This document shows, piece after piece, positions 1 through 64,000 of a stretch of 64,000 nucleotides of DNA (position 1 is the stretch's first letter; every line of letters begins with the position of its first letter). This DNA is from Microbispora sp. H13382 (GTDB lineage: Bacteria; Actinomycetota; Actinomycetes; Streptosporangiales; Streptosporangiaceae). Under the pieces are notes generated by a model that made no database searches, was not told the origin of the DNA, and worked only from the letters and a program-made list of their open reading frames with translations. The stretch is from positions 62,001 through 126,000 of the forward strand of contig NZ_JABBXA010000001.1 of NCBI RefSeq assembly GCF_014161445.1. The letters run 5' to 3'. The translations under genes were made by a program, and so were the position numbers.

Positions 1-212
1 GGCCGCCGCCCGCCGCATCTCCCGGCGTGCGAAAGGGAAAAACGCCGCGCGTAATACGGCGCGAATTACGACGCCCGGGGCGGCAATCCAGGAGATGCGG
101 GGCGGTCGGCGCCGCCGGATGCTGGGACGGTGCGTCCGTGGCTCCCCCGTGGCCTGCCCGTGGCCGGCCGGAAGACGACCGGCACCGTCCACTCGACCGA
201 TAAGGACCGGAG
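1..212 (+). promoter_or_regulatory. Leader region upstream of the deoxysugar/adenylation operon
   Basis: This 5' region before the first complete gene has no convincing ORF of its own. Two 12-bp near-repeats stand side by side at 47-58 and 59-70 (GCGCGTAATACG and GCGCGAATTACG). Within them CGTAAT and ATTACG form an inverted repeat with a 9-nt centre (50-70), which could be an operator. It is the most AT-rich part of the leader, so the promoter probably lies here. A GGAG-like ribosome site (ACCGGAG, 206-212) immediately precedes the ATG at 213. No factor can be assigned. Confidence 0.4.
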
Positions 213-1517
213 ATGAACGATCACAAGGCGCTGATCCTGGACGAGGTCCGCAAGTATCACCAGGATGTCCAGACCGGCGGTGAATTCGTGCCCGGGGTGA
301 CCGAGATCTGGCCGACCGGCGCGGTGCACGACGTCGAGGACCGCGTGGCCCTGGTCGAGGCGGCGCTGGACCTGCGGGTGGCCGCCGGTCAGCGGGCGCG
401 TAAGTTCGAGTCCGCGTTCGCCCGCAAGATGAAGCGGCGCAAGGCGTTCCTCACCACCTCCGGGTCCTCCGCGAACCTGCTGGCGGTCTCCGCGCTGACC
501 TCGCAGCGGCTGCAGGACATGCGGCTGCGGCCGGGCGACGAGGTGATCACGGTCGCCGCGGCCTTCCCGACGACGGTCAACCCCATCCTGCAGAACGGCC
601 TGGTGCCGGTCTTCGTGGACGTCGAGCTCGGCACGTACAACCCGACGGTCGAGGCGGTGGAGCGGGCGATCGGCCCGAAGACCAAGGCCATCATGATCGC
701 GCACACCGTGGGCAACCCGTTCGACGTCGTGGACATGGCCCGGCTCGCGACCGAGCACGACCTCTTCCTCATCGAGGACAACTGCGACGCCGTCGGCGCC
801 CTGTACGACGGCGAGCCCACCGGCACCTTCGGCGATCTCGCGACGGTGAGCTTCTATCCGGCCCACCACATGACGATGGGCGAGGGCGGCTGCGTCCTCA
901 CCTCGAACCTGGTGCTGGCCCGGATCGTCGAGTCGCTGCGCGACTGGGGCCGCGACTGCTGGTGCGAGCCCGGCGAGAGCAACACCTGCCTCAAGCGGTT
1001 CGACTACCAGATGGGCACGCTCCCGAAGGGCTACGACCACAAGTACATCTACTCGCACGTCGGCTACAACCTGAAGGCGACGGAGCTGCAGGCGGCGCTC
1101 GGCCTCAGCCAGCTCGACAAGCTCGACGACTTCTGCGCGACGCGGCGGCGCAACTGGCGGCGGCTGCGCGAGGGCCTGGACGGCGTGCCGCACCTGCTGC
1201 TCCCCGAGGCGACCCCGCGCAGCGACCCCAGCTGGTACGGCTTCGTCATCACGGTCGACCCGCAGGCGCCGTTCGGGGCGGGCGAGCTCGTGGACTTCCT
1301 GGAGAACCGCAAGATCGGCACACGCCGGCTGTTCGCGGGCAACCTGATCAGGCACCCGGCCTACGCCGACCAGCCGTACCGCGTCGTCGGCGAGCTGACC
1401 AACACCGACATCATCACCACCCAGACCTTCCACGTCGGGGTGTATCCGGGCCTGACCGACGAGATGATCGACTACGTCGTCTCGTCCATCACCGAATTCG
1501 TGCGGGCACGTGGATGA
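213..1517 (+). CDS. rfbH: NDP-4-keto-6-deoxyhexose 3-dehydratase, RfbH/E1 type (PLP)
   Basis: Predicted PLP/PMP-dependent 3-dehydratase of the DegT/DnrJ/EryC1/StrS fold, 434 aa, acting on a nucleotide 4-keto-6-deoxyhexose to begin C-3 deoxygenation. The protein is co-linear with RfbH/E1 along its length. The usual Schiff-base lysine position is a histidine: residues 213-226 read [14 protein letters not shown], with His218 where aminotransferases have Lys. That replacement is the hallmark of E1 and ColD dehydratases, so an aminotransferase role is unlikely. A partner reductase of the E3 type is not in the window. The gene overlaps or abuts the next one and should share its mRNA. In an enediyne cluster it would serve a 3-deoxy or 3-amino-deoxy sugar; the sugar itself cannot be told from this. 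Confidence 0.88.
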
Positions 1518-1575
1518 CCGCCCGGCCGCGCTGCCGGTTGCGCACGAGACGATCCGCGTTCCGAGGGGGACCGAG

Positions 1576-3255
1576 ATGCGCGTACCGCTCACTTTCCGGC
1601 CGGTTCACGAGCGGGTGCTCCGGCACGCGCTGACCCGGCCGGACGACGTCGCGATCGCCCGGGGCGGCCACGGCGTCGGTTACGCCGAGCTGGCGCGGCA
1701 GGCGGCCGCGGTCGTCGCGGCGCTGACCGCGGGCGGCGCGGCGGGCCGGCCGGTGGCCGTGCGGATGGACCCCGGCCCGCGTCAGGCCGCCGCCGTGCTC
1801 GGGGTGCTGAGCGCGGGAGCCCACCTGCTCTGCCTGGACCCCGGCGCGGCCGGACAGCGCGGCGCCGCCGTGCTGGAGGACCTGCGCCCCGCGTGGCTGC
1901 TGCTCGACGGTGTCTCCGGCGACGCGGCAAGAGCTGACGCGGCGGGGGGTGACGCGGCGAGAGGTGACGCGGCGGGGGGTGAATCGGCAGAGCGCGACGA
2001 GCTCGCCGATTGGTACCGCCGCACCCTGGGCGGGACGATCCTGGACGTCGCCGGCCTGCTCGGACCGGCGCAGGCCCCCGCGCCGCCCCCCGCCGTCTCG
2101 TCCGCCGCGTCCGGCGCGGGCCCGGACGACCTCATGTACGTCGCCTACACCTCCGGATCGACCGGCAGGCCCAAGGGCATCCCGCAGACCCACCGGGGCT
2201 TCGCGCAGTTCGTGACCTGGTTCGCCCGGGAGTTCCGGATCGGGCCCGGCTCCCGGGTGGCCCAGTGGGCGGCGCCGGGATACGACGCGAGCCTCGTGGA
2301 GATGTTCGCCCCGCTCGTCGCGGGCGCGACGCTCTGCCCCGTGCCGCCGAAGATCAGAGCGCACCCCGAGCGCCTCGCCGACTGGCTCGCCGCCGAGCGC
2401 GTCACGCACCTGCAGACCGTGCCCAGCTTCGCCCGCCGCCTGCTCGAGGCGATCACGGGCCTCGGACCGGAGGGGCGCCCGCCCGCGCTGGTCCACCTCC
2501 TGCTGGCGGGCGAGCCGCTCACCGCCGAGCTGGCCGGCGGCCTGCGCGCCGCCCTGCCCGCGACCCGGCTGGTCAACCTGTACGGCCCGACCGAGTCGAT
2601 CCTCGCCACCTGGCACGAGGTGACGGAGCCGGCCGAGGGCCGCGTGCCGATCGGCCGGCCCATCCCCGGGCGCGTGGTGCTGGTGCTGGACGAGCTGGAC
2701 CGCCACTGCCCGCCCGGCGTCACCGGCGAGCTCGTCATCCGCAGCCCCTACCTCACCCCCGGGTACGCCGGCGCGGCGGCGGGGGAGCGGTCCGCCTTCC
2801 GCCCGCCGCGCGGGTCCGCCCGCCGGGGCCGGTACTACCGCACGGGCGACCGGGGCCGGTGGACGGCGGACGGCGTGCTGGAGTTCGAGGGACGCCGCGA
2901 CTTCCAGGTGAAGTTCAACGGCATCCGGCTGGAGCTCGGCGACGTCGAGGCTGCCCTGAACGCGCACGAGAGCGTGGCCGAGTGCGCCGTCGTCGCCGTG
3001 CCGGGCGCGCACCGCCAGGTCGCCAGCCTGGCGGCCTACGTCGTCCCGCGCGCTCCGGCCGCCGCCGAGGCTACGCCGGCCGCCTGGCGCGCCGCGCTGC
3101 GCCGCTGGTTCGGCAAAGCCATGCCGCCCGTGACCTTCACCGTCGTGGGCCACCTGCCGCGCACCGCCGGTGGCAAGGTGGACCGGGACCGGCTGCGGCG
3201 CGAACGCGAGAACCGGCAGGCGGCCCAGGCGCGGCCGAAGGGGATGATCGCGTGA
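1576..3255 (+). CDS. Stand-alone NRPS-type adenylation enzyme
   Basis: AMP-forming acid activation enzyme of 559 aa without fused condensation or carrier domains. The A3 core YTSGSTGRPKG is at residues 191-201, the A5-like NLYGPTES lies downstream, and the A10 lysine is K534 in RTAGGKVDRDRL. The A4 region reads APGYDASLVEMF, keeping the Asp typical of alpha-amino-acid substrates. It presumably loads an amino acid onto a free carrier protein such as the one at 20,214-20,489. The substrate is not predicted. The ATG at 1576 is preferred because GAGGGGGA precedes it and the product then starts like other A domains. A GTG at 1510, overlapping the previous stop, is in frame and would add 22 residues. 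An Ala/Asp/Gly-rich insertion (residues about 116-138) comes from a tandem DNA repeat. Confidence 0.85.
   Translation: MRVPLTFRPVHERVLRHALTRPDDVAIARGGHGVGYAELARQAAAVVAALTAGGAAGRPVAVRMDPGPRQAAAVLGVLSAGAHLLCLDPGAAGQRGAAVLEDLRPAWLLLDGVSGDAARADAAGGDAARGDAAGGESAERDELADWYRRTLGGTILDVAGLLGPAQAPAPPPAVSSAASGAGPDDLMYVAYTSGSTGRPKGIPQTHRGFAQFVTWFAREFRIGPGSRVAQWAAPGYDASLVEMFAPLVAGATLCPVPPKIRAHPERLADWLAAERVTHLQTVPSFARRLLEAITGLGPEGRPPALVHLLLAGEPLTAELAGGLRAALPATRLVNLYGPTESILATWHEVTEPAEGRVPIGRPIPGRVVLVLDELDRHCPPGVTGELVIRSPYLTPGYAGAAAGERSAFRPPRGSARRGRYYRTGDRGRWTADGVLEFEGRRDFQVKFNGIRLELGDVEAALNAHESVAECAVVAVPGAHRQVASLAAYVVPRAPAAAEATPAAWRAALRRWFGKAMPPVTFTVVGHLPRTAGGKVDRDRLRRERENRQAAQARPKGMIA
1920..1990 (+). repeat. 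In-frame tandem repeat inside the adenylation gene
   Basis: About four imperfect 15-nt units of the form GACGCGGCGRGRGGT follow one another. They encode alternating DAARADAAGG-like residues between the first and second core regions of the adenylation enzyme. The unit length is a multiple of three, so the frame is kept. It probably forms a surface loop. Confidence 0.75.
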
Positions 3256-4277
3256 AGGCCCTGGTGCTGTCCGGCGGGTCGGGCACCCGGCTGCGGCCGT
3301 TCAGCTACTCCATGCCCAAACAGCTCATCCCCATCGCGAACCGGCCGGTGCTGGAGCACGTGCTGGGCAACATCCGCGACTGCGGCGTCACGGAGGTCGG
3401 GCTCGTCGTCGGTCACTGGAGCTCGGAGATCGCGCGCGTGATCGGCGACGGCGGCCGCCTCGGCGTGCGCGTCACCTACATCCCGCAGCACGAGCCGCTC
3501 GGGCTGGCCCACGCCGTACGGCTGGCGCGGCCGTTCCTGGGGGACGACGACTTCGTCATGTACCTCGGGGACAACATGCTCCCGGACGGGATCGCCGGCA
3601 TCGCCCGGGACTTCCGCGCCGGGCGGCCGGCCGCCCAGGTGGTGGTGCACCGCGTGCCGGACCCCCGCGAGTTCGGCGTCGTCGAGCTCGACGAGGCGGG
3701 CGCGGTGCGCCGGCTGGTGGAAAAGCCCGCGCACCCCCTCAGCGACCTGGCCCTCGTCGGCGTCTACTTCTTCACCGCCGCGATCCACGAGGCGGTCGAG
3801 GCCATCCCGCCCGGCCGCCGGGGCGAGCTGGAGATCACCGACGCGATCCAGTGGATGCTGGCGCGGGGCGCGGCGGTGAAGGCCACCGAGTATCGCGGCT
3901 ACTGGAAGGACACCGGCAAGGCCGAGGACGTCCTGGAGTGCAACCGCCGCCTGCTCGGCGAGCTCGGCGAACAGGTCCTGGTCGCCCCCGGCGCCCGCGT
4001 GGTGCGCTCCGTCGTCACCGGGCCGGCGATCATCGGCCCCGGCACGCTGGTGGAGGACTGCCATCTCGGCCCGCACGTCTCCGTCGGGGCGGGCTGCGTG
4101 CTGCGCGGCACCCGGCTGGCCGACTCCATCGTGCTGGACGGGGCGTCGATCTCCGACGTCCCCGGCCTGTACGGCTCCATCATCGGGCGCGGCGCCGTGA
4201 TCGGCCCCACCCGGCCCGGCGCGGCGCGGCACCGCCTACTGGTCGGCGACCACACCCGGGTGGAGATCTCCGCCTGA
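3252..4277 (+). CDS. rmlA: Glucose-1-phosphate thymidylyltransferase, long RmlA/StrD type
   Basis: Nucleotidylyltransferase of 341 aa that would join dTTP (or another NTP) to glucose 1-phosphate, the first step of deoxysugar supply. The N-terminal signature LSGGSGTRLRPFSYSMPKQL (residues 5-24) is the nucleotide-binding loop with its conserved Lys. YLGDN and the FGVVELDE-VEKP sequence are also present. The C-terminal third carries hexapeptide-like repeats (GPAIIGPGTLVEDCHLGP), as in the long StrD-like forms. The GTG start overlaps the stop of the adenylation gene by GTGA, showing translational coupling. Together with the RfbH-type dehydratase it points to a TDP- or CDP-deoxyhexose, but no 4,6-dehydratase or glycosyltransferase is in the window. 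Confidence 0.87.
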   Translation: MKALVLSGGSGTRLRPFSYSMPKQLIPIANRPVLEHVLGNIRDCGVTEVGLVVGHWSSEIARVIGDGGRLGVRVTYIPQHEPLGLAHAVRLARPFLGDDDFVMYLGDNMLPDGIAGIARDFRAGRPAAQVVVHRVPDPREFGVVELDEAGAVRRLVEKPAHPLSDLALVGVYFFTAAIHEAVEAIPPGRRGELEITDAIQWMLARGAAVKATEYRGYWKDTGKAEDVLECNRRLLGELGEQVLVAPGARVVRSVVTGPAIIGPGTLVEDCHLGPHVSVGAGCVLRGTRLADSIVLDGASISDVPGLYGSIIGRGAVIGPTRPGAARHRLLVGDHTRVEISA

Positions 4278-4356
4278 ACCGCCCGAGCAGCTTGAGCCGC
4301 TTGAGCCGCCCGAGCCGCTGAGCTGCTTGAGCCGCCCGAGCCGCTTGAGCCGCCGG
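4278..4356. repeat. GAGCCGC short tandem repeats
   Basis: Nine-base units of the type TTGAGCCGC and CCGAGCCGC are repeated about eight times just after the rmlA stop codon. No ORF runs through them. Their role is unknown; similar simple repeats recur elsewhere in this window. Confidence 0.7.
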
Positions 4357-4396
4357 TCCGCATCACTGACCGCCGAGGACGGGCCCGGGAAACGGA

Positions 4397-4426
4397 ACGA
4401 GGAGGACTCCGCGGAGTCCTCCTCGT
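4397..4426. terminator. Bidirectional intrinsic terminator
   Basis: An uninterrupted 14-bp inverted repeat (arms 4397-4410 and 4413-4426) with a 2-nt centre lies between the convergent rmlA and SgcJ-like genes. It is perfect and sits where both transcripts should stop. Neither side has a strong U-tract. Confidence 0.75.
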
Positions 4427-4445
4427 CGCCGGTGCCGCGCGCGGA

Positions 4446-4862
4446 TCAGGCCGCCGCGCCGATCGGGGTGTTCTGGTAGGCGGTGATCAGCCACGTGCCG
4501 TCCTGCTTGGCCAGCACCCAGGTGGCCCGGATGGCCCGCTCCGGCGCGACCTCGGTCTCACCGGGAGCCAGGACGCCGCCCCGCGTGACCAGCACGGCCG
4601 CGTCGGCGCCGATGAACTTGACCGAGATCGGCTCGCCGGTCACCCGGGTCCCCTTGTACGGCCCGGCGTAGGCCGCCTTGAAGAATTCGCGGATCGCCTC
4701 GCGTCCGCTGACGAAGACGTCACCGGGGAGGATCATGGTGGCGTCCTCCGTGCAGGCCGCGGCGAAGGCGTCGGCGTCGTTGCCGGCCCAGGCGGCGACG
4801 ATGCGCCCGGGCACCTCGCGGAGGGCCGCGATCTCGTCGTTGATCGTCGAAGTTGCGCTCAT
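4446..4862 (-). CDS. SgcJ/EcaC-family NTF2-like protein
   Basis: Small protein of 138 aa with the SnoaL/NTF2-like cone fold. It matches the SgcJ/EcaC pattern along its length: IAALREVPGRIVAAW, then DADAFAAACTEDATMILPG, and a C-terminal ATWVLAKQDGTWLITAYQNT. SgcJ comes from the C-1027 nine-membered enediyne cluster, where the family is implicated in making the polyene or core. Its presence here is therefore a hint at the ring class. The ATG at 4862 has GAAGGAAC upstream. The open frame extends far past it without family similarity, and that extension overlaps the neighbouring regulator. It is transcribed away from the LuxR-NB-ARC gene start and ends at the shared terminator. Confidence 0.85.
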   Translation of the reverse strand: MSATSTINDEIAALREVPGRIVAAWAGNDADAFAAACTEDATMILPGDVFVSGREAIREFFKAAYAGPYKGTRVTGEPISVKFIGADAAVLVTRGGVLAPGETEVAPERAIRATWVLAKQDGTWLITAYQNTPIGAAA

Positions 4863-4959
4863 GCTCGTTGTTCCTTCGCTGGACGGCTGGAACTCACCTC
4901 CCCATCGTCGTGACCGGGCCGCTGACCACGCATCTCTGCGCGTGCGCTCCCGTACGGCG

Positions 4960-7929
4960 TCAGGCGCCGGGGGGCGGCGGCGGGCAGCCGAGGGCCGCGA
5001 GTTCGGCACGGCCCTCGCCGGCGTGCCCGGGGAGCAGCAGCAGGGTGCAGGCGCGCTCGAACCGGGCGCCGACGCGCTCCCACCCCCGCACGGACGCCTC
5101 CAGCGCGGCGAGGTCGCCGTGCAGCCGCCCGGTCGCGCGGGCGAGGCAGGCGGCGGCCCAGTCGTTCTCGTTGCCCTCGGCGGCGGCCGCGATCCGCCGC
5201 GCGGCGTCGGGCAGCCCGGCGGCGACGGCGAGCTCCGCCCCGGCGGCCCGCGCGTACGTCTGGTACCGCCCCTGCGGGAAGTCCGTGAAGACGAGGTCCA
5301 CGAGCGCGGCCGCGTCGCCGTACCGCGCGAGGTGGACGGCGATGCGCGCGTCGACGAACGTCGCGAACGACGCGTGGTTGCGGGCCCGGCCCGCGACCTG
5401 GGTGGCACGCGCGCGCCAGAAGCGGAACCCGTGCTCGTCGCCGTGCAGTCCGTGTGCGAGCGCGATCGCGGCGACCGCGGGGGACAGCCAGCCGGCGGTG
5501 GGGCTGCCGGCCCGCTCCCAGCCGTCCCACACGGCCGGCGCGTGGCGCAGGGCCTCCTCGAACTCCCCGGTGAGCACCAGAGGCAGGATCAGGTTGAGCG
5601 CGGACAGATAGGAGTGGTGGCCCAGGAGGTCGTCGTCCAGGGCGGCGCGCGCCGTCAGCAGCGCGGTGTGCAGGTTGCCGGTGGCCACGGCGTACGTCGA
5701 GGCCATGGTGAAGGTGTCGACGATCTCCGGGGCCGCCCGGGGGGCGTCCCTGGGCATCGTGGCGAGCAGGGCGAAGCGCTCCCGGGTGACCCGGTGCGCC
5801 TCCCGCAGCCGCCCGGCCGTGGTCTCCGCGGCGCACACCGCGTCGAGCGCGGCGCTGACGAGCACGGGGTCGCCCGTGGTGCGGGCCGCCGCGACCGCCG
5901 TCCGCGCGAGCGCGGCGTCCGGGTTCATCTTCTCCGGGCCGGCGTTCCAGGCCGCCGCGGCGGCGAGCGCCGCAGCGACCACGGGGTCGCCGGAGTCGCC
6001 GGCGCGCACCGCCTCGTCGAGCAGGCCGCACAGGCGTTCGTACGGGACCTCCTCGGCGAAGCCGGCCGAGAACCGGTTGGCCGTGACGACGGCGGAGGCG
6101 AGGGCGATCGCCCTGCCGTCGCCGTCGTCCCCCTCGCGGGCCCGCTCCGCGGCGGCGAGCAGCAGGTCGAAGGCCCGGTCGCCGGAGGGAGCGATGGCGT
6201 GCGCGCCGTCGGCGGCGCTGCGCAGGTCGCGGGCCGCCTCCGCGGGGGAGGGCGCCCGGCGCGCGGCCTCCGTGTAGTGGCGCAGCGACTCGGTGAGGAA
6301 CCGCCGCGCGTAGGTGAGATGGCCCAGCGCCCGGGCCAGGCGATGCGGCCGCTCGCCCGGGCCGGGCGGCGCCGCGGCGAGCGCCGCGCGCAGGTCGTCG
6401 GCCACGGCGTCGAAGCCGTCGCGCCATCCGCCGTCCCGCCACTCGCTGGGAAGCCGGCTCTCCAGATCCGCGGCGACCGCCGTCGCCCACGTCAGGTGCC
6501 GCTCCCGTATCTCGGGCTCCTCGCCGCTGCCGGACAGCCTGTCGGCGGCGAAGGCGCGCACGGTCCGCAGCAGCCGCCACCGGCTCGGCCGGCCCCGCAG
6601 GTGCACCACGAGGCTCTTGTCGACCAGCCGTCCGAGGACGTCGGCGACCTCGCTCGTGTCGCCGCCGGGCGTCACCGCGACGGCGGCGTCGAGGCCGAAG
6701 CCGCCGGCGAACACGGCGAGCCGCCGGAACAGCGCCCGTTCGTCCTCGCCGAGCAGGTCGTGGCTCCAGCCGATGACCGTGCGCAGCGACCGGTGCCGCT
6801 CGTCGGGCCCGCGACCGCCGACCAGCAGCCGCAGGACGTCGCCGAGGGCCGTCAGCAGGCCGTCGGCGCCCAGCGAGGCGCTGCGCGCGGCGGCGAGCTC
6901 GATGGCGAGCGGCATGCCGTCCAGCCGGGCGCACAGCTCCGCGACCAGGGCGGGATCGGCGGTGAAGTCGGGGTCGGCCGCGACGGCCCGCTCGTGGAAC
7001 AGCCGTTCGGCCTCGGGCGCCGGCGGCAGCGGGGCGACCGGGATCGTGCGTTCGCCCGGGACCCCCAGCCGGGCCCGGCTCGTCACCAGGATCCGGGTGC
7101 CGGGGCACAGATCGAGCACCCGCACCGCGAACGCGGCGACCTCGTCGAGAAGGTGCTCGCAGTTGTCGAGCACCAGCAGCGACCGGTCCCGGCCGAGACG
7201 CTCGGTCACCGCGTCGTCGAGCGGCTGGCGGGGCCGTTCCGTCACGTCCAGCGCGGTGGCCACCGCCTGCGCGACGAAGCCCTCGCTCACCGGCACCAGG
7301 TCGACGAACGCGCCGCCGGAGGCGAACGAGGCGGCGGCCGCCCCGGCCACCACCATCGCCAGCCGGGTCTTGCCGACCCCGCCGGGTCCGAGCAGGGTCA
7401 CCAGCCGCGCGGTCTCGAACGCCGCGAGCACCGCCTCGCGCTCCCGCTCACGCCCGACGAACGAGGTCCGGGCCGCCGGCAGGCCTGCCAGCCGGGCGGG
7501 CGGCCCTTCCGGTGCCGCGTGCCCCCCGGTTCCGTGCCCGCCTGCTCCGTGCTGCTCGGTTCCGTGTCGCTCGGCTCTGTGCTGCTCGGCTCTGTGCCCC
7601 CCGATACCGTGCCGCTCGGCTCCGGATCCCTCCGCTCGGTGCCCCTCAGCTTTGTGCCGCTCGGCGGCGGCCCGCTCGGCGGCGGCCCGCTCGGCGGCGG
7701 CCCGCTCGGCCGCGGCCTGCTCGAAGACGGCCGCGAGGGCGCGCCGGTCGGCGACGCCGTATTTGCGCAGCAACGACGACACGTGGCTTTCCACCGTGCG
7801 CACCGAGATCTGCAGCCGCCGTGCGATCTGGGCGTTCGACAGATGGGCACCGAGCGCCTCGAGCACCTCGGCCTCGCGTGCGGACACCTCACCGCGCCCC
7901 GTCGACGTCACCGCAACATCTTCACCCAT
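4960..7929 (-). CDS. LuxR/AfsR-like regulator: N-terminal LuxR HTH, NB-ARC ATPase, TPR tail
   Basis: Large transcription factor of 989 aa. The LuxR/GerE helix-turn-helix is at the N-terminus (about residues 14-62, ending TVESHVSSLLRKYG), not at the C-terminus as in LAL proteins. A low-complexity linker (about 67-140) follows, with AAAER and GTEQHGAGGHGTGGH-like repeats. Next is an NB-ARC/STAND ATPase with Walker A GPGGVGKT (K187), LLVLDNCEH as Walker B and ILVTSR as sensor. The rest is helical and TPR-like with AALAAAAAWN-type helices. It is probably an ATP-dependent pathway-specific activator. The ATG at 7929 lies only a few bases from the 11-bp-spaced repeats at 7939-7967, so autoregulation is possible. 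The ligand is unknown. Confidence 0.8.
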   Translation of the reverse strand: MGEDVAVTSTGRGEVSAREAEVLEALGAHLSNAQIARRLQISVRTVESHVSSLLRKYGVADRRALAAVFEQAAAERAAAERAAAERAAAERHKAEGHRAEGSGAERHGIGGHRAEQHRAERHGTEQHGAGGHGTGGHAAPEGPPARLAGLPAARTSFVGREREREAVLAAFETARLVTLLGPGGVGKTRLAMVVAGAAAASFASGGAFVDLVPVSEGFVAQAVATALDVTERPRQPLDDAVTERLGRDRSLLVLDNCEHLLDEVAAFAVRVLDLCPGTRILVTSRARLGVPGERTIPVAPLPPAPEAERLFHERAVAADPDFTADPALVAELCARLDGMPLAIELAAARSASLGADGLLTALGDVLRLLVGGRGPDERHRSLRTVIGWSHDLLGEDERALFRRLAVFAGGFGLDAAVAVTPGGDTSEVADVLGRLVDKSLVVHLRGRPSRWRLLRTVRAFAADRLSGSGEEPEIRERHLTWATAVAADLESRLPSEWRDGGWRDGFDAVADDLRAALAAAPPGPGERPHRLARALGHLTYARRFLTESLRHYTEAARRAPSPAEAARDLRSAADGAHAIAPSGDRAFDLLLAAAERAREGDDGDGRAIALASAVVTANRFSAGFAEEVPYERLCGLLDEAVRAGDSGDPVVAAALAAAAAWNAGPEKMNPDAALARTAVAAARTTGDPVLVSAALDAVCAAETTAGRLREAHRVTRERFALLATMPRDAPRAAPEIVDTFTMASTYAVATGNLHTALLTARAALDDDLLGHHSYLSALNLILPLVLTGEFEEALRHAPAVWDGWERAGSPTAGWLSPAVAAIALAHGLHGDEHGFRFWRARATQVAGRARNHASFATFVDARIAVHLARYGDAAALVDLVFTDFPQGRYQTYARAAGAELAVAAGLPDAARRIAAAAEGNENDWAAACLARATGRLHGDLAALEASVRGWERVGARFERACTLLLLPGHAGEGRAELAALGCPPPPPGA
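7500..7725. repeat. Degenerate repeat tract coding the LuxR linker
   Basis: The DNA for the linker between the HTH and the ATPase is built of short repeats. A 15-nt unit CTCGGCGGCGGCCCG occurs about four times at 7664-7715. Before it are imperfect 15-nt units based on GTGCTGCTCGGCTCT. All preserve the reading frame and give Ala/Glu/Arg- and Gly/His-rich protein. Confidence 0.7.
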
Positions 7930-7938
7930 TCGCCCGGG

Positions 7939-7977
7939 TCCGTGGCGCGTCCGTGGTGAATCCGTGGTCACCACGGA
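7939..7977. promoter_or_regulatory. TCCGTGG direct repeats at 11-bp steps, with inverted repeat
   Basis: TCCGTGG begins at 7939, 7950 and 7961, exactly 11 bp apart. The second copy also starts a 10-bp inverted repeat (7950-7959 and 7968-7977). Heptamers with 4-bp spacers are the known layout of SARP operators. The site lies between the divergent LuxR-NB-ARC gene (start 7929) and the FAD oxidase (start 8092). No convincing -10 is seen at the expected distance, so the direction of control is open. Confidence 0.5.
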
Positions 7978-8091
7978 TGCCCCGGAGCCCGTCCGCGGGA
8001 GATCCTGATCCGGAGCCAGGAGTAGGGGCGCACGGCGGACCAGCAGCCCGACCGCGCCGTCGACACGCGAGACGAGGGAAGGTTTTCCGAG

Positions 8092-9453
8092 ATGAGCCAG
8101 CACGTCCAGCGGCAGGCGTACCAGGCCCGGCAGGCCGGGCCCGGCGACGGACCGGCCGTGGCGCGCGACCTGCGCCGCGACTTCGCCGGCGCCGTGCACC
8201 TCCCCGGCGACGCCGCCTACGACGCGCTCAGGGAGGCGCCGTACTCGAGCATCGACCCGCGGCCGGCGCTGATCGCCGAGGCGACGAGCCCCGCGGACGT
8301 GCGGGCCGCGATCGTGGCGGCGCGCGATTCCGGCCTGCCCTTCGCGGTCCAGGCCACCGGGCACGGCACGCAGGTCGCGTGCGACGGCGGCCTGCTGCTC
8401 AGGACGGGCGCGATGGGCTCGGTGCTGGTCGACCCGGCCCAGCGGATCGCCCGCGTCGGCCCCGGCGTCATGTGGCAGGAGGTGACCGCGGCGGCCGAGC
8501 CGTTCGGCCTGGCGCCGCTGGCGGGCCCGGTCCCGTCGGTCGGCGTGACCGGCTACACGCTCGGCGGCGGTTTCGGCTGGCTCGCCCGCAAGTACGGCTT
8601 CGCCGCGGACAGCGTGGTCCGCGCCGAGGTCGTCACGGCGGAGGGCCACATCGTCGCGGTCGGCCCCGACCGGCACCCCGACCTGTTCTGGGCCCTGCGC
8701 GGCGGCGGCGGCAACTTCGGCGTCGTGACCTCGCTGGAGTTCCGGCTCCACCCGGTCGCCCGCGTCCACGCGGGCACCGCGTTCTTCGCCGCCGACCGGG
8801 CCGCGGAGACGCTCGCGTTCTACCGCGACTGGATCGCCGGCGCGCCCGACGAGCTGAGCACCGCGATCCTGATCACCCGGATGCCGCACGAGCCGGGCCT
8901 GCCCCCGCAGCTGCGCGGCAGGCGGGTGATCGGCATCCAGGCCATGTACGCGGGCGAGGCGGACGAGGCCCGCCGGTTCCTGCGGCCCCTGTGGGCGGCG
9001 GCGGGACCGGCACTGCTCGACACCATGCGGACGACGCCGTTCGGGCACGCCATGATGGGCGGCACCGCGCCCATGCACGTGGAACTGCTCCCCACGCTGC
9101 CCGACCCCGTGATCGAGACGCTGGTGCGGGCGGGCGAGCGGCCGGGCTCGCCGGTCACGACCGTCGAGATCCGCCACTGGGGCGGCGCCATCGCCGCGGC
9201 CGGGCCGGACGCCGGGCCGGTGGCCCACCGCTCGGTACCGCTGTCGGTCGTCATCGACGCGCACGTCCCCGAGATCGAGCGGGCGCTGCGGCCGCACGTG
9301 AACGGCGGGACCTTCCTGAACTTCCTGCACGACCCCGCCAGGACCGAGGCGGCCTACACCCCGGACGACTGGCGGCGCCTGCGCGAGGTGAAGCGGGCCT
9401 ACGACCCGGACAACTTCTTCCACGTCAACCTCAACGTGCCCCCGGCCGGCTGA
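8092..9453 (+). CDS. FAD-linked oxidoreductase, BBE/VAO family
   Basis: Oxidoreductase of 453 aa in the berberine-bridge/VAO fold. The N-terminal FAD_binding_4 region (about 40-200) has ATGHGTQ, whose His is the usual 8-alpha-histidyl FAD attachment site, and GYTLGGGFGWLARKYG. The C-terminal BBE segment ends DPDNFFHVNLNV, as usual for the family. The loop that in bicovalent members holds Cys reads PSVGVTGYTLGG here, so only a single covalent link is expected. These enzymes oxidise alcohols, hemiacetals or phenolic substrates with O2. In an antibiotic cluster it would act late, for example on a sugar or the polyketide-derived core. It starts a two-gene unit with the hydrolase that follows 23 bp later. 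Confidence 0.85.
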   Translation: MSQHVQRQAYQARQAGPGDGPAVARDLRRDFAGAVHLPGDAAYDALREAPYSSIDPRPALIAEATSPADVRAAIVAARDSGLPFAVQATGHGTQVACDGGLLLRTGAMGSVLVDPAQRIARVGPGVMWQEVTAAAEPFGLAPLAGPVPSVGVTGYTLGGGFGWLARKYGFAADSVVRAEVVTAEGHIVAVGPDRHPDLFWALRGGGGNFGVVTSLEFRLHPVARVHAGTAFFAADRAAETLAFYRDWIAGAPDELSTAILITRMPHEPGLPPQLRGRRVIGIQAMYAGEADEARRFLRPLWAAAGPALLDTMRTTPFGHAMMGGTAPMHVELLPTLPDPVIETLVRAGERPGSPVTTVEIRHWGGAIAAAGPDAGPVAHRSVPLSVVIDAHVPEIERALRPHVNGGTFLNFLHDPARTEAAYTPDDWRRLREVKRAYDPDNFFHVNLNVPPAG

Positions 9454-9476
9454 CCACCCGCCGGCTCCGGCCCCCG

Positions 9477-10436
9477 ATGAGCACCGTGACCTCGGCCGAC
9501 GGCACCCCCATCGCGTTCGACCGCGTGGGTGGGGGGCCGCCGGTCGTTCTCGTCGGCGGCGCGCTCCGCCACCGGGCGTGTGATCCGGTCGCGGAGCGGC
9601 TGGCCGCGATCCTCGCCCCGTCCTTCACGGTGATCAGGTACGACCGCCGCGGCCGGGGCGGCAGCGGGGACACCGCGCCGTACGCCGTGGCCCGCGAGAT
9701 CGAGGACATCGAGGCCCTCGTCGCCGAGGCCGGCGGCGCGGCGGCGGTGTGCGGGTTCTCCTCCGGCGCCGTCCTCGCCCTCGACGCGGCCCGCCGCCTG
9801 CCCGGCATCACGCGCCTGGCCGTCGTCGAGCCGCCGTTCGTCGTCGACGACAGCCGTCCCCCGCTGCCGCAGGACTACCTCCCGAGGCTCGCCGCGCTGC
9901 TGGCCGCCGGCCGGCGGGGGGACGCGGTCGAGTTCTTCCTGACGCGGGCGGCGGACGTGCCCGCCGAGCGCGTCGCCCTGCACCGGCGATCCCCGGCGTG
10001 GCCCGTGTTCGAGGCCGCCGCGCACACCCTCGTCTACGACGGCGCCGTGATGGGCGCGACCATGTCCGGCGCGCCGCTGCCGGCCCACCGCTGGGCCTGC
10101 GTCACGGCGCCCGTGCTCGTGACCGGCCGGGCCGGGGGTCCGGCGTTCCTGCGGGGCGCCGCGCGAGCGCTCGCCGGCGTCCTGCCGTGCGCCCGGCTGC
10201 GGCTCCTCGCGGGTGCCGCCGGCAGGCGGGACCACCCCGAGACGGTTCCCCCGGGCGGCCGGGATCACCATGGCGATGCGCGCTCTGCCGGTGGCCGGGA
10301 TCACCATGGTGAGGCGCGCTCTGCCGGTGGCCGGGATCACCATGACGAGGCGGACTTCGTGTGCGGTGGGGGGCACCACGCGGAGACGGCCGCCGCGCTC
10401 GCGCCGGTGCTGAGCCACTTCCTCGCCGCCTCCTGA
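9477..10436 (+). CDS. Alpha/beta hydrolase with internal DNA-repeat insertion
   Basis: Hydrolase of 319 aa. The nucleophile elbow is GFSSG, the oxyanion region is VVLVGGALRHR near the N-terminus, and RYDRRGRGGSG is in the usual place after strand 4. The closest look is to small esterase and lipase-like hydrolases of actinobacteria. The C-terminal part, where the catalytic His should lie (GRRDHPET or one of the following HH pairs), is expanded by a 36-bp tandem repeat that encodes GGRDHHG(D/E)ARSA units. The true catalytic His is therefore ambiguous. The gene follows the FAD oxidase closely and may share its transcript. Substrate unknown. Confidence 0.75.
   Translation: MSTVTSADGTPIAFDRVGGGPPVVLVGGALRHRACDPVAERLAAILAPSFTVIRYDRRGRGGSGDTAPYAVAREIEDIEALVAEAGGAAAVCGFSSGAVLALDAARRLPGITRLAVVEPPFVVDDSRPPLPQDYLPRLAALLAAGRRGDAVEFFLTRAADVPAERVALHRRSPAWPVFEAAAHTLVYDGAVMGATMSGAPLPAHRWACVTAPVLVTGRAGGPAFLRGAARALAGVLPCARLRLLAGAAGRRDHPETVPPGGRDHHGDARSAGGRDHHGEARSAGGRDHHDEADFVCGGGHHAETAAALAPVLSHFLAAS
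10258..10352 (+). repeat. 36-bp tandem repeat in the hydrolase gene
   Basis: Two full copies (10258-10293 and 10294-10329) and one partial copy (10330 to about 10352) of a 36-bp unit beginning GCCGGGATCACCATG. The unit is 12 codons long and keeps the frame. It inserts Asp-His-His-containing blocks next to the expected catalytic His loop. Confidence 0.88.
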
Positions 10437-10489
10437 ACCCGCCGCCGCGTACCCCTTGAACGCCGCTGTGAACGCCGCCGTGAACGCCG

Positions 10490-10518
10490 CCGGGACGGCC
10501 GCGTCACGGCCGTCCCGG
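10490..10518. terminator. Intrinsic terminator between convergent genes
   Basis: A 12-bp GC-rich perfect inverted repeat (10490-10501 and 10507-10518) with a 5-nt loop CGTCA stands between the hydrolase (+) and asnB (-). The minus-strand transcript must also stop near here. There is no clear U-tract. Confidence 0.7.
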
Positions 10519-10582
10519 GGGGTCGCTCCTCGTCGTCAGCTCCTGGTCGTCATCGGCTCCTGGTCGTCATCCCTCCTCGTCG

Positions 10583-12427
10583 TCACAGCTCGACGCGCAC
10601 GCCGTACATCCGGACCCAGGTGTTGAACTCGATCAGCCTCTCGATGACCGCGCGGGCGCTCCACGGCCCGCCCATGGCGTACGTGCCGACGGGCGCGTCG
10701 AGCAGCATGCGCACCTCGGACTCCGACACCAGGTCGAGCACCGGGCCGCCCTCGGCGAGGATCTCCTCCATCCGCTCACGCAGCGCCACCTCGTACTTCT
10801 CGTCCTGCGTGGAGGGGTAGGGGTTCTTCTTCCGGTCCAGCACCGAGTCGGGCAGCACCCCGCGCATGGCGGCGCGCAGCAGGCTCTTCTCCCGGCCGTC
10901 GAAGTTCTTCATCGCCCAGGGCGTGTTGTAGACGTACTCGACCAGCCGGTGGTCGGTGAACGGAACGCGGACCTCCAGGCTCGCGGCCATGCTGACCCGG
11001 TCCTTGCGGTCGAGCAGGAAACGCTCCCACCGGGTGAGGTTGAGGAAGGTCAGCTCCCGCATCCGCGCCTCCAGGCCGGTCTCGCCGGGCAGCCGCGGCA
11101 CGTCCTCCAGCGCCTCGGTGTAGCGCCGCTTGACGTACTCGCCGAGCCCCAGCCGGTCCCAGAGGCCGACGGCGCGCAGCGCGCCGATCCCGCCGGCCTT
11201 CTCGAAGGGGTGGTGCCAGGGGAAGGTGTCGGACTCGACGGCCTCGCGGTCGTGGAACCAGGTGTAGCCGCCGAACAGCTCGTCGGCCGCCTCCCCCGAC
11301 AGGGCCACCGTCATGCGCTCCTTCAGCGCCCGGCACAGGACCAGCAGGGAATACTCCATGTCGCCGGTGGACACCGGCAGGTCCTGGGCCCGCAGGACGG
11401 CCTCGCGCACCTCGGGGTCGAGGATCTGCGCGTTCTCCAGCTCGACGATGATGTGCTCGGCCCCCACGTGCTCGGCGACCTCGATCGCGAACGGCGTGTC
11501 CGGGTCCTCCCACTGGACGTTCGACCGGAACCGCGTCTCGTGCCCCTGGAAGTCGACCGAGAACGCCTTGAGCGGCCCGGCCCCCTTGCGGGCGAGCACG
11601 CGGGCGGCGAGCGCGGTGATGGCGCTGGAGTCGAGGCCGCCGGACAGCAGCGTGCCGACGGTGACGTCGGCGACCATCTGCCGCTCCACGATCTCCTCCA
11701 GCAACCGGCGCACGGTGACGATCGTCGTGGCCAGGTCGTCGGTGTGCTCGCGGGCCTCCAGCCGCCAGTAGCACTCCTCGGACGCGCTGTCGCGGGAGAA
11801 ACGCATCACGGTGGCCGGACGGACCTCGTACATGCCGCGGAACACCGCGTGGCCCGGAGTCTTGACGATGCTGAAGATCTCCCGCAGCCCGTCGGCGTCC
11901 ACGACGGCCTCCGCCTCGGGGTGGGCGAGGATCGTCTTCGGCTCCGACCCGAACAGCAGGCCGTCGGGCGTCGGGTAGTAGTAGAGCGGCTTGACCCCCA
12001 TCCGGTCGCGGACCAGCAGCAGCTCCTCGGTGCGGGGGTCCCAGATGCCCAGGGCGAAGATGCCGTCGAGCCGCTCGGCGAAGGCCGGGCCCCACTGCAG
12101 GTACGCGCGGAGCACCACCTCGGAGTCGCTCGACGTGCGGAACTCCTGGCCCAGCGCCTCGAGCTCGGCGCGCAGCTCCCGGTAGTTGTAGACCTCGCCG
12201 TTGTACGTCATGACCGGCAGGGCGTCGTCGCCGGCCGCCATCGGCTGCCGCCCGCCCTCCAGGTCGATGATCGACAGCCTGCGGTGCCCGAGGGCGGCGC
12301 GGGGAGAGGTCCACACGCCTCCCGCGTCCGGTCCCCGGTATTCCAGGGTGGCGGTCATGGCGGAGATCGTCTCCGTCTGCCCGGTCAGATCGCTCGCGTA
12401 ACTCACCCAGCCGGCGATGCCGCACAT
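10583..12427 (-). CDS. asnB: Asparagine synthase-like glutamine-dependent amidotransferase
   Basis: AsnB-type enzyme of 614 aa, the last gene of the minus-strand aromatic operon. Met-Cys2 begins MCGIAGW, so Cys2 is the glutaminase nucleophile. YRGPD, NGEVYNY and SSDSEV mark the N-terminal class-II amidotransferase domain. The synthetase domain has the PP-loop SGGLDSS (Ser262) and SGEAADELFGGY. It would use ATP and glutamine to turn a carboxylate into an amide. Because it lies with 3-hydroxyanthranilate genes, the aryl carboxylate is a better candidate than aspartate, but this is inference. It is of normal length and no motif is missing. Confidence 0.87.
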   Translation of the reverse strand: MCGIAGWVSYASDLTGQTETISAMTATLEYRGPDAGGVWTSPRAALGHRRLSIIDLEGGRQPMAAGDDALPVMTYNGEVYNYRELRAELEALGQEFRTSSDSEVVLRAYLQWGPAFAERLDGIFALGIWDPRTEELLLVRDRMGVKPLYYYPTPDGLLFGSEPKTILAHPEAEAVVDADGLREIFSIVKTPGHAVFRGMYEVRPATVMRFSRDSASEECYWRLEAREHTDDLATTIVTVRRLLEEIVERQMVADVTVGTLLSGGLDSSAITALAARVLARKGAGPLKAFSVDFQGHETRFRSNVQWEDPDTPFAIEVAEHVGAEHIIVELENAQILDPEVREAVLRAQDLPVSTGDMEYSLLVLCRALKERMTVALSGEAADELFGGYTWFHDREAVESDTFPWHHPFEKAGGIGALRAVGLWDRLGLGEYVKRRYTEALEDVPRLPGETGLEARMRELTFLNLTRWERFLLDRKDRVSMAASLEVRVPFTDHRLVEYVYNTPWAMKNFDGREKSLLRAAMRGVLPDSVLDRKKNPYPSTQDEKYEVALRERMEEILAEGGPVLDLVSESEVRMLLDAPVGTYAMGGPWSARAVIERLIEFNTWVRMYGVRVEL

Positions 12428-12454
12428 ATCAGGGGTTTCCTCTCTAGGGTCGGT

Positions 12455-13648
12455 TCAGCTCAGGGGGAGGGCTTCGACGAAGTCCCGGGCGCCGTGCAGC
12501 CACGAGACCTTGTCGTGCAGTTCGTCGTCGGACAGCGCGGTCAGCATCCGGTTCCTGGCGAGCGCGCCGTGGCCGGCCGGGTGGTACAGCACGCGGCCCA
12601 TCTCACGGGCGACGATCTGCGCCGCCGCGGTGCGCGCCCGCCGCAGGGCGTTGTACTTCTCGAAGCGCTGGGGGAACTCGTCGGCGCCGCAGTCGAGCAG
12701 CTCGCCGAGCAGGACCGCGTCCTCCAGGGCCATGCAGGCGCCCTGCGCGGCGTACTGCAGCATGGGGTGCGCCGCGTCGCCGAGCAGCACCACCCGGCCG
12801 TCGGTCCAGTCGTCCACGGGGTCGCGGTCGCACAGCACCCACTCCCTCCACTCCTCGCCGAGCCGCAGGAGGCGCGCGGCGGTGTCGCCGAGCCCGGGGA
12901 ACTCGCCGAGGACGCGTTCGCGGGGGACGGGCCGGCCCGTCACCACGTGCCGCGCGCCGTCGTCGCGGGTGGCCGCCAGGTTGAGGAACCTGCCGCCGCC
13001 GATGGGGTAGTGGACGAAGTGCCAGCCGGGGCCGGCCCACAGCGTGACCGTGTTCCACCGCAGGTCCTCGGGCACCCGGTCCATGGGGATGACCGACCGG
13101 TAGATCGTGTGCCCGGACACCCGCGGGTCGCCGTCGCCGACGAGGCGGGCGCGCACCGCCGAGCGGATGCCGTCGGCCCCGATCAGCGCGCCGCCCCGCA
13201 CCCGCTCGCCGCTCGCGAGGACCGCGCTGACGCCGTCCGCGTCCTGCTCGTAGCCGACGACGTGACCGCCGCCGCGCAGCTCGATCCAGGCCGACTCGCG
13301 GCAGGCCGCCAGCAGCGGGCCGTAGAGGTCCATCCGCTGCACCACGGCGTACGGGTTGCCGAACCGGGCGCGGTAGCGCTCGGTGAGCGGCATGCCGGCC
13401 ACGCGCTCGCCGGTCGTGCCGTCCATGAAGCGCAGCTCCTCGATGTACACGGCGAGGGCGCGGACCTCGTCGCCGACGCCGAGCCGGTCGAGCGCGCGGA
13501 AGCCGTTGGGGGCGATCTGGATGCCGGCCCCCATCTCGGTGAACTCCTCGCGCCGTTCCAGGACCACGGCCCGGTGCCCCTGGCCGGCGACGGCGATGGC
13601 CGCGGCGAGGCCGCCGACGCCGCCACCGGCGATCAGTACGGTCGTCAT
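12455..13648 (-). CDS. FAD-dependent aromatic hydroxylase (salicylate/3-hydroxybenzoate type)
   Basis: Group A flavoprotein monooxygenase of 397 aa. The Rossmann motif GGGVGGLAAA is at residues 8-17, the DG motif is GADGIRSAVR, and the GD motif GDAAHPMLQYAAQGA contains the conserved Pro. The overall pattern is closest to 3-hydroxybenzoate 6-hydroxylase and salicylate hydroxylase. It should hydroxylate a small free aromatic acid with NAD(P)H and O2. Given the upstream isochorismatase and dehydrogenase, 3-hydroxyanthranilate or a close derivative is the natural substrate. It lies between asnB and the ADIC synthase in one operon with short gaps. Regiochemistry, or oxidative decarboxylation, cannot be decided from sequence. 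Confidence 0.85.
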   Translation of the reverse strand: MTTVLIAGGGVGGLAAAIAVAGQGHRAVVLERREEFTEMGAGIQIAPNGFRALDRLGVGDEVRALAVYIEELRFMDGTTGERVAGMPLTERYRARFGNPYAVVQRMDLYGPLLAACRESAWIELRGGGHVVGYEQDADGVSAVLASGERVRGGALIGADGIRSAVRARLVGDGDPRVSGHTIYRSVIPMDRVPEDLRWNTVTLWAGPGWHFVHYPIGGGRFLNLAATRDDGARHVVTGRPVPRERVLGEFPGLGDTAARLLRLGEEWREWVLCDRDPVDDWTDGRVVLLGDAAHPMLQYAAQGACMALEDAVLLGELLDCGADEFPQRFEKYNALRRARTAAAQIVAREMGRVLYHPAGHGALARNRMLTALSDDELHDKVSWLHGARDFVEALPLS

Positions 13649-13692
13649 CTCCTGCCCCTCACTGCTGGACTGTTCTCACTGGTGGTCCGGCC

Positions 13693-15591
13693 TCACTGGT
13701 GGACCGGCAGCCGGTCGAGCACCGCGACGATGGCGTCGCGGAGGATCGACACGCCGTTCTCGGTGAGGACCGACTCGGCGTGGAACTGCATCGAGCCGAA
13801 GCCGGGGCCGCGCAGCGCGTGCACCTCTCCGGTGCGCGGGTCGCGGCAGACCTCGACGGGCGCGGCCAGCCCGGGGATCTCGACGACGTCGGCGTCGGCC
13901 CTGGCGGCGAACGCGTTGTAGAAACCGACCCTGACCCGGCGGCCGAACAGGTCGATCTCGCGCTGGACGCCCTGGTTCGGCACGGGCCTGCGCACCAGCG
14001 GCAGCCCGAGCGCCGTGCTGAGCACCTGGTGGCTCAGGCACACCGCGACGAAAGGACGCTGTTCCCGCAGCAGCCGTCGTACGGCCTCGCGCAGATGGGC
14101 GATCTTGGGATGGGCGGTGTCGCGGGGGTCGCCCGGGCCGGGTCCGAGGACCACCAGGTCGTGGCCGTCCAGCGGGTACGGCTCGTCGAACCGCCGTACG
14201 GTCACGTGCAGGCCGAGCGACCGGAGCTGGTGGGCGATCATCGAGGTGAAGTTGTCCTCGGCGTCCACGACGAGGACCCGCCGGCCGATCAGGCCGGGCG
14301 TCCACTGGACCCGGTCCTCGTCCTCCCGCAGCCAGAAGCCGGCGATCGTGTCGTTGCGGGAGTCGAGCGCCCGGCGCACGTCGGGGTGGTCGGCGAAGCG
14401 CGCCGGCGGCTCCATGCAGAGCACGTCGAGCAGTCCGGCGGCCTTGGCCCGCGTCTCGGCCGCCTCCGACAGCGGGTCCGAGTGACGCACCAGGGTGGCG
14501 CCCACCGCGATCCGCACCCGGCCCTCGCTGTCGATGTCCGCCGTGCGGATGAGGATGGAGGAGTCGAGCGCGCGGCCGCCGTCGGCGTCCCTGCCGATGA
14601 GCGCGACGACGCCGCTGTAGTAGCCGCGTCCCTCCGGCTCGTATCGGCTGATCACCCGGCAGGCGCTCTCCAGCGGGCTCCCGGTGACGGTGGGCGCGAA
14701 GAGCGTCTCGCGCAGGATCTCGCGCACGTCGCGGGTGGTGTGTCCGTCGATGAAGTACTCGGTGTGCGCGAGCCTGGCCATCTCCTTCAGGTAGGGCCCG
14801 GACACACGCCCGCCGGTGTGGCAGATGCGCGCCATCATCTTGAGTTCCTCGTCGACCACCATGTAGAGCTCGTCGGCCTCCTTGCGGTCGGCGAGGAAGT
14901 CCATGAGCCCCGGCAGGGTCGGGCCGGACGCGGGGTAGCGGTAGGTGCCGCTGATCGGGTTCATCGTCGCGACGCCGCCGGACAGGCTGACGTGCCGTTC
15001 CGGGGAGGCGCCGACGAACGTGCGGTCGCCGGTGTGGATGACGAAGGTCCAGTACGTCCCTGCCTCGCGTTCCACCAGCCGGCGGAAGAACGTCAGCGCG
15101 CTCCGCACGGAGTAGCCGGAGATCTCGGCGGTGAACGACCGCTTGATGACGAAGTTGGCGCCCTCGCCGTGGCCGATCTCCTCCTCGACGACCTTGCGGA
15201 CCACGGCCGCGTACTCGTCGTCGTCCAGGTCGACCCGGCGGCCGCCGGCGACCACGGGCGCGTCGGGAATCCGCCGCAGCGCGTCGGCGAGCGGCAGCGT
15301 CCCCTGCTCGGCGATCGTCATCGCCAGCAGCGGCTCGTGGTCGTCCACCACCGTGAAGCCCCGCTCGGCGATCTGCCGGAAGGGGATGACGGCCAGCGTC
15401 TCGTGCCGGGCCTCCCCGCCGGGACCGTCGGGACCGTCGGGAAGCGGCAGCTCGTCGAGCGTCCCGACCGCGGACATATCGCCCACGAGGACGTCGAGCA
15501 GCCCCCGGCGGCCGGCCCCCGGGCGGTGCAGCAGCGCGAAGGCGGGAGGATCCGGGGAGAGCACCTTGTCGAGGAGTCGTTCGGCCGTCAT
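13693..15591 (-). CDS. phzE: ADIC/anthranilate synthase-like fusion, PhzE type
   Basis: Fused chorismate-utilising enzyme of 632 aa. An N-terminal TrpE-like domain (about 1-430) carries the [19 protein letters not shown] and [11 protein letters not shown] segments. A C-terminal class-I glutaminase domain has Cys in VAVCLSHQ and the His-Glu pair in MQFHAES. This order and length are those of PhzE, which makes 2-amino-2-deoxyisochorismate from chorismate and glutamine. C-1027 uses a related enzyme (SgcD). The downstream partner here is an isochorismatase, so the PhzE-PhzD route to dihydro-3-hydroxyanthranilate is expected and not anthranilate. The ATG at 15591 has GGAGGG upstream and overlaps the isochorismatase stop by ATGA. 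Confidence 0.9.
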
Positions 15592-16301
15592 CGCTGTCCC
15601 TCCGAACTCGAGGAAAGGCCCGGCACCGGGGCGAGGCCCGGCGTGGGGGAAAGGTCCGGCGCCGCGGACAGGTCCGCCAGCACCTGCTCGGTCGTGACGG
15701 TCACACCGCACCGCCGGGCGGCGTAGTCGAGCGTCATGCGGTGGTCGGCGGCGGTGAAGTCCGCGATGGCGTCGGCCACCAGGAAGGGCTGGATGTCGTT
15801 GGTGAAGGCGTCGACCGCGGTCATCAGGATGCCCACGTGGGCGTACACCCCGGCGAGGATCAGCTGGTCGCGGCCGCTCTCCCGCATCCGGCTCAGCAGC
15901 GTGGTCCTGTGGAAGGCGCTGTAGCGCCATTTGGTGAAGAGCCAGTCGCCGGGGGCGGGCGCCACCGCGGCGACGATGTCCCGGTGGGACGGCTCGGCCG
16001 TCATGCCGGGGCCCCAGAACTCCCTGAGCAGCCCCCGCTGCTCCTCCGTCATGTCTCCGGGCTGTCCGGTGTACGCCACGGGGATGCCGAGGCGGGCACA
16101 CCGGTTCCGCAGCGCCGTCGCGTTGCCGACCAGGTCGACCACCGGAGGCCGGCCCGCGGGGAACGGCTCCAGGAAGAAGTTCTGCATGTCGTGCAGCAGC
16201 AGCACGGCCCGTCTCGAATCGACCGTCCAGGACGCCGTGTTCCCCGGCAGTTCTCCGGCCTCCGGCATGGAATACGGTGCGATCTGTGGAATTCCTGCCA
16301 T
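15588..16301 (-). CDS. phzD: Isochorismatase, PhzD type
   Basis: Hydrolase of 237 aa that removes pyruvate from 2-amino-2-deoxyisochorismate to give trans-2,3-dihydro-3-hydroxyanthranilate. The catalytic Asp is in [10 protein letters not shown] and the catalytic Lys in FTKWRYSAF. Where cysteine hydrolases have Cys, the sequence reads GVYAHVG, exactly the PhzD/EntB variant, so this is a vinyl-ether hydrolase and not an amidase. It has no C-terminal aryl carrier domain, unlike EntB; the last 30 residues are a Ser/Pro-rich tail. Its stop overlaps the start of phzE by 4 bp. Confidence 0.92.
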
Positions 16302-16339
16302 CGAAATCCTCTTGTGTGCCGTGATTTGTGATCTCGTTA

Positions 16340-17101
16340 TCAGGCGCCGAGGGTCGCGCCGCCGTCCACTGTCAGGTGTTGCAATGTGATGTGACCGGCT
16401 CTTTCCGAGAGCAGGAAGGCGACGGCCTCCGCGATGTCGGCCGGGCGCGCGATCTTTCTCAGCGGGATCCCGGTGCGATAGAGGTCCGGGGCGCCCTCGA
16501 TGGAGGCCCGGTGACCGTCATCGTCGTGCCACAGCGAGGTGAGCATCGGAGTGTCGGTCGAGCCGGGCGCCACCACGTTGCAGCGGATGCCGTAGCGGGC
16601 GACCTCCAGGCCCAGGTTCTTGGTGAACATCGTCACCGCCGCCTTGGAGGCGCCGTAGGCGGACATTCCGATGCGGGCCGTGTGTGCCGCGTTCGAGGCG
16701 ACGGTGACGACGGCGCCGGCCCGCCGCGGCACCATCCTGTTCACCACCGCACGTGAGACGTGGAAGACGCCGGTGACGTTGACCGCGAACGTCGCGGCCC
16801 AGTCGTCGTCCGACAGCGTCCTGGCCTCGCCCACGCGTAGCACGCCGGCGGCGTTGACCAGCCGGTCGATCGGGCCGAGCCGCCGCTCGACCTCGTCCAC
16901 GACCGCCTCGACCTGTGGCGCGGAGGTGACGTCCGCGGTGAACGCGGCCGCCTCCAGCCCGTCGGCGACCAGCTTGCCGACGACGGTGCGCAGCGCGCCC
17001 GCGTCGCGGTCCACGGCCGCCACCGGCACGCCGTCCTCGGCGAGCACCCGGGCGACCTCGGCTCCGATGCCGCCGGCGGCGCCGGTGACCAGGGCGACCA
17101 T
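16340..17101 (-). CDS. Short-chain dehydrogenase, EntA/DhbA type
   Basis: SDR enzyme of 253 aa. The NAD-binding motif TGAAGGIG is near the N-terminus, NAAG in the middle, and the catalytic Ser/Tyr/Lys in [20 protein letters not shown]. That stretch is typical of 2,3-dihydro-2,3-dihydroxybenzoate dehydrogenases. Next to PhzD the substrate should be trans-2,3-dihydro-3-hydroxyanthranilate, giving 3-hydroxyanthranilate. The first gene of the five-gene minus operon. The ATG at 17101 is preferred because GGGAG lies 6 nt upstream; a GTG at 17104 is adjacent. The shared promoter element lies at 17254-17330, about 150 bp upstream. Confidence 0.88.
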
Positions 17102-17253
17102 CACGCGCTCCCGGCGGCGGTCGCGGCGGCGTTCGCCGAGGCGTCTCCTTCACGTGCACGACGTGAGTGAACGCGGGGGGCCGGCCGGTCCCACGTCGTC
17201 CCGCCCGTCGCGGAAAGGGGGCGGGGAAACCGCGAAATGTTTTTCATGGCAGA

Positions 17254-17330
17254 ACTGTGCGGCCCGGCGTAAGTCGCCAACAAGGCGAATGAAAGGCAGC
17301 ATGTTGCCCGCCGATAGCCGTTTCCTGCCA
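17254..17330 (-). promoter_or_regulatory. Shared promoter element, copy B (to the SDR-phzDE operon)
   Basis: Read on the minus strand from 17330, it shows TGGCAGGAA at offset 1, GCAACATGCTGC at offset 24-35, CGCCTTGTT at offset 44-52 and CACAGT at offset 72-77. TTGTTG and CACAGT could be -35 and -10 boxes with an 18-bp gap. Spacing to the other three copies is identical up to offset 52. The transcript would have a leader of roughly 145 nt before the SDR start. Confidence 0.72.
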
Positions 17331-17457
17331 ACACCGGCCCGCCTGGGAAAGAGCGGCCTGTGGTCCCCTCGCGACGGGCCCGGACCGTTCGCCGTGAATT
17401 GACTCAAGGTCAGAAGAATTGTCATCTCACGGGTTCCTCCCGGGCCGGGACGAGGGC

Positions 17458-17533
17458 TGGCAGGAAGCTGTACCACCCGGGCATCTTGCTGCCGCCGCCC
17501 TGTCTGGCCGGTGCCACGCAAACGCGCGAGATT
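17458..17533 (+). promoter_or_regulatory. Shared promoter element, copy A (to tyrA)
   Basis: From 17458 on the plus strand, TGGCAGGAA is at offset 1, GCATCTTGCTGC at offset 24-35 and CTGG at offset 47-50. The putative -10 position (offset 71-76) reads GAGATT, weaker than in the other copies. The tyrA start is about 40 bp downstream. The first 35 bp match the other copies best. Confidence 0.7.
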
Positions 17534-17571
17534 GCCGATGCGGAGATCCGTACTCGCACCAAGGGAGAGGC

Positions 17572-18459
17572 ATGATGACTTCGTCGTCGATTCGCCGCGT
17601 CACGATCATCGGCTGTGGTCTGATCGGCGCCTCTGCCGCGCTCGCGTTGCGCAAGGCGGGCGTCGAGGTCGCGCTGTCCGACCGCGACCCGCACGCGGTG
17701 GCCGTCGCCGAGCGGATGGGCGCGGGCGTCGCACTGACCCCCGGCGCTCCCGCGGCGGACGTGGTGGTCGTCGCCACGCCGCCGTCCACGGTGGCCGCCG
17801 TGCTGCGGGACGCCCAGGCCAGGGGGCTCGGCGCCGTCTACACCGACGTCGCCAGCACCAAGGCCCGCGTCGTCGCCGAGGCCGAGCGGGCGGGCTGCGA
17901 CCTCACCGCGTACGTGCCGGGGCACCCGATGGCCGGCGCGGAGGCGTCGGGCCCCCTGGCCGCCCGGGCGGACCTGTTCGCCGGACGGCCGTGGACGCTC
18001 TGCCCGCTTCCCACGACGCCGCTGCGGCCGGTGCGCGTGGTGGCCGAACTGGTGGCGGCGTGCGGAGCGGAGCACCGGCTGCTGGCGCCGGACGTCCACG
18101 ACCTGGCCGTCGCCGCGAGCTCGCACGCGCCGCACCTGGTCTCGGCGGCGCTGGCGGCGAGGTTCGCCGGCGCGGACGAGACCACGCTCTCCCTGGTGGG
18201 GCCGGGCCTGCGGGACGTCACGCGGGTCGCGGGTGGGGCCCCCGGCCTGTGGTGCGACATCCTCCGGCAGAACGCCGAGCCGGTCGCCGCCGTCCTGGAG
18301 GCGGTGGCGCGGGACCTGGCCGCCGCCGCGGCGGCGCTGCGCGACCCGGAGGGCGGGCAGTTGCTCGCCGACCTGCTCACGAAGGGCAACGACGGCCGCG
18401 CGCGCATCGTCGGCGGGGGCGCGGAGCACACGGCACCGGCCGGCGCCCTCGCGGCCTGA
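17572..18459 (+). CDS. tyrA: Prephenate dehydrogenase
   Basis: TyrA-like NAD(P)-dependent enzyme of 295 aa turning prephenate into 4-hydroxyphenylpyruvate. The dinucleotide motif GCGLIGASAALALRKAG is at the N-terminus. TDVASTKARVV, GHPMAGAEASGP and SHAPHLVSAAL are family landmarks, with the catalytic His among the last two. There is no C-terminal ACT regulatory domain, so it may escape tyrosine feedback. The gene diverges from the 3-hydroxyanthranilate operon and shares its promoter element, which suggests that a tyrosine-derived part and an anthranilate-derived part are made together. AAGGGAGAGG precedes two adjacent ATG codons (17572 and 17575); either may be used. Confidence 0.9.
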   Translation: MMTSSSIRRVTIIGCGLIGASAALALRKAGVEVALSDRDPHAVAVAERMGAGVALTPGAPAADVVVVATPPSTVAAVLRDAQARGLGAVYTDVASTKARVVAEAERAGCDLTAYVPGHPMAGAEASGPLAARADLFAGRPWTLCPLPTTPLRPVRVVAELVAACGAEHRLLAPDVHDLAVAASSHAPHLVSAALAARFAGADETTLSLVGPGLRDVTRVAGGAPGLWCDILRQNAEPVAAVLEAVARDLAAAAAALRDPEGGQLLADLLTKGNDGRARIVGGGAEHTAPAGALAA

Positions 18460-18859
18460 GCCGCGCCCCCGAGACGCCCCCGAGACGCCCCCGAGACGCC
18501 GCCGGCGCCTCGCGGCCTGACCGCGCTTCCTCCGAGAGCCCACCGGCGGCGATCGGTGGCGCCCCCGCCCCTGGACGGAGCCCGGGGCTGCGCAACCAGA
18601 AAGGTGTGCCGCCCGCGGGGCCGGTGCGACAGTCGAGGAGACCCAGCGGCGGCCACCGCACCGCACTGCACTGCACCGCACCGAGCTGCACCCACCGAGC
18701 TGCACCGCACCGAGGCTGCATCGCAGCGCACTGTGCCGCACGGAGCTGCACCGCAGCGCACTGTGCCGCGTCGCGGGCGCGGGCGTTCCGCCCGCCGCCA
18801 TGTGCCGTGAGCTGGGACGCGAGGAGCGGCTTCAGCGCCGACGGCACGAGGAGGAAACG
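18460..18859. repeat. Repeat-rich intergenic region
   Basis: About 400 bp without a plausible gene. It begins with four copies of GAGACGCCCCC-type units (about 18469-18500). Later, about 18655-18780, there are many CACCGCAC and GAGCTGCACCGC units, including two near-identical stretches around 18725 and 18755 that share GCAGCGCACTGTGCCGC. A GAGGAGGAAACG ribosome site ends the region. Promoter position is unclear. Confidence 0.65.
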
Positions 18860-20041
18860 ATGTTGACGACCGGGGTTCCGACACGGGAGGAACTGGTTCG
18901 GCGCGCGTCCGAACTGCTGCCGCTGCTGCGCGGCCACGCGGACTGGGCGGAGGAGAACCGGCGGATCCACGACGAGTCGATCGAGGCCCTGGCCGACGCC
19001 GGCGTCTTCAAGATGCGGGTGCCCGCCCGCTACGGCGGCTACGAGTGCGACACGCGGACCCTCCTCGAAGTGGCGGCCGAGCTCGGGCGGGCCGACGGCT
19101 CCACCGCCTGGACGGCGTCGGTCTACTGGATCCCGACCTGGATGACCTGCCTGTTCCCCGACGAGGTCCAGGACGAGGTGTTCTCGACGCCGGACGTGCG
19201 GGTGTGCGGCACGCTCAGCCCCACCGCCATGGCCGCCCCGGTGGACGGCGGCGTCGTGGTCAACGGCAAGTGGGGGTTCGTCAGCGGCGCCTGGCACAGC
19301 CACTGGCAGGAGATCGTGGCGATCCAGGTCGGCCCCGAGGGCGAGCCCATGCCGATCATGGCGCTGGTGCCGATGTCGGACCTGCAGATCGTGGACGACT
19401 GGCACACCTCCGGCCTGCGGGGCACCGGCAGCGTCACCACGGTCGCCCAGGACGTGTTCATCCCGGCCGAGCGGGTGCTTCCGCTGCCCGCGGTGCTCAT
19501 GGGGCAGTACGCGTCGAAGCTGAACGCCGCCAGCCCCATCTACCGGACGCCGCTGCTGCCGGTCGCCTCCGCGTCCTCGGTCGGCACGGTGATCGGCCTG
19601 GCCCGGGCGGCCAGGGAGGCGTTCTTCGAGCGCCTGCCCAACCGCAAGATCACCTACACGCACTACGAGAGCCAGAGCGAGGCCCCGCTGACCCACCTGC
19701 AGGTGGCGGAGGCGTCGCTCAAGATCGACGAGGCGGAGTTCCACGCCCAGCGCCTGACCGGCCTGGTGGACGGCAAGGGCGTGACGGGCGAGCAGTGGAC
19801 GCTGGAGGAGCGGGCCAGGGCGCGCGCCGACATGGGCGCGGTGTGCCGGCTGGGCAAGGAGGCCGCGGACGTCCTCGCCATGGCCAGCGGCGGTTCCTCC
19901 ATTTACACCCAGGTGCCGATCCAGCGGATCGCCCGTGACATCACCGCGGTGAACCTGCACGCGCTGATGCACCCCAACACCAACACCGAGCTGTACGGCC
20001 GGGTGCTGTGCGGCCAGGAGCCCGGCACCTTCTACATCTAG
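18860..20041 (+). CDS. Acyl-CoA dehydrogenase-like flavin monooxygenase (HsaA/group D type)
   Basis: Protein of 393 aa with the acyl-CoA dehydrogenase fold but with features of two-component flavin monooxygenases. It opens with REELVRRASELLPLLRGHADWAEENRRI, split here between residues 9 and 36. It has a central beta domain with GKWGFVSGAWHSHW, and ends with IQRIARDITAVNLHALM and GTFYI, like HsaA and other aromatic hydroxylases. The conserved catalytic Glu of true dehydrogenases is not apparent. It would use reduced flavin from a partner such as the reductase at 41,720. Candidate substrates are a carrier-bound aryl group or an amino sugar; nitrososynthases of the KijD3 group share the fold. 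GAGGAGGAAACG precedes the ATG. Confidence 0.8.
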   Translation: MLTTGVPTREELVRRASELLPLLRGHADWAEENRRIHDESIEALADAGVFKMRVPARYGGYECDTRTLLEVAAELGRADGSTAWTASVYWIPTWMTCLFPDEVQDEVFSTPDVRVCGTLSPTAMAAPVDGGVVVNGKWGFVSGAWHSHWQEIVAIQVGPEGEPMPIMALVPMSDLQIVDDWHTSGLRGTGSVTTVAQDVFIPAERVLPLPAVLMGQYASKLNAASPIYRTPLLPVASASSVGTVIGLARAAREAFFERLPNRKITYTHYESQSEAPLTHLQVAEASLKIDEAEFHAQRLTGLVDGKGVTGEQWTLEERARARADMGAVCRLGKEAADVLAMASGGSSIYTQVPIQRIARDITAVNLHALMHPNTNTELYGRVLCGQEPGTFYI

Positions 20042-20057
20042 ACCACACCCCCTCCGC

Positions 20058-20101
20058 CGAAACGGTTCCGCGGCCCGACGACGTGCCGCGGAACCGTTTC
20101 G
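20058..20101 (+). terminator. Strong stem-loop after the monooxygenase gene
   Basis: Perfect 17-bp stem (20058-20074 and 20085-20101) with a 10-nt loop, starting 16 bp after the stop codon. The plus-strand transcript should end here. Confidence 0.85.
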
Positions 20102-20166
20102 TATGTGTGCCCGGAGTCCTTCCGGCGTGCCCTGAGGGCGGGCGAAACGCCCGGGCAGACGGAAAA

Positions 20167-20195
20167 GCCGGAGGCGTGCGACACACGCCTCCGGC
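20167..20195 (-). terminator. Intrinsic terminator of the carrier-protein gene
   Basis: A 12-bp perfect stem (20167-20178 and 20184-20195) with a 5-nt loop. Read on the minus strand it is followed by TTTTCC, the layout of a rho-independent terminator. It lies 18 bp past the carrier-protein stop. Confidence 0.85.
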
Positions 20196-20213
20196 CACGA
20201 TGCGCCGGCTCGG

Positions 20214-20489
20214 TCACGCGGCGGGCGAGACCGCCGCCTTCCCCGCGACCATGCGGACCAGCGCGTCGAGGTTCGGGTCCTCCTCGAAGACGTCGCCGAC
20301 GTCGACGCTGACGCCGAGCTCCTCCTCGATGCGGGACACGAGGCGGACCGCGGCGATCGACTCGCCCTCCAGGTCGAAGAAGGTCGCGTCCTCACTTCCG
20401 TCCGGCACGTCGAGCACCTGCTTCCAGATCTCCGCGACCTTGGCCTCGATGACCGGGAGAACAAGCTCGCCGGGGTGATTGCCACTCAT
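20214..20489 (-). CDS. Free-standing acyl/peptidyl carrier protein
   Basis: Carrier protein of 91 aa. The phosphopantetheine serine is in FFDLEGESIAAVRLVSRIEE, matching the LGG(D/H)S(L/I) pattern with Glu-Gly-Glu before Ser. Helix 1 is VIEAKVAEIWKQVLDV, as in NRPS carriers. It is probably loaded by the adenylation enzyme at 1,576 and may present its aminoacyl group to the flavin monooxygenase encoded convergently. The holo form could be made by the PPTase at 55,526. The ATG at 20489 has GGGGAGGAC upstream; the frame extends another 22 codons but without similarity. Confidence 0.88.
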   Translation of the reverse strand: MSGNHPGELVLPVIEAKVAEIWKQVLDVPDGSEDATFFDLEGESIAAVRLVSRIEEELGVSVDVGDVFEEDPNLDALVRMVAGKAAVSPAA

Positions 20490-20600
20490 ACGGTGTCCTC
20501 CCCAAACGTCCACGATGGCGCGCATGGCGTCCTGCTGCCTGCTGGCTGCCCTCACAGCATCGCAACCGCCGGGGGTCGCGGCACCTCCCAGAGTGCGAGG

Positions 20601-23600
20601 TCAGGTCCTGACCACCGGTCCCAGTCCGTCCGAGATCCGCAGCCCGCCGCGGGCGTCGGGCCGGGCCCGCCGCGTACGGGAAAGCCGGTCGCGCACCTGC
20701 CGTCCGGCGCGCGGGTCGATCCGGTCAGCGAGGTCGAGCGTGCGGGTCATGGCGTCGTCGGCCTCGTCGTAGTCGCCCGTGGCGTACAACGCGTCGCTCA
20801 GCATGATCAGGGTCTGCGCTTCGAGCAGCGGCATCTGCATCCCGCGGAACAGGGAGGCCGCTCTGCGTAGATGCACCGCGGCCTGGTCGTTCTCGCCGTT
20901 CGCGACGGCGACCTCGCCGAGCCCCGACATCACGCGGGCCTCCGCGAGCCGGTGCCGCGAGCTGGTCGCGAGCCGCAGGGCCTCGCGCAGCGTCTCGCCG
21001 GCCTCGGCGATCCTGCCCTGGCGCAGCCGGGCGACGCCCAGGCCGTGCAGGGCGAACGCCTCGCCGATGGAGTCGCCGATGTCCCGCACGACCGTCAGCG
21101 ACTCCTCGAAGGCGCCGGCGGACAGGCCGAACTCGCCCGCCTGCAGATGCGCCTGCCCCATCCGGTGCAGCACCTGCGCCGTCACCCTGCGGTCGCCCCC
21201 GGCCTTGCTCCGCGTCAGCGCCTCGGAGAGCAGCGACTTGGCGCTGTCGAGGTCGTCGCAGTCGAGCCGCACCTGGGCGAGGCTGTGCAGGGTGTGCGCG
21301 GCGGAGACGTGGTCGCCCGCGGTGTGGAACACCTGCAGCGCCTTCTCGTAGTTGGCGACCGCCTCCGCGAACCGCCCGTTGATGCGTTCCAGGACCGCGA
21401 TGCTGCGGATCGCCAGGGCGATCCTGAGCTCGTCGCCGACCTCCTCGAACAGCCGCACCGCCGCGTCCAGCTCGCGCCTGGCGTCGTCGAACCGCTGCTC
21501 GCTGAACGACAGTGAGCCGATGGTGTACAGCATCTCGGCCTGGCCGCGCCGGTCCCCGGCCTGCCGCGCCGCCTCCAGCGCGAGCTCGTGGGTCTCCCGC
21601 CAGTCGTCCAGGTAGACCCGCGACTCGAAGAACATCGCGGCGTTCGCGGCGAGCCGCCAGCACAGCTCGACGAAGCCCGCCTGCGCCGCCTGCCGGATGC
21701 CGGAGACCAGCAGGTGACGCTCCCGCTCGAACCACGCCATCGGCTCGGCGACGAGCTGCTCGACGAGCTTTTCCGGCAGCGGCCGGGGGATCACGCTCTC
21801 CATCCGGGCGAGCACGTCGGAGCCGAACTCCCGCGACCTGGCCGCGTCCGTCAGCGACAGCAGCGAGCCGAGCACCCGGGACAACGCGGCCTTCCGCTCC
21901 GCCACCGGCTCCTCCGCGGCCAGGCGCTCGCGCGCGAACACCTTGACGAGGTCGTGGAACCGATACTGGGTGTGCGTCCCCCGGCCGACGGTCACCTCGA
22001 CGAGGTGGGCGTCGGCGAGGTTGTCGAGCAGGTCCTGGGCCTCGATGAACGAGCGGTCGAGCAGGGCCGCGCCGGTCCACACGGAGAATACGTGGGAGTC
22101 GAGGATCGCCAGCCGCCGCAGCAGCCGCCGCGCCTCCTCGCTGATGTTGTCGTAGGTGAGCGAGAGGCTGGCCCGGATGCCCATCTCGCCGTGCATCAGC
22201 TCGTCGAGCCTGCGTGTCTCGTCCCTGAGGCGGTCGACGAGTTGTTCGACGGTCCAGTGCGGGCGCGCCGCCAGCCGCGCGCCGGCGATGCGCAGGGCCA
22301 GGGGCAGATGGCCGCACAGGTCGGCGAGGGCCTCGGCGGAGCTCTGCTCCGACGCCACCCGCCCGCCGCCGGCCACCTGGGCGAGCAGGTCCACCGACTG
22401 GGCCGAGTCGAACAGGTCCACGTCGATGTGCGTGGCCCCGGCCAGCCCCACGAGGCGGCTGCGGCTGGTCACGATGACGGCGGAGGCGGGATTGCCCGGC
22501 AGCAGCGGCAGGACCTGGCTCTCGCTGCCCACGTCGTCCAGCACGATCAGCATCCTGCGGTCCGCGAGCAGCGTCCGGTACGTCTCCGCCCGCTCTTCGA
22601 GGCCGTCGGGGAGCGCGGTGCCGGGCACCCCGAGGGCGCGCAGGAAGCGTTCGAGCACCTGCATGGGGCTGACCGGGCGGGAGACCCCGCCGTGCATGTG
22701 GGCGAAGAGCTGACCGTCGGGGTAGTGGTCGGCGACGCTGTGCGCGGCGTGGACCGCGATGGTCGTCTTGCCGATGCCGGCGCGGCCGGCGATCGCGATG
22801 ATCGGCACGGCGAAGCGAGCCATGCCGTCGGAGACCTGCGTCAGCCGGCGCCGTATCTCGTCGAGGTGCCCGTGCCGGCCGATGAAGTCGGCGATTCCGG
22901 AGGGAAGCATGCCGGGGACCGGGGGAGGGGCGGCGGGCTCGGCCACGGAGATCCGCGCGCTATCCCGCTCCGGCGGCGCGTCGAGGCTCTCGTCCGCGGT
23001 GAGGATGCCGTGTTCGAGCTGCTGCAGCCGCTCGTTGGGCTCGATGCCCAGCTCGTCGATCATCATCCGCCGGGCGTCGCGGTAGACCTGCAGGGCCTCC
23101 GCCTGCCGGCTGGAACGGTACAACGCCGTCATGAACTGGCCGAGCAGCCGTTCGCGGAGCGGGTGCTCCTCCACGAGCCTGCGCAGCTCCGTCACCAGCT
23201 CGTGGTGCCGGCCGAGGTCGAGTTCGAGCTGGACGCAGTCCTCGTTCGCGGCGAGCCTCTCCTCGTCGAGCCAGCTCGCGGCGGCCTGGACCATCCTGCT
23301 CTCGATGCCTTCGAGTGCGGGGCCGCGCCAGAGGGACAGCGCCTCACGGTAGTGCCTGACGGCCTCGTCCACGTCCCGGTTGTCGCGCGCCTGCCGTGCC
23401 TTCAGCACGAGGCTCTCGAAGCGGTGCGCGTCGATCTGCTCGCTGTCGGTCCGCAAGGCGTATCCCTGGGACCGCGTGACGATCATCTGATCGTGGCCGT
23501 GGGCGCCGAACAGGCGCCGCAGGGCGGAGATGCAGATCTGCACCTGGGCCCGCGACGTGGCGGGTGGGTCGTCCCCGTAGATGGCCTCCATGAGACGGCC

Positions 23601-23726
23601 GACGGCGACCGGTCGGTTGGCCTCCAGCAGCAGCACGGCCAGGACTGTGTGCTGTCGCACACCCCCGAGGTCGAGTCGTTGCCCACCCTCCGTGACTTCG
23701 AGGGCTCCTAGCAGGCGAAACTCCAC
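20601..23726 (-). CDS. SARP-family regulator: winged HTH, BTAD, NB-ARC, TPR
   Basis: AfsR-like large SARP of 1,041 aa, expected to be a pathway activator. The N-terminal OmpR-type winged helix (1-95) begins VEFRLLGALEV. The bacterial transcription activation domain is at about 95-245 and ends RDARRMMIDELGIEPNERL. An NB-ARC ATPase follows, with Walker A AGRAGIGKTT (K320), LIVLDDV and VIVTSRSRL. TPR repeats from about 680 to 1,000 have helices such as AHTLHSLAQVRLDCDD. I choose the GTG at 23726: AGGGAG (23733-23738) lies 6 nt away and the product then starts exactly as other SARPs. ATG codons at 23732 and 23756 are alternatives with poor ribosome sites. It may bind the 11-bp-spaced repeats near 24,580 and 7,939. 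Confidence 0.85.
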   Translation of the reverse strand: MEFRLLGALEVTEGGQRLDLGGVRQHTVLAVLLLEANRPVAVGRLMEAIYGDDPPATSRAQVQICISALRRLFGAHGHDQMIVTRSQGYALRTDSEQIDAHRFESLVLKARQARDNRDVDEAVRHYREALSLWRGPALEGIESRMVQAAASWLDEERLAANEDCVQLELDLGRHHELVTELRRLVEEHPLRERLLGQFMTALYRSSRQAEALQVYRDARRMMIDELGIEPNERLQQLEHGILTADESLDAPPERDSARISVAEPAAPPPVPGMLPSGIADFIGRHGHLDEIRRRLTQVSDGMARFAVPIIAIAGRAGIGKTTIAVHAAHSVADHYPDGQLFAHMHGGVSRPVSPMQVLERFLRALGVPGTALPDGLEERAETYRTLLADRRMLIVLDDVGSESQVLPLLPGNPASAVIVTSRSRLVGLAGATHIDVDLFDSAQSVDLLAQVAGGGRVASEQSSAEALADLCGHLPLALRIAGARLAARPHWTVEQLVDRLRDETRRLDELMHGEMGIRASLSLTYDNISEEARRLLRRLAILDSHVFSVWTGAALLDRSFIEAQDLLDNLADAHLVEVTVGRGTHTQYRFHDLVKVFARERLAAEEPVAERKAALSRVLGSLLSLTDAARSREFGSDVLARMESVIPRPLPEKLVEQLVAEPMAWFERERHLLVSGIRQAAQAGFVELCWRLAANAAMFFESRVYLDDWRETHELALEAARQAGDRRGQAEMLYTIGSLSFSEQRFDDARRELDAAVRLFEEVGDELRIALAIRSIAVLERINGRFAEAVANYEKALQVFHTAGDHVSAAHTLHSLAQVRLDCDDLDSAKSLLSEALTRSKAGGDRRVTAQVLHRMGQAHLQAGEFGLSAGAFEESLTVVRDIGDSIGEAFALHGLGVARLRQGRIAEAGETLREALRLATSSRHRLAEARVMSGLGEVAVANGENDQAAVHLRRAASLFRGMQMPLLEAQTLIMLSDALYATGDYDEADDAMTRTLDLADRIDPRAGRQVRDRLSRTRRARPDARGGLRISDGLGPVVRT

Positions 23727-24105
23727 ATGCATCTCCCTCTGAAACTGCTGGACCATTGCACAGTGCGGATTACGGAGCTCGCTCTCCGCGATATGCGCAT
23801 TGCGGCCTCACATAAAGGCTCTCTCTGGGCGATGGCAGTTTACGGAATGTTTGCGATGGAGCCGTGAACACCGGCGGAAACGCTGTCAGGTGCGGTCGCC
23901 GCCGTTCTGACATGTAGTCGCCCGCGCGTCCCCTATTGACATTGTTGTCAGGGATCGTACAGCGCGAAACGGACGGTGGCTAGGCGAATGCGCGGTCCGG
24001 CAGGTGAACTCCGGTGCACGCTCGAATCTGCTAGGACGCCTTACCTGTTGAAAGTCGCTTAGTCAGAAAAGTGGCCGGGTGGCCGGACAATGCCCGGGAA
24101 AAGCG
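23727..24105. promoter_or_regulatory. Upstream region of the SARP gene with TGTCA/TGACA motifs
   Basis: No gene is seen in this interval. TGTCAGG occurs at 23889 and 23951, TGACATG at 23912, and a short dyad TGACATTGTTGTCA at 23937-23957 region. It is AT-richer than average around 23800-23860, where the SARP promoter probably lies on the minus strand. The repeated TGTCA may be operator half-sites; the factor is unknown. Confidence 0.45.
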
Positions 24106-24142
24106 CCGAGCGGCCGGAGACGCCAGGTCTCCGGCCGCTCGG
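24106..24142 (-). terminator. Intrinsic terminator of the small peptide gene
   Basis: A perfect 16-bp stem (24106-24121 and 24127-24142) with loop GCCAG. On the minus strand it follows the peptide stop codon by 8 bp and is followed by CGCTTTTCCC. This separates the peptide from the SARP gene. Confidence 0.85.
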
Positions 24143-24150
24143 GGGGTGAG

Positions 24151-24360
24151 TCAGTCCCAGGGGTTCACGTGGGTGTTGGTGGGGCTCGGCGACGGGATGC
24201 CGGCGGGGCTGTGCGGCTGCACGCTCCGGTGGACGACGGTGCGGGCGTGAGCGTGGGAAGCCGCCGCCACCGAGACCATCGCGCCCGCCGACGCCGCGGC
24301 CGTGAGGGCGATGAAGATGGAGACGGCGAATCGCTTGACGATGCTGCTGCTGCCGGCCAC
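24151..24360 (-). CDS. Small predicted secreted peptide ending NPWD
   Basis: ORF of 69 aa with a clear signal-peptide layout: SSSIVKRF, then a hydrophobic stretch AVSIFIALTAAASAGAMVSV, then AAASHAHA as a possible cleavage region. The remaining 30 or so residues are polar, His/Pro/Ser-rich and end THVNPWD. No cysteines. GTG start at 24360 with GGAGG (24368-24372) 7 nt upstream is a strong initiation signal, and a good terminator follows. No family recognised. It resembles the peptide at 52,797 only in size, N-terminal hydrophobic segment, lack of disulfide pairs and a Trp-containing C-terminal end. It could be a signal, a cell-surface peptide or a resistance accessory. Confidence 0.6.
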   Translation of the reverse strand: MAGSSSIVKRFAVSIFIALTAAASAGAMVSVAAASHAHARTVVHRSVQPHSPAGIPSPSPTNTHVNPWD

Positions 24361-24748
24361 TTGGATACCTCCACCCTGTGCGCGGCGCTCCGTACGCCGA
24401 TCGCTTACGGGACCGACGCTCACACCCCCCGCCATCGAGCCCTTATCGTCGCGCTTCCGGGATGCCATCACCGCAGGTCGAAGGGGTAGTGGGCGGTGGG
24501 ATGCGGGGGGTTGCGCCGCCGGCTGAGGGGTGCGGCCCGGCGGCGGCCCGGGCCCCCGCGGTGACGGGCCATGGCCGGACGATGCCTGGGCGATAGCGGG
24601 GCGATGCCGGGCCGATAACGGGGTGCGCCACTGTGACAGCAACCCGGGCGGCAACCGCACGCAGGCGGCGAAGCCCGGGTCACCACAAGGTCGGAAGACG
24701 AGAGCGTTGAGCCGGGCCGCAGGGGTCCCGGGATTGTGTGGCGGTGAG
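24361..24748. promoter_or_regulatory. Divergent promoter region between the peptide and the transthyretin-like gene
   Basis: This 388-bp stretch is GC-rich and probably non-coding. It contains the ribosome site of the peptide gene at its left end and, near its right end, the four CGAT heptamers described separately. The rest shows no clear feature. Confidence 0.55.
24580..24634 (+). promoter_or_regulatory. SARP-type operator: four heptamers at 11-bp steps
   Basis: CGATGCC, CGATAGC, CGATGCC and CGATAAC begin at 24580, 24591, 24602 and 24613. They are separated by 4-bp G-rich spacers. A -10-like CACTGT is at 24629-24634, 9 bp after the last heptamer, the distance at which SARPs act. The first gene downstream is the transthyretin-like gene at 24749. 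The array is absent before the other operons checked by eye. Confidence 0.65.
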
Positions 24749-25087
24749 ATGGGCATTGCTCTTCAGGCGCTGGACGGCCTCTACGGCCGGCCGGCCGCCG
24801 GTGTCCGGGTGCGGCTTGAACGCAGCGACAACGGCCTCTGGTGTGCCGAGGTCAAGGCGGAGACCGACCACGAGGGACGGGTGGGGGAGTGGCGCGGGCG
24901 CAGGTTCGACCGCGGGCTGCACCGCATCGTCTTCGAGAGTGACTCGTACTTCGTCGGCCTGGGGCTGACCGCCGCCTATCCCGAGGTCTCGATCACGTTC
25001 CGCATGCATGACGAGACCGACTCCTACCAGTTGCAGGTGCTGCTCTCGCCGTACTCCTACTCCGCTTACTTCGGATCGCTCACCTAA
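24749..25087 (+). CDS. Transthyretin-like protein lacking 5-hydroxyisourate hydrolase catalytic residues
   Basis: Protein of 112 aa that aligns end to end with 5-hydroxyisourate hydrolase: LQALDGLYGRPAAGVRVRLE at the start, then TDHEGRVG, YPEVSITF and LLSPYSYSAYFGS at the end. However, the first catalytic His (THVLD in enzymes) is Gln6, the His of YHVPLLLSP is Gln (YQLQVLLSP), and the terminal YRGS is YFGS. Only the Arg of HEGR remains. It is therefore unlikely to hydrolyse 5-hydroxyisourate. It may be a binding or structural protein, or an enzyme with new chemistry. The start ATG has a weak ribosome site (GCGGTGAG adjoining). It is followed after 10 bp by the leuA-like gene and is preceded by the SARP-type repeats. 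Confidence 0.75.
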   Translation: MGIALQALDGLYGRPAAGVRVRLERSDNGLWCAEVKAETDHEGRVGEWRGRRFDRGLHRIVFESDSYFVGLGLTAAYPEVSITFRMHDETDSYQLQVLLSPYSYSAYFGSLT

Positions 25088-25097
25088 GGAGCCGACC

Positions 25098-26894
25098 GTG
25101 AATCTCGGACGCTACAGCGGTTCTTCACGGGTTCCCCTCGAGGGCCGCGCCTGGCCGGACGCGACCATCGGCTCGGCCCCGCGCTGGCTGTCGACCGACC
25201 TGCGCGACGGCAACCAGTCGCTGGCCGAGCCGATGTCGCCGGCCCGGAAGCTGATCATGTTCGACCTCCTGGTGGACGTGGGCTACAAGGAGATCGAGGT
25301 CGGTTTCCCGGCGGCCAGCAAGGACGACCACGACTTCGTCCGGATGCTCGTCGAGCGCGACCTGATCCCCGACGACGTCCGGATCTCCGTTCTGACGCAG
25401 GCAAGGGACGAGCTGATCGAGCGCACGGTGGCGAGCCTGGAGGGCGCGCCGCGCGCCACCGTCCACCTCTACGCCGCGACCTCGCCGCTGTTTCGCGGCC
25501 TGGTGTTCGGCATGAGCCGCGACGAGTGCAAGGACCTCGCCGTCCAGGGGACCCGGCTGGTGATGAAGTACGCCGAGCGGACGCTGGACGGCTGCGACCT
25601 CGGCTACCAGTTCTCGCCCGAGCACTTCGCCGACACCGAGCCGGACTTCGCGCTGGAGGTATGCGAGGCCGTCATGGACGTGTGGCAGCCGGAGGCCGGC
25701 CGCGAGACCGTCCTGAACTTCCCCACCACGGTCGAGCGCGCCACGCCGAACGTCTTCGCCGACCGGATCGAGTGGATGCACCGCAACCTGTCGCGGCGCG
25801 AGCACCTGTGCCTGTCCGTCCATCCGCACAACGACCGGGGGACCGGCGTCGCCACCGCGGAGCTGGCCGTCATGGCGGGCGCCGACCGCGTCGAGGGCTG
25901 CCTGTTCGGCAACGGGGAACGGGCGGGCAACGTGTGCCTGGTCACCCTCGGGCTCAACCTGTCCACGCAGGGCGTGGACCCCGGCGTCGACTTCTCCGAC
26001 CTCGACCGCGTCCGCCGTACGGTGGAGCACTGCACGGGGGTGCCGGTCCATCCCCGGCACCCGTACGGCGGCGACCTCGTCTACACTGCCTTCTCCGGCT
26101 CCCACCAGGACGCCATCAAGAAGGGTCTGGACGCCGTCGAAAGGGAGGCCGTCCGCACCGGGGACGACGCCGCGCACCTGCCGTGGCAGGTGCCGTACCT
26201 GCCGCTGGACCCGCAGGACGTCGGCCGGACGTACGAGGCGGTGGTGCGGATCAACAGCCAGTCGGGCAAGGGCGGCCTGGCCTACGTGATGAGCGCCTGG
26301 CACGGCCTCACCCTGCCGCGCGACCTGCAGGCCGACTTCGCCATGAGGATGCAGGCGCTGACGGACGCCGAGGGCGGGGAGGTCGCGCCGGAGCGGGTTC
26401 TCGAGGTCTTCGTGCGGGAGTACGTCGTGGATTCCGCCCTGCCGGTCCCGCCGTCCGTCGAGGCCAGGGGGACGGTCACCCTGCACATCGACGCCGGCTG
26501 GTTCCGCACCGGCCCGGCCAGGACGGACACGGTCCAGGCGGTCCGCGCGGAGCTCGCGCGCCGGGGCCTGCGGGTGCGGGTCGTCCACCACACCCGCCCG
26601 GCGGCCGGCGCGGGCGCGGCGGGGCGGGACGACGCGGCGGTCTACGCCGAGTACCGCACGGGCGGCGCCTGTTACTGGGGTGCCGGGATCGAGCGGGATG
26701 TCGAGAGGGCCGCGCTGGTCGCGGTGTGTTCCGCCGTCGCCAGGGCCGCCCGCGACCGGGCCCCGGCAACGGGCGACGGCCAGGGCGATGGCAGGAGCGA
26801 TGGCAGGGGCGGCGGCCGGGGGGCCACGGAGGGGAACGGGCGGCACGGACGCCAGGGCGCCGGGCGTTCCCGGCGGGTGACGGCCGGCAGGTGA
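25098..26894 (+). CDS. leuA: 2-Isopropylmalate synthase-like enzyme
   Basis: DRE-TIM metallolyase of 598 aa related to the long LeuA of actinobacteria. The N-terminal PRWLSTDLRDGNQSL is the active-site start with the conserved Asp and Arg. HPHNDRGTGVA holds the metal His residues and GNGERAGN is also conserved. The C-terminal regulatory region is diverged, and the last 45 residues are low-complexity Gly/Arg/Asp sequence (GDGQGDGRSDGRGGGRG). A second LeuA in a cluster usually extends an alpha-keto acid or supplies one free of leucine feedback. The true substrate here is unknown. GTG start at 25098 with AAGGA 7 nt before. It is 4 bp from the LuxR gene and 10 bp from the transthyretin-like gene. 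Confidence 0.85.
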   Translation: MNLGRYSGSSRVPLEGRAWPDATIGSAPRWLSTDLRDGNQSLAEPMSPARKLIMFDLLVDVGYKEIEVGFPAASKDDHDFVRMLVERDLIPDDVRISVLTQARDELIERTVASLEGAPRATVHLYAATSPLFRGLVFGMSRDECKDLAVQGTRLVMKYAERTLDGCDLGYQFSPEHFADTEPDFALEVCEAVMDVWQPEAGRETVLNFPTTVERATPNVFADRIEWMHRNLSRREHLCLSVHPHNDRGTGVATAELAVMAGADRVEGCLFGNGERAGNVCLVTLGLNLSTQGVDPGVDFSDLDRVRRTVEHCTGVPVHPRHPYGGDLVYTAFSGSHQDAIKKGLDAVEREAVRTGDDAAHLPWQVPYLPLDPQDVGRTYEAVVRINSQSGKGGLAYVMSAWHGLTLPRDLQADFAMRMQALTDAEGGEVAPERVLEVFVREYVVDSALPVPPSVEARGTVTLHIDAGWFRTGPARTDTVQAVRAELARRGLRVRVVHHTRPAAGAGAAGRDDAAVYAEYRTGGACYWGAGIERDVERAALVAVCSAVARAARDRAPATGDGQGDGRSDGRGGGRGATEGNGRHGRQGAGRSRRVTAGR

Positions 26895-26898
26895 CCAC

Positions 26899-29766
26899 GT
26901 GAAGGGCGGCGACACGGCGATGGCCATGGTCGAACGGGAACAGGAACTCGTGCTCCTCGAGGCGCTCCTCGCCAGCGCCGTCATGGGCAGGGGCAGGGTC
27001 GCACTGGTGGGCGGCGCGGTGGCGACGGGCAAGAGCACGCTGCTGCACACGTTCGCGGAGCAGGCCATCGAGCTGGGCGCGCTGGCCGTCACCGCGACGG
27101 GCTCGCCGCTGGAGCGGGACGTTCCGCTGGGCGTGCTGCGCCAGCTCGTCGAGGACGCGCCGCTGGTCCCGCAGGAGCGGGAGCGCGCGCTGTCCCTGCT
27201 GGAGGAGGGCGCGCGGGCGGTCGCCGCGGGCGCGGACGAGCGCCGGCCGGTGGACGCCCAGCTCGTCCACGCGCTCTGCGGCGTCCTGCTCGACCTGTCC
27301 GAGCGGTGCCCCCTGGTGCTCGTCGTCGACGACGTCCACCACGCCGACCGCGAGTCGCTGCTCTGCCTCGCCTACCTCGCCCGCCGGGTGCGGCTCGCCC
27401 AGATCGTGGCGATCTTCGGGCACGCCGACCAGGCGTGGCACACCGACTCCTACTTCCAGACCGAACTGCTGCGCCAGCCGCACTGCCGCCGCGTCAGGCT
27501 GACCCGGCTGTCGCGGGCGGGGGTGGCCGCGATGCTCGCCGCGCGCCTGGGCGACGAGGCCGCCGAGCGGCTCGCCGACGAGATGTACGCGCACAGCGGC
27601 GGCAACCCCCTCCTGGTCACCGCGCTGGCCGACGACTACGAGGAGTCCGCCCGTACGGCGCCGGAGCCCCCGGCGGGGGTCGTCGTCGGAGAGCAGTACG
27701 GCCAGGCCGTGCTGTCGTGCCTGAGCCGCGGCGAGGCGCGGGTGGCGCGGGCCGCCCGCGGGCTCGCGGTCCTCGGCGAGCCCCGCTCCCTCGACCTCCT
27801 GCTGGGCGTGCCGGCGGCCGAGGTGAACAAGGACCTGCACTCCCTCGGCGCCGCCGGCCTGACCGCGCTCGGCACGTTCCGCCACGAGGCCGCCCGGCAG
27901 GCGGTCCTCGGGGCGATGGACGCGGGGGAGCGGGCGGAGCTGCACCGCCGGGCGGCCGAGCTGTCGTACGGCGTCGGCGCCTCCCCGGCCGTGGTCGCCC
28001 GGCACCTGCTGGAGGCGGGGCGGGTGGACGCCCCCTGGGGCATCGAGATCCTGGAGGAGGCGGCCAGGAGCGCGCTGCGGGCCGGCCAGGTCGACAGCGC
28101 GGTCGGATACCTGCGGCTGGCCTGGCGCGCGTGCGCGGACGACACGCAGCGGGCGAAGATCATGACGATGCTCGTGCGGGCCGAGTGGCGCATCAACCCG
28201 GCCGCGCCCGCCGGCCGCCTCGCCGAGCTCGCCGAGGCCGTGCACCGGGGCAGCCTGCGGGGCGGCGACGCCGTCGTGCTGGCCCGGGCGCTGCTGTGGC
28301 ACGGCCGCGTGGACGACGCGCGGGACGTGCTGGAGCAGGTGCTCGAATCGGGCGGGACGGCCGACCAGGAGACGCGCGCCGAGCTCGTCGTGGCCCGGCT
28401 CTGCCTGCGCGCGGCCCATCCCCCCTTCCTCACCGCGCTGGGGCACATGACGAAGGAGGAGGGGCCGGGCGGCATCGTCTCGGTGTCGGTCAGCCGGCGG
28501 CTGGAGTCGGCGCTCGCGCTCGCGGAGGTGCTGACCCGGGGGCCGCGCGAGGAGTACGTCGACGCCGTCGAGCGCATCCTGGAGGACTCCCGGCTCGACG
28601 AGATGTCGCTGGACACGGTCGAGAACTCCCTGCTGACGCTGACCTACGCCGGGAGGGCGGAGCGGGCGGCCCCGCTGTGCGACATGTTCGCCGCCGAGGC
28701 GTCGGCGCGGCAGGCGCCCAGCAGGCGCGCCAGGCTCGCGGCGATCCGGGCGGAGATCGCGATTCGCCAGGGGGACATGCCGGCCGCGGAGCGCCACGCG
28801 CGCGCCGCGCTGCAGATCATCCCGATGAGCGGCTGGGGCGTCGCCGTCGGCGGCCCGCTCGGCAGCCTCATCTTCGCCCTCACCACCATGGGGAGGTACG
28901 ACGAGGTGCGCGAGCACCTGGACGTGCCGGTCCCCGAGGTCATGTTCCAGACCCGCTACGGGCTGCACTACCTGCACGCCAGGGGACGTCACAGCCTCGC
29001 GACCGGCTACCCCGCCCTGGCGCTGGGCGACTTCCGGCGGTGCGGCGACCTGATGACGGAGTGGAACCTCGACACCCCCGGCCTGATCCCCTGGCGGGCC
29101 GACGCCGCCGAGGCGTGCCTGCGCCTGGGACGGGTGGAGGAGGCGCGCGAGCTGGTCCGGGACCAGCTGGACGGGTGCGTGCCCGACGACCCCCGGGGCA
29201 GGGGCGTCGCCCTGCGGCTGCTGGCCGCCACCCTCGACCCGGGCGACCGTCCGGCGCTGCTGCGGCAGGCGACCGGGTGCCTGCAGGCCGCGGGCGACAG
29301 GTACGAGCTGGCCCGCGCGCTGGCCGACCTCGTGGAGACCTACGACGCGCTCGGCGAGTACCGCCGGGCGCGGACGATCGCCACCTGGGCGCAGGCCGTC
29401 GCCGCGGAGTGCGGCGTCGAGCCGCCGGCCTCGTCCCTGAGCCCGGCGCATCAGCAGTCGCACGGCGCCCCGCGCAGTGGATCGCACGGTGGGTCGAGCA
29501 CCGGATCCGGCGGCGGGCCGGAGCGCGGGGCCACGGCCACGGCGGCCCGCCCCTCGGCCGTGCCGCTCGGCGAGCTGAGCGACGCCGAACGCCGGGTCGC
29601 GTCCCTGGCCGCGGCCGGCTGCACCAACCGGGAGATCGCGGCCAAGCTCTTCGTCACGGTCAGCACGGTGGAGCAGCATCTGACCCGCACCTACCGCAAG
29701 CTCGGCATCACCCGGCGCTCCGACCTGCCGCTCGTGCTGGAGTTCGGCGAGCAGGCCGGGGTCTGA
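26899..29766 (+). CDS. LAL-type LuxR regulator (ATPase N-terminus, C-terminal HTH)
   Basis: Large ATP-binding LuxR protein of 955 aa. Walker A lies in GGAVATGKSTLLH (K45) and Walker B is LVLVVDDVHHAD. A long helical TPR-like middle follows. The C-terminal LuxR HTH (about 893-950) has LSDAERRVASLAAAGCTNRE and TVSTVEQHLTRTYRKLGI. Such proteins activate antibiotic and sugar genes. It ends a transthyretin-like, leuA, luxR unit and stands directly before the enediyne cassette. The GTG at 26899 gives the longest form; the ATG at 26920 or 26926 would give MAMVEREQE or MVEREQE, the commoner LAL start, and may be real. A Gly/Ser/His-rich linker separates the TPR and HTH regions. Confidence 0.85.
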   Translation: MKGGDTAMAMVEREQELVLLEALLASAVMGRGRVALVGGAVATGKSTLLHTFAEQAIELGALAVTATGSPLERDVPLGVLRQLVEDAPLVPQERERALSLLEEGARAVAAGADERRPVDAQLVHALCGVLLDLSERCPLVLVVDDVHHADRESLLCLAYLARRVRLAQIVAIFGHADQAWHTDSYFQTELLRQPHCRRVRLTRLSRAGVAAMLAARLGDEAAERLADEMYAHSGGNPLLVTALADDYEESARTAPEPPAGVVVGEQYGQAVLSCLSRGEARVARAARGLAVLGEPRSLDLLLGVPAAEVNKDLHSLGAAGLTALGTFRHEAARQAVLGAMDAGERAELHRRAAELSYGVGASPAVVARHLLEAGRVDAPWGIEILEEAARSALRAGQVDSAVGYLRLAWRACADDTQRAKIMTMLVRAEWRINPAAPAGRLAELAEAVHRGSLRGGDAVVLARALLWHGRVDDARDVLEQVLESGGTADQETRAELVVARLCLRAAHPPFLTALGHMTKEEGPGGIVSVSVSRRLESALALAEVLTRGPREEYVDAVERILEDSRLDEMSLDTVENSLLTLTYAGRAERAAPLCDMFAAEASARQAPSRRARLAAIRAEIAIRQGDMPAAERHARAALQIIPMSGWGVAVGGPLGSLIFALTTMGRYDEVREHLDVPVPEVMFQTRYGLHYLHARGRHSLATGYPALALGDFRRCGDLMTEWNLDTPGLIPWRADAAEACLRLGRVEEARELVRDQLDGCVPDDPRGRGVALRLLAATLDPGDRPALLRQATGCLQAAGDRYELARALADLVETYDALGEYRRARTIATWAQAVAAECGVEPPASSLSPAHQQSHGAPRSGSHGGSSTGSGGGPERGATATAARPSAVPLGELSDAERRVASLAAAGCTNREIAAKLFVTVSTVEQHLTRTYRKLGITRRSDLPLVLEFGEQAGV

Positions 29767-29853
29767 CACCGGCGGCACGGCACCCGGAGACACCGGAAAC
29801 ACCGGGAGACACCGGAAACACCCGGAAACACCGGGCAACCGGAGAGTTGCCCG
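29767..29853 (+). terminator. ACACCGG repeats and stem-loop after the LuxR gene
   Basis: Six or so repeats based on ACACCGGAAACACCGGGAG run from 29777 to about 29832. They are followed by an 8-bp stem (29832-29839 and 29846-29853) with a 6-nt loop that could act as a terminator. The repeats have no ORF signal. Confidence 0.6.
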
Positions 29854-29893
29854 CCCGCCTCTCGTGGTGTGACCGTCGAGGCGGGAGGCGCAC

Positions 29894-30145
29894 GTGGAGG
29901 ACAGCACCGATCTGATCGTCGTACGCGGCGACCCGACGCCCGAAGAACTCGCGGCGGTCGTCGCGGTCGTGGCCGCCGTCGCCGCGCGGGCCGGGTCCGC
30001 CGCGGCCGCACCCGAACCGCCCGCCGCGCCGGTGTCGCCGTGGGCCTCGGCCTGGGCCGCCTTCGCCTGGCTCGCCCCCGGCCCCCGGCCGGTCGCCCGG
30101 GGCGCGTGGTCTTCTCCGAATGTGCGCTGGCACTGGATCGCCTGA
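29894..30145 (+). CDS. accE: Acyl-CoA carboxylase epsilon subunit-like protein
   Basis: Small protein of 83 aa. The N-terminal DLIVVRGDPTPEELAAVVAV pattern is the signature of actinobacterial acyl-CoA carboxylase epsilon subunits, and the Ala-rich helix and the Trp-rich C-terminus (GAWSSPNVRWHWIA) agree with it. Epsilon subunits bind the carboxyltransferase beta subunit and raise activity of the acetyl/propionyl-CoA carboxylase. The only beta subunit in the window is at 53,269, 23 kb away, and no biotin-carboxylase alpha subunit is present. GTG start with GGGAGG upstream. Its position before the PKSE cassette suggests a role in malonyl-CoA supply. Confidence 0.7.
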   Translation: MEDSTDLIVVRGDPTPEELAAVVAVVAAVAARAGSAAAAPEPPAAPVSPWASAWAAFAWLAPGPRPVARGAWSSPNVRWHWIA

Positions 30146-30331
30146 GGAATCGCCGGGCACGAGCACCGATCGCGCATTTTACGAAAAGCCGTAAAGGACC
30201 CGCGGACGCATCCTGAGGAAAGTGCCGTCGAGGCCGTCCGGGGAAATCGCGGGAAGACGAAATGCGGCTTCGGCGGCGCGGTGCCGACGGCGTTCTGGGC
30301 CCGTCCGGGGACCACGAGTGAGAGGTGTGGC
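30146..30331 (+). promoter_or_regulatory. Probable promoter region of the enediyne core operon
   Basis: Intergenic stretch before the first DUF1702 gene. A dyad TTTACG-AAAAGC-CGTAAA stands at about 30179-30196 in AT-rich surroundings. CCGTCCGGGGA occurs at about 30233 and again at about 30300. No -10/-35 pair is convincing. It is the only sizeable gap upstream of the core cassette. Confidence 0.45.
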
Positions 30332-31318
30332 ATGTCGACGTTGTCCGGTTCGCTCCGCAGGCTGGTGCTGGCCCCGTCCCTGCTCGATGTGACCTTCGCC
30401 GAGCGGGGGTTCCCGGGCTCCCCGTCCGAGGTCACCCGGCGGCTGGAGACGATCCCCCAGGCGGTCGTCTGCGGCTTCGAGTGGGGGATCGACGCCCGCG
30501 ACCAGTGGGAGGTCGAGCGCAGGCTGAACATGATCGAGCCCGAGCTGCGCGGCTTCGCCTACGAGGGCGCGACGATGGCGTTCACGGTGCTCGACGCCAT
30601 GGGCGGCGGGCGTGGCCGCCGCACCCGTGACCTGCTGCTCGGGCCCGGGCGGCCGCACATCTTCCTCACCTACATCGGCATCGGATTCGCCATGGCCCGG
30701 CTGCCCCGGGTGCTGTGGCGGAAGGTGATGCCCGACCTCGGCGGCTCGCCGTACTACCCGACCATGAGCTGGCTGGCGGTGGACGGCTACGGCTTCGACC
30801 GCGCCTACTTCGACACCCGGCGCTGGGTGGACGAGCAGCGGATCCCGTCGCCCTACCCCTGGGAGGGCTCGCCGGACTACTTCCTCCGCGCCGTCGACCA
30901 GGGCATCGGGCGGGCGCTGTGGTTCATCCACGGCGCGCGGGTGGGGGACGTCGCCACCGCCGTGCGGCGCTTCGCGAGCCACCGGCAGGCGGACCTGTGG
31001 AGCGGCGTCGGCCTGGCCGCGACGTTCGCCGGGGGCTGCGACGCCGACACGCTGGCGGTGCTGCGCCGCGAGGCCGGCGAGCACGGTCCCGAGGTGGCGC
31101 AGGGCGTGGTGTTCGCCGCGAAGGCGCGCAGCTACGCCGGGTTCGTGCCGGCGCACACCGAGGTCGCCACCGCCGCCCTCGCGGGCCTGTCCGTGCGGGA
31201 CGCGGTCGCGCTGGCCGACGACAGCGAGGTCGCGCCGGACCCGTCCGCGTCCGTGCCGGCGTACGAGCTGTGGCGGGGCCGGGTCCGTGAGCACTTCGCC
31301 GCGCGCCTGGTGGCCTGA
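30332..31318 (+). CDS. DUF1702 (UnbL-type) enediyne biosynthesis protein, copy 1
   Basis: Protein of 328 aa of the DUF1702 family, known from enediyne clusters as UnbL-type. Shared features with the next gene include SLRR at residues 7-10, RGFAYEGATMAF at about 73-84, WLAVDGYGFDRAYF and AVDQGIGRALWF. The biochemical role of the family is not settled; it belongs to the conserved core gene set. ATG with GAGAGGTG upstream. It differs clearly from its neighbour (perhaps 40-50% alike by eye), so it is an old duplication and not a recent tandem copy. Confidence 0.85.
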   Translation: MSTLSGSLRRLVLAPSLLDVTFAERGFPGSPSEVTRRLETIPQAVVCGFEWGIDARDQWEVERRLNMIEPELRGFAYEGATMAFTVLDAMGGGRGRRTRDLLLGPGRPHIFLTYIGIGFAMARLPRVLWRKVMPDLGGSPYYPTMSWLAVDGYGFDRAYFDTRRWVDEQRIPSPYPWEGSPDYFLRAVDQGIGRALWFIHGARVGDVATAVRRFASHRQADLWSGVGLAATFAGGCDADTLAVLRREAGEHGPEVAQGVVFAAKARSYAGFVPAHTEVATAALAGLSVRDAVALADDSEVAPDPSASVPAYELWRGRVREHFAARLVA

Positions 31319-31492
31319 CCCCCGACCTGTTTTCCCCGTCGCGTCGAATTAATTTCACCGCGATTTCTTTCGCCATGCCCGGAAATAGCAACAGATGGGC
31401 ACTTTTGAAGTGGTCCGGGCCCGGAGGAATATGCGTAAATAGCGCCAGAATCAGCCGTATATGCAGGATTTTATGGAGGGGCGGAGAGGCAA
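31319..31492 (+). promoter_or_regulatory. AT-rich gap between the two DUF1702 genes
   Basis: The 174 bp here are clearly richer in A and T than almost all the rest of the window (for example around 31347-31375 and 31428-31478). It may hold a second promoter for the core operon. No ORF or known motif is seen. Confidence 0.4.
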
Positions 31493-32473
31493 TTGACGAG
31501 TTTCCTGCGTTCATTGAGACGCCGAATCATGACACCGGACATCTCGGAGACGAAGCTCGCCACCCGGGGTTTCCACGTGAAGAGCCCGGAGGCCCGGGAC
31601 CTGCTCGAGACCGTCGGTGAGACCTTCCTCAAGGGATACGGCTACGCGATGGAGGCGTGCACGGTCGCGGAGGCGGAGGAGCGCCTGGAGCAGGTGCCCA
31701 CCCGGTTCCGCGGCTTCGCCTACGAGGGCGCCGGCATGGCCTTCGCCATCCTCGACGGGATGCCGTTCGGCGGTGGGCGGGTCGAGGAGTTCCTCGCCGG
31801 GCGCGGCGGACGGCACAACTACATGATCTACGTCGGCGTCGGCTGGGCGATGGCCCGGCTGCCGAGGTTCCTGTGGCCGAAGGCCGAGTCGCTCGACCCG
31901 CTGCTGCGCTGGCTGGCGCTGGACGGCTACGGCTTCCACCAGGCCTACTTCCGCACCGACCAGTACGTCCACGGACAGTACCGCGACCCGGCCTTCCCCT
32001 GGCCGGCCGACGCCACGCGGCCGTACGCCAACCGGGCGATCGACCAGGGAATCGGCCGGGCCATCTGGTTCGTCGCCGGGACCGACGCGGAGCGGTGCGC
32101 GGACCTGATCGACCGGTTCGACCCGTCCCGCCGCGCCGACATGTACGCGGGCGCCGGGCTGGCCGCCACCTACGCCGGCGGCGCGGCCGAGGAGGAGCTG
32201 CTGACGCTGCGGGAGCGGGCGGGCGAGCACCGCCCGCTGCTCGCGCAGGGCGCCGCCTTCGCCGCCGAGGCCCGGGTCCGTGCCGGCCTGGTCGTGCCGC
32301 ACACGCGCCTGGCCGCCGAGATCCTCTGCGGCCTGCCCGAGGACCGGGCGGCCCAGGTCACCCAGCTGGTCCGCCCGCCGCAGCCGCTGCGGGACGGCGA
32401 CCCGCCCGCCTACGAGCTCTGGCGTCAGTGCATCGCCAACGAATTCGTCTCCCTTGGAGGTGTTACCCAGTGA
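31493..32473 (+). CDS. DUF1702 (UnbL-type) enediyne biosynthesis protein, copy 2
   Basis: Second DUF1702 protein, 326 aa. The start is TTG at 31493: GGAGAGG lies just upstream and the N-terminus then reads SFLRSLRRRIMTPDISETKL, aligning with the SGSLRRLVLAPSLLD start of copy 1. An ATG at 31529 would cut off the conserved SLRRRI. RGFAYEGAGMAFAILDGMPF, HNYMIYVGVGWAMARLP, GYGFHQAYF and RAIDQGIGRAIWF follow. This copy looks the more canonical UnbL. Its stop overlaps the UnbV start by GTGA. Confidence 0.88.
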   Translation: MTSFLRSLRRRIMTPDISETKLATRGFHVKSPEARDLLETVGETFLKGYGYAMEACTVAEAEERLEQVPTRFRGFAYEGAGMAFAILDGMPFGGGRVEEFLAGRGGRHNYMIYVGVGWAMARLPRFLWPKAESLDPLLRWLALDGYGFHQAYFRTDQYVHGQYRDPAFPWPADATRPYANRAIDQGIGRAIWFVAGTDAERCADLIDRFDPSRRADMYAGAGLAATYAGGAAEEELLTLRERAGEHRPLLAQGAAFAAEARVRAGLVVPHTRLAAEILCGLPEDRAAQVTQLVRPPQPLRDGDPPAYELWRQCIANEFVSLGGVTQ

Positions 32474-34437
32474 CCGCGACACTTGGCTGGCTGCGCAGGC
32501 AGACAGCGGGGATCGTGGCGCTCGTGCTGATCGCGACCGCCTTCCTGATCGCCCGCCTGCCCTCGTACTCCGCCGCGCAGACGGCGGAGACGGCGAGCAA
32601 GTACTCGTTCACGCCGCTGTCCATCGCCCTGCCGAGCGGCTACGACCAGCAGTCGATCCGAAAGGTCAACAAGGACTACACGCACATCGACGCCTGGATC
32701 TCCTCGGTCGGGGCAGCGATCGCGATGAACGACCTCGACGGCGACGGGCTGTCCAACGACCTGTGCCTCGTCGACACCCGCATCGACCAGGTCGTGATCA
32801 CGCCGACGCCGGGCGCCAAGTCGGAGCGGTACGCCCCGTTCGCGCTGAACCCGGCCCCGCTGCCGGTCAACGACCACATGGCGCCGATGGGCTGCGTCCC
32901 CGGCGACTACAACGAGGACGGCCGGCTCGACCTGCTCGTCTACATGTGGGGCCGCACGCCCATCCTGTACCTCGCCAAGACGGGCGCGAAGGGGCTGTCG
33001 GCCACGACGTACAAGCCGACCGAGCTGGTGCCGGGCGTGAACGTCACCAACGGTGAGTACACCGGCCCGCAGTGGAACACCAACGCCGCGACCGTGGCCG
33101 ACTTCGACGGTGACGGGCACGACGACATCTTCATCGGCAACTACTTCGCCGACGGACCGGTGCTCGACCCCACGGTCTCCGGCGGCGTGCACATGAACCA
33201 CTCCATGTCGAACGGCCACAACGGTGGCGAGAACTACTTCTTCCGCTGGACCGGCGCCAAGAGCGGCGACAAGCCGGCGGCGACCTACCAGAAGCTCGAC
33301 GACGTGCTGCCCGAGGAGGTGTCGAAGGGCTGGGAGCTCGGCGCGTCCGCCAACGACCTCGACGGCGACCTGCTGCCCGAGCTGTACCTGGCCAACGACT
33401 TCGGCCCCGACCGGATGCTGTACAACCGCTCCACCCCGGGACACTTCAAGTTCTCCCTGGTCGAGGGCGTCCGCTCGCCCTTCATCCCCAAGTCGAAGAG
33501 CGTGGGCCACGACTCCTTCAAGGGCATGGGCGTCGACTTCGGCGACCTGAACCACGACGGCATCTACGACATGTTCGTCAGCAACATCACCACCTCCTGG
33601 GGCATCGAGGAGAGCAACTTCCAGTTCGTCGCCGACGTGAAGAACCAGAGCGAGCTGCGGGAGAAGTTCCGCGAGGGCGTGGCGCCGTACCGCGACGAGA
33701 GCGCGCCGGCGCAGACCGCCTGGTCCGGCTGGGGCTGGGACGTCAAGATCGAGGACTTCAACAACAGCGGTGAGCCGGCCATCGCCCAGGCGACCGGCTT
33801 CATCAAGGGGCAGACCGACCGCTGGCCGCAGCTCCAGGAGCTGGCCACGGCCAACGACCAGATGCTGCAGAACCCGACCTGGTGGCCGAACGCCCGCGCC
33901 GGGGACGACATCGCCGGCAACCAGACGCTGCACTTCTTCGCCAAGGGTCCCGAGGGCCGTTACATCGACCTCGCCCCGCAGCTCGGTCTCAACGTGCCGG
34001 TGCCGACCCGCGGCATCGCGACCGGCGACGCCGACGGCGACGGCCGCCTGGACTTCGCCGTGGCCCGCCAGTGGGACGCGCCGATCTTCTACCACAACCA
34101 GAGCCCGGCGCAGGGCGCGTTCCTCGGGCTGCGCCTGACCCGCGACGAGAAGCCCGCCGACGGCGCCCTGCCCGCGGCCGGCTCGCCGGTGACCGGCGCG
34201 CAGGTGTGCGTCATGACCCCCGACGGCCGGAAGTTCATCAGCCGGGTCGACGGCAGCAGCGGCCACTCCGGCCGCCGCACCACGGACGTGCACATCGGCC
34301 TCGGCCAGAACGTCACCGGCCCGGTGAAGGTGCTTCTGCAGTGGCGTGACCGCACCGGACAGGTGCGTGAACAGGATCTCCAGCTCACCCCGGGCTGGCA
34401 CTCGCTCAAGCTCGGCCGGCAGGCCAAGGAGAAGTGA
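32470..34437 (+). CDS. UnbV-type enediyne biosynthesis protein (FG-GAP/ASPIC)
   Basis: Protein of 655 aa with an N-terminal membrane anchor or signal (about residues 12-30, AGIVALVLIATAFLIA), so most of it is probably outside the membrane. FG-GAP/VCBS-like calcium loops are spread along it: NDLDGDGLSND, DYNEDGRLDLL, DFDGDGHDDIF, DLNHDGIYDMF and DADGDGRLDFA. The C-terminal ASPIC/UnbV domain is at about 560-650. It is one of the five proteins conserved with enediyne PKSs; the function is not known. GTG start with GGAGGTG upstream, coupled to the preceding gene. Confidence 0.9.
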   Translation: MTATLGWLRRQTAGIVALVLIATAFLIARLPSYSAAQTAETASKYSFTPLSIALPSGYDQQSIRKVNKDYTHIDAWISSVGAAIAMNDLDGDGLSNDLCLVDTRIDQVVITPTPGAKSERYAPFALNPAPLPVNDHMAPMGCVPGDYNEDGRLDLLVYMWGRTPILYLAKTGAKGLSATTYKPTELVPGVNVTNGEYTGPQWNTNAATVADFDGDGHDDIFIGNYFADGPVLDPTVSGGVHMNHSMSNGHNGGENYFFRWTGAKSGDKPAATYQKLDDVLPEEVSKGWELGASANDLDGDLLPELYLANDFGPDRMLYNRSTPGHFKFSLVEGVRSPFIPKSKSVGHDSFKGMGVDFGDLNHDGIYDMFVSNITTSWGIEESNFQFVADVKNQSELREKFREGVAPYRDESAPAQTAWSGWGWDVKIEDFNNSGEPAIAQATGFIKGQTDRWPQLQELATANDQMLQNPTWWPNARAGDDIAGNQTLHFFAKGPEGRYIDLAPQLGLNVPVPTRGIATGDADGDGRLDFAVARQWDAPIFYHNQSPAQGAFLGLRLTRDEKPADGALPAAGSPVTGAQVCVMTPDGRKFISRVDGSSGHSGRRTTDVHIGLGQNVTGPVKVLLQWRDRTGQVREQDLQLTPGWHSLKLGRQAKEK

Positions 34438-34443
34438 TCGGAC

Positions 34444-35454
34444 ATGGCTGAGAACACGCCCGTCGCGGGGCCGCGCCACGACCCCAAGGTGGTCATCGCG
34501 CTGCGCAACTTCGCGATCTCGATTTCGGTCTTCAACATCGTCGGCTACACGATCCTCGGGTTCGAGCAGCCCTGGCTGTGGCCCTTCATCGCCCTCGCCA
34601 CCGGGTACACCACCGAGATCGTCCTGGAGCGGATCGGCTCGCGGGCCGAGGGGCGGCCCCCGCGCTACAAGGGCAACGGCCTGCGCGGGCTGATCGAGTT
34701 CCTCTACCCGGCGCACATCACCAGCCTGGCCATGAACATGCTGACCTACGTCAACGACCAGGTCCTGGTGCTCGTCTTCGGCGTCGTGGTGGCCGTCGGT
34801 GCCAAGTGGGTCCTGCGGGCCCCGGTGAAGGGCCGCCTGCGCCACTACATGAACCCGTCGAACTTCGGTATCGCCGTCATCCTGCTGCTGTTCCCCTGGG
34901 CCAGCATCGCCCCGCCGTACCACTTCACCGAGAACGTCGACACCTGGATCGACTGGCTGGTGCCCGGGATCATCATCGTCGGCGGCACGATGCTGAACGG
35001 CAAGCTCACCGGCCGCATGCCGCTGATCGCCGGCTGGGTGGGCGCGTTCGCCCTGCAGGCGATCCTGCGCGGCGTCTTCTTCGGCACCTCGATCCCGGCC
35101 GCGCTCGCCATGATGACCGGCGTCGCCTTCATCCTGTTCACCAACTACATGATCACCGACCCGGGCACGACGCCGTCGAAGCCCGGCTCGCAGATCGCCT
35201 TCGGCGCCGGCGTCGCCCTGCTGTACGGCCTGCTCACCGCCGTCCACATCTCGTACGCCCTGTTCTTCGCCACCGCCGGCGTCTGCGCGATCCGGGGCGG
35301 CTTCTTCTGGGCGCTGCACTTCGTGAACAAGGCCCGCCAGCAGGCGCAGGCCCCGGCGCAGGCCCAGGCGCCGTCCATCCCGTCCCAGACGCCGGCCCCG
35401 GTCATCGTGACCGGCCCCGTCTCGGTCAACGGCAAAGAGGCGGCGTCCGTATGA
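34444..35454 (+). CDS. UnbU-type integral membrane protein
   Basis: Membrane protein of 336 aa with about eight hydrophobic segments, for example SVFNIVGYTILGF, VLVLVFGVVVAVGAKWV, FGIAVILLLFPWASIA, VPGIIIVGGTML and ALFFATAGVCAIRGGFFW. It resembles the NqrB/RnfD-like UnbU proteins of enediyne clusters. TDPGTTPSKPGSQIAFG is the RnfD-like flavin-site region. It may move electrons or the polyene across the membrane; not known. A Gln/Ala/Pro tail of about 50 aa ends it. Its last bases overlap the PKSE start by ATGA. Confidence 0.88.
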   Translation: MAENTPVAGPRHDPKVVIALRNFAISISVFNIVGYTILGFEQPWLWPFIALATGYTTEIVLERIGSRAEGRPPRYKGNGLRGLIEFLYPAHITSLAMNMLTYVNDQVLVLVFGVVVAVGAKWVLRAPVKGRLRHYMNPSNFGIAVILLLFPWASIAPPYHFTENVDTWIDWLVPGIIIVGGTMLNGKLTGRMPLIAGWVGAFALQAILRGVFFGTSIPAALAMMTGVAFILFTNYMITDPGTTPSKPGSQIAFGAGVALLYGLLTAVHISYALFFATAGVCAIRGGFFWALHFVNKARQQAQAPAQAQAPSIPSQTPAPVIVTGPVSVNGKEAASV

Positions 35455-38400
35455 GCACGACCAGGATCGCCATCGTCGGCATGGCCTGCCGATATCCCGA
35501 CGCCGCCTCACCGCGGGAGCTGTGGGAGAACGCGCTGGCCGGCCGGCGCGCCTTCCGCAGGCTCCCGGACGAGCGGATGCGCCTGGAGGACTACTGGGAC
35601 CCCGATCCGTCGGTGCCCGACCGGTTCTACGCCCGCACCGCCGCCGTCATCGAGGGCTACGAGTTCGACCGGGTCGGTTACCGGATCGCCGGCAGCACGT
35701 ACCGCTCGACCGACCTGACGCACTGGCTCGCCCTCGACATGGCGGGCCGTGCGCTGGCCGACGCGGGCTTCCCCGAAGGGGAGGGGCTGCCGCGCGAGCG
35801 CACCGGAGTCGTCGTCGGCAACACCCTGACCGGCGAGTTCACCCGCGCCAACATCCTGCGCCTGCGCTGGCCGTACGTCCGCCGCACGGTCGCGGCGACG
35901 CTGAAGGACCAGGGCTGGGACGACGAACGGCTGGCCGCCTTCCTCGCGGACCTGGAGGCCACCTACAAGAGCCCGTTCCCCGAGGTCGACGAGGACACCC
36001 TCGCGGGCGGCCTGTCGAACACCATCGCCGGGCGCATCTGCAACCACTTCGACCTCAACGGCGGCGGCTACACCGTGGACGGCGCCTGCTCCTCCTCGCT
36101 GCTGTCGGTGACGACGGCGTGCAAGGCGCTGCTCGACGGCGACCTGGACGTCGCCGTCGCCGGCGGGGTCGACCTGTCCATCGACCCCTTCGAGATCATC
36201 GGCTTCGCGAAGACCGGCGCGCTGGCCAAGGGCGAGATGCGCCTGTACGACAAGCACTCCAACGGCTTCTGGCCGGGCGAGGGCTGCGGGATGGTCGTGC
36301 TGATGCGCGAGTCCGACGCCGTCGAGGCCGGTCGCCGGATCTACGCCGTCATCGCGGGCTGGGGCGTCTCCTCCGACGGCCGGGGCGGCATGACCAGGCC
36401 CGAGGTGAGCGGCTACCGGCTCGCGCTGAGCCGGGCCTACGATCGGGCCGGGTTCGGCATCGAGACGGTCGGCCTGTTCGAGGGCCACGGCACCGGCACC
36501 GCGGTGGGCGACGCGACCGAGCTCACCGCGCTGTCGGAGGCCAGGACCGACGCGGCCGCGGCGACGGCGCCCGCCGCCGTCACCTCGATCAAGGGGATGA
36601 TCGGGCACGCCAAGGCCGCGGCCGGGGTGGCCGGACTGATCAAGACCGCGATGGCGGTCCACGAGCAGGTCCTGCCGCCCGCCATCGGCTGCGTCGAGCC
36701 GCACCAGATCCTCGCGAAGCAGGACGCCCCGCTGCGCGCGCTGCGCAAGGCGGAGCCCTGGCCCGAGGACGTCCCGGTCAGGGCCGGCGTCACGGCCATG
36801 GGCTTCGGCGGCATCAACACCCACGTCGTGCTGGAGAAGAGCGGGCCGCGGCGGCGCGTGCTGCCCGCCCGCACCAGGAGCCTGGCCTCCTCCCTGCAGG
36901 ACGCCGAGCTGCTGCTGGCCGACGCCGCCTCGCCGCAGGCGCTGCGGGAGCGGGTGGCCACGCTGGCCGACTTCGTGACCCGGCTGTCGTACGCGCAGCT
37001 CGCCGACCTGGCGGTCACCCTGCAGCGCGAGCTGCGGGACCAGCCCTACCGGGCGGCGGTGGTGGTCTCCTCACCCGAGGACGCCGAGCGGCAGCTGCGG
37101 CGGGTGCTCACCGCCCTCGACGGCGGCGAGACCAGCCTGTTCGCCTCCGACGGCCGGGCCTTCCTCGGCCACGCCGACGGCCCCTGCCGGATCGGCTTCC
37201 TCTTCCCCGGGCAGGGCTCGGGGCGCGGCACCAGCGGCGGGGCCCTGCGCCGCCGCTTCCCCGAGGTCGAGGAGATCTACGCCAGGGCGGCGCTGCCGTC
37301 CTCGGGGGACATGGTGGCAACCGCGGTCGCCCAGCCGCGCATCGTCACCGGCTCGATGGCGGGACTGCGCGCGCTGTCCCTCCTCGGCCTGGAGGCCGAC
37401 GTCGCGGTGGGCCACAGCCTCGGCGAGCTGTCGGCGCTGCAGTGGGCCGGCGCCATGGACGAGGACACGCTGCTCGGCCTGGCCGCCGCCCGCGGCCGGG
37501 CCATGACCGAGCACAGCTCCTCGGGCACCATGGCCGGCATCCGGGCGACCCCGCAGACGGTGACCGACCTCATCGCCGGGCTGCCGGTGGTGATCGCCGG
37601 GTACAACGGCCCGAGCCAGACCGTCGTCGCCGGCCCGGCCGACGCGGTGGAGGAGGCGGGGCGCAGGGCCTCCGACGCGGGCCTGAACTGGACCCCGCTC
37701 GCGGTGTCCCACGCCTTCCATTCGCCGCTGGTGGCGCCCGCGGCCGAGGCGTTCGGCGCGTACCTGGCCGGGCAGGAGTTCGGCCCGGTCGGGCGGCGGA
37801 TCGTCTCCACCGTGACCGGCGAGGACCTGCCGCCGGTCGCGGACCTGCGCGAGCTGCTGCGGCGGCAGATCACCGAGCCGGTGCGGTTCACCCAGGCGGT
37901 CGAGCGGGCGGCCAAGGACGTCGCCCTGTTCGTCGAGGTCGGCCCGGGCCGGGTGCTGACCGGTCTGGCCGCGGCGGCGACGGAGGTGCCCGCGGTCGCG
38001 CTCGACACCGACGACGAGTCGCTGGCCGGGCTGCTGCGGGTGGCCGGCGCGGCCTACGTGACCGGCGTCCCCGTCCTCCTGGAGGACCTCTTCCACGGCC
38101 GGCTGGTCCGGCCCCTGGAGATCGGCGCGGAGTTCAGCTTCTTCGCCAGCCCGGCGGAGGCCGCGCCCCGGGTCACCGTGGCGGCGACGCGGGCGCGCGC
38201 GGCCGGGGAGGCCGCGCCGCCCGCCGCGACGGCGGCCCCCGTCGTCTCCGCCGACGCCGCGGCCGAGGCCGGATCGAGCATCGACCTGCTGCGGCGCCTC
38301 GCGGCCGAGCGGGCGGAACTGCCGCTGGAGATGGTGAGCGAGGACAGCAGGCCGCTCGACGAGCTGCACCTCAGCTCGGTCACGGTCATGCACATCATCG

Positions 38401-41279
38401 ACCAGGCCGTCCAGCGCCTTGGGGTGCCCGCCGCGCAGGCCCCCACCAACCTCGCCACCGCGAGCCTGCGTGAACTGGCCGAGGCGCTCGACCGGCTCAC
38501 GCGGGAGCCGCAGGGCCGGGCCGCCGCGCCGGCGGCCGTGGTGGCCGGCGCCGCCGACTGGGCCAGGCCGTTCGCGGTCGACCTCGACGAGGTGCCGCTC
38601 CCGGCGCGGACCGGCCCCGGGGACAGCGGCCGGTGGCGGCTGTACGCCGCCGGGTCGTCCCCGATCGCCGAGCCGCTGCGCCGGGCGCTCGAGGAGGGGA
38701 ACGTCGGCTCCGGGGTGCTGGTGTGCCTGCCTCCGGACTGCGCCGAGGAGCACCTGGAGCAGGCGCTGCTGGGCGCCAAGGCCGCCCTGGCCGGCCCGCC
38801 CGGCACCCGGTTCGTCCTGGTCCAGCACGACCGGGGCGCGGCCGGGCTGGCCAAGACGCTGCACCTGGAGGCGCCGCACCTGCGCACCACCGTCGTACAC
38901 ACCCCGGCGGTGCCGGAGGCGGTCGGCCGCGTCGTGGCCGAGGTGGCGGCGACCACCGGCTTCGCCGAGGCGTACTACGACGCCGACGGCGTGCGCCGGG
39001 TGCCGACGCTGCGCGCCCTGCCGGTACGGCCGGCCACCCAGGTCCCGCCGCTCGGCGCGGAGGACGTCCTGCTGGTGACCGGCGGCGGCAAGGGCATCAC
39101 CGCCGAGTGCGCCCTGGCGGTCGCCACCGACAGCGGTGCGAAGCTGGCCGTGCTCGGCCGCTCCGACCCGGCCGGCGACGCGGAGCTCGCCGCGACCCTG
39201 CGGCGGATGGCCGAGGCCGGGGTGACCGTGCGGTACGCCAGGGCCGACGTGACCGACCCCGGTCAGGTGCGCCGGGGAATCGCCGAGCTGGAGGCGGAGC
39301 TGGGGCCGGTCACCGCGGTCCTGCACGGCGCCGGCCGCAACGAGCCCGCCGGGCTCGCCGGCCTCGACGCCGACGCCTTCGGCCGGACGTTCGCCCCCAA
39401 GGTCGGCGGGCTGCGCAACGTGCTCGACGTGGTGGACCCCGGCAGGCTGCGCCTGCTGGTCACCTTCGGCAGCATCATCGGCAGGGCCGGTCTGCACGGC
39501 GAGGCGCACTACGCGACCGCCAACGAGTGGCTGGCCGACCTGACCAGGGAGGTCGCCGACAAGCACCCGGGCTGCCGCGCCATCTGCATGGAGTGGTCGG
39601 TCTGGTCGGACGTCGGCATGGGCGAGCGCCTGTCGGTGGTCGAGGGGCTGACCCGCAAGGGCATCGCCGCGATCACCCCCGAGCAGGGAGTGGAGATCAT
39701 GCGAAGGCTGGTCGCCGATCCCGCCTCGCCCGTCGTCGTCGTGATCAGCGGGCGTACGGAGGGGATCGGCACGGTCCGCAGGGACGAGCCGCCGCTGCCC
39801 CTGCTGCGCTTCGTCGACCGCCCGCTGATCCGCTACCACGGCGTCGAGCTCGTCACCGAGGTCGAGGTCAACGCGGGCACCGACCTCTATCTCGCCGACC
39901 ACCTCCTCGACGGCAACCTGCTGTTCCCTGCCGTCTTCGGGATGGAGGCCATGGCCCAGGTCGCGTACGCGGCCACCGGGCGGCGGGAGACGCCGGCGAT
40001 CGAGGACGCGCGGTTCCTGCGGCCGATCGTGGTGCCGCCGGCCGGCAGCACGACGCTGCGGATCGCCGCGACGGTCACCGGCGACGACACGGTCGAGGCG
40101 GCGATCCGCAGCTCGGACACCGGCTTCGAGGTGGACCACTTCCGCGCCCGGCTGCGCTACACCGGCGAGCCCGCGGCGGACGGGCCGCCCGGCCAGGTCG
40201 CCGAGGGCCTGCCCCCGGTGACGCTGGACCCGGCCCGGGAGATGTACGGCGACCTGCTGTTCCAGGGCGGCCGGTTCCACCGGCTGCGCCGCTACCACCG
40301 CGCCGCCGCCCGCCACGTGGACGCCGACGTGGCCGCGCTGGCCGACGGGGACTGGTTCGCCCGCTACCTGCCGGACACCCTGCTCCTCGGCGACCCGGGC
40401 ACGCGGGACGCGCTGATGCACGGCAACCAGGTCTGCGTGCCGGACGCCACGCTGCTCCCGGTGGGGATCGAACGGGTGCGTCCCGGCGGCCCCGCCCTCG
40501 CGGAGGCGGGCGCGCTGCGTTACTGCGCGACGGAGCGCGAGCGCGACGGCGACACCTACGTCTACGACATCGCGGTCCGAACCGGGGACGGCACCGTCGT
40601 GGAGCGGTGGGACGGCCTGACCCTGCAGGCCGTACGCAAGAAGGACGGCGGCGCGGGCCCCTGGGTGGCCCCCCTGCTCGGCTCCTACCTGGAGCGGACG
40701 CTGGAGGACCTGACCGGTGACCGGGTGGCCGTCGTGGTCGAACCCGGCCTGCCGGGCGAGCCGGACGGTGCCGCCGGGCGCGGCGCCCGCGCGGCCGTGG
40801 GGCTGGGCCGGGCGCTCGGCCGCCCCGTCGAGGTGCGGTCCGGTCCCGGCGGCGAGCCGGAGATCGGCGGCGAGGCCGGCGACGGCGTCGCGGTGTCGGC
40901 GGCACACGGGGCCGGAGTGACGCTGTGCGTCGCCGGCGGCGGGCCGCTGGGCTGCGAGATCGCCGAGGTGACCGCGTCCGGCGAGGGGGACGGGCGGTGG
41001 CGGGAGGCCCTCGGGCCGAACGCCGCGGTCGCCGAGCGGGTAGCCGCCCTCACCGGCGAGGCCCCCGCGGTCGCGGCCGCGCGGGTCCTGGCCGGGGTGC
41101 GGTCCCTGCGACGGGCCGGCCTGCCGGAGGACACCCCGCTCGCGGCCGGGACCGTGTCCGGCTCGTGGGCGGTCGTCGACGCCGGGGACGCGCGGATCGC
41201 GACGCTCGTCACCTCCCTGCGGGACGTCGCGGGGCCGGTAGTGATCGCGGTGCTCACCGAAGGGCGGTCGCGGGCGTGA
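35451..41279 (+). CDS. pksE: Enediyne iterative type I polyketide synthase (PKSE)
   Basis: PKSE of 1,942 aa, the standard length, making the linear polyene for the enediyne core. Domains: KS (1-460) with Cys213 in DGACSSSLLS, EGHGTGT and KGMIGHAKAAAG; AT (about 570-890) with Ser656 in VGHSLGEL; ACP (about 945-1,010) with the phosphopantetheine Ser at 975 or 976 in LHLSSVTV; KR with TGGGKGIT from 1,210; DH with ADHLLDG near His1484; and the C-terminal PPTase-like domain (about 1,720-1,942) with SAAHGAGVTLCVAGGG and GCEIAEV. The last domain is the self-phosphopantetheinylating part in this family. No loss of a key residue is seen. The ATG overlaps the unbU stop and the stop overlaps the thioesterase start. 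Confidence 0.96.
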   Translation: MSTTRIAIVGMACRYPDAASPRELWENALAGRRAFRRLPDERMRLEDYWDPDPSVPDRFYARTAAVIEGYEFDRVGYRIAGSTYRSTDLTHWLALDMAGRALADAGFPEGEGLPRERTGVVVGNTLTGEFTRANILRLRWPYVRRTVAATLKDQGWDDERLAAFLADLEATYKSPFPEVDEDTLAGGLSNTIAGRICNHFDLNGGGYTVDGACSSSLLSVTTACKALLDGDLDVAVAGGVDLSIDPFEIIGFAKTGALAKGEMRLYDKHSNGFWPGEGCGMVVLMRESDAVEAGRRIYAVIAGWGVSSDGRGGMTRPEVSGYRLALSRAYDRAGFGIETVGLFEGHGTGTAVGDATELTALSEARTDAAAATAPAAVTSIKGMIGHAKAAAGVAGLIKTAMAVHEQVLPPAIGCVEPHQILAKQDAPLRALRKAEPWPEDVPVRAGVTAMGFGGINTHVVLEKSGPRRRVLPARTRSLASSLQDAELLLADAASPQALRERVATLADFVTRLSYAQLADLAVTLQRELRDQPYRAAVVVSSPEDAERQLRRVLTALDGGETSLFASDGRAFLGHADGPCRIGFLFPGQGSGRGTSGGALRRRFPEVEEIYARAALPSSGDMVATAVAQPRIVTGSMAGLRALSLLGLEADVAVGHSLGELSALQWAGAMDEDTLLGLAAARGRAMTEHSSSGTMAGIRATPQTVTDLIAGLPVVIAGYNGPSQTVVAGPADAVEEAGRRASDAGLNWTPLAVSHAFHSPLVAPAAEAFGAYLAGQEFGPVGRRIVSTVTGEDLPPVADLRELLRRQITEPVRFTQAVERAAKDVALFVEVGPGRVLTGLAAAATEVPAVALDTDDESLAGLLRVAGAAYVTGVPVLLEDLFHGRLVRPLEIGAEFSFFASPAEAAPRVTVAATRARAAGEAAPPAATAAPVVSADAAAEAGSSIDLLRRLAAERAELPLEMVSEDSRPLDELHLSSVTVMHIIDQAVQRLGVPAAQAPTNLATASLRELAEALDRLTREPQGRAAAPAAVVAGAADWARPFAVDLDEVPLPARTGPGDSGRWRLYAAGSSPIAEPLRRALEEGNVGSGVLVCLPPDCAEEHLEQALLGAKAALAGPPGTRFVLVQHDRGAAGLAKTLHLEAPHLRTTVVHTPAVPEAVGRVVAEVAATTGFAEAYYDADGVRRVPTLRALPVRPATQVPPLGAEDVLLVTGGGKGITAECALAVATDSGAKLAVLGRSDPAGDAELAATLRRMAEAGVTVRYARADVTDPGQVRRGIAELEAELGPVTAVLHGAGRNEPAGLAGLDADAFGRTFAPKVGGLRNVLDVVDPGRLRLLVTFGSIIGRAGLHGEAHYATANEWLADLTREVADKHPGCRAICMEWSVWSDVGMGERLSVVEGLTRKGIAAITPEQGVEIMRRLVADPASPVVVVISGRTEGIGTVRRDEPPLPLLRFVDRPLIRYHGVELVTEVEVNAGTDLYLADHLLDGNLLFPAVFGMEAMAQVAYAATGRRETPAIEDARFLRPIVVPPAGSTTLRIAATVTGDDTVEAAIRSSDTGFEVDHFRARLRYTGEPAADGPPGQVAEGLPPVTLDPAREMYGDLLFQGGRFHRLRRYHRAAARHVDADVAALADGDWFARYLPDTLLLGDPGTRDALMHGNQVCVPDATLLPVGIERVRPGGPALAEAGALRYCATERERDGDTYVYDIAVRTGDGTVVERWDGLTLQAVRKKDGGAGPWVAPLLGSYLERTLEDLTGDRVAVVVEPGLPGEPDGAAGRGARAAVGLGRALGRPVEVRSGPGGEPEIGGEAGDGVAVSAAHGAGVTLCVAGGGPLGCEIAEVTASGEGDGRWREALGPNAAVAERVAALTGEAPAVAAARVLAGVRSLRRAGLPEDTPLAAGTVSGSWAVVDAGDARIATLVTSLRDVAGPVVIAVLTEGRSRA

Positions 41280-41704
41280 GTGACTACTACGAATACCTCC
41301 ACACCGTGGGGTTCGAGGAGACGAACATCGTCGGGAACGTCTACTACGTCAACTACCTGCGGTGGCAGGGACGTTGCCGGGAGATGTTCCTCAAGGAGCG
41401 GGCGCCGGAGGTGCTCGCCGACCTGCAGGACGACCTGAAGCTGTTCACGCTGAAGGTCGACTGCGAGTTCTTCGCCGAGATCACCGCGTTCGACGAGCTG
41501 TCCATCCGGATGCGCCTGGTCGATCTCGCCCAGACGCAGGTCGAGTTCAGCTTCGACTACGTGCGGCTCAACCCGGGCGAGGGCGAGACGCTCGTGGCCC
41601 GCGGCAGGCAGCGCGTGGCCTGCATGCGCGGGCCGAACACCCGCACCGCGCCCGCCCGGGTTCCCGAGCCGCTGGTCAGGGCGCTCGAACCGTACGCGTC
41701 CTAA
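41276..41704 (+). CDS. Enediyne thioesterase TEBC (hot-dog fold)
   Basis: Thioesterase of 142 aa that releases the polyene from PKSE, homologous to SgcE10/DynE7. The start GTG at 41276 overlaps the PKSE stop (GTGA). YYEYLHTVGFEETNIVGNVY and VNYLRWQGRCREMFL contain the hot-dog active site with the Glu/Arg pair of this family. It is intact. Confidence 0.95.
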   Translation: MSDYYEYLHTVGFEETNIVGNVYYVNYLRWQGRCREMFLKERAPEVLADLQDDLKLFTLKVDCEFFAEITAFDELSIRMRLVDLAQTQVEFSFDYVRLNPGEGETLVARGRQRVACMRGPNTRTAPARVPEPLVRALEPYAS

Positions 41705-41719
41705 CCCCAGGAGGTCAGC

Positions 41720-42271
41720 GTGACTGTCGACCAATCAACGGCATCATCCCTGCAGATGGACGGCCAGGTGAACGACGCCAAGGCGCTGCGGCGGGCGTTC
41801 GGCGCCTTCGCCACCGGTGTGACCGTGGTGACGACGGGCGGGTCCGTCCCGCACGCCATGACCGCCAACTCCTTCGCCTCCGTCTCGCTCGACCCGCCGC
41901 TCGTGCTGGTCTGCATCGACCGGGCCGCCGTCATGCACCAGTGCCTCAGCATGACGGGCTTCTTCGGGGTCTCGGTCCTCGCGGCCCACCAGGAGAGCGA
42001 GGCGAGGCACTTCGCCAACCGCTACCGCGCGCTGGGCGCCGCCCAGTTCGAGGAGGTCGAGTGGCTGCCCGGCGACCTGACCGGGGTCCCGCTGATCGCC
42101 GGGACGGTCGCCAGGTTCGAGTGCGAGCTGTGGCGCACCTACGACGGCGGCGACCACACGATCTTCCTCGGCAAGGTGCTGTCCATGGAGCAGCAGACCG
42201 ACCGGGAGGGCCTGCTGGTCTACCGCGGCCGGTTCCAGGAGCTCACCGACCGGCCGGGGGTGCCGGCGTGA
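41720..42271 (+). CDS. Flavin reductase (SgcE6-like)
   Basis: Flavin:NAD(P)H reductase of the RutF/HpaC type, 183 aa. LRRAFGAFATGVTVVTT, HAMTANSFASVSLDPPLVLV and FFGVSVLAAHQ are the FMN-binding and fold landmarks. It delivers reduced flavin to monooxygenases, for example the one at 18,860. In C-1027 a comparable protein is SgcE6. GTG start with CAGGAGG upstream. Its stop overlaps the P450 start. Confidence 0.9.
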   Translation: MTVDQSTASSLQMDGQVNDAKALRRAFGAFATGVTVVTTGGSVPHAMTANSFASVSLDPPLVLVCIDRAAVMHQCLSMTGFFGVSVLAAHQESEARHFANRYRALGAAQFEEVEWLPGDLTGVPLIAGTVARFECELWRTYDGGDHTIFLGKVLSMEQQTDREGLLVYRGRFQELTDRPGVPA

Positions 42272-43650
42272 GCGCGACGAGCCGCCGCGCCGTCCTCGCC
42301 CCGCCCCGGACCCGCAAGGGCGGCGCCCAGGTGGCGCCGCCCGGCCCCCCGGTGACGGCCACGCCGCGGCTGTTCCTCCAGCTCGTCCGCGACCGGCTGG
42401 GGCTGCTCACCTCGGCCACCGCGGCGTACGGCGACGCCGTACGGCTGACCATCGGGCCCAAGAGCATCTACCTGTTCAACCACCCGGACCACGCCAAGCA
42501 CGTGCTGGCCGACAACAGCGCGGCGTACCACAAGGGGATCGGCCTCGCCGAGGCGAAGCGGGTCATCGGGGACGGGCTGCTCACCAGCGAGGGCGAGGTC
42601 TGGCGCGCCCAGCGCAGGACGGTCCAGCCGATGTTCCAGAACAAGCGGATCGCTCACCAGGACGCCGTGATCGCCGGCGAGGCGGCGCGCCTGGTGGAGC
42701 GGCTGCGGGCGCGGGTGGGCGGGCCGCCGGTCGACCTGGCGGGGGAGATGACGCGGCTCGCCCTCGGCGTGCTCGGCCGCACCCTGCTCGGCGCCGACCT
42801 CGACCGGTTCCACTCGATCGGGCACGCCTTCGAGAACATGCAGGACCAGGCGATGTTCGAGATGGTGTCGCTGAGCATGGTGCCGCTGTGGCTGCCGCTG
42901 CCCGGGCACCTGCGCTTCCGCCGCGCCCGCCGGGACCTGTACCGGGTCGCCGACCGCCTGGTGGCAGGCCATCCGGACGGCGGGGACGACGTCGTGACCC
43001 GGCTGCTCGCCTCGCCCGCGGGCGTCGATCCCCGGCCCGCGCGGCGGCGGATGCGCGAGGACCTGGTCACCCTGCTGCTGGCCGGGCACGAGACGACGGC
43101 GAGCACGCTGTCGTGGGCCTTCCACCTGCTGGACCGGCATCCGGAGGTGCGCGAGCGGCTGCGCGCCGAGGCCGTGGAGGTCCTCGGCGACCGGCCCCCG
43201 GTGTACGACGACCTGCACCGGCTCAGGTACACCGCCATGGTGATCGAGGAGGTGATGCGTCTCTACCCGCCCGTGTGGGCGCTGACCCGGGTGGCCCAGC
43301 GGGACGACGAGGTCGGCGGCTACCACGTGCCGGCCGGGGCGGACGTCATGATCAGCCCGTACACGCTGCACCGGCACCCCGCGTACTGGACCGACCCCGA
43401 GCGGTTCGATCCCGAGCGGTTCGACCCGGACCGCGCGCACGGCCGGCCGCGGTACGCCTACATCCCCTTCGGTGCCGGGCCGCGGTTCTGCGTCGGCAAC
43501 CACCTGGGCATGATGGAGGCGACGTTCGTCCTCGCGATGGTCTCCCGCGAGCTGCGGCTGGCCCATGTGCCCGGCCGTCCCGTGGTTCCCGAGGCGATGC
43601 TGTCGCTGCGGGTCCGCGGCGGCCTGCCGATGACCGTCCATCGCGCGTAG
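42268..43650 (+). CDS. Cytochrome P450
   Basis: P450 of 460 aa. I-helix AGHETTAST, K-helix EEVMRLYPP (ExxR), PERF motif region WTDPERFDPERF and the heme loop FGAGPRFCVGNHLG with Cys408 as thiolate ligand. The layout is like the longer CYP102/CYP110-like bacterial P450s that act on lipophilic chains. Nine-membered enediyne clusters carry a similar P450 (E7) after the flavin reductase, and it is thought to oxidise the core. Its start overlaps the reductase gene by GTGA and it is the last gene of the core operon. Confidence 0.92.
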   Translation: MSATSRRAVLAPPRTRKGGAQVAPPGPPVTATPRLFLQLVRDRLGLLTSATAAYGDAVRLTIGPKSIYLFNHPDHAKHVLADNSAAYHKGIGLAEAKRVIGDGLLTSEGEVWRAQRRTVQPMFQNKRIAHQDAVIAGEAARLVERLRARVGGPPVDLAGEMTRLALGVLGRTLLGADLDRFHSIGHAFENMQDQAMFEMVSLSMVPLWLPLPGHLRFRRARRDLYRVADRLVAGHPDGGDDVVTRLLASPAGVDPRPARRRMREDLVTLLLAGHETTASTLSWAFHLLDRHPEVRERLRAEAVEVLGDRPPVYDDLHRLRYTAMVIEEVMRLYPPVWALTRVAQRDDEVGGYHVPAGADVMISPYTLHRHPAYWTDPERFDPERFDPDRAHGRPRYAYIPFGAGPRFCVGNHLGMMEATFVLAMVSRELRLAHVPGRPVVPEAMLSLRVRGGLPMTVHRA

Positions 43651-43685
43651 GGAGCAGCGCGCGGGGGAATCGGGTTGAAAGCGAG

Positions 43686-43709
43686 CGGCCGGGCGGTGAC
43701 GCCCGGCCG
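43686..43709 (+). terminator. Intrinsic terminator after the P450 gene
   Basis: A 10-bp GC-rich stem (43686-43695 and 43700-43709) with loop GTGA, ending with CTTC-like pyrimidines (TCTT at 43710-43713). It separates the core operon from the convergent AraC gene. Confidence 0.75.
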
Positions 43710-43758
43710 TCTTCGCGTGAGGAGCCGCGTGGGAGCCGCGCGGATGCGGGCCGGCCGT

Positions 43759-44529
43759 TCAGCAGGCCTGCCTGGCGGCGCCGACCGGCGACAACAGGTC
43801 GCGCAGGGCCAGCAGGACCGGCGGGTCGAGCGGGCGCATCGGCCGGAGCCGGACGTCGGCGACCTGTGCTCCCGCGCCGGGCCGCACGGTGATCGGCCCG
43901 CTGCACGAGATGCACTGCGCCTCGTCCTCGCCGCCGGGGGTGCCGAAGGCGTCCTCGTGCCCCTCGGCGGCCGACTGCGCGATCAGGTGCCACCGCCCCG
44001 GCGGCACGTTCTCCAGCACGTACGGCCCGGGCCGGTCGAGCAGGGTGTAGCAGACCGGGCGTCCGCCGAGGATCCGCTCGGGGAACAACCCGGCGAAGAC
44101 CGGCCGGTCCGGCAGCGGCGAGGAGATCTCGCCCGCGATCGTCGCCGTGGCGCCGGAGGGGGTGGCGCCAGGCCCGGCCGCGAGCAGCTGCGGCGTCACG
44201 CTTCCGAGCACGCGGTACCTGCTCGGGGACAGGCCCACGCTGCTGGTGAACCGCGAGCTGAAGGTGCCGACGCTCGAATAGCCCACCTGGTGGCTGATGT
44301 TCGTCACGCTCATCACGGTCGAGGCGAGCAGCCTCTTGGCCTCGCGGAGCCGTACGGCGGACAGGAAACGTCCCGGGGACAGTCCGGTGACCCGCTGGAA
44401 GACCCGCGAGAAGTGGAACTTGCTGAACATGGCCACCCGGGCCATGTCGTCGATGGTGATCGGTTCGCCGAGGTTCTCGTGCATGTTCTCGATCACCCTC
44501 AGCGCGGCTCGCTCGATTACTTCGTCCAT
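43759..44529 (-). CDS. AraC-family transcriptional regulator
   Basis: Regulator of 256 aa with the double AraC HTH at the N-terminus (about 10-110): TIDDMARVAMFSKFHFSRVF and VTNISHQVGYSSVGTFSSRF. The remaining 140 residues are a C-terminal domain of unknown type, Pro- and Gly-rich with a CISCSGP stretch that might bind a ligand or metal. Nine-membered enediyne clusters such as C-1027 also have an AraC-type regulator. GGGAGGAG lies just upstream of the ATG. It is convergent to the core operon. Confidence 0.88.
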   Translation of the reverse strand: MDEVIERAALRVIENMHENLGEPITIDDMARVAMFSKFHFSRVFQRVTGLSPGRFLSAVRLREAKRLLASTVMSVTNISHQVGYSSVGTFSSRFTSSVGLSPSRYRVLGSVTPQLLAAGPGATPSGATATIAGEISSPLPDRPVFAGLFPERILGGRPVCYTLLDRPGPYVLENVPPGRWHLIAQSAAEGHEDAFGTPGGEDEAQCISCSGPITVRPGAGAQVADVRLRPMRPLDPPVLLALRDLLSPVGAARQAC

Positions 44530-44814
44530 TACTCCTCCCGGTGTCCGGAGGCGTCTGGTGAGCGATCCTGAATCGGATCGGCGGGTCCGCGCGCGAATGG
44601 TGCCGCCCGCGGATTTCGTGGAATGCTCGTCGCCCGGAATTCACGGCGGCGCCCTCCGATTTCCGGCCGCCTCGTTCCGGTCTTTCGTTCTTTTACATGC
44701 GGCCGGAGGGGTCCGGCGCTGCATGGAAACGGGAATTAATTTGAGAATTGTGTTCGGGTGGTCGTCCGGTCGCTTTCCGTGGTCGCCGCGCGGCACGCCG
44801 GCGGTGTGCCCGTG
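44530..44814. other. Intergenic region upstream of araC
   Basis: About 285 bp between the AraC gene and the phosphoesterase end. It is AT-rich at 44675-44760 (TTCGTTCTTTTACATG, GAATTAATTTGAGAATTG), which could be the araC promoter. GATCCTGAATCGGATC (44565-44580) is a near-palindrome. Nothing more is recognised. Confidence 0.4.
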
Positions 44815-45660
44815 CTACGCCGCGGCGGGGAGGATCTGCCGCGGCGCCGGCGGCCCGGCGTGGTGGCGTCGCTCGCGCGGGTAGCCGAGCGACACCTCCT
44901 CGAACCGCACGCCGTCGTGCCATGTCGTCCGCGGCACGTGCAGGTGGCCGTACACCACGGCGGACGCGTGGTAGCGCAGGTGCCAGTCGGCCGTGTGCTC
45001 GGTGCCGCACCACTGGGCGAACACCTGGTGCCGCAGCACTCGGGTGGGCTCGCGGAGCAGCGGGAAGTGGTTGACCAGGACGGTCGGCAGGTCGGGGTCG
45101 CGCGCGTCGAGCCGCGACTCGGTCTCCCGCAGCCGCGCCCGGCACCACGCCTCCCGGCTGGGGTACGGGTGGGGGTCGAGCAGGATCTCGTCGGTGCAGA
45201 CGACGCCCAGCCGGTACGCCTGGGCGAGCGACTCCTCCTTGGTGGTGTGCGGGTCGCGGAAGCTGTAGTCGTACAGCAGGAACAGGGGGACCACGGTCGC
45301 CGGGCCGCCCTCCCCGGTCCACACCGGGTAGGGGTCCTCGGGAGTGAGCACCCCGATCCGGCGGCAGACCTGGACGAGCCGGCGGTAGCGCTCCTCGCCC
45401 CGCAGGGGCTCGGGGTCGCCGGGCGTGGTCCACAGTTCGTGGTTGCCGGGCGTCCACACAACCGCCGCGAAACGGTCCCGCAGCGTGGCGAGCGCCCATT
45501 CGACGTCGGAAATCCGCTCGCCGACGTCGCCGGCGACAATCAGCCAGTCGCCCGGCGCGCCGGGACGCAGCGATTCCACGAGCGCCCGGTTTTCCGGGTG
45601 GGCGACATGGAGGTCGCTTATCGCGAGCAGTCTTCCATTTTTCGTCCGCCGGCCGGTCAC
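44815..45660 (-). CDS. Calcineurin-like metallophosphoesterase
   Basis: Metallophosphoesterase of 281 aa. Metal motifs are complete: AISDLHVAH, AGDVGER, WTPGNHELW, VNHFP and GHLHVPR. Members hydrolyse phosphomono- or diesters such as nucleotides or sugar phosphates. No signal peptide is visible, so it acts in the cytoplasm. Its substrate in the cluster is unknown; a phosphatase step of sugar or resistance chemistry is possible. Start is GTG at 45660; no strong ribosome site is seen. Confidence 0.85.
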   Translation of the reverse strand: MTGRRTKNGRLLAISDLHVAHPENRALVESLRPGAPGDWLIVAGDVGERISDVEWALATLRDRFAAVVWTPGNHELWTTPGDPEPLRGEERYRRLVQVCRRIGVLTPEDPYPVWTGEGGPATVVPLFLLYDYSFRDPHTTKEESLAQAYRLGVVCTDEILLDPHPYPSREAWCRARLRETESRLDARDPDLPTVLVNHFPLLREPTRVLRHQVFAQWCGTEHTADWHLRYHASAVVYGHLHVPRTTWHDGVRFEEVSLGYPRERRHHAGPPAPRQILPAAA

Positions 45661-45725
45661 GACGAAATCGTAAAGGGATCCGGCGGGCGCGGGAATCGCT
45701 CGCGGCGGTTATGGGACCCCAGATT

Positions 45726-45757
45726 TCCGGATAGGGGACAGGGGGTCCGGATAGGGG
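45726..45757 (+). repeat. 12-bp direct repeat upstream of the sigma factor
   Basis: TCCGGATAGGGG occurs at 45726 and 45746, 20 bp apart (two helical turns). It lies 110-140 bp before the ECF sigma factor start. It may be an activator or sigma-factor recognition site. Confidence 0.6.
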
Positions 45758-45867
45758 TTGTGACGCCAGGTTGGGGCGGCCAATTCTGGCTCCGTTGGCC
45801 CAGGCCGCGGGAGAGCGCTTCTCAGCCCGCGGGCAGGGGACGCGGCCCTGTTGGGGAGTGGGGGCGG

Positions 45868-46431
45868 ATGGCCGAGGCTCGCGACGACGGGTTCTCGCGC
45901 TACGCGAGACATGCCTGGCCGGCGCTGCGGCGCACGGCCTTCCTGCTCACGTCGGACTGGCACGAGGCCGAGGACCTCGTCCAGCGGACCCTGATCGCCC
46001 TCCACCGCCACTGGGACAGGCTGGAGCGGCACGACAGGCTCTCCGGCTACGCGCGGGCGATCATGATCCGGCTGGTCTACAGCGACCGCAGGTCGCACCG
46101 GTGGTCGCGGGAGGTCCTGCACGAGCTGCCGCCCGAGCCCGAACCCCTGGCCGACCCCTACACGCTCGTGGTCGACCGCATCCTGCTGATGAACGCGCTC
46201 GCCGGTCTCGGCCCCCGGCAGCGGGCCGCCGTCGTCCTGCGCTACTGGGAGGACCGCAGCGTCGAGGAGACGGCGTCGGCGATGGGCAGCGAGGGCTCCA
46301 CGGTCCGCAGCCAGACGGTCCGCGCGCTGGCCACCCTGCGTACGGCACTGACGGCCGCCTCGGACGGCACGGCCGGAGAGGCGCGGCGCAACGCGGAAGA
46401 TGCGACGCGCGCGGCGGTGCCCGGACGATGA
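45868..46431 (+). CDS. ECF sigma factor, SigE-like family
   Basis: Sigma factor of 187 aa. Region 2 has RRTAFLLTSDWHEAEDLVQRT and region 4 has LGPRQRAAVVLRYWEDRSVEET followed by EGSTVRSQTVRALATLR. This is the SigE-type ECF form common in actinobacteria. No anti-sigma factor adjoins. The ATG at 45868 is preceded by GGGGAGTGGGGGCGG. It lies within the cluster and may drive the GMC-oxidase operon that starts 38 bp later. Confidence 0.85.
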   Translation: MAEARDDGFSRYARHAWPALRRTAFLLTSDWHEAEDLVQRTLIALHRHWDRLERHDRLSGYARAIMIRLVYSDRRSHRWSREVLHELPPEPEPLADPYTLVVDRILLMNALAGLGPRQRAAVVLRYWEDRSVEETASAMGSEGSTVRSQTVRALATLRTALTAASDGTAGEARRNAEDATRAAVPGR

Positions 46432-46469
46432 AGGTGACCTGAGTCGAACTGAGACACGAGGGAACGCCC

Positions 46470-47039
46470 ATGCCGCCGCGAGCCCCAGCAGACGACAATC
46501 CCAGGACGACGACACTGGAAGCCTTCGCGGACACGATCGTCCCCGGTGAGAAGAGGTACCCCGGCGACCTGGCCGTGGCCGGCGCGGCCGAGGGCGCCGG
46601 GGCGGTGCAGGCCGGCGCCATCGAGCTGCTCGAATGGAACGCGACCGGCGTCACGGAGGGCCTGGACGACTACGCCCGCCTGCTCGGCGACCACGCCCGC
46701 GACTACGCGGCGGAGCACGGGCTCACGCTGGACGACTCGTTGCCGCCGTTCGTCGCCCTCACCTTCGAGCACCGGACCGCCCTGGTGCGCCGGCTGACCG
46801 CGCCCGACCACCCGGAGAAGGCGTTCTGGGTCCTGCTCGCGCTGTTCAGCAACATGGCCTACGACTCCGCGGCGCACACGAGCACGGCCGAGGCGATCGC
46901 CGCCGGGCATCCCGGGCTGCTCGCGATGGGCATCGCCCGTCCCGGCGACGACGGACTGTGGCGGTTCCCCGCCCACTCCTACGGCAGGCCCCTGGCCCGC
47001 CTGCACCCGGACACGACCCCCTCAGGGAGCCCCGCATGA
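46470..47039 (+). CDS. DUF5987-type helper of a GMC oxidase
   Basis: Protein of 189 aa of a family similar to gluconate 2-dehydrogenase small subunits. LEAFADTIVPGEKRYPGD at residues 13-30 is the usual start of such proteins, and KAFWVLLALFSNMAYDSAAH is a conserved helix. It partners a GMC-type oxidoreductase in all cases I know of; here the GMC gene starts within its stop codon (ATGA). It probably stabilises or exports the enzyme. No TAT signal is seen here. Confidence 0.75.
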   Translation: MPPRAPADDNPRTTTLEAFADTIVPGEKRYPGDLAVAGAAEGAGAVQAGAIELLEWNATGVTEGLDDYARLLGDHARDYAAEHGLTLDDSLPPFVALTFEHRTALVRRLTAPDHPEKAFWVLLALFSNMAYDSAAHTSTAEAIAAGHPGLLAMGIARPGDDGLWRFPAHSYGRPLARLHPDTTPSGSPA

Positions 47040-48697
47040 CCAGCACTGAACGCACCGACGTCCTCGTGGTCGGCAGCGGCTTCGGCGGCGCCATCGCGGC
47101 CTACCACCTGGCCGCGGGCGGGGCGCGCGTCGTCGTGCTCGAACGGGGGCCGTGGCTGGGCGCGCAGGACTTCGAGCACGACTTCAAGCTCGGCTCGTCC
47201 TACACGCGGGCCTTCGACTTCGTCGTCGGCGACGGCATGAGCGTGCTCGGCGGCAACTGCGTGGGCGGCGGAAGCGTCGTCTACTTCGCCGCCATGCCCC
47301 GCGCGCCGCGCTTCGTCTTCGAGCGCCACGGAACCATCGGCCGCCGGATGTGGCCGGCCTCCGTCAGCCGCGACACCCTCGACCCCTGGTACGACCGGGT
47401 GGCGGAGTCCATCCCCGTCACCACCCAGGACTGGAACGACGTCACCTACGCGGGCGGGCTGTGGGCCGCCGCCTGTGACCACTCCGGCCGCACCGCCAAC
47501 CCGGTGCCGGTGGCGATCGACAACGCCAAGTGCGTCAACTGCAACTGGATGATGGCCGGGTGCCGCTTCGACGCGAAGCGCTCGCTGCTGACCAACTACC
47601 TGCCGGCGGCGCTCGCCCACGGCGCGCAGATCCGCCCGCTGCACGAGGTGCAGCGGATCGAGCGCAACCACGACGGCTCCTACCGCGTGCACTACGACCT
47701 CATCGACGAGGAGGACTACCGGATCCGCTACGACGGCGGGGCGATCGACGCCAAGATCATCGTGCTGGCGGCGGGAGCCGGCGCCACGCCCGTCATCCTG
47801 CAGCGCAGCGAGGCGACGCTCGGCGCCATGCCGCACGCGGTGGGCCGCTACTTCTCCGGCAACGGCGAGCGGCTCAACACCGCGGTGCTCAACGAGGACC
47901 GGGTGCGCGACGTGCTCGGCCTGTCCCGGGGCGACGGCCTCGCGTACGCGGCCAACCAGATCGGCAAGGGCCCGACCGTGGCGAACTGGGACCGGCTCGA
48001 CGGCTCGCTGCCCGAGTTCACCCGCTACTCGCTGGAGCAGCTCTACTTCCCGCCCGGCCTCGGCACCATCCTCGCGCAGGTCGCCGACGCCGCCCCGGGT
48101 GAGTCGACCTGGTTCGGCGTGAAGAAGAAGGAGATGCTGCGGCGCTGGCAGTCCTGGCTGATCATCTTCCAGATGATCGAGGACGCCAACGAGGGCGTCT
48201 TCGGCCCGCCGCCGGCCAAGGGCAACGCCGACCGGGTGTCCCAGCAGATGCTCGGCGTCGGGCGCCTCAAGTACGACCCCGCGGAGACCACGCTGCGCGC
48301 CTGGGCCATGGCGGACGCCGAGGTCAAGGAGATCCTGGAGCGCGACGGCCTGGCCACCGTCACCGCCTGGACCAACGAAGTGATCGGCGCGTACACCGTG
48401 CACCCGCTGTCGTCCTGCCGCATCGGCGACGACCCCGCGACCTCCGCCCTCGACGACCGGAACGAGCTGCGCGGGCACCCGGGCATCTTCGTCACCGACG
48501 GCTCCGCCGTGCCGGGCGCGCTGACCGTCAACCCGGCCATGACCATCGCGGCGCTCGCCGAGCGCGCGATCCCGGGCATCGTCCGGGCCGCGCAGGACCG
48601 GGGCGTGGACGTCACCTACGGCGCGCCGGCCCCCGACGGCGGGACCAGCGGCCGCCGCGGGGTCGCCGACCTGCTGCCGAGCCTGACGAGAAGGTAA
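47036..48697 (+). CDS. GMC oxidoreductase (cholesterol-oxidase-like)
   Basis: Flavoenzyme of 553 aa. The FAD motif is VVGSGFGGAIAAYHLA near the N-terminus; GGNCVGGGSVVYFAAMP is the second GMC signature. The C-terminus has YTVHPLSSCRIGDD and VNPAMTIAALAERA with the catalytic His. CVNCNWMMAGCRF at about 165-177 adds three Cys that could bind a metal. Nine-membered enediyne clusters have a GMC-type oxidoreductase (E9); this is a probable counterpart. It would oxidise an alcohol on the core or polyene. Together with DUF5987 and the AhpD-like protein it makes one operon. Confidence 0.85.
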   Translation: MTSTERTDVLVVGSGFGGAIAAYHLAAGGARVVVLERGPWLGAQDFEHDFKLGSSYTRAFDFVVGDGMSVLGGNCVGGGSVVYFAAMPRAPRFVFERHGTIGRRMWPASVSRDTLDPWYDRVAESIPVTTQDWNDVTYAGGLWAAACDHSGRTANPVPVAIDNAKCVNCNWMMAGCRFDAKRSLLTNYLPAALAHGAQIRPLHEVQRIERNHDGSYRVHYDLIDEEDYRIRYDGGAIDAKIIVLAAGAGATPVILQRSEATLGAMPHAVGRYFSGNGERLNTAVLNEDRVRDVLGLSRGDGLAYAANQIGKGPTVANWDRLDGSLPEFTRYSLEQLYFPPGLGTILAQVADAAPGESTWFGVKKKEMLRRWQSWLIIFQMIEDANEGVFGPPPAKGNADRVSQQMLGVGRLKYDPAETTLRAWAMADAEVKEILERDGLATVTAWTNEVIGAYTVHPLSSCRIGDDPATSALDDRNELRGHPGIFVTDGSAVPGALTVNPAMTIAALAERAIPGIVRAAQDRGVDVTYGAPAPDGGTSGRRGVADLLPSLTRR

Positions 48698-48709
48698 GGG
48701 GGAGCCGAG

Positions 48710-49801
48710 ATGGGGGCCGTCCTCGCCCGCGCCACGCTGCCGGGCACGCTGGCGCAGGTCCGCCACGTCGCCCCGGTGCGCCCGAACGCGGCGCCGGACC
48801 TCGTCCGCCGGGTGTACGCGCAGGTCGAGCGGGACTTCGGCATGCTGGCGCCGCCCGTGATCCTGCACTCGCCCGCCCCGCCCGTCCTGGCCGCGTGCTG
48901 GCTGGCGCTGCGTGAGTCGCTGCTCGCGCGGGGCGCGGTCGCCCGGCAGGTCAAGGAGGCCGTCGCGACGGCCGTCTCGCGGGGCAACTCCTGCCCGTAC
49001 TGCGTGGACGTGCACCGGGCCACGCTGGACGCCCTCGTCAGACGTGGCGGCGCGGCCGCCGACCCCCGGACCTCGCGGATCGAGGAGTGGGCGCGGGCGG
49101 CCGCGCGGCGCGGGGAGGCCGCCTCGCACGCCCTCCCGGTGCCGCCGGACCAGGCCGCCGAGCTGATCGCGGTGGCCGTGACGTTCCAGTACCTGAACCG
49201 GATGGTCAACGTCTTCCTCGGCGACTCCCCGCTGCCCCCCGGAGTGCCCGTACGGGCCCGCAAGGGACTCATGCGGCTGTTCGGGCTGCTCATTGCCCCG
49301 GCGGCGAGCAGGGCGGCGACCCCGGGCGACTCGCTGAGCCTGCTGCCGGACGCGCCGCTGCCGCCCGACCTGTCCTGGGCGCGGGACGTTCCGCACGTCG
49401 CCGGGGCATTCGCCCGGGCTGCGGCGGCCGTGGAGGTGGCCGGGCGCCGCTCGGTGCCGGAACCGGTGCGCGACCTGGTCACGGACGTGCTCGACGGCTG
49501 GAACGGCGAGCCTCCCGGCCTGGGCCGCGCGTGGGTCGCCGGCGCCGTGTCCGTCCTGCCCGACCGGCACCGACCGGCCGGACGCCTGGCGCTGCTCACC
49601 GCCCTCGCCTCCTACCAGGTGGACGAGGGGGTCGTGGACGAATTCAGGCGCGCGGAGCCGGACGACCGGACGCTCGTCGAACTGACGGCGTGGGCCGCCA
49701 TGTCCGCCGCGCGCCGCGCCGGCGCCTGGGCCCACGAGGCCCGCCCGCATGTTGGTGACCGTGACACCGCGACGACTTCTAGTGAGAGGACTGCCCGATG
49801 A
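48710..49801 (+). CDS. AhpD-like/carboxymuconolactone decarboxylase-type protein
   Basis: Protein of 363 aa. The N-terminal half has the AhpD fold with a CxxC motif (NSCPYCVDVHRATLDAL, Cys pair at about residues 97 and 100). The C-terminal half repeats a similar helical pattern without CxxC. Such proteins are peroxidase or disulfide-linked redox proteins. In an enediyne producer it may protect from radicals or serve a redox step. ATG at 48710 follows GGGGAGC. Its stop overlaps the next gene by ATGA. Confidence 0.78.
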   Translation: MGAVLARATLPGTLAQVRHVAPVRPNAAPDLVRRVYAQVERDFGMLAPPVILHSPAPPVLAACWLALRESLLARGAVARQVKEAVATAVSRGNSCPYCVDVHRATLDALVRRGGAAADPRTSRIEEWARAAARRGEAASHALPVPPDQAAELIAVAVTFQYLNRMVNVFLGDSPLPPGVPVRARKGLMRLFGLLIAPAASRAATPGDSLSLLPDAPLPPDLSWARDVPHVAGAFARAAAAVEVAGRRSVPEPVRDLVTDVLDGWNGEPPGLGRAWVAGAVSVLPDRHRPAGRLALLTALASYQVDEGVVDEFRRAEPDDRTLVELTAWAAMSAARRAGAWAHEARPHVGDRDTATTSSERTAR

Positions 49802-50601
49802 CCCAGCTGGAGACCGTGCTCAGGGACCTCACCGCGGAGGGCGAGCAGCTCGACCGCATCGTGGCCGGCCTCGACCCGGACCAGTGGAACCTGCCCACCC
49901 CCGCGCCCGGATGGACGGTCAGGGACCAGATCGCCCACCTCACCTTCGTCTTCCGGCTGGCCGCGACGGCGGCGAGCGACCCCGCGGCGTTCGAGGCGAT
50001 GACCGCCCCGGCCAAGGGGAACTTCGACGCGGCGGTGAACGCCGCGCTCAAGATGTTCGAGAACGACACGCCGGCCGAACTGCTCGCCAAGTGGCGGTCG
50101 GTACGCGCGGAGGTGGTCGAGGCCCTACCCGCCGTGCCCGCGGACGCGACCGTGCCCTGGCTGGTCAACCCGCTGCCGCCGGTCGTGCTCGCGTGCGCCG
50201 GGATCATGGAGCAGTTCGCCCACGGGCAGGACATCGCCGACACGCTGGGAGTGGAACTCGAGCGCACCGACCGCCTGGGCCACCTCGTCGTGTTCGCCGT
50301 GCTCACCCGCGACTTCGGCTACCTGTCGCGCGGCCTCACGCCGCCGGCCGAGCAGTTCCGCTTCGAGATCACCGCGCCCTCCGGCCAGGTGTGGGCGTAC
50401 GGGCCCGAGGACGCCGAGCAGCGGGTCTCCGGCCCCGCCGCCGACTTCTGCCTGCTGGTGACCCGGCGCCGGCACCGGGACGACCTCGCGGTCACGGCCG
50501 TCGGCGCCGAGGCCGACCGCTGGCTGGACATCGCCCAGGCCTACCGCGGCCCGGCCGGACAGGGCCGCAGGCCGGGCCAGTTCGCTCCCGCGCGCGTGTA
50601 G
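49798..50601 (+). CDS. TIGR03084-type metal-binding DinB/maleylpyruvate isomerase-like protein
   Basis: Protein of 267 aa with the mycothiol-dependent maleylpyruvate isomerase N-terminal fold (DinB superfamily). WTVRDQIAHLTFVF has the first metal His and EQFAHGQDIADTLG the second pair. The family is annotated as metal-binding with unknown substrate. Some DinB proteins use mycothiol for detoxification, so a protective or ring-opening role is plausible. Overlaps the upstream gene by four bases. Confidence 0.75.
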   Translation: MTQLETVLRDLTAEGEQLDRIVAGLDPDQWNLPTPAPGWTVRDQIAHLTFVFRLAATAASDPAAFEAMTAPAKGNFDAAVNAALKMFENDTPAELLAKWRSVRAEVVEALPAVPADATVPWLVNPLPPVVLACAGIMEQFAHGQDIADTLGVELERTDRLGHLVVFAVLTRDFGYLSRGLTPPAEQFRFEITAPSGQVWAYGPEDAEQRVSGPAADFCLLVTRRRHRDDLAVTAVGAEADRWLDIAQAYRGPAGQGRRPGQFAPARV

Positions 50602-50626
50602 CGGGAGGCGGAGTAAGGAGGAACCG

Positions 50627-51715
50627 ATGAGGCCCACACCCGCGGGCTTCCGGACGGCGGGGGAGACGCCGGGGACGGCGGGAGAGGTGGCCGGCTGCCT
50701 GGACGGCACGGTCCACCTCGCGTACGCGCGGGCGTCGGCGGCCGATCCTCCGGTGGTCGCCGCCGGTTTCTCCGCCGAGGCGGCACTGTCCAGGGCACGG
50801 GCCCGCGCCCGGGCCCTGGGCCTGCTGCGTGAAGGACCCGCACCGCGGGCGACGCCCGGCGGGGGCGGCAGGGCACTGCGCCTGTCCGATTTCGTGCCGC
50901 ACCCCATCGCGCCGCAGCTCATCGCGCCGCACGCCGCCGCGCCGCACGCCGCCGTGCCGCACGCCACCGTGCCGCACCCCACCGGGAGCGGCGGCCCGCT
51001 CGTCGCGGGCAGGGGGCTGCTGACCGGTGCCGGTTACCGGCTGCCGGGCGAGGTCGTGTGGCTGCGGGAGCACGGTGGCCCGGTCGAGCCCACCGCGATC
51101 GGCGTGGTGGACGACTGCGCCCCCGCCGGCGTCGCCGACGTGCTCGCCCACGACGCGGTCCTCCGGTGGCGGGCCGCGTCCCGCCGCCCGCCGCTGCGGA
51201 TCACGCCGTACCTCGGCGGACTGCTGCCACCCGGGGTCGCGGAGGCGGCCTCCGGGCTCGGCCTGTCGATCTCGGCGTACGTGCTGCCGGCCGGCGAGGT
51301 CAGGACCGTGCTCGTACGCGTGCGCGGCGCGGCCACGACCACGGCCGCCGCCTGCGGGCGCACGCTCGGTGCGGCGGTGCGCGAGGCTTTCCTGCTCGCG
51401 GTCGCGGCCGGGGCGCAGCCGGGGCAGGCCGTCCCGGACCTGGGCGCGCCGAGCCGCCTCGTCGCGTGGCGCCACGAGGACGGTCACCCGGCGGACCTGG
51501 AGCGCACGGCCGTCGACGCCGATCCCGGGATCGTCGACGAGCCCGCCGGGCCCGTCCCGTCCGGCTGGGCGGGCGTCGCCTACCGCCGGTTCGGGCACGA
51601 GCCGATCCTCGTCGAGGCGGGGGAGTCCCGCGAGGCCGTCAAGGTGGTCTGCCCGGGCGCCTCCTGCTACCGGCGAGAGCGGCCGGGGATCGAGGTGCCG
51701 TGTCCGGTTCGCTAG
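50627..51715 (+). CDS. YcaO-like protein with degenerate active site
   Basis: Protein of 362 aa. The segments GFSAEAALSRARARARAL and GVADVLAHDAVLRWRAASR align with YcaO sequence (the second with ELIERDAVALWW-like regions), and TAAACGRTLGAAVREAFLLA with the C-terminal half. The Glu residues that bind Mg-ATP in active YcaO are replaced (AH for ER, for example). A Pro/His/Ala-rich stretch (about residues 90-120, from a 15-nt DNA repeat) breaks the N-terminal part. YcaO proteins form azolines or thioamides in RiPP pathways, yet degenerate ones act as scaffolds. There is no E1-like partner. It is followed by a TrmB/LuxR regulator and a small convergent peptide gene. Family assignment is by eye and moderate. 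Confidence 0.5.
   Translation: MRPTPAGFRTAGETPGTAGEVAGCLDGTVHLAYARASAADPPVVAAGFSAEAALSRARARARALGLLREGPAPRATPGGGGRALRLSDFVPHPIAPQLIAPHAAAPHAAVPHATVPHPTGSGGPLVAGRGLLTGAGYRLPGEVVWLREHGGPVEPTAIGVVDDCAPAGVADVLAHDAVLRWRAASRRPPLRITPYLGGLLPPGVAEAASGLGLSISAYVLPAGEVRTVLVRVRGAATTTAAACGRTLGAAVREAFLLAVAAGAQPGQAVPDLGAPSRLVAWRHEDGHPADLERTAVDADPGIVDEPAGPVPSGWAGVAYRRFGHEPILVEAGESREAVKVVCPGASCYRRERPGIEVPCPVR
50905..50985 (+). repeat. 15-nt in-frame repeat in the YcaO-like gene
   Basis: About five copies of GCCGCACGCCNCCGT-type units encode alternating Pro-His-Ala residues (APHAAAPHAAVPHATVPHPT). The unit keeps the frame. Confidence 0.75.
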
Positions 51716-51776
51716 TCCCCGCCCCGTCGCACACCCCGTCGCGCGGATCGCACCACGAAGACGCGGGAGGTGAGCC

Positions 51777-52763
51777 GTGGACGTCTCCGTGATCGGCATC
51801 TCACCCGAGGCGGCCGAGATCTACCGGTATTTCCTCCGGTGCAAGGGCGAGGGAGTCGGTTCGGTGCCGGAGGCGCTGGGCCTGTCCGCGGACACCGTCG
51901 AGGCTGCCGTGGAGACGCTCAGCCGGCTGTCCCTGCTCGACATCGCCGACCGGCACAGGGTCGTGGCGACGGAGCCGCGCATCGGCATCGAGCGGCTGGT
52001 GGAAAAGCGCCTCAACGAGCTCAACGCCGAGATCCGGCGGGTCCTGGCGGCGCGCGACGCGATCGCCGTCTTCATGGAGGACAAGCACGAGGGCGACCGC
52101 GCGGCGACGGTCCTCGACATCGAACGGGTGGAAGGCGTCGAGCGGGTTCGCCAGCGCATCGACGACCTCGCCTTCTTCTCCTACAAGGAGACGCTCTGCC
52201 TGCATCCGGGCGGCCCGTTCAGCCGGGTGATGATCGAGTCGGCGCTGCCGCTGGACACCCGCTCGCTGCGCCGGGGCCTGGCGATCAAGGGCGTCTACCA
52301 CCCGGCCGCGCTCGACGACCCGTTCATGGTGTCCTACCTGCGCGAGCTGGTCAGCCTCGGCGCCGAGGTGCGCGTCACCGATCAGCCGATGGACCGCATG
52401 CTCATCTACGACCGGAGCGCCGCCGTCGTGCCCATCGACCCCAAGGAGAGCGCGAAGGGCGCGTTGCTGGTCAGGGAGCCCGGGCTGGTCTCCCAGCTCG
52501 TCATCTACTTCGACGGGGTGTGGAAGTCGGCCACCGACTTCCGCGACATCATGGAGCCCACGACCATGGAGCCCGCGCTGTCGGAGATGGAGCAGCGGGT
52601 GCTCGCGGTGATGGCCACGGCGGACAAGGACGAGATCGCGGCCAGGGAGCTGGACGTCTCGGTGCGGACCTACCGGCGCTACGTGGCCGATCTGATGGCC
52701 AGGCTCGGCGCCGTCAACCGGTTCCAGGCGGCCCTGCGGGCCAAGGAGGAGAACTGGATCTGA
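51777..52763 (+). CDS. TrmB/LuxR-type transcriptional regulator
   Basis: Regulator of 328 aa. The N-terminal winged-helix half (about 1-85, SVPEALGLSADTVEAAVETL) resembles TrmB-type domains, and a central ligand-like domain follows (about 110-260). The C-terminal LuxR-type HTH (about 268-325) contains LSEMEQRVLAVMATADKDEI and LDVSVRTYRRYVADLMARLG. Such proteins are common next to actinobacterial secondary-metabolite genes. GGGAGGTGAG lies before the GTG start. It converges on the small peptide gene whose promoter has copy C of the shared element, so it is a candidate regulator of that element; this is inference. Confidence 0.82.
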   Translation: MDVSVIGISPEAAEIYRYFLRCKGEGVGSVPEALGLSADTVEAAVETLSRLSLLDIADRHRVVATEPRIGIERLVEKRLNELNAEIRRVLAARDAIAVFMEDKHEGDRAATVLDIERVEGVERVRQRIDDLAFFSYKETLCLHPGGPFSRVMIESALPLDTRSLRRGLAIKGVYHPAALDDPFMVSYLRELVSLGAEVRVTDQPMDRMLIYDRSAAVVPIDPKESAKGALLVREPGLVSQLVIYFDGVWKSATDFRDIMEPTTMEPALSEMEQRVLAVMATADKDEIAARELDVSVRTYRRYVADLMARLGAVNRFQAALRAKEENWI

Positions 52764-52796
52764 GCTCGGTGCGGGGCCCACGCGGGGGCGCGGCGC

Positions 52797-53027
52797 TCAC
52801 CCCCACGTGTTGCCGTACTGCACCGGGCTGCCCCAGGTGTTCCCGTCGTTGCCGTCGGCGAGCACGGTGATCCGCGGCCCGTCGTCCGCGACGCCTGCGC
52901 CTCCCGCCGTGCTCGCCATGCCGGCCGTGCCCGCCGCGAGCCCGCACGCGAGGGCGCCGGACGCCAGGGCGATGGCCCACTTGAGGGTGCTCCACGAAGC
53001 GGTGGGGGAGGAGACCAGGGTCTTCAT
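52797..53027 (-). CDS. Small predicted secreted peptide ending QYGNTWG
   Basis: Peptide of 76 aa. Residues 1-16 are polar with one Lys, a hydrophobic stretch follows (WAIALASGALACGLAAGTAG, with one Cys), and the mature part would be about 35-40 aa: ADDGPRITVLADGNDGNTWG followed by SPVQYGNTWG, a doubled NTWG. GAGAAGG lies before the ATG. The promoter is copy C of the shared element, about 40 bp upstream. No family recognised. It is not a lasso, lanthipeptide or thiopeptide precursor by composition. It could be a secreted signal, a RiPP precursor for the YcaO-like protein, or a surface peptide. Confidence 0.65.
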   Translation of the reverse strand: MKTLVSSPTASWSTLKWAIALASGALACGLAAGTAGMASTAGGAGVADDGPRITVLADGNDGNTWGSPVQYGNTWG

Positions 53028-53073
53028 CTCGGTGCCTTCTCTCGCTGCCGGAGGGGTTGTTCTCGCACTACCT

Positions 53074-53149
53074 ACTGTGCGGCGCCACAGGACCCGGAAC
53101 CAGGCGTCCGGCGTGCAGCAAGCTGCACCGGCGTTACCGCTTCCTGCCA
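53074..53149 (-). promoter_or_regulatory. Shared promoter element, copy C (to the small peptide gene)
   Basis: From 53149 on the minus strand: TGGCAGGAA at offset 1, GCAGCTTGCTGC at offset 24-35, CGCCTGGTT at offset 44-52 and CACAGT at offset 71-76. It matches copy D at 32 of the first 35 positions. TGGTTC and CACAGT are 17 bp apart. The peptide ATG is about 47 bp downstream of the -10-like hexamer. Confidence 0.78.
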
Positions 53150-53268
53150 TCCCGGCGCCGCATGGCAAAGGAGGAGGTGACAGCGCGGGCCCGCGAGATT
53201 TTGACTGAGGCCACGTGACCCGGAACGCCGGCGCGCGCACAACGCGCACCGCGGGGGAAGGAACGCTG

Positions 53269-54885
53269 ATGAGCATCTCGGAACTCGACGTCGCACCGGC
53301 GGACCTGCCGCCGCGGACGCCCCCGGAGCGGCCGGCCCGTTCGATGGGCGCGCTGCGCGAGGAGCTGGCGCGGCTGCGCGCCCGGACCGTCGCCGGCCGT
53401 CCCGACGGCGTGGCCCGGCAGCACGCGCTGGGCAAGCGGACCGCCCGCGAGCGGCTGGACCTGCTGCTCGACGAGGGCTCGTTCGTGGAGATCGACATCT
53501 ACCGGCGGCACCGGGCGCAGGGGCTGGGCATGGACGGGCGGCGCCCGCACACCGACGGCGTCGTCGCCGGCTCCGGCACCGTCCACGGCCGGCGGGTGTT
53601 CGTCTACGCCCAGGACTTCACGGTCTTCGGCGGCTCCCTGGGGGAGGCGCACGCCGAGAAGATCCACAAAGTGATGGACCTCGCCATGTCCACCGGCTCG
53701 CCGTTCATCGGCCTGAACGACAGCGGCGGCGCGCGGATCCAGGAGGGGGTGATGTCCCTCAACGGCTACGGCGGCATCTTCCGGCGCAACGTCCAGGCGT
53801 CCGGCGTGATCCCGCAGATCAGCGTCGTGCTCGGGCCCTGCGCCGGAGGCGCGGCCTACTCCGCCGCGCTGGCCGACTTCACCTTCATGGTGCAGGGCAC
53901 CTCGCAGCTCTACCTGACCGGGCCGGACGTCGTCGAGGCGGTGACCGGCCAGCGGGTCACCCACGCCGAGCTGGGCGGCGCCCAGGTCCACGGCACCCGC
54001 TCGGGCGTGGCGGCGTTCGTGCACGACGACGAGGAGGCCTGCCTGGCGGAGGTGCGCTACCTCCTCTCGATGCTGCCGGGCAACAACCTCGAACCGCCGC
54101 CCGCGGCGCCGCCGTGCGACGCGTCCCGCGACACGCGCCCGCGCCTGGCGGAGATCGTTCCGGCCGAGCCCAGCAAGCCGTACGACATGCGCGAGGTGAT
54201 CGCGGAGCTGGTCGACGACGGCGACTTCCTCGAACTGCACGAGGGCTGGGCGCGCAACGTGATCTGCGCGCTGGCCCGCGTCGACGGCGCGGTGGTCGGA
54301 GTGGTCGGGAACCAGCCCCTGGTGCTCGCGGGCGTGCTGGACGCCGACGCGGCGCAGAAGGCGGCCAGGTTCGTGCGGTTCTGCGACGCCTTCAACATCC
54401 CGCTGGTGACCCTCGTCGACGTGCCGGGCTTCCTCCCCGGCACCGACCAGGAGTACGCCGGCATCATCCGGCACGGCGCCAAACTGCTCTACGCGTACTG
54501 CGAGGCGACCGTGCCCCGCATCCAGGTCATCCTCCGCAAGGCGTACGGCGGGGCCTACATCGTGATGGACTCCCGGTCGATCGGCGCGGACCTGTCGCTT
54601 GCGTGGCCGACCAACGAGATCGCGGTGATGGGCGCCGAGGGCGCGGTCAACGTCGTCTTCCGCCGTGAGCTCGCCGCCGCGGCCGACCCCGCGGGCCTGC
54701 GCGCGGAGCTGCTCGCCCGGTACGCCGGTGAGCTGGTCCACCCGCAGTACGCAGCCGAGCGCGGCCTGGTCGACGACGTGATCGACCCGGTGCAGACGCG
54801 CTCCGCCGTCGCCCGCGGCCTCGCCATGCTGCGCGACAAGCGCAAGCCGGGGGCGCAGCGCAAGCACGGGAACGTGCCCCTGTAA
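53269..54885 (+). CDS. accB: Acyl-CoA carboxylase carboxyltransferase (beta) subunit
   Basis: Carboxyltransferase of 538 aa, AccB/PccB type, with the N-terminal RTARERLDLLLDEGSF, the CoA-binding GPCAGGAAYSAAL and the C-terminal GAEGAVNVVF. The residue that sets acyl-CoA choice in the Streptomyces coelicolor enzymes (Asp422 in PccB, Ile in AccB) reads AYGGAYIVMDS here, with Ile431, which fits acetyl-CoA and malonyl-CoA production. No alpha subunit is nearby; the epsilon-like gene lies at 29,894. The ATG at 53269 has GGGGAAGGA upstream; the frame is open for 18 more codons. Confidence 0.9.
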   Translation: MSISELDVAPADLPPRTPPERPARSMGALREELARLRARTVAGRPDGVARQHALGKRTARERLDLLLDEGSFVEIDIYRRHRAQGLGMDGRRPHTDGVVAGSGTVHGRRVFVYAQDFTVFGGSLGEAHAEKIHKVMDLAMSTGSPFIGLNDSGGARIQEGVMSLNGYGGIFRRNVQASGVIPQISVVLGPCAGGAAYSAALADFTFMVQGTSQLYLTGPDVVEAVTGQRVTHAELGGAQVHGTRSGVAAFVHDDEEACLAEVRYLLSMLPGNNLEPPPAAPPCDASRDTRPRLAEIVPAEPSKPYDMREVIAELVDDGDFLELHEGWARNVICALARVDGAVVGVVGNQPLVLAGVLDADAAQKAARFVRFCDAFNIPLVTLVDVPGFLPGTDQEYAGIIRHGAKLLYAYCEATVPRIQVILRKAYGGAYIVMDSRSIGADLSLAWPTNEIAVMGAEGAVNVVFRRELAAAADPAGLRAELLARYAGELVHPQYAAERGLVDDVIDPVQTRSAVARGLAMLRDKRKPGAQRKHGNVPL

Positions 54886-55237
54886 GCGTCCCACCCTCGC
54901 GACTGCCCATCCCCACGCCCGCCTCAGCCTCGCGCCTGCCCCTACCCCTCGCGTCCGCCCAGCCTCGCGCCCGCCCCGCCCGTCTGTGGCGGCGGCGGGC
55001 GTTCGCGTGCCCGGACGCCTCCGCTGGCAGGATGCGGTAACCCCGCTGCAGCTTGCTGCCTGGGCAAGCCCTGGTTCCACGCCCCCCACGGCCGCACATT
55101 GAAGGTGTGACGACAACAGGCAGCGGACGGAGGCGGTGGCCCGCGGGCGCCCGCCTCCCCGGAGGAGCCGCGTGCGGGGCCCGGCCGCCGCGGCGCGCGA
55201 GGCCGCCAGGCCGGCGGCCGGAGAGGGAGCCGAGGCC
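54886..55237 (+). other. Intergenic region with C-rich repeats and copy D of the shared element
   Basis: About 350 bp between accB and the next small gene. The first 130 bp are C-rich with GCCTCGCGCC(T/C)GCCC-like repeats. The shared promoter element occupies 55025-55100. After it there are 137 bp of GC-rich leader with weak ORF signal. Confidence 0.6.
55025..55100 (+). promoter_or_regulatory. Shared promoter element, copy D (to the small gene and PPTase)
   Basis: From 55025 on the plus strand: TGGCAGGAT at offset 1, GCAGCTTGCTGC at offset 24-35, CCTGGTTCC from offset 46 and CACATT at offset 71-76. Spacing is identical to copy C. The first clear coding start downstream is 55238. Confidence 0.78.
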
Positions 55238-55501
55238 ATGCTGGTTCAGCTGACGATGCGCCGGACGGACGGGCAGGCGGCTCCGGGCTCGCCGGTGGAC
55301 GGGATCCGGGTGCTCGCGCTTCTCCCCGGGAGCTGGCACAAGCACCTCGAACAGGTCGCCGGCGACATCGTCATCAGAATCCGCGCGGAAGGGACGACGG
55401 CGGGAGGAGTCCGCGCCGAGGTGGCGAGGATCCTCACCAGCCCCGAGGTCAGCCACCTCGAACTGGTCGCCTGCCGTCCCCTGGAGGGTCCCCGGCAGTA
55501 G
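55238..55501 (+). CDS. Small protein of unknown function upstream of the PPTase
   Basis: Protein of 87 aa with a compact alternating pattern (IRVLALLPGSW, GDIVIRIRAEGTTAGGVRAE, VSHLELVACRPLEG) that suggests an alpha/beta fold. No family is recognised. GAGGGAG precedes the ATG. The PPTase starts 24 bp later, so the two are probably co-transcribed from the copy D promoter. Confidence 0.6.
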   Translation: MLVQLTMRRTDGQAAPGSPVDGIRVLALLPGSWHKHLEQVAGDIVIRIRAEGTTAGGVRAEVARILTSPEVSHLELVACRPLEGPRQ

Positions 55502-55525
55502 GACGCTAACGAAGGAGACGAACCG

Positions 55526-56287
55526 ATGATCGCCTCGGTTGTGGCGGCGGGTGAGTGCCATGTGTGGTGGGCGGACCCGCGGCTGGAAACGATCGACACC
55601 CTGGTGCGGGACCTCAGCGCGAACGAGTTGCGCCGTGCGGCCCGCTTCCGCCGCGAGCCCGACCGCCGCCGCTTCCTGACCGGGGCGCGCCTGCTGCGGG
55701 AGGCCGCGGCCGAGCGGCTGGGCGTCCGTCCCGCGGACGTGGTGGTGGACCGGACGTGCCCCGACTGCGACAGGTACCACGGCAAGCCCCGCATCCTGAC
55801 GGAGGGGGAGACCCTGCACGTCTCCATCTCCCATTCGGGTGACCGGGTCGCGGTGGCGCTGACGGCCGTGGGGCCGCTGGGCGTCGACGTGGAGGCGGTG
55901 CCAGCGACGCCGGTGGACGACCTCGCGCGCTGCGCGCTGACCGAGACCGAGCGCCGCGCCCTCGTGGCCCTTCCCGAGCACGCGCGGTACGAAGGCTTCG
56001 CCCGGATCTGGGTGCGCAAGGAGGCCGCGCTCAAGGCCACCGGGCACGGTCTGCGAATCTCCCCGGACCGGGTCGAGGTGACCGGCCCGGGGGAGAGCCC
56101 CGCGCTGCTGAGCTGGCCGCTGGACGTGCCGCCCGCAGCGGTGCGGATCCACCCCCTCGACCCCGGCCCCGGGTACGTCGCCGTCGTCGCGGTGCTCGGC
56201 GGCGACCACGGCATCACGGTCCGCGAGGCGGACGCCGCGCTCCTGCGCCGGCGCGCCGGCTTCGAGACGGCACGCCAGGCCGCGTGA
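55526..56287 (+). CDS. 4'-phosphopantetheinyl transferase, Sfp type
   Basis: PPTase of 253 aa that activates carrier proteins with CoA. The motifs are RFLTGARLLREA, HVSISHSGDRVAVAL, GVDVEAV with the Mg-binding acidic pair, and ARIWVRKEAALKATG. Length and order fit the Sfp/Gsp group. It probably serves the free carrier protein at 20,214; PKSE carries its own PPTase domain. A Cys pair (RTCPDCDRYHGKP) is as in other actinobacterial Sfp proteins. ATG with GAAGGAGACGAACC upstream. Confidence 0.92.
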   Translation: MIASVVAAGECHVWWADPRLETIDTLVRDLSANELRRAARFRREPDRRRFLTGARLLREAAAERLGVRPADVVVDRTCPDCDRYHGKPRILTEGETLHVSISHSGDRVAVALTAVGPLGVDVEAVPATPVDDLARCALTETERRALVALPEHARYEGFARIWVRKEAALKATGHGLRISPDRVEVTGPGESPALLSWPLDVPPAAVRIHPLDPGPGYVAVVAVLGGDHGITVREADAALLRRRAGFETARQAA

Positions 56288-56387
56288 GCGGCGTTGACGA
56301 CGCCCGGTGCGAGGCCGCTCAATGGCGGGTGAAGACCAGCTCGCCGCGTGAATCCGCACCGGGCCGACCAGAAGAAGGCTGATTCTC

Positions 56388-57110
56388 GTGAACAAGGGCT
56401 TCATCCTGATCCCGGGCCCCTGGATGGGCGCCTGGGCGTGGGGGCCGGTGGCGCGGCGCCTGCGCGGCTACGGTCATGCCGCCCGCGCGATCACGCTCCC
56501 CGGCCTGGCCGATCCCGACGGGGACGTCGCGGGCGTCGGCCTGGAGACGCACGTCGGCACCGTGCTGTCGCTGCTGGAGGAGGAGGACCTGCGCGACGTC
56601 GTCCTCGTGGCGCACAGCTACTCCGGCATCGTGGCCGGCCAGGTCGCCGACCGCGCGGCCGACCGGGTGGCGCACACCGTGTTCGTCGAGGCGTTCCTGC
56701 CGCACGACGGCAAGTCGATGCTGCACGCGTTCCCCGAGCGCCAGCACGCCGCGGAGCTGCGGCTCATCGAGGACAACGGCGGCCGCTGGCCCGCGCCCGA
56801 CGCCGCCGTCGTGGGCGAGGGGCAGGGCCTGACCCGGCGGCAGGCGCGGTGGCTGGCCGAGCGCCTCGTCGGCCATCCCGGCCGCACCATCGCCGAGCCC
56901 GCCGTCCTGACCCGCCCCCTGACGCAGCAGCGCGCCACGTACGTCGTCTGCTCCATGGAACACTTCGGCGGACGCGTCGCCGCCGACGTCGACGCCCTGC
57001 GCGCCGCCCCGAACTGGCGCTTCCACACGTTGCCGACCGGGCACTGGCCCATGATCTCGGCGCCCGGGCGGCTCGCCCTGCTCCTGCACCGGATCGCCGG
57101 GCGCGCCTAG
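56388..57110 (+). CDS. Alpha/beta hydrolase, EstC/methylesterase-like
   Basis: Hydrolase of 240 aa of the small esterase group like EstC and plant methylesterases. FILIPGPWMGAWAW near the start, nucleophile elbow VAHSYSG (Ser in the usual place) and catalytic His in LPTGHWPMIS. It acts on small esters; the substrate is unknown. GTG start at 56388 with AGAAGG upstream. It is the last gene before the chromosomal block and may or may not belong to the cluster. Confidence 0.8.
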   Translation: MNKGFILIPGPWMGAWAWGPVARRLRGYGHAARAITLPGLADPDGDVAGVGLETHVGTVLSLLEEEDLRDVVLVAHSYSGIVAGQVADRAADRVAHTVFVEAFLPHDGKSMLHAFPERQHAAELRLIEDNGGRWPAPDAAVVGEGQGLTRRQARWLAERLVGHPGRTIAEPAVLTRPLTQQRATYVVCSMEHFGGRVAADVDALRAAPNWRFHTLPTGHWPMISAPGRLALLLHRIAGRA

Positions 57111-57113
57111 TAG

Positions 57114-57136
57114 GGGGCGGCCCGGCGCGCCGCCCC
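57114..57136 (+). terminator. Stem-loop at the cluster/chromosome junction
   Basis: An 8-bp GC-rich stem (57114-57121 and 57129-57136) with a 7-nt loop lies just after the hydrolase stop codon and before ftsK. It would isolate the cluster transcript from ftsK. Confidence 0.6.
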
Positions 57137-57170
57137 GGTAATCGCCCGCATCCGGGGTAACTTCGGCATC

Positions 57171-59714
57171 ATGGCCACCCGTACGTCCGGACAGGGGTCC
57201 GGCAAGCGCCCCGCGTCGCGCTCCGGATCCCGTACGGCTTCCCCTAAGCGATCCCCGGCGGGTTCCCGAGGCAGGGCGGCGCCCAGGCCCGCGCCCAAGC
57301 GGCCGGTCGCGACCGGCCAGGATCCGGTCAGCTGGTTCTTCCTCATCATCGGCAAGATCTTCATCAGCATGTGGATGCTGGTGGCGAACGGCGTGGGCAA
57401 GGCGGCGCGGGGGCTCGGCCAGGGCGCCCGCGACCTCGATCCCGTGCACCGCCGCGACGGGCAGGGCCTGTCGGTGCTCGCGGGCGCCATCGTGCTCGCC
57501 GCCCTGACCTGGAGGGACACCAAGACGGGTTTCGCCGCGTTCGTCGACGCCGTGGTGCGCGGGACGGTGGGGGCGCTCGCCTGGGGGGTGCCCGTGCTGC
57601 TCGCGCTGCTCGCCTGGCGGCTGCTGCGCCACCCCGACCAGAACGCCGAGACCGGCAGGATGGGCATCGGCTGGACGGCGCTGCTGGCCGGGATCCTCGG
57701 AATCGTGCACGTCGCCCACGGCACGCCGTACCCCTCGGGCGGGCCCGACGACGGCATGGACAACGTGTCGGCGGCGGGCGGCATGATCGGTTTCATCGTG
57801 TCGGCTCCGCCGTCGAGCATCCTGCCGGCGTTCATCACGATCCCGCTGCTGCTGATGCTGTCCGGCTTCGGCCTGCTGGTGATCACCGCGACGCCGGTCC
57901 ACCGCATCCCCGAGCGCCTCGCCGAGATCCAGCACATGCTCTTCCAGCGGCCGGACGAGACCGGGGAGCCCCGCAAGAGCCCGGCGCCGTCCAGGAAGCG
58001 CACGCGCAAGCAGCAGGGCGGCGGGCGCGACGCCGCCGAGGGCGGCGACGGCGTCAAGCCGTACGACACGCCCGTGCTGTCGGAGAAGGACCACGCGCCG
58101 GAGATCGTCCCCGGTCTGGTGGACGAGGCAGTGGAGTCGGCCGAGCCGACCGAGCCGGAGATGCGGCTCCCCAAGACGGCGCCGCAGCCTCCGCTGCCGA
58201 CGCCCGCGCCGCGCAAGGTGGAGCAGCTCGTCCTGTCCAGCCAGGAGGGGCCGTACACGCTGCCGGACGTTGCGATGTTGCGGCCGGGCAGCGCGCCGAA
58301 GCAGGAGACCAAGGCCAACCGGACGGTCGTGAACGCGCTTACCAGCGTGCTGGAGCAGTTCGCCATCGACGCGCAGGTCGTCGGGTTCACCCGGGGCCCG
58401 ACGGTGACCCGGTACGAGATCGAGCTGGGCCCGGCCGTCAAGGTCGAGAAGGTCACCGCGCTCACCAAGAACATCGCCTACGCCGTCAAGTCGGCGGACG
58501 TGCGGATCCTGTCCCCGATCCCCGGCAAATCGGCGATCGGCGTGGAGATCCCCAACGTCGACAAGGACCTCGTGTCGCTCGGCGACGTGCTGCGCTCGCA
58601 GGTGGCCCAGGCCGACCACCACCCGATGATCGTCGGGCTCGGCAAGGACGTCGAGGGCCGCACCATCGTGGCCAACCTGGCCAAGATGCCGCACATCCTC
58701 ATCGCGGGCGCCACCGGCGCGGGCAAGTCGACGTGCATCAACGGGCTGATCTCCTCGATCCTGCTGCGGGCCACGCCCGACGAGGTCCGCATGGTGCTGG
58801 TCGACCCCAAACGGGTGGAGCTCAGCGCGTACGAGGGCATCCCCCACCTCATCACGCCCATCATCACCAACCCGAAGAAGGCCGCCGAGGCCCTCGAATG
58901 GGTGGTGGGCGAGATGGACCGGAGGTACGACGACCTCGCGGCCAGCGGCTTCCGGCACGTCGACGACTTCAACAAGGCCGTGCGCGCGGGCAAGCTGGTG
59001 CCGCCGCCGGGCAGCGAGCGCGTCTACCAGCCGTACCCCTACCTGCTGGTGATCGTGGACGAGCTGGCCGACCTGATGATGGTCGCGCCGCGCGACGTGG
59101 AGGACTCGATCGTCCGCATCACACAGCTCGCCCGGGCCGCCGGCATCCACCTGGTCATCGCCACCCAGCGGCCGTCCGTGGACGTCGTCACCGGCCTGAT
59201 CAAGGCGAACGTGCCCTCGCGGCTGGCGTTCGCGACCTCCTCGCTCGCCGACTCGCGGGTCATCCTCGACCAGCCCGGAGCCGAGAAGCTCGTCGGGCAG
59301 GGCGACGCGCTGTTCCTGCCGATGGGCGCGAGCAAGCCGATGCGGCTGCAGAACGCCTTCATCTCCGAGAAGGAGATCGCGGAGGTCGTCGGCCACTGCA
59401 AGGCCCAGATGCAGGCCGAGTACCGGGAGGACGTCGCCGCGCCCGCCACCGCGAAGCGGGAGATCGACGAGGAGATCGGCGACGACCTCGACCTGCTGGT
59501 CCAGGCGGCCGAGCTGATCGTGTCGACCCAGTTCGGCTCCACGTCCATGCTCCAGCGCAAGCTGCGGGTCGGCTTCGCCAAGGCCGGCCGCCTGATGGAC
59601 CTGCTGGAGAGCCGCAACGTGGTCGGTCCGAGCGAGGGGTCCAAGGCCAGGGAGGTGCTGGTCAAGCCCGACGAGCTGCCCGGCCTGCTCGCCGATCTGC
59701 GCGGGGAGTCGTAG
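57171..59714 (+). CDS. ftsK: DNA translocase FtsK/SpoIIIE
   Basis: DNA translocase of 847 aa. The N-terminal 70 residues are Arg/Ser/Pro-rich, followed by four membrane segments (to about residue 245), a linker, the FtsK motor with Walker A GATGAGKST (K519) and Walker B VIVDELADLM, and a C-terminal gamma winged helix ending in RNVVGPSEGSKAREVLV. It moves DNA during division or sporulation. Ordinary housekeeping gene; the four downstream genes confirm a core chromosomal block. Confidence 0.95.
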   Translation: MATRTSGQGSGKRPASRSGSRTASPKRSPAGSRGRAAPRPAPKRPVATGQDPVSWFFLIIGKIFISMWMLVANGVGKAARGLGQGARDLDPVHRRDGQGLSVLAGAIVLAALTWRDTKTGFAAFVDAVVRGTVGALAWGVPVLLALLAWRLLRHPDQNAETGRMGIGWTALLAGILGIVHVAHGTPYPSGGPDDGMDNVSAAGGMIGFIVSAPPSSILPAFITIPLLLMLSGFGLLVITATPVHRIPERLAEIQHMLFQRPDETGEPRKSPAPSRKRTRKQQGGGRDAAEGGDGVKPYDTPVLSEKDHAPEIVPGLVDEAVESAEPTEPEMRLPKTAPQPPLPTPAPRKVEQLVLSSQEGPYTLPDVAMLRPGSAPKQETKANRTVVNALTSVLEQFAIDAQVVGFTRGPTVTRYEIELGPAVKVEKVTALTKNIAYAVKSADVRILSPIPGKSAIGVEIPNVDKDLVSLGDVLRSQVAQADHHPMIVGLGKDVEGRTIVANLAKMPHILIAGATGAGKSTCINGLISSILLRATPDEVRMVLVDPKRVELSAYEGIPHLITPIITNPKKAAEALEWVVGEMDRRYDDLAASGFRHVDDFNKAVRAGKLVPPPGSERVYQPYPYLLVIVDELADLMMVAPRDVEDSIVRITQLARAAGIHLVIATQRPSVDVVTGLIKANVPSRLAFATSSLADSRVILDQPGAEKLVGQGDALFLPMGASKPMRLQNAFISEKEIAEVVGHCKAQMQAEYREDVAAPATAKREIDEEIGDDLDLLVQAAELIVSTQFGSTSMLQRKLRVGFAKAGRLMDLLESRNVVGPSEGSKAREVLVKPDELPGLLADLRGES

Positions 59715-59729
59715 GGCCGCCGCCCGTCG

Positions 59730-59978
59730 TCAGGCCGATCCGGCCGCCGGCGCGGGGGCAGGCAGGCGCGCCACGCCCTCGTACCGCTGCCCAATGATCG
59801 GCCCGGCGGCGGGCCCGGCGGCGAAGAAATGGCCGGGACCGTCGACGCGCTCGCCCATGTGGGCGTCGACGACCACGGGCTCGACCTCCCGGCCGGTCCG
59901 CGCGTCCACGAGGATCATCGACCGCTCTTCCGGGGCCAGTCGCGCGTTCCGCCATGCCGCGAGCGCGACGTACGACAC
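59730..59978 (-). CDS. Small conserved-looking hypothetical protein
   Basis: Protein of 82 aa (WRNARLAPEERSMILVDART, GREVEPVVVDAHMGERVDGP, FFAAGPAAGPIIGQRYEGVA). Codon use fits neighbouring genes. No family is named. Convergent with ftsK and its GTG start overlaps the 5' side of the next fragment. Confidence 0.5.
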   Translation of the reverse strand: MSYVALAAWRNARLAPEERSMILVDARTGREVEPVVVDAHMGERVDGPGHFFAAGPAAGPIIGQRYEGVARLPAPAPAAGSA

Positions 59979-59996
59979 CGCTGTCCGCGCGCACCG

Positions 59997-60208
59997 TGGA
60001 CAACAGCGTGGACACCACCGTGCACACCACCGTGGACAAGACCGTGGCCGGTCGTACGGTCGTGACGTGCAGGCTCGAGGGCACGTTCCCGGGCAGTCCC
60101 GTGGACCTCGACTATCGCTTCGACCTCGACGACGCGGAGCGGATCTCCCGTCTGGAGATCGTCGTGTCCCGTCCCGCCCCTGAAACCGCTATGGAGGTGA
60201 CAGGGTAG
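59997..60208 (+). pseudogene. SnoaL/NTF2-like C-terminal fragment
   Basis: A frame of about 70 residues whose last half (VVTCRLEGTFPGSPVDLDYR, FDLDDAERISRLEIVV) is the C-terminal part of an NTF2/SnoaL-like protein. The N-terminal half of the fold is absent; instead there are short ACCGTGGACA-type repeats at 59993-60050 (translated as TVDNSVDTTVHTTVDKTVA). It could be a remnant or a shortened gene. The upstream frame opens at 59954. Confidence 0.5.
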
Positions 60209-60324
60209 TTGCTCAGGGTCCACCCATGGGTACCCTCCGTAGTCAGTTACTGATTGAATGTGACTAACTACGCATCGTGGGGCGAGCTGGACGACGGTGC
60301 GCTTGGAGACAGGGGGGCGGAACG

Positions 60325-61062
60325 ATGAGCGTAGGTGCTGTTTTGGCCGAAGCCCGTGAGCGCGCCGGGCTGACCGTGCGTCAGCTCGGCGAGCGCACGC
60401 GGATCCGCGAGACCGTCATCGAACGCTTCGAGCAGGACGACTTCTCGGTGGGTGACTTCTACGCGCGCGGGCACATCCGGACCATCGCCTCCGATCTCGG
60501 CCTGGACCCGGACGAGGTCCTGCGGCAGTACGAGCAGGAGAACGCCGACGGCGCGTCGCCGGTCAGGGCGTCGGCCGTGTTCAGGGGCGACGTGGGCGAG
60601 CGGGCCCGCCGGGCCCCCGGCTGGACGAAGGCCGCCGCGGTCGCCCTGGCCATCGTCGTGGTCGTCGTCGTCGCGCGGATGCTCGGAGGCTCCGGCGAGA
60701 AGGCGGGCCCGACGGCCGCCCAGCTTCCGGTGACCGCGCCGCACGCGCACGAGAGGCAGGCGAAGGGCCACGACAGGAAGAGCCTCGAGGAGGCCTTCGG
60801 GCCCGGCCGCGTGGTCGTGAAGGTCACCACGCGCAAACCGGCCTACGTCGACGTGAAGGACGCCAAGGGCAAGGAGATCTTCCGGGGGACGCTGCCGGAG
60901 GGGAAGACCACGGCCTATTCGGCCAAGGACAAGGTGCGGATGTTCATCGGTGACGCGGGGGCGGTCCGCCTGGAGGTCAACGGAAGGGACCTGGGAACCC
61001 CGGGCAGGGACGGCCAGATGATCCGCCGCACCTTCGAGGCGGGCGGCCCGAGTCCCCGTTAA
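60325..61062 (+). CDS. RodZ-like HTH membrane protein with DUF4115
   Basis: Protein of 245 aa with a cytoplasmic HTH (RERAGLTVRQLGERTRIRET, residues 11-30), one membrane segment (AAAVALAIVVVVVVARML, about 103-120) and an extracellular DUF4115 domain (about 150-235). The layout is that of RodZ and related cell-shape proteins. In actinobacteria it lies between ftsK and rimO, as here. ATG with AGGGGGGCGGAACG before it. Confidence 0.88.
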   Translation: MSVGAVLAEARERAGLTVRQLGERTRIRETVIERFEQDDFSVGDFYARGHIRTIASDLGLDPDEVLRQYEQENADGASPVRASAVFRGDVGERARRAPGWTKAAAVALAIVVVVVVARMLGGSGEKAGPTAAQLPVTAPHAHERQAKGHDRKSLEEAFGPGRVVVKVTTRKPAYVDVKDAKGKEIFRGTLPEGKTTAYSAKDKVRMFIGDAGAVRLEVNGRDLGTPGRDGQMIRRTFEAGGPSPR

Positions 61063-61092
61063 TCGCCGACTGCCGATACCGTAGTTCGCATC

Positions 61093-62505
61093 ATGTCTTC
61101 TCGCCGAACCGTATCGCTGATCACGCTGGGCTGCGCCCGCAACGAGGTCGACTCCGAGGAGCTGGCCGCGCGCCTGGAGGCCGCCGGCTGGCACACCGGC
61201 GACGACGATCCCGACGTCGTCGTCGTCAACACGTGCGGCTTCATCGATTCGGCGAAGAAGGACTCGATCGACACCCTGCTCGCCGCGGCCGACTCGGGCG
61301 CGAAGGTGGTGGCGGCGGGCTGCATGGCCGAGCGATACGGCGCGCAGCTCGCCGACGCCCTGCCCGAGGCGACCGTGATCTCCTTCGACGACTACGCGGA
61401 GATCGGGGAGCGTCTCGACGACGTGCTCGCGGGCAGGCCGCTGGTCCCGCACTCGCCCCGGGACCGCCGCACGCTCCTGCCGATCACGCCGGTGGAGCGC
61501 TCGGCCGCCCGGGCGCACATTCCCGGCCACGGCCAGGACGACGCGCTCCCCGCGGGCGTGGCCCCCGCCAGCGGCCCGCGCACGCTGCGTAAGCGGCTCA
61601 CCGGCGGCCCGGTCGCCTCTCTCAAGCTCGCGTCGGGCTGCGACCGGCGCTGCACGTTCTGCGCGATCCCGGCCTTCCGCGGCTCGTACGTCTCGCGCCG
61701 CCCGGAGGACCTGCTGGCCGAGGCCGCCTGGCTGGCCGGACAGGGCGTCAAGGAGCTCGTGCTGGTCAGCGAGAACTCCACGTCGTACGGCAAGGACCTG
61801 GGCGATCTGCGCGCCCTGGAGAAGCTGCTGCCCCCGCTGGCCGCGACCGAGGGCATCGAGCGGGTCCGCGTCAGCTACCTGCAGCCCGCCGAGCTGCGGC
61901 CCGGGTTGCTCGACGTGATCGCCTCCACCGAGGGGGTCGTGCCCTACTTCGACCTGTCCTTCCAGCACGCGAGCGGGACCCTGCTGCGGCGGATGCGGCG
62001 CTTCGGCGACCCCAGGAGGTTCCTCGACCTGCTCGCGCAGATCCGCGACCGCGCGCCCGAGGCGGGCGTCAGGTCCAACTTCATCGTGGGGTTCCCGGGG
62101 GAGACGCAGGAGGAGTTCGACGAGCTGGTGAGCTTCCTCGAGGAGGCCAGGCTGGACGTCATCGGCGTCTTCGGCTACTCCGACGAGGAGGGCACCGAGG
62201 CGTACGGCTTCGAGGGCAAGCTCGACCAGGACGTGGTCGACGAGCGGGTCGCGACGCTGACCGAGCTCGCCGAGGAGCTGACCGCCCAGCGGGCCGAGGA
62301 GCGCATAGGCACCGAGCTGGAGGTCCTGATCGAGGAGGACCTCGGCGACGGCGGCTACGAGGGCCGTGCGGCGCACCAGGGGCCCGAGGTGGACGGGGCG
62401 GTCACGGTCCAGGGCATCGGCCTGGTCCCCGGCCAGATCGTCCAGGCGGTCGCCGTCGACTCCGAGGGGGTCGACCTCATCGCCCGGATCAAGGCAGGCA
62501 CATGA
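61093..62505 (+). CDS. rimO: Ribosomal protein S12 methylthiotransferase RimO
   Basis: Radical SAM enzyme of 470 aa that methylthiolates an Asp of ribosomal protein S12. The N-terminal UPF0004 domain has [24 protein letters not shown] and GCMAERYG with the auxiliary-cluster Cys; the radical SAM motif is CDRRCTFC (Cys183, 187, 190); a TRAM domain ends it. Complete and unremarkable apart from a Pro/Ala-rich insertion at about 140-170. Confidence 0.93.
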
Positions 62506-63338
62506 CGGAGCGCGGTGAGCCGCCGGTGGACGTGGCGGGGCCGGGAGAGGTGACACCTGAGCCCGCGGCGCCGCCGGTCGCCGCCGTGCCCGCCGCCCTG
62601 CCCGCCGCCGCGCCGGTGGCGACCCCGGCGCCCGCCCCGCAGGCGGGGTCCGGCCTTCCCCAGGAGCCTGACGCCGTGCCCGCCGGCCGCCCGGAGGGCA
62701 CGGGGGAGCAGGCGGGAGGCCCGCGGGCCGATGGCCTCACCGCGCCGGAGCCGCCGTCCGCGGGAGTCGCCGGAGAGGGCCCGGTGCGCCGAGTCAGCAC
62801 CTGGAACATCGCGAACGCCCTGACCATCGCCCGGCTGGCGATCGTCCCCGTCTTCACCGTCTTCCTGTTCGTCGAGGGGGAGGCCTGGCGCCTGGCGGCC
62901 CTCGGCGTCTTCCTGCTCGCGTCCCTCACCGACCAGCTCGACGGCTGGCTCGCCAGGAAGTACGCGCTGATCACGGACTTCGGGAAGATCGCCGACCCGA
63001 TCGCGGACAAGGCGCTCATCGGCGCCGCGCTGCTCAGCCTTTCGTACCTCGGCGAGATCCCGTGGTGGGTCACCCTGGTGATCATCGCCCGCGAGGCGGG
63101 GGTGACGCTGCTGCGCTTCCTCGTGATCCGGCACGGGGTTATCCCGGCCAGTTACGGGGGCAAGGTGAAGACCGTGTTGCAGATCGCGGCCATCGCCCTG
63201 TACATCGTGCCGGGCGTGCCCGACCTGGTCAGGTGGGCGGCGATGGGTCTCGCCCTGCTGGTCACGGTGGGGACCGGAGCCGACTATGTGGTGCGGGCGG
63301 TGCGGCTGCGGCAGGTGGCGAGGAGCGCGCGGACCTGA
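62502..63338 (+). CDS. pgsA: CDP-diacylglycerol-glycerol-3-phosphate 3-phosphatidyltransferase
   Basis: Membrane enzyme of 278 aa that makes phosphatidylglycerol phosphate. The CDP-alcohol transferase motif runs [12 protein letters not shown], then [11 protein letters not shown], with all Asp residues. The first 95 residues are a Pro/Ala/Gly-rich cytoplasmic extension not needed by the family. Overlaps rimO by four bases and cinA by one. Confidence 0.92.
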
Positions 63339-63832
63339 TGATGGGCCTGGCGAGCGAGGTGCTGTCCCTGCTGGTACGGCAGGGCGCGACGGCCGCCGTG
63401 GCGGAGTCGCTCACGGGCGGCCTGATCGGGGCCACGATGACCGGCCCGATGGGGGCCTCGGTCGCGTTCCGGGGCGGGGTGATCGCCTACGCGACGGACC
63501 TGAAGGCGAGCCTCCTCGACGTCCCCTCCGGCCTCCTCGACAGGGAGGGGGCGGTGCATCCCGCCGTGGCCGCGGCCATGGCCGCCGGAGTGCGGAAACT
63601 CACGGACGCCGACTACGGCCTGGCGGTGACCGGGGTCGCGGGCCCCGACCCGCAGGACGGCAAGCCGGTCGGCACGGTCCACATCGCGCTGTCGGGACCG
63701 GGCGAGCGCGTCTGGCATCGAGACCTGCGTTTGACCGGAGACAGGGACTCGATCAGAAACACCACGTGTCAGGAGGCGTTGAAGCTGCTGGAAGGTGTGC
63801 TGAAGGCAAATCTGGGGGAACATTCAGGGTGA
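63338..63832 (+). CDS. cinA: CinA-like nicotinamide-nucleotide amidohydrolase
   Basis: Protein of 164 aa, the PncC/CinA C-terminal domain alone. AVAESLTGGLIGATMT, AYATDLKASLLDV and AVTGVAGPDPQDGKPVGTV are signatures. It recycles NMN formed by the DNA ligase. Standard place after pgsA in actinobacteria. Two adjacent ATG codons (63338 and 63341). Confidence 0.92.
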   Translation: MMGLASEVLSLLVRQGATAAVAESLTGGLIGATMTGPMGASVAFRGGVIAYATDLKASLLDVPSGLLDREGAVHPAVAAAMAAGVRKLTDADYGLAVTGVAGPDPQDGKPVGTVHIALSGPGERVWHRDLRLTGDRDSIRNTTCQEALKLLEGVLKANLGEHSG

Positions 63833-63908
63833 TTACCGCGTTACGTCCCCAGCGAACATGCTCGCCTCGGTCTGCCGCGGTGTCGCCCTCTACAGGTACG
63901 GTGGAGCT

Positions 63909-64000
63909 GTGAGTGAGGTCCGTGAGCCATCGGCGAGGAGCAAGACAGGCACACGCCCGGCGAAGGGGCCGAGCGAACCGATGATGACGGCGAGGCGTAT
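63909..64000 (+). CDS. Start of a gene running off the window
   Basis: A GTG at 63909 opens a frame of 30 codons (SEVREPSARSKTGTRPAKG, then PSEPMMTARR) to the window end. The protein cannot be identified from this. In many actinobacteria a ClgR-type HTH gene follows cinA. The upstream 76 bp include CGAACATG at about 63853, which could be part of a LexA- or ClgR-like operator; this is weak. Confidence 0.45.
   Translation, partial: MSEVREPSARSKTGTRPAKGPSEPMMTARR

Follow-up and report, generated by a model that had tools for sequence, protein, structure and literature searches.

Introduction

Autoregulated control of natural-product clusters is known in Streptomyces from gamma-butyrolactone signalling. 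SARP operators are tandem heptamer repeats that are bound by the BTAD protein of the cluster, and in the microbisporicin system it is the lantibiotic itself that is concerned, together with the ECF sigma factor MibX and with MibR. Autoinduction of microbisporicin in Microbispora corallina has been described as a case in which a ribosomal peptide is linked to its own regulation (PMC4973701). In the relevant part of one survey, the signals of Actinobacteria are presented as typically enzyme-made small molecules, and the RRNPP systems of Firmicutes as a small, often secreted propeptide gene beside the gene for an intracellular one-component receptor of 250-500 aa, such systems being found on plasmids and beside biosynthetic clusters as well (PMC10075063). 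The corresponding passages of a 2016 review name cyclic or modified peptides and butyrolactones, and call LuxR proteins "intriguing" (PMC4748050).

The window analysed here is a stretch of 64,000 nucleotides from Microbispora sp. H13382 (assembly GCF_014161445.1, contig NZ_JABBXA010000001.1, positions 62,001 to 126,000) in which four copies of one promoter element occur. From sequence comparison we consider it somewhat probable that these copies are the operator-promoters of a single regulon, governed by a LuxR-type activator encoded at 51777 and with a small W-motif peptide as its most likely signal, the circuit probably being autoinducing. A literature search that covered few of the subscription journals found no description of the element, of the peptide motifs or of the regulator-peptide pair; three papers matched by sequence letters were judged by title and abstract to concern other subjects.

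Results and discussion

The four copies were found at exactly the places and on the strands given by an earlier sequence-only reading, each with 0 mismatches to the pattern TGGCAGGAW-N14-GCANCWTGCTGC and with the spacing of the TGGCAGGAW and GCANCWTGCTGC boxes kept exactly; the pair described there as agreeing at 32 of 35 leading positions are copies C and D. Going by the accepted gene starts, all four copies are intergenic. On the basis of exact match and matrix score, operator copy A, with its two 14-bp palindromes, was assigned to 17458-17493 (+), 5' of tyrA, and copy B to 17295-17330 (-), 5' of the SDR-phzDE-hydroxylase-asnB genes. By the same evidence copy C occupies 53114-53149 (-), 5' of the W-motif peptide gene, and copy D 55025-55060 (+), 5' of the genes for p88, a PPTase and a hydrolase.

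A scan of the window at up to 3 mismatches returned these four copies and nothing else, where 0.01 were expected (100 shuffles). A loosened pattern, run on the whole genome of the strain (8,709,848 bases), matched the four window copies at 0 mismatches and no place at 1. At up to 3 mismatches the element pattern matched 43 places in all against 87 for a control pattern, and because the control gave more, the weak places at 2-3 mismatches were taken as noise. No other copies of this kind occur in the 8.7 Mb genome. A scoring matrix was made from 60 sites of other genomes, the window being excluded; it scored the window copies at 45.9-50.8 bits and the next place in the window, reversed reads of the element's own palindromes aside, at -13.7. 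The earlier dismissal of chance as the source of the copies is upheld by all of these scans.

The element consists of two 14-bp palindromes of the form 6-2-6, GGCAGSAAGCKGYC and GGCARCTTGCTGCC, which lie 21 bp apart and are followed by a -35/-10-like pair. Palindromes of this form suit dimers of the GerE type, as in NarL-type regulators. The proposal of a promoter element with fixed spacing, in which two boxes 21 bp apart have a -35-like box just 3' of them, is supported, and the boxes claimed further downstream are present but weaker than the leading ones. Delimited by a profile of 71 sites (offsets 47-52 and 71-76), the promoter-like parts span 17504-17533 (+) in copy A, 17254-17284 (-) in B, 53074-53103 (-) in C and 55071-55100 (+) in D. 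Offsets 47-52 read CTGGCC in copy A (17504-17509), CTTGTT in B (17279-17284) and CTGGTT in C (53098-53103) and D (55071-55076). Offsets 71-76 read GAGATT in A (17528-17533), CACAGT in C (53074-53079) and CACATT in D (55095-55100); in copy B, CACAGT is shifted by one base to offset 72-77 (17254-17259). At the same downstream positions the other genomes show CTGGTT and CASAGTTG in the 71-site profile.

In a further Microbispora genome (G075) the operators of copies A, B, C and D keep 32/36, 33/36, 36/36 and 36/36 letters, respectively. Taken together, the operators and boxes of A and B retain 88 of 96 letters between Microbispora genomes, as against 175 of 254 in the surroundings, and for C and D the corresponding figure is 48/48 each.

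Across the family, the element was present at up to 1 mismatch in 40 of 341 genomes and 11 of 68 genera, with up to 18 copies in a genome that bears it, while the control pattern was met once. An order-wide pattern search (37/297 genomes) gained little beyond the family, the matches listed all belonging to it (f1). Forty element regions, selected among the places listed rather than comprising every place, were taken for study. In the 71-site set one palindromic place (L068) enters twice, once for each strand, and an ORF predicted by GC3-based gene calls overlaps 11 of the 71 sites, copy C included. Sphaerisporangium-type genomes carry many near-identical copies of the element.

Such multiplication would suit a dispersed repeat, but an element of this kind, or a chance likeness, with no regulatory role is a reading to which we give almost no credence: 0.01 copies were expected in the window, between Microbispora genomes the boxes are more conserved than the sequence around them, and the distance to start codons is narrow. 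The spread through the family also speaks against the suggestion that the element is one of the enediyne cluster; in the window no copy lies 5' of an enediyne gene, and a DUF1702 relative was found in 0 of 31 regulator loci. An enediyne-wide element was accordingly rejected.

The proposed operator binder is a 328-aa LuxR-type regulator (51777-52763, +) with a GerE HTH and a DUF6879/TrmB-like middle. Its HTH scores 28.2 bits against a Pfam cut-off of 23.5. Among 16 members of the regulator family Pfam recognised GerE in 16, DUF6879 in 16 and the TrmB sensor domain in 2, with no match to a TPR family at E up to 0.1, and across the 16 homologues the HTH end is nearly invariant. A search of solved structures with the regulator gave seven matches, all on the C-terminal HTH part.

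Regulator presence was defined as a match above 500 bits to a profile of the 51777 protein that was built from element-bearing loci. By genome, 38 held both element and regulator, 2 the element only, 3 the regulator only and 298 neither; the Fisher p of 2e-44 for this co-occurrence is not a true probability because of the origin of the profile and the shared ancestry of the genomes. An element copy at up to 1 mismatch to the 36-base consensus was found in 23 of 31 named regulator loci. Genome G067 contains the element but lacks a strong match to the regulator, loci L138 and L145 have the regulator and no element in the DNA fetched, and L137 and L149 show weak element likeness only.

Three binders had been put forward by the sequence-only reading, and of these the LuxR-type protein is favoured by its presence in 38 of 40 element genomes, while the AraC and SARP proteins are disfavoured. 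That the element is instead bound by the cluster SARP (20601), by the AraC protein (43759) or by some other regulator appears very improbable. The genes all lie within the window, and SARPs do bind repeats near the -35 box. However, in flanks of up to 10 kb around the regulator, AraC relatives were found in 11 of the 31 loci (one at 24% identity) and SARP relatives in 3 (two at 31-32%), against 23 in which the element is kept, and the element is palindromic, not a run of tandem heptamers. It is likely, judging from sequence and co-occurrence, that the 51777 protein binds the element.

Copy C precedes the gene for a 76-aa peptide (52797-53027, -), the proposed signal precursor, which has a hydrophobic stretch and, at its C terminus, two GNTWG motifs. 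The peptide gene and the regulator gene end 33 bases apart. A search of Pfam and NCBIfam gave no family for the peptide at E up to 1, the row for L066 being left out of account. By its sequence it belongs with the W-motif peptides that accompany this regulator at other loci: for 42 of the 71 copies examined, an ORF for a small W-motif peptide begins 110-145 bases downstream, and 38 of these 42 peptides have two or more motifs such as GTTWD, NTWP or GNTWG, while 2 of the 42 have a decayed TTRD ending only. A recognised peptide is absent behind the other 29 sites. Sphaerisporangium-type loci supply 24 of the 42 peptides, many of them near-identical; by hydropathy and inspection these peptides, of 35-46 aa, have no hydrophobic stretch, so that their export is uncertain, while many of the others have one. 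By a fixed rule, which lets one motif suffice where a site-2-like palindrome lies upstream and is thus partly dependent on the operator, a W-peptide was found in 18 of 32 regulator loci (in fetched flanks of 10 kb at most, or 12 kb for L202). Some genomes have the W-peptide far from the regulator, as does G153 (about 70 kb).

Distant relatives of the regulator were also considered. Many are from Streptomyces, and they often stand next to small peptides that end in a Trp motif; near one Streptomyces regulator-peptide pair (L203) there is an ScbA-type gene. In genome regions a W-peptide lies within 2 kb of 9 of 20 such regulators, against 0 in 48 kb of control loci, all from the window's own genome. 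In plasmid-collection regions it was picked by eye in 8 of 12, these regions having been chosen among 20 listed of 83 records; W-peptides are thus missing from 11 genome and 4 plasmid-collection regions. A site-2-like palindrome stands 5' of 10 of the 17 W-peptides and is missing at 7. As the neighbours of these pairs vary (daptide, SARP and ATP-grasp genes), the peptide accompanies the regulator and not one pathway.

This constancy bears on a rather unlikely alternative, in which the regulator senses another ligand, such as a pathway intermediate, while the peptide acts as an antagonist, as a feedback brake or as an unrelated effector. In known cases the ligands of TrmB-type sensors are sugars, and the DUF6879 and TrmB domain matches, as well as the short Sphaerisporangium-type peptides devoid of a hydrophobic stretch, agree with such a ligand; the Trp-motif peptide, however, is often constant though neighbouring pathways vary widely, which speaks against this alternative.

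Around the regulator lies a conserved module, in which relatives of a diverged YcaO-like protein (50627-51715, +) occur in 25 of the 31 regulator loci, of an acyl-CoA carboxylase carboxyltransferase (53215-54885, +; start maybe 53272) in 30, of p88, a conserved 87-aa protein of no known family (55238-55501, +), in 24, of a 4'-phosphopantetheinyl transferase (55526-56287, +) in 24 and of an alpha/beta hydrolase (56388-57110, +) in 23. PF02624 was recognised in 2 of 12 YcaO-like homologues (best E 4.2e-4) and not in the window protein itself, for which the search of solved structures gave one useless match (E 0.2). Among the module genes named in the window there is no butyrolactone synthase or TetR-type receptor.

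A YcaO-like protein in the module would fit a modified-peptide product, and a second reading, unlikely in our view though the strongest of the alternatives, accepts the operators as those of the 51777 regulator and takes the W-peptide to be a RiPP-type precursor on which the YcaO-like protein and partners act; the peptide would be made by the regulon rather than signal to it. Its Thr/Trp repeats resemble core peptides, and Sphaerisporangium-type genomes have several copies of the peptide gene. On the other hand, the Streptomyces plasmid peptides adjoin unrelated pathways with no YcaO gene among the listed plasmid annotations (incomplete by the collection's own note), a GNGWG motif lacks Thr altogether, and a short Trp motif at the C terminus is what constantly accompanies the regulator.

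Behind copy A lies the gene for prephenate dehydrogenase (tyrA, 17572-18459, +). Copy B is followed by genes for a DhbA-like SDR (16340-17104, -), a protein which we take to be PhzD-like (15588-16301, -) and the anthranilate-synthase-like PhzE (13693-15591, -; assigned by family search), and further on in the same direction by those for an FAD hydroxylase (12455-13648, -) and an asparagine synthase (10583-12427, -). Relatives within 10 kb of the regulator are few among the 31 loci (PhzE 0, hydroxylase 0, SDR 2, tyrA 2, AsnB 3, PhzD 4), and at that distance these aromatic-branch genes do not regularly accompany the regulator. In the window, the shared operators support the claim that the small peptide, the PPTase operon and both chorismate branches form one regulon.

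We propose that the 51777 protein would act as a dimeric one-component activator on GGCAGSAAGCKGYC and GGCARCTTGCTGCC, whose centres, 21 bp apart, would present both sites on one face of the helix. From there, immediately 5' of a weak -35/-10 pair (CTGGTT-N18-CASAGT), it would recruit RNA polymerase. From copy C the small peptide with its hydrophobic stretch and C-terminal Trp repeats (GNTWG) would be made; as the most likely signal of the circuit, it would be exported, cut to short Trp peptides and re-imported, and the regulator may bind these through its DUF6879/TrmB-like middle. The activated regulator would then drive more of its own peptide, closing the autoinduction loop, and also the 3-hydroxyanthranilate-type genes, tyrA and the p88-PPTase-hydrolase operon.

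Conclusions

These results suggest that gene-encoded peptides may serve these soil bacteria as the signals that switch on natural-product genes. More broadly, we see about an even chance that gene-encoded Trp-motif peptide pheromones are widespread in actinomycetes, each with a LuxR-type one-component DUF6879/TrmB-like receptor unrelated to those of RRNPP systems, and that these pairs act through a shared palindromic operator to switch natural-product clusters, chromosomal and plasmid-borne alike. If this is true, a short synthetic peptide would be a simple handle for trying to wake clusters beside peptide-receptor pairs. The operator marks regulons by sequence alone, and in this window sets the 3-hydroxyanthranilate-type and tyrA genes apart from the enediyne genes.

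Compared with RRNPP systems, the locus is alike in that its small peptide gene adjoins a regulator gene and that the regulator, at 328 aa, falls within 250-500 aa. It differs in having no TPR receptor but a LuxR-type HTH with a DUF6879/TrmB-like middle, in its actinomycete host, and in its Trp-motif peptides, often tandem repeats, whose signal role is putative. With LuxR/GerE (NarL-type) regulators it shares a C-terminal GerE HTH above the Pfam cut-off and palindromic 6-2-6 sites, whereas its sensor is not of the acyl-homoserine-lactone, response-receiver or LAL type by Pfam and its site is double, with 21 bp between the two. Unlike SARP operators, the element is palindromic, and 28 of the 31 regulator loci are without a SARP relative. 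The microbisporicin system belongs to the same genus and also ties a peptide to its own regulation, but the regulator and the element here are others. Like gamma-butyrolactone signalling, finally, the proposed circuit would be an autoregulated control of actinomycete natural-product genes, in which, however, the candidate signal is gene-encoded.

Results and discussion

All four copies of the promoter element that the sequence-only reading had placed in the window were recovered without mismatch, starting at 17458 (+, copy A, before tyrA), 17330 (−, copy B, before SDR-phzDE-hydroxylase-asnB), 53149 (−, copy C, before the 76-aa peptide gene) and 55025 (+, copy D, before p88-PPTase-hydrolase). 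Chance had been excluded as their origin, and rightly so, with 0.01 sites expected at ≤3 mismatches in the shuffled window. The proposed genome-wide search for equally good matches returned these copies as the sole sites with fewer than two mismatches to a loosened pattern in the 8.7-Mb genome; at ≤3 mismatches the 43 places found were below the 87 of a control pattern, so the weak matches are noise. A weight matrix trained on 60 sites, all of them taken from other genomes and none from the window, scored the copies at 45.9–50.8 and the next separate window place at −13.7.

A profile of 71 sites, from 40 fetched regions and the window, gave GGCAGSAAGCKGYC at positions 2–15 and GGCARCTTGCTGCC at positions 23–36, both 6-2-6 palindromes, the second cleaner than the first, with centres 21 bp apart. 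Downstream lie CTGGTT at 47–52, CASAGT at 71–76 with TG after it, and GTGCGAGAACAAA around 82–94. Judged by its sequence, the element looks like an activator double site with a weak −35/−10 pair. In a near relative (Microbispora, G075), the operator (the 36-bp double palindrome) and boxes kept 88/96 letters at copies A and B against 175/254 in the surroundings, 48/48 at copy C against 169/210 (end gaps counted) and 48/48 at copy D against 238/319; within the operator, 4/36 letters differed at copy A and 3/36 were lost at copy B. This relative has a fifth copy (contig C43, L059:10159, −, 1 mismatch) upstream of a gene whose peptide differs from the GNTWG peptide of that genome in carrying five repeats of VWD type, VWDEL four times and VWDQL once.

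Distribution of the element and the genes behind it

At ≤1 mismatch the element was found in 40 of 341 family genomes, which fall into 11 of 68 genera; a control pattern gave a single match. Sphaerisporangium-type genomes had as many as 18 copies, many of them upstream of genes for free-standing peptides of 35–46 aa. Five loci of this genus type (L050–L053, L069) carry several near-identical stand-alone element and peptide units, in tandem or dispersed among unrelated genes, the peptides usually having three GTTWD motifs; L050 has six units in about 6 kb.

A small ORF with a Trp-containing motif (W motif) followed 42 of the 71 sites, starting 110–145 bases after the element start (122–124 in 28/42); 24 of the 42 peptides stem from Sphaerisporangium-type loci and many are near-identical. 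Two or more motifs were present in 38, one in two and only a TTRD ending in two, the motifs being GTTWD, GNTWP, GNTWG, STWD, GNGWG and VWDEL. SDR relatives, TyrA relatives and p88-PPTase operons also follow the element elsewhere, as do genes that we take to be for tryptophan 2,3-dioxygenase, acyl-AMP ligases and MFS transporters. The PhzE/DhbA-type and hydroxylase genes near the enediyne genes (window 10583–20041) suggest a 3-hydroxyanthranilate branch; other loci appear to have instead what are presumably tryptophan dioxygenase and kynureninase, as if one and the same need were served by two routes.

The element had been assigned to the enediyne cluster. We rejected this in view of its family-wide spread, the lack of any site before the window's PKS, DUF1702, SARP and LAL genes in the matrix scan, and the occurrence of a DUF1702 relative in 0/31 loci found by the 51777 regulator protein alone.

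The regulator that accompanies the element

Among the DNA-binding proteins near elements, the one shared by the largest number of loci was the 328-aa protein at 51777 with its relatives, here called the 51777 family (19/41, many loci stopping short of the module), against an AraC family in 6 and a presumed MarR-like family in 7. The window member (51777–52763, +) matches a regulator of Microbispora sp. H11081 at 97%, which places the window in that genus; the family has a GerE HTH, and its middle matches DUF6879 in 16/16 and a TrmB sensor in 2/16 members. Its profile exceeded 500 bits in 41/341 genomes, a line chosen after a gap was seen between 506 and 397 bits (an E-value limit of 1e-60 gives 48). 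Element and regulator were both present in 38 genomes and both absent from 298; two had the element without a strong regulator match (G067, G291) and three the regulator only (G156, G183, G208). The p-value of 2e-44 overstates this co-occurrence because the profile was built on loci that carry the element and the genomes share ancestry, but the near-total absence of the regulator from the remaining genomes is independent of both.

The 31 regulator loci, covering up to 10 kb on each side and in some cases cut by contig ends, had an element copy with ≤1 mismatch to a 36-base consensus in 23 and ≤3 in 27; those with names were all Streptosporangiaceae (Planotetraspora, Streptosporangium, Planobispora, Planomonospora, Nonomuraea, Sphaerisporangium, Microbispora, Sphaerimonospora, Rhizohabitans). 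They shared a carboxyltransferase (30), YcaO-like protein (25), p88 (24), PPTase (24) and hydrolase (23), and rarely aromatic-branch genes (PhzE 0, hydroxylase 0, SDR 2, TyrA 2, AsnB 3, PhzD 4). Among the three binders put forward earlier, the 51777 protein, present in 38/40 element genomes, is favoured, and the AraC and SARP proteins, with relatives in 11 (one at 24% identity) and 3 (two at 31–32%) of the 31 loci, are less likely. The p88 protein (55238–55501), family-less and 87–90 aa long, may have some role in the regulator circuit; look-alikes picked by eye adjoin the regulator in Streptomyces-type DNA (L183, L185, L206). The YcaO-like protein (50627–51715) is strongly diverged; 9/12 aligned homologues have a PxPxP tail (PCPVP or PCPIP), and the window protein ends PCPVR.

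Peptides beside distant regulators

At 1e-50 the regulator profile matched 4/396 genomes sampled phylum-wide, the window's own and three in family f3; at 1e-25 it matched 48/246 across the class, 8 of them in the window's family. Family f3 is probably that of Streptomyces, since the peptide of its locus L187 is nearly the same as that of Streptomyces L204. Twenty distant regions were fetched, 14 belonging to f3 and 6 around paralogues in the window's own family; of the 20, 8 had a W-motif peptide gene ≤1.2 kb from the regulator, with a hydrophobic N-terminal part and the motif near the end (NGWQ, NNDWQ, DGAGWQ twice, FGWN, DPGWQ twice, DSLWD, LGWQ, GIIWD); a ninth had five GAGWD repeats at 1.8 kb. 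Six of these nine belong to f3. Control loci covering 48 kb of the window's genome had none by the same rule.

In plasmid-collection regions (12 out of 20 listed of 83 matching records), 8 had a W-motif peptide, recognized by visual inspection of the small proteins annotated there (FNWD, NDWK, TDWQ, HDWG, TWGG, NTWGP, HGWQ, GIGWD three times); L202, L207, L208 and L212 had none, though an element copy with 1 mismatch is present in L202 (Nonomuraea gerenzanensis). A palindrome like the second site lies ≤300 bases upstream of 10/17 distant peptides (p ≤0.035 by simple shuffling; three of the ten closely related to one another). Neighbouring genes comprise SARP and ATP-grasp genes (L209), SARP, DAP decarboxylase and adenylating-enzyme genes (L207) and, on Streptomyces plasmids L203–L205, directly adjoining genes with a daptide-biosynthesis annotation (mpaB, mpaM). 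With such varied pathways, the peptide goes with the regulator and not with one chemistry.

Proposed circuit and comparison with known systems

As the most likely mechanism we propose that the regulator would bind both palindromes and activate transcription, and that copy C would drive production of a peptide that is exported, cleaved and taken up again as a signal sensed by the regulator. As copy C precedes the peptide gene, the circuit would be autoinducing, and through copies A, B and D the regulator would also govern tyrA, SDR-phzDE-hydroxylase-asnB and the p88-PPTase-hydrolase operon. Against a signal count the W-motif peptides with no export-like stretch and the distant regulators with no peptide (11/20 by rule, 4/12 by eye). 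A modified product would also fit the W-motif peptide, given the YcaO-like protein in the family module, with PF02624 detected in 2/12 homologues.

None of the element, the W motifs and the regulator-peptide pair was described in the literature searched, most subscription journals lying outside it. The proposed signalling arrangement resembles RRNPP systems in layout; their receptors have TPR as a defining feature (PMC10075063), and Pfam found none in 16 members of the 51777 family, so the pair is not an RRNPP member. The same paper describes actinobacterial signals as typically small molecules; PMC4748050 adds peptides that are cyclic or modified, so that peptide signals as such would not be without precedent in actinobacteria.
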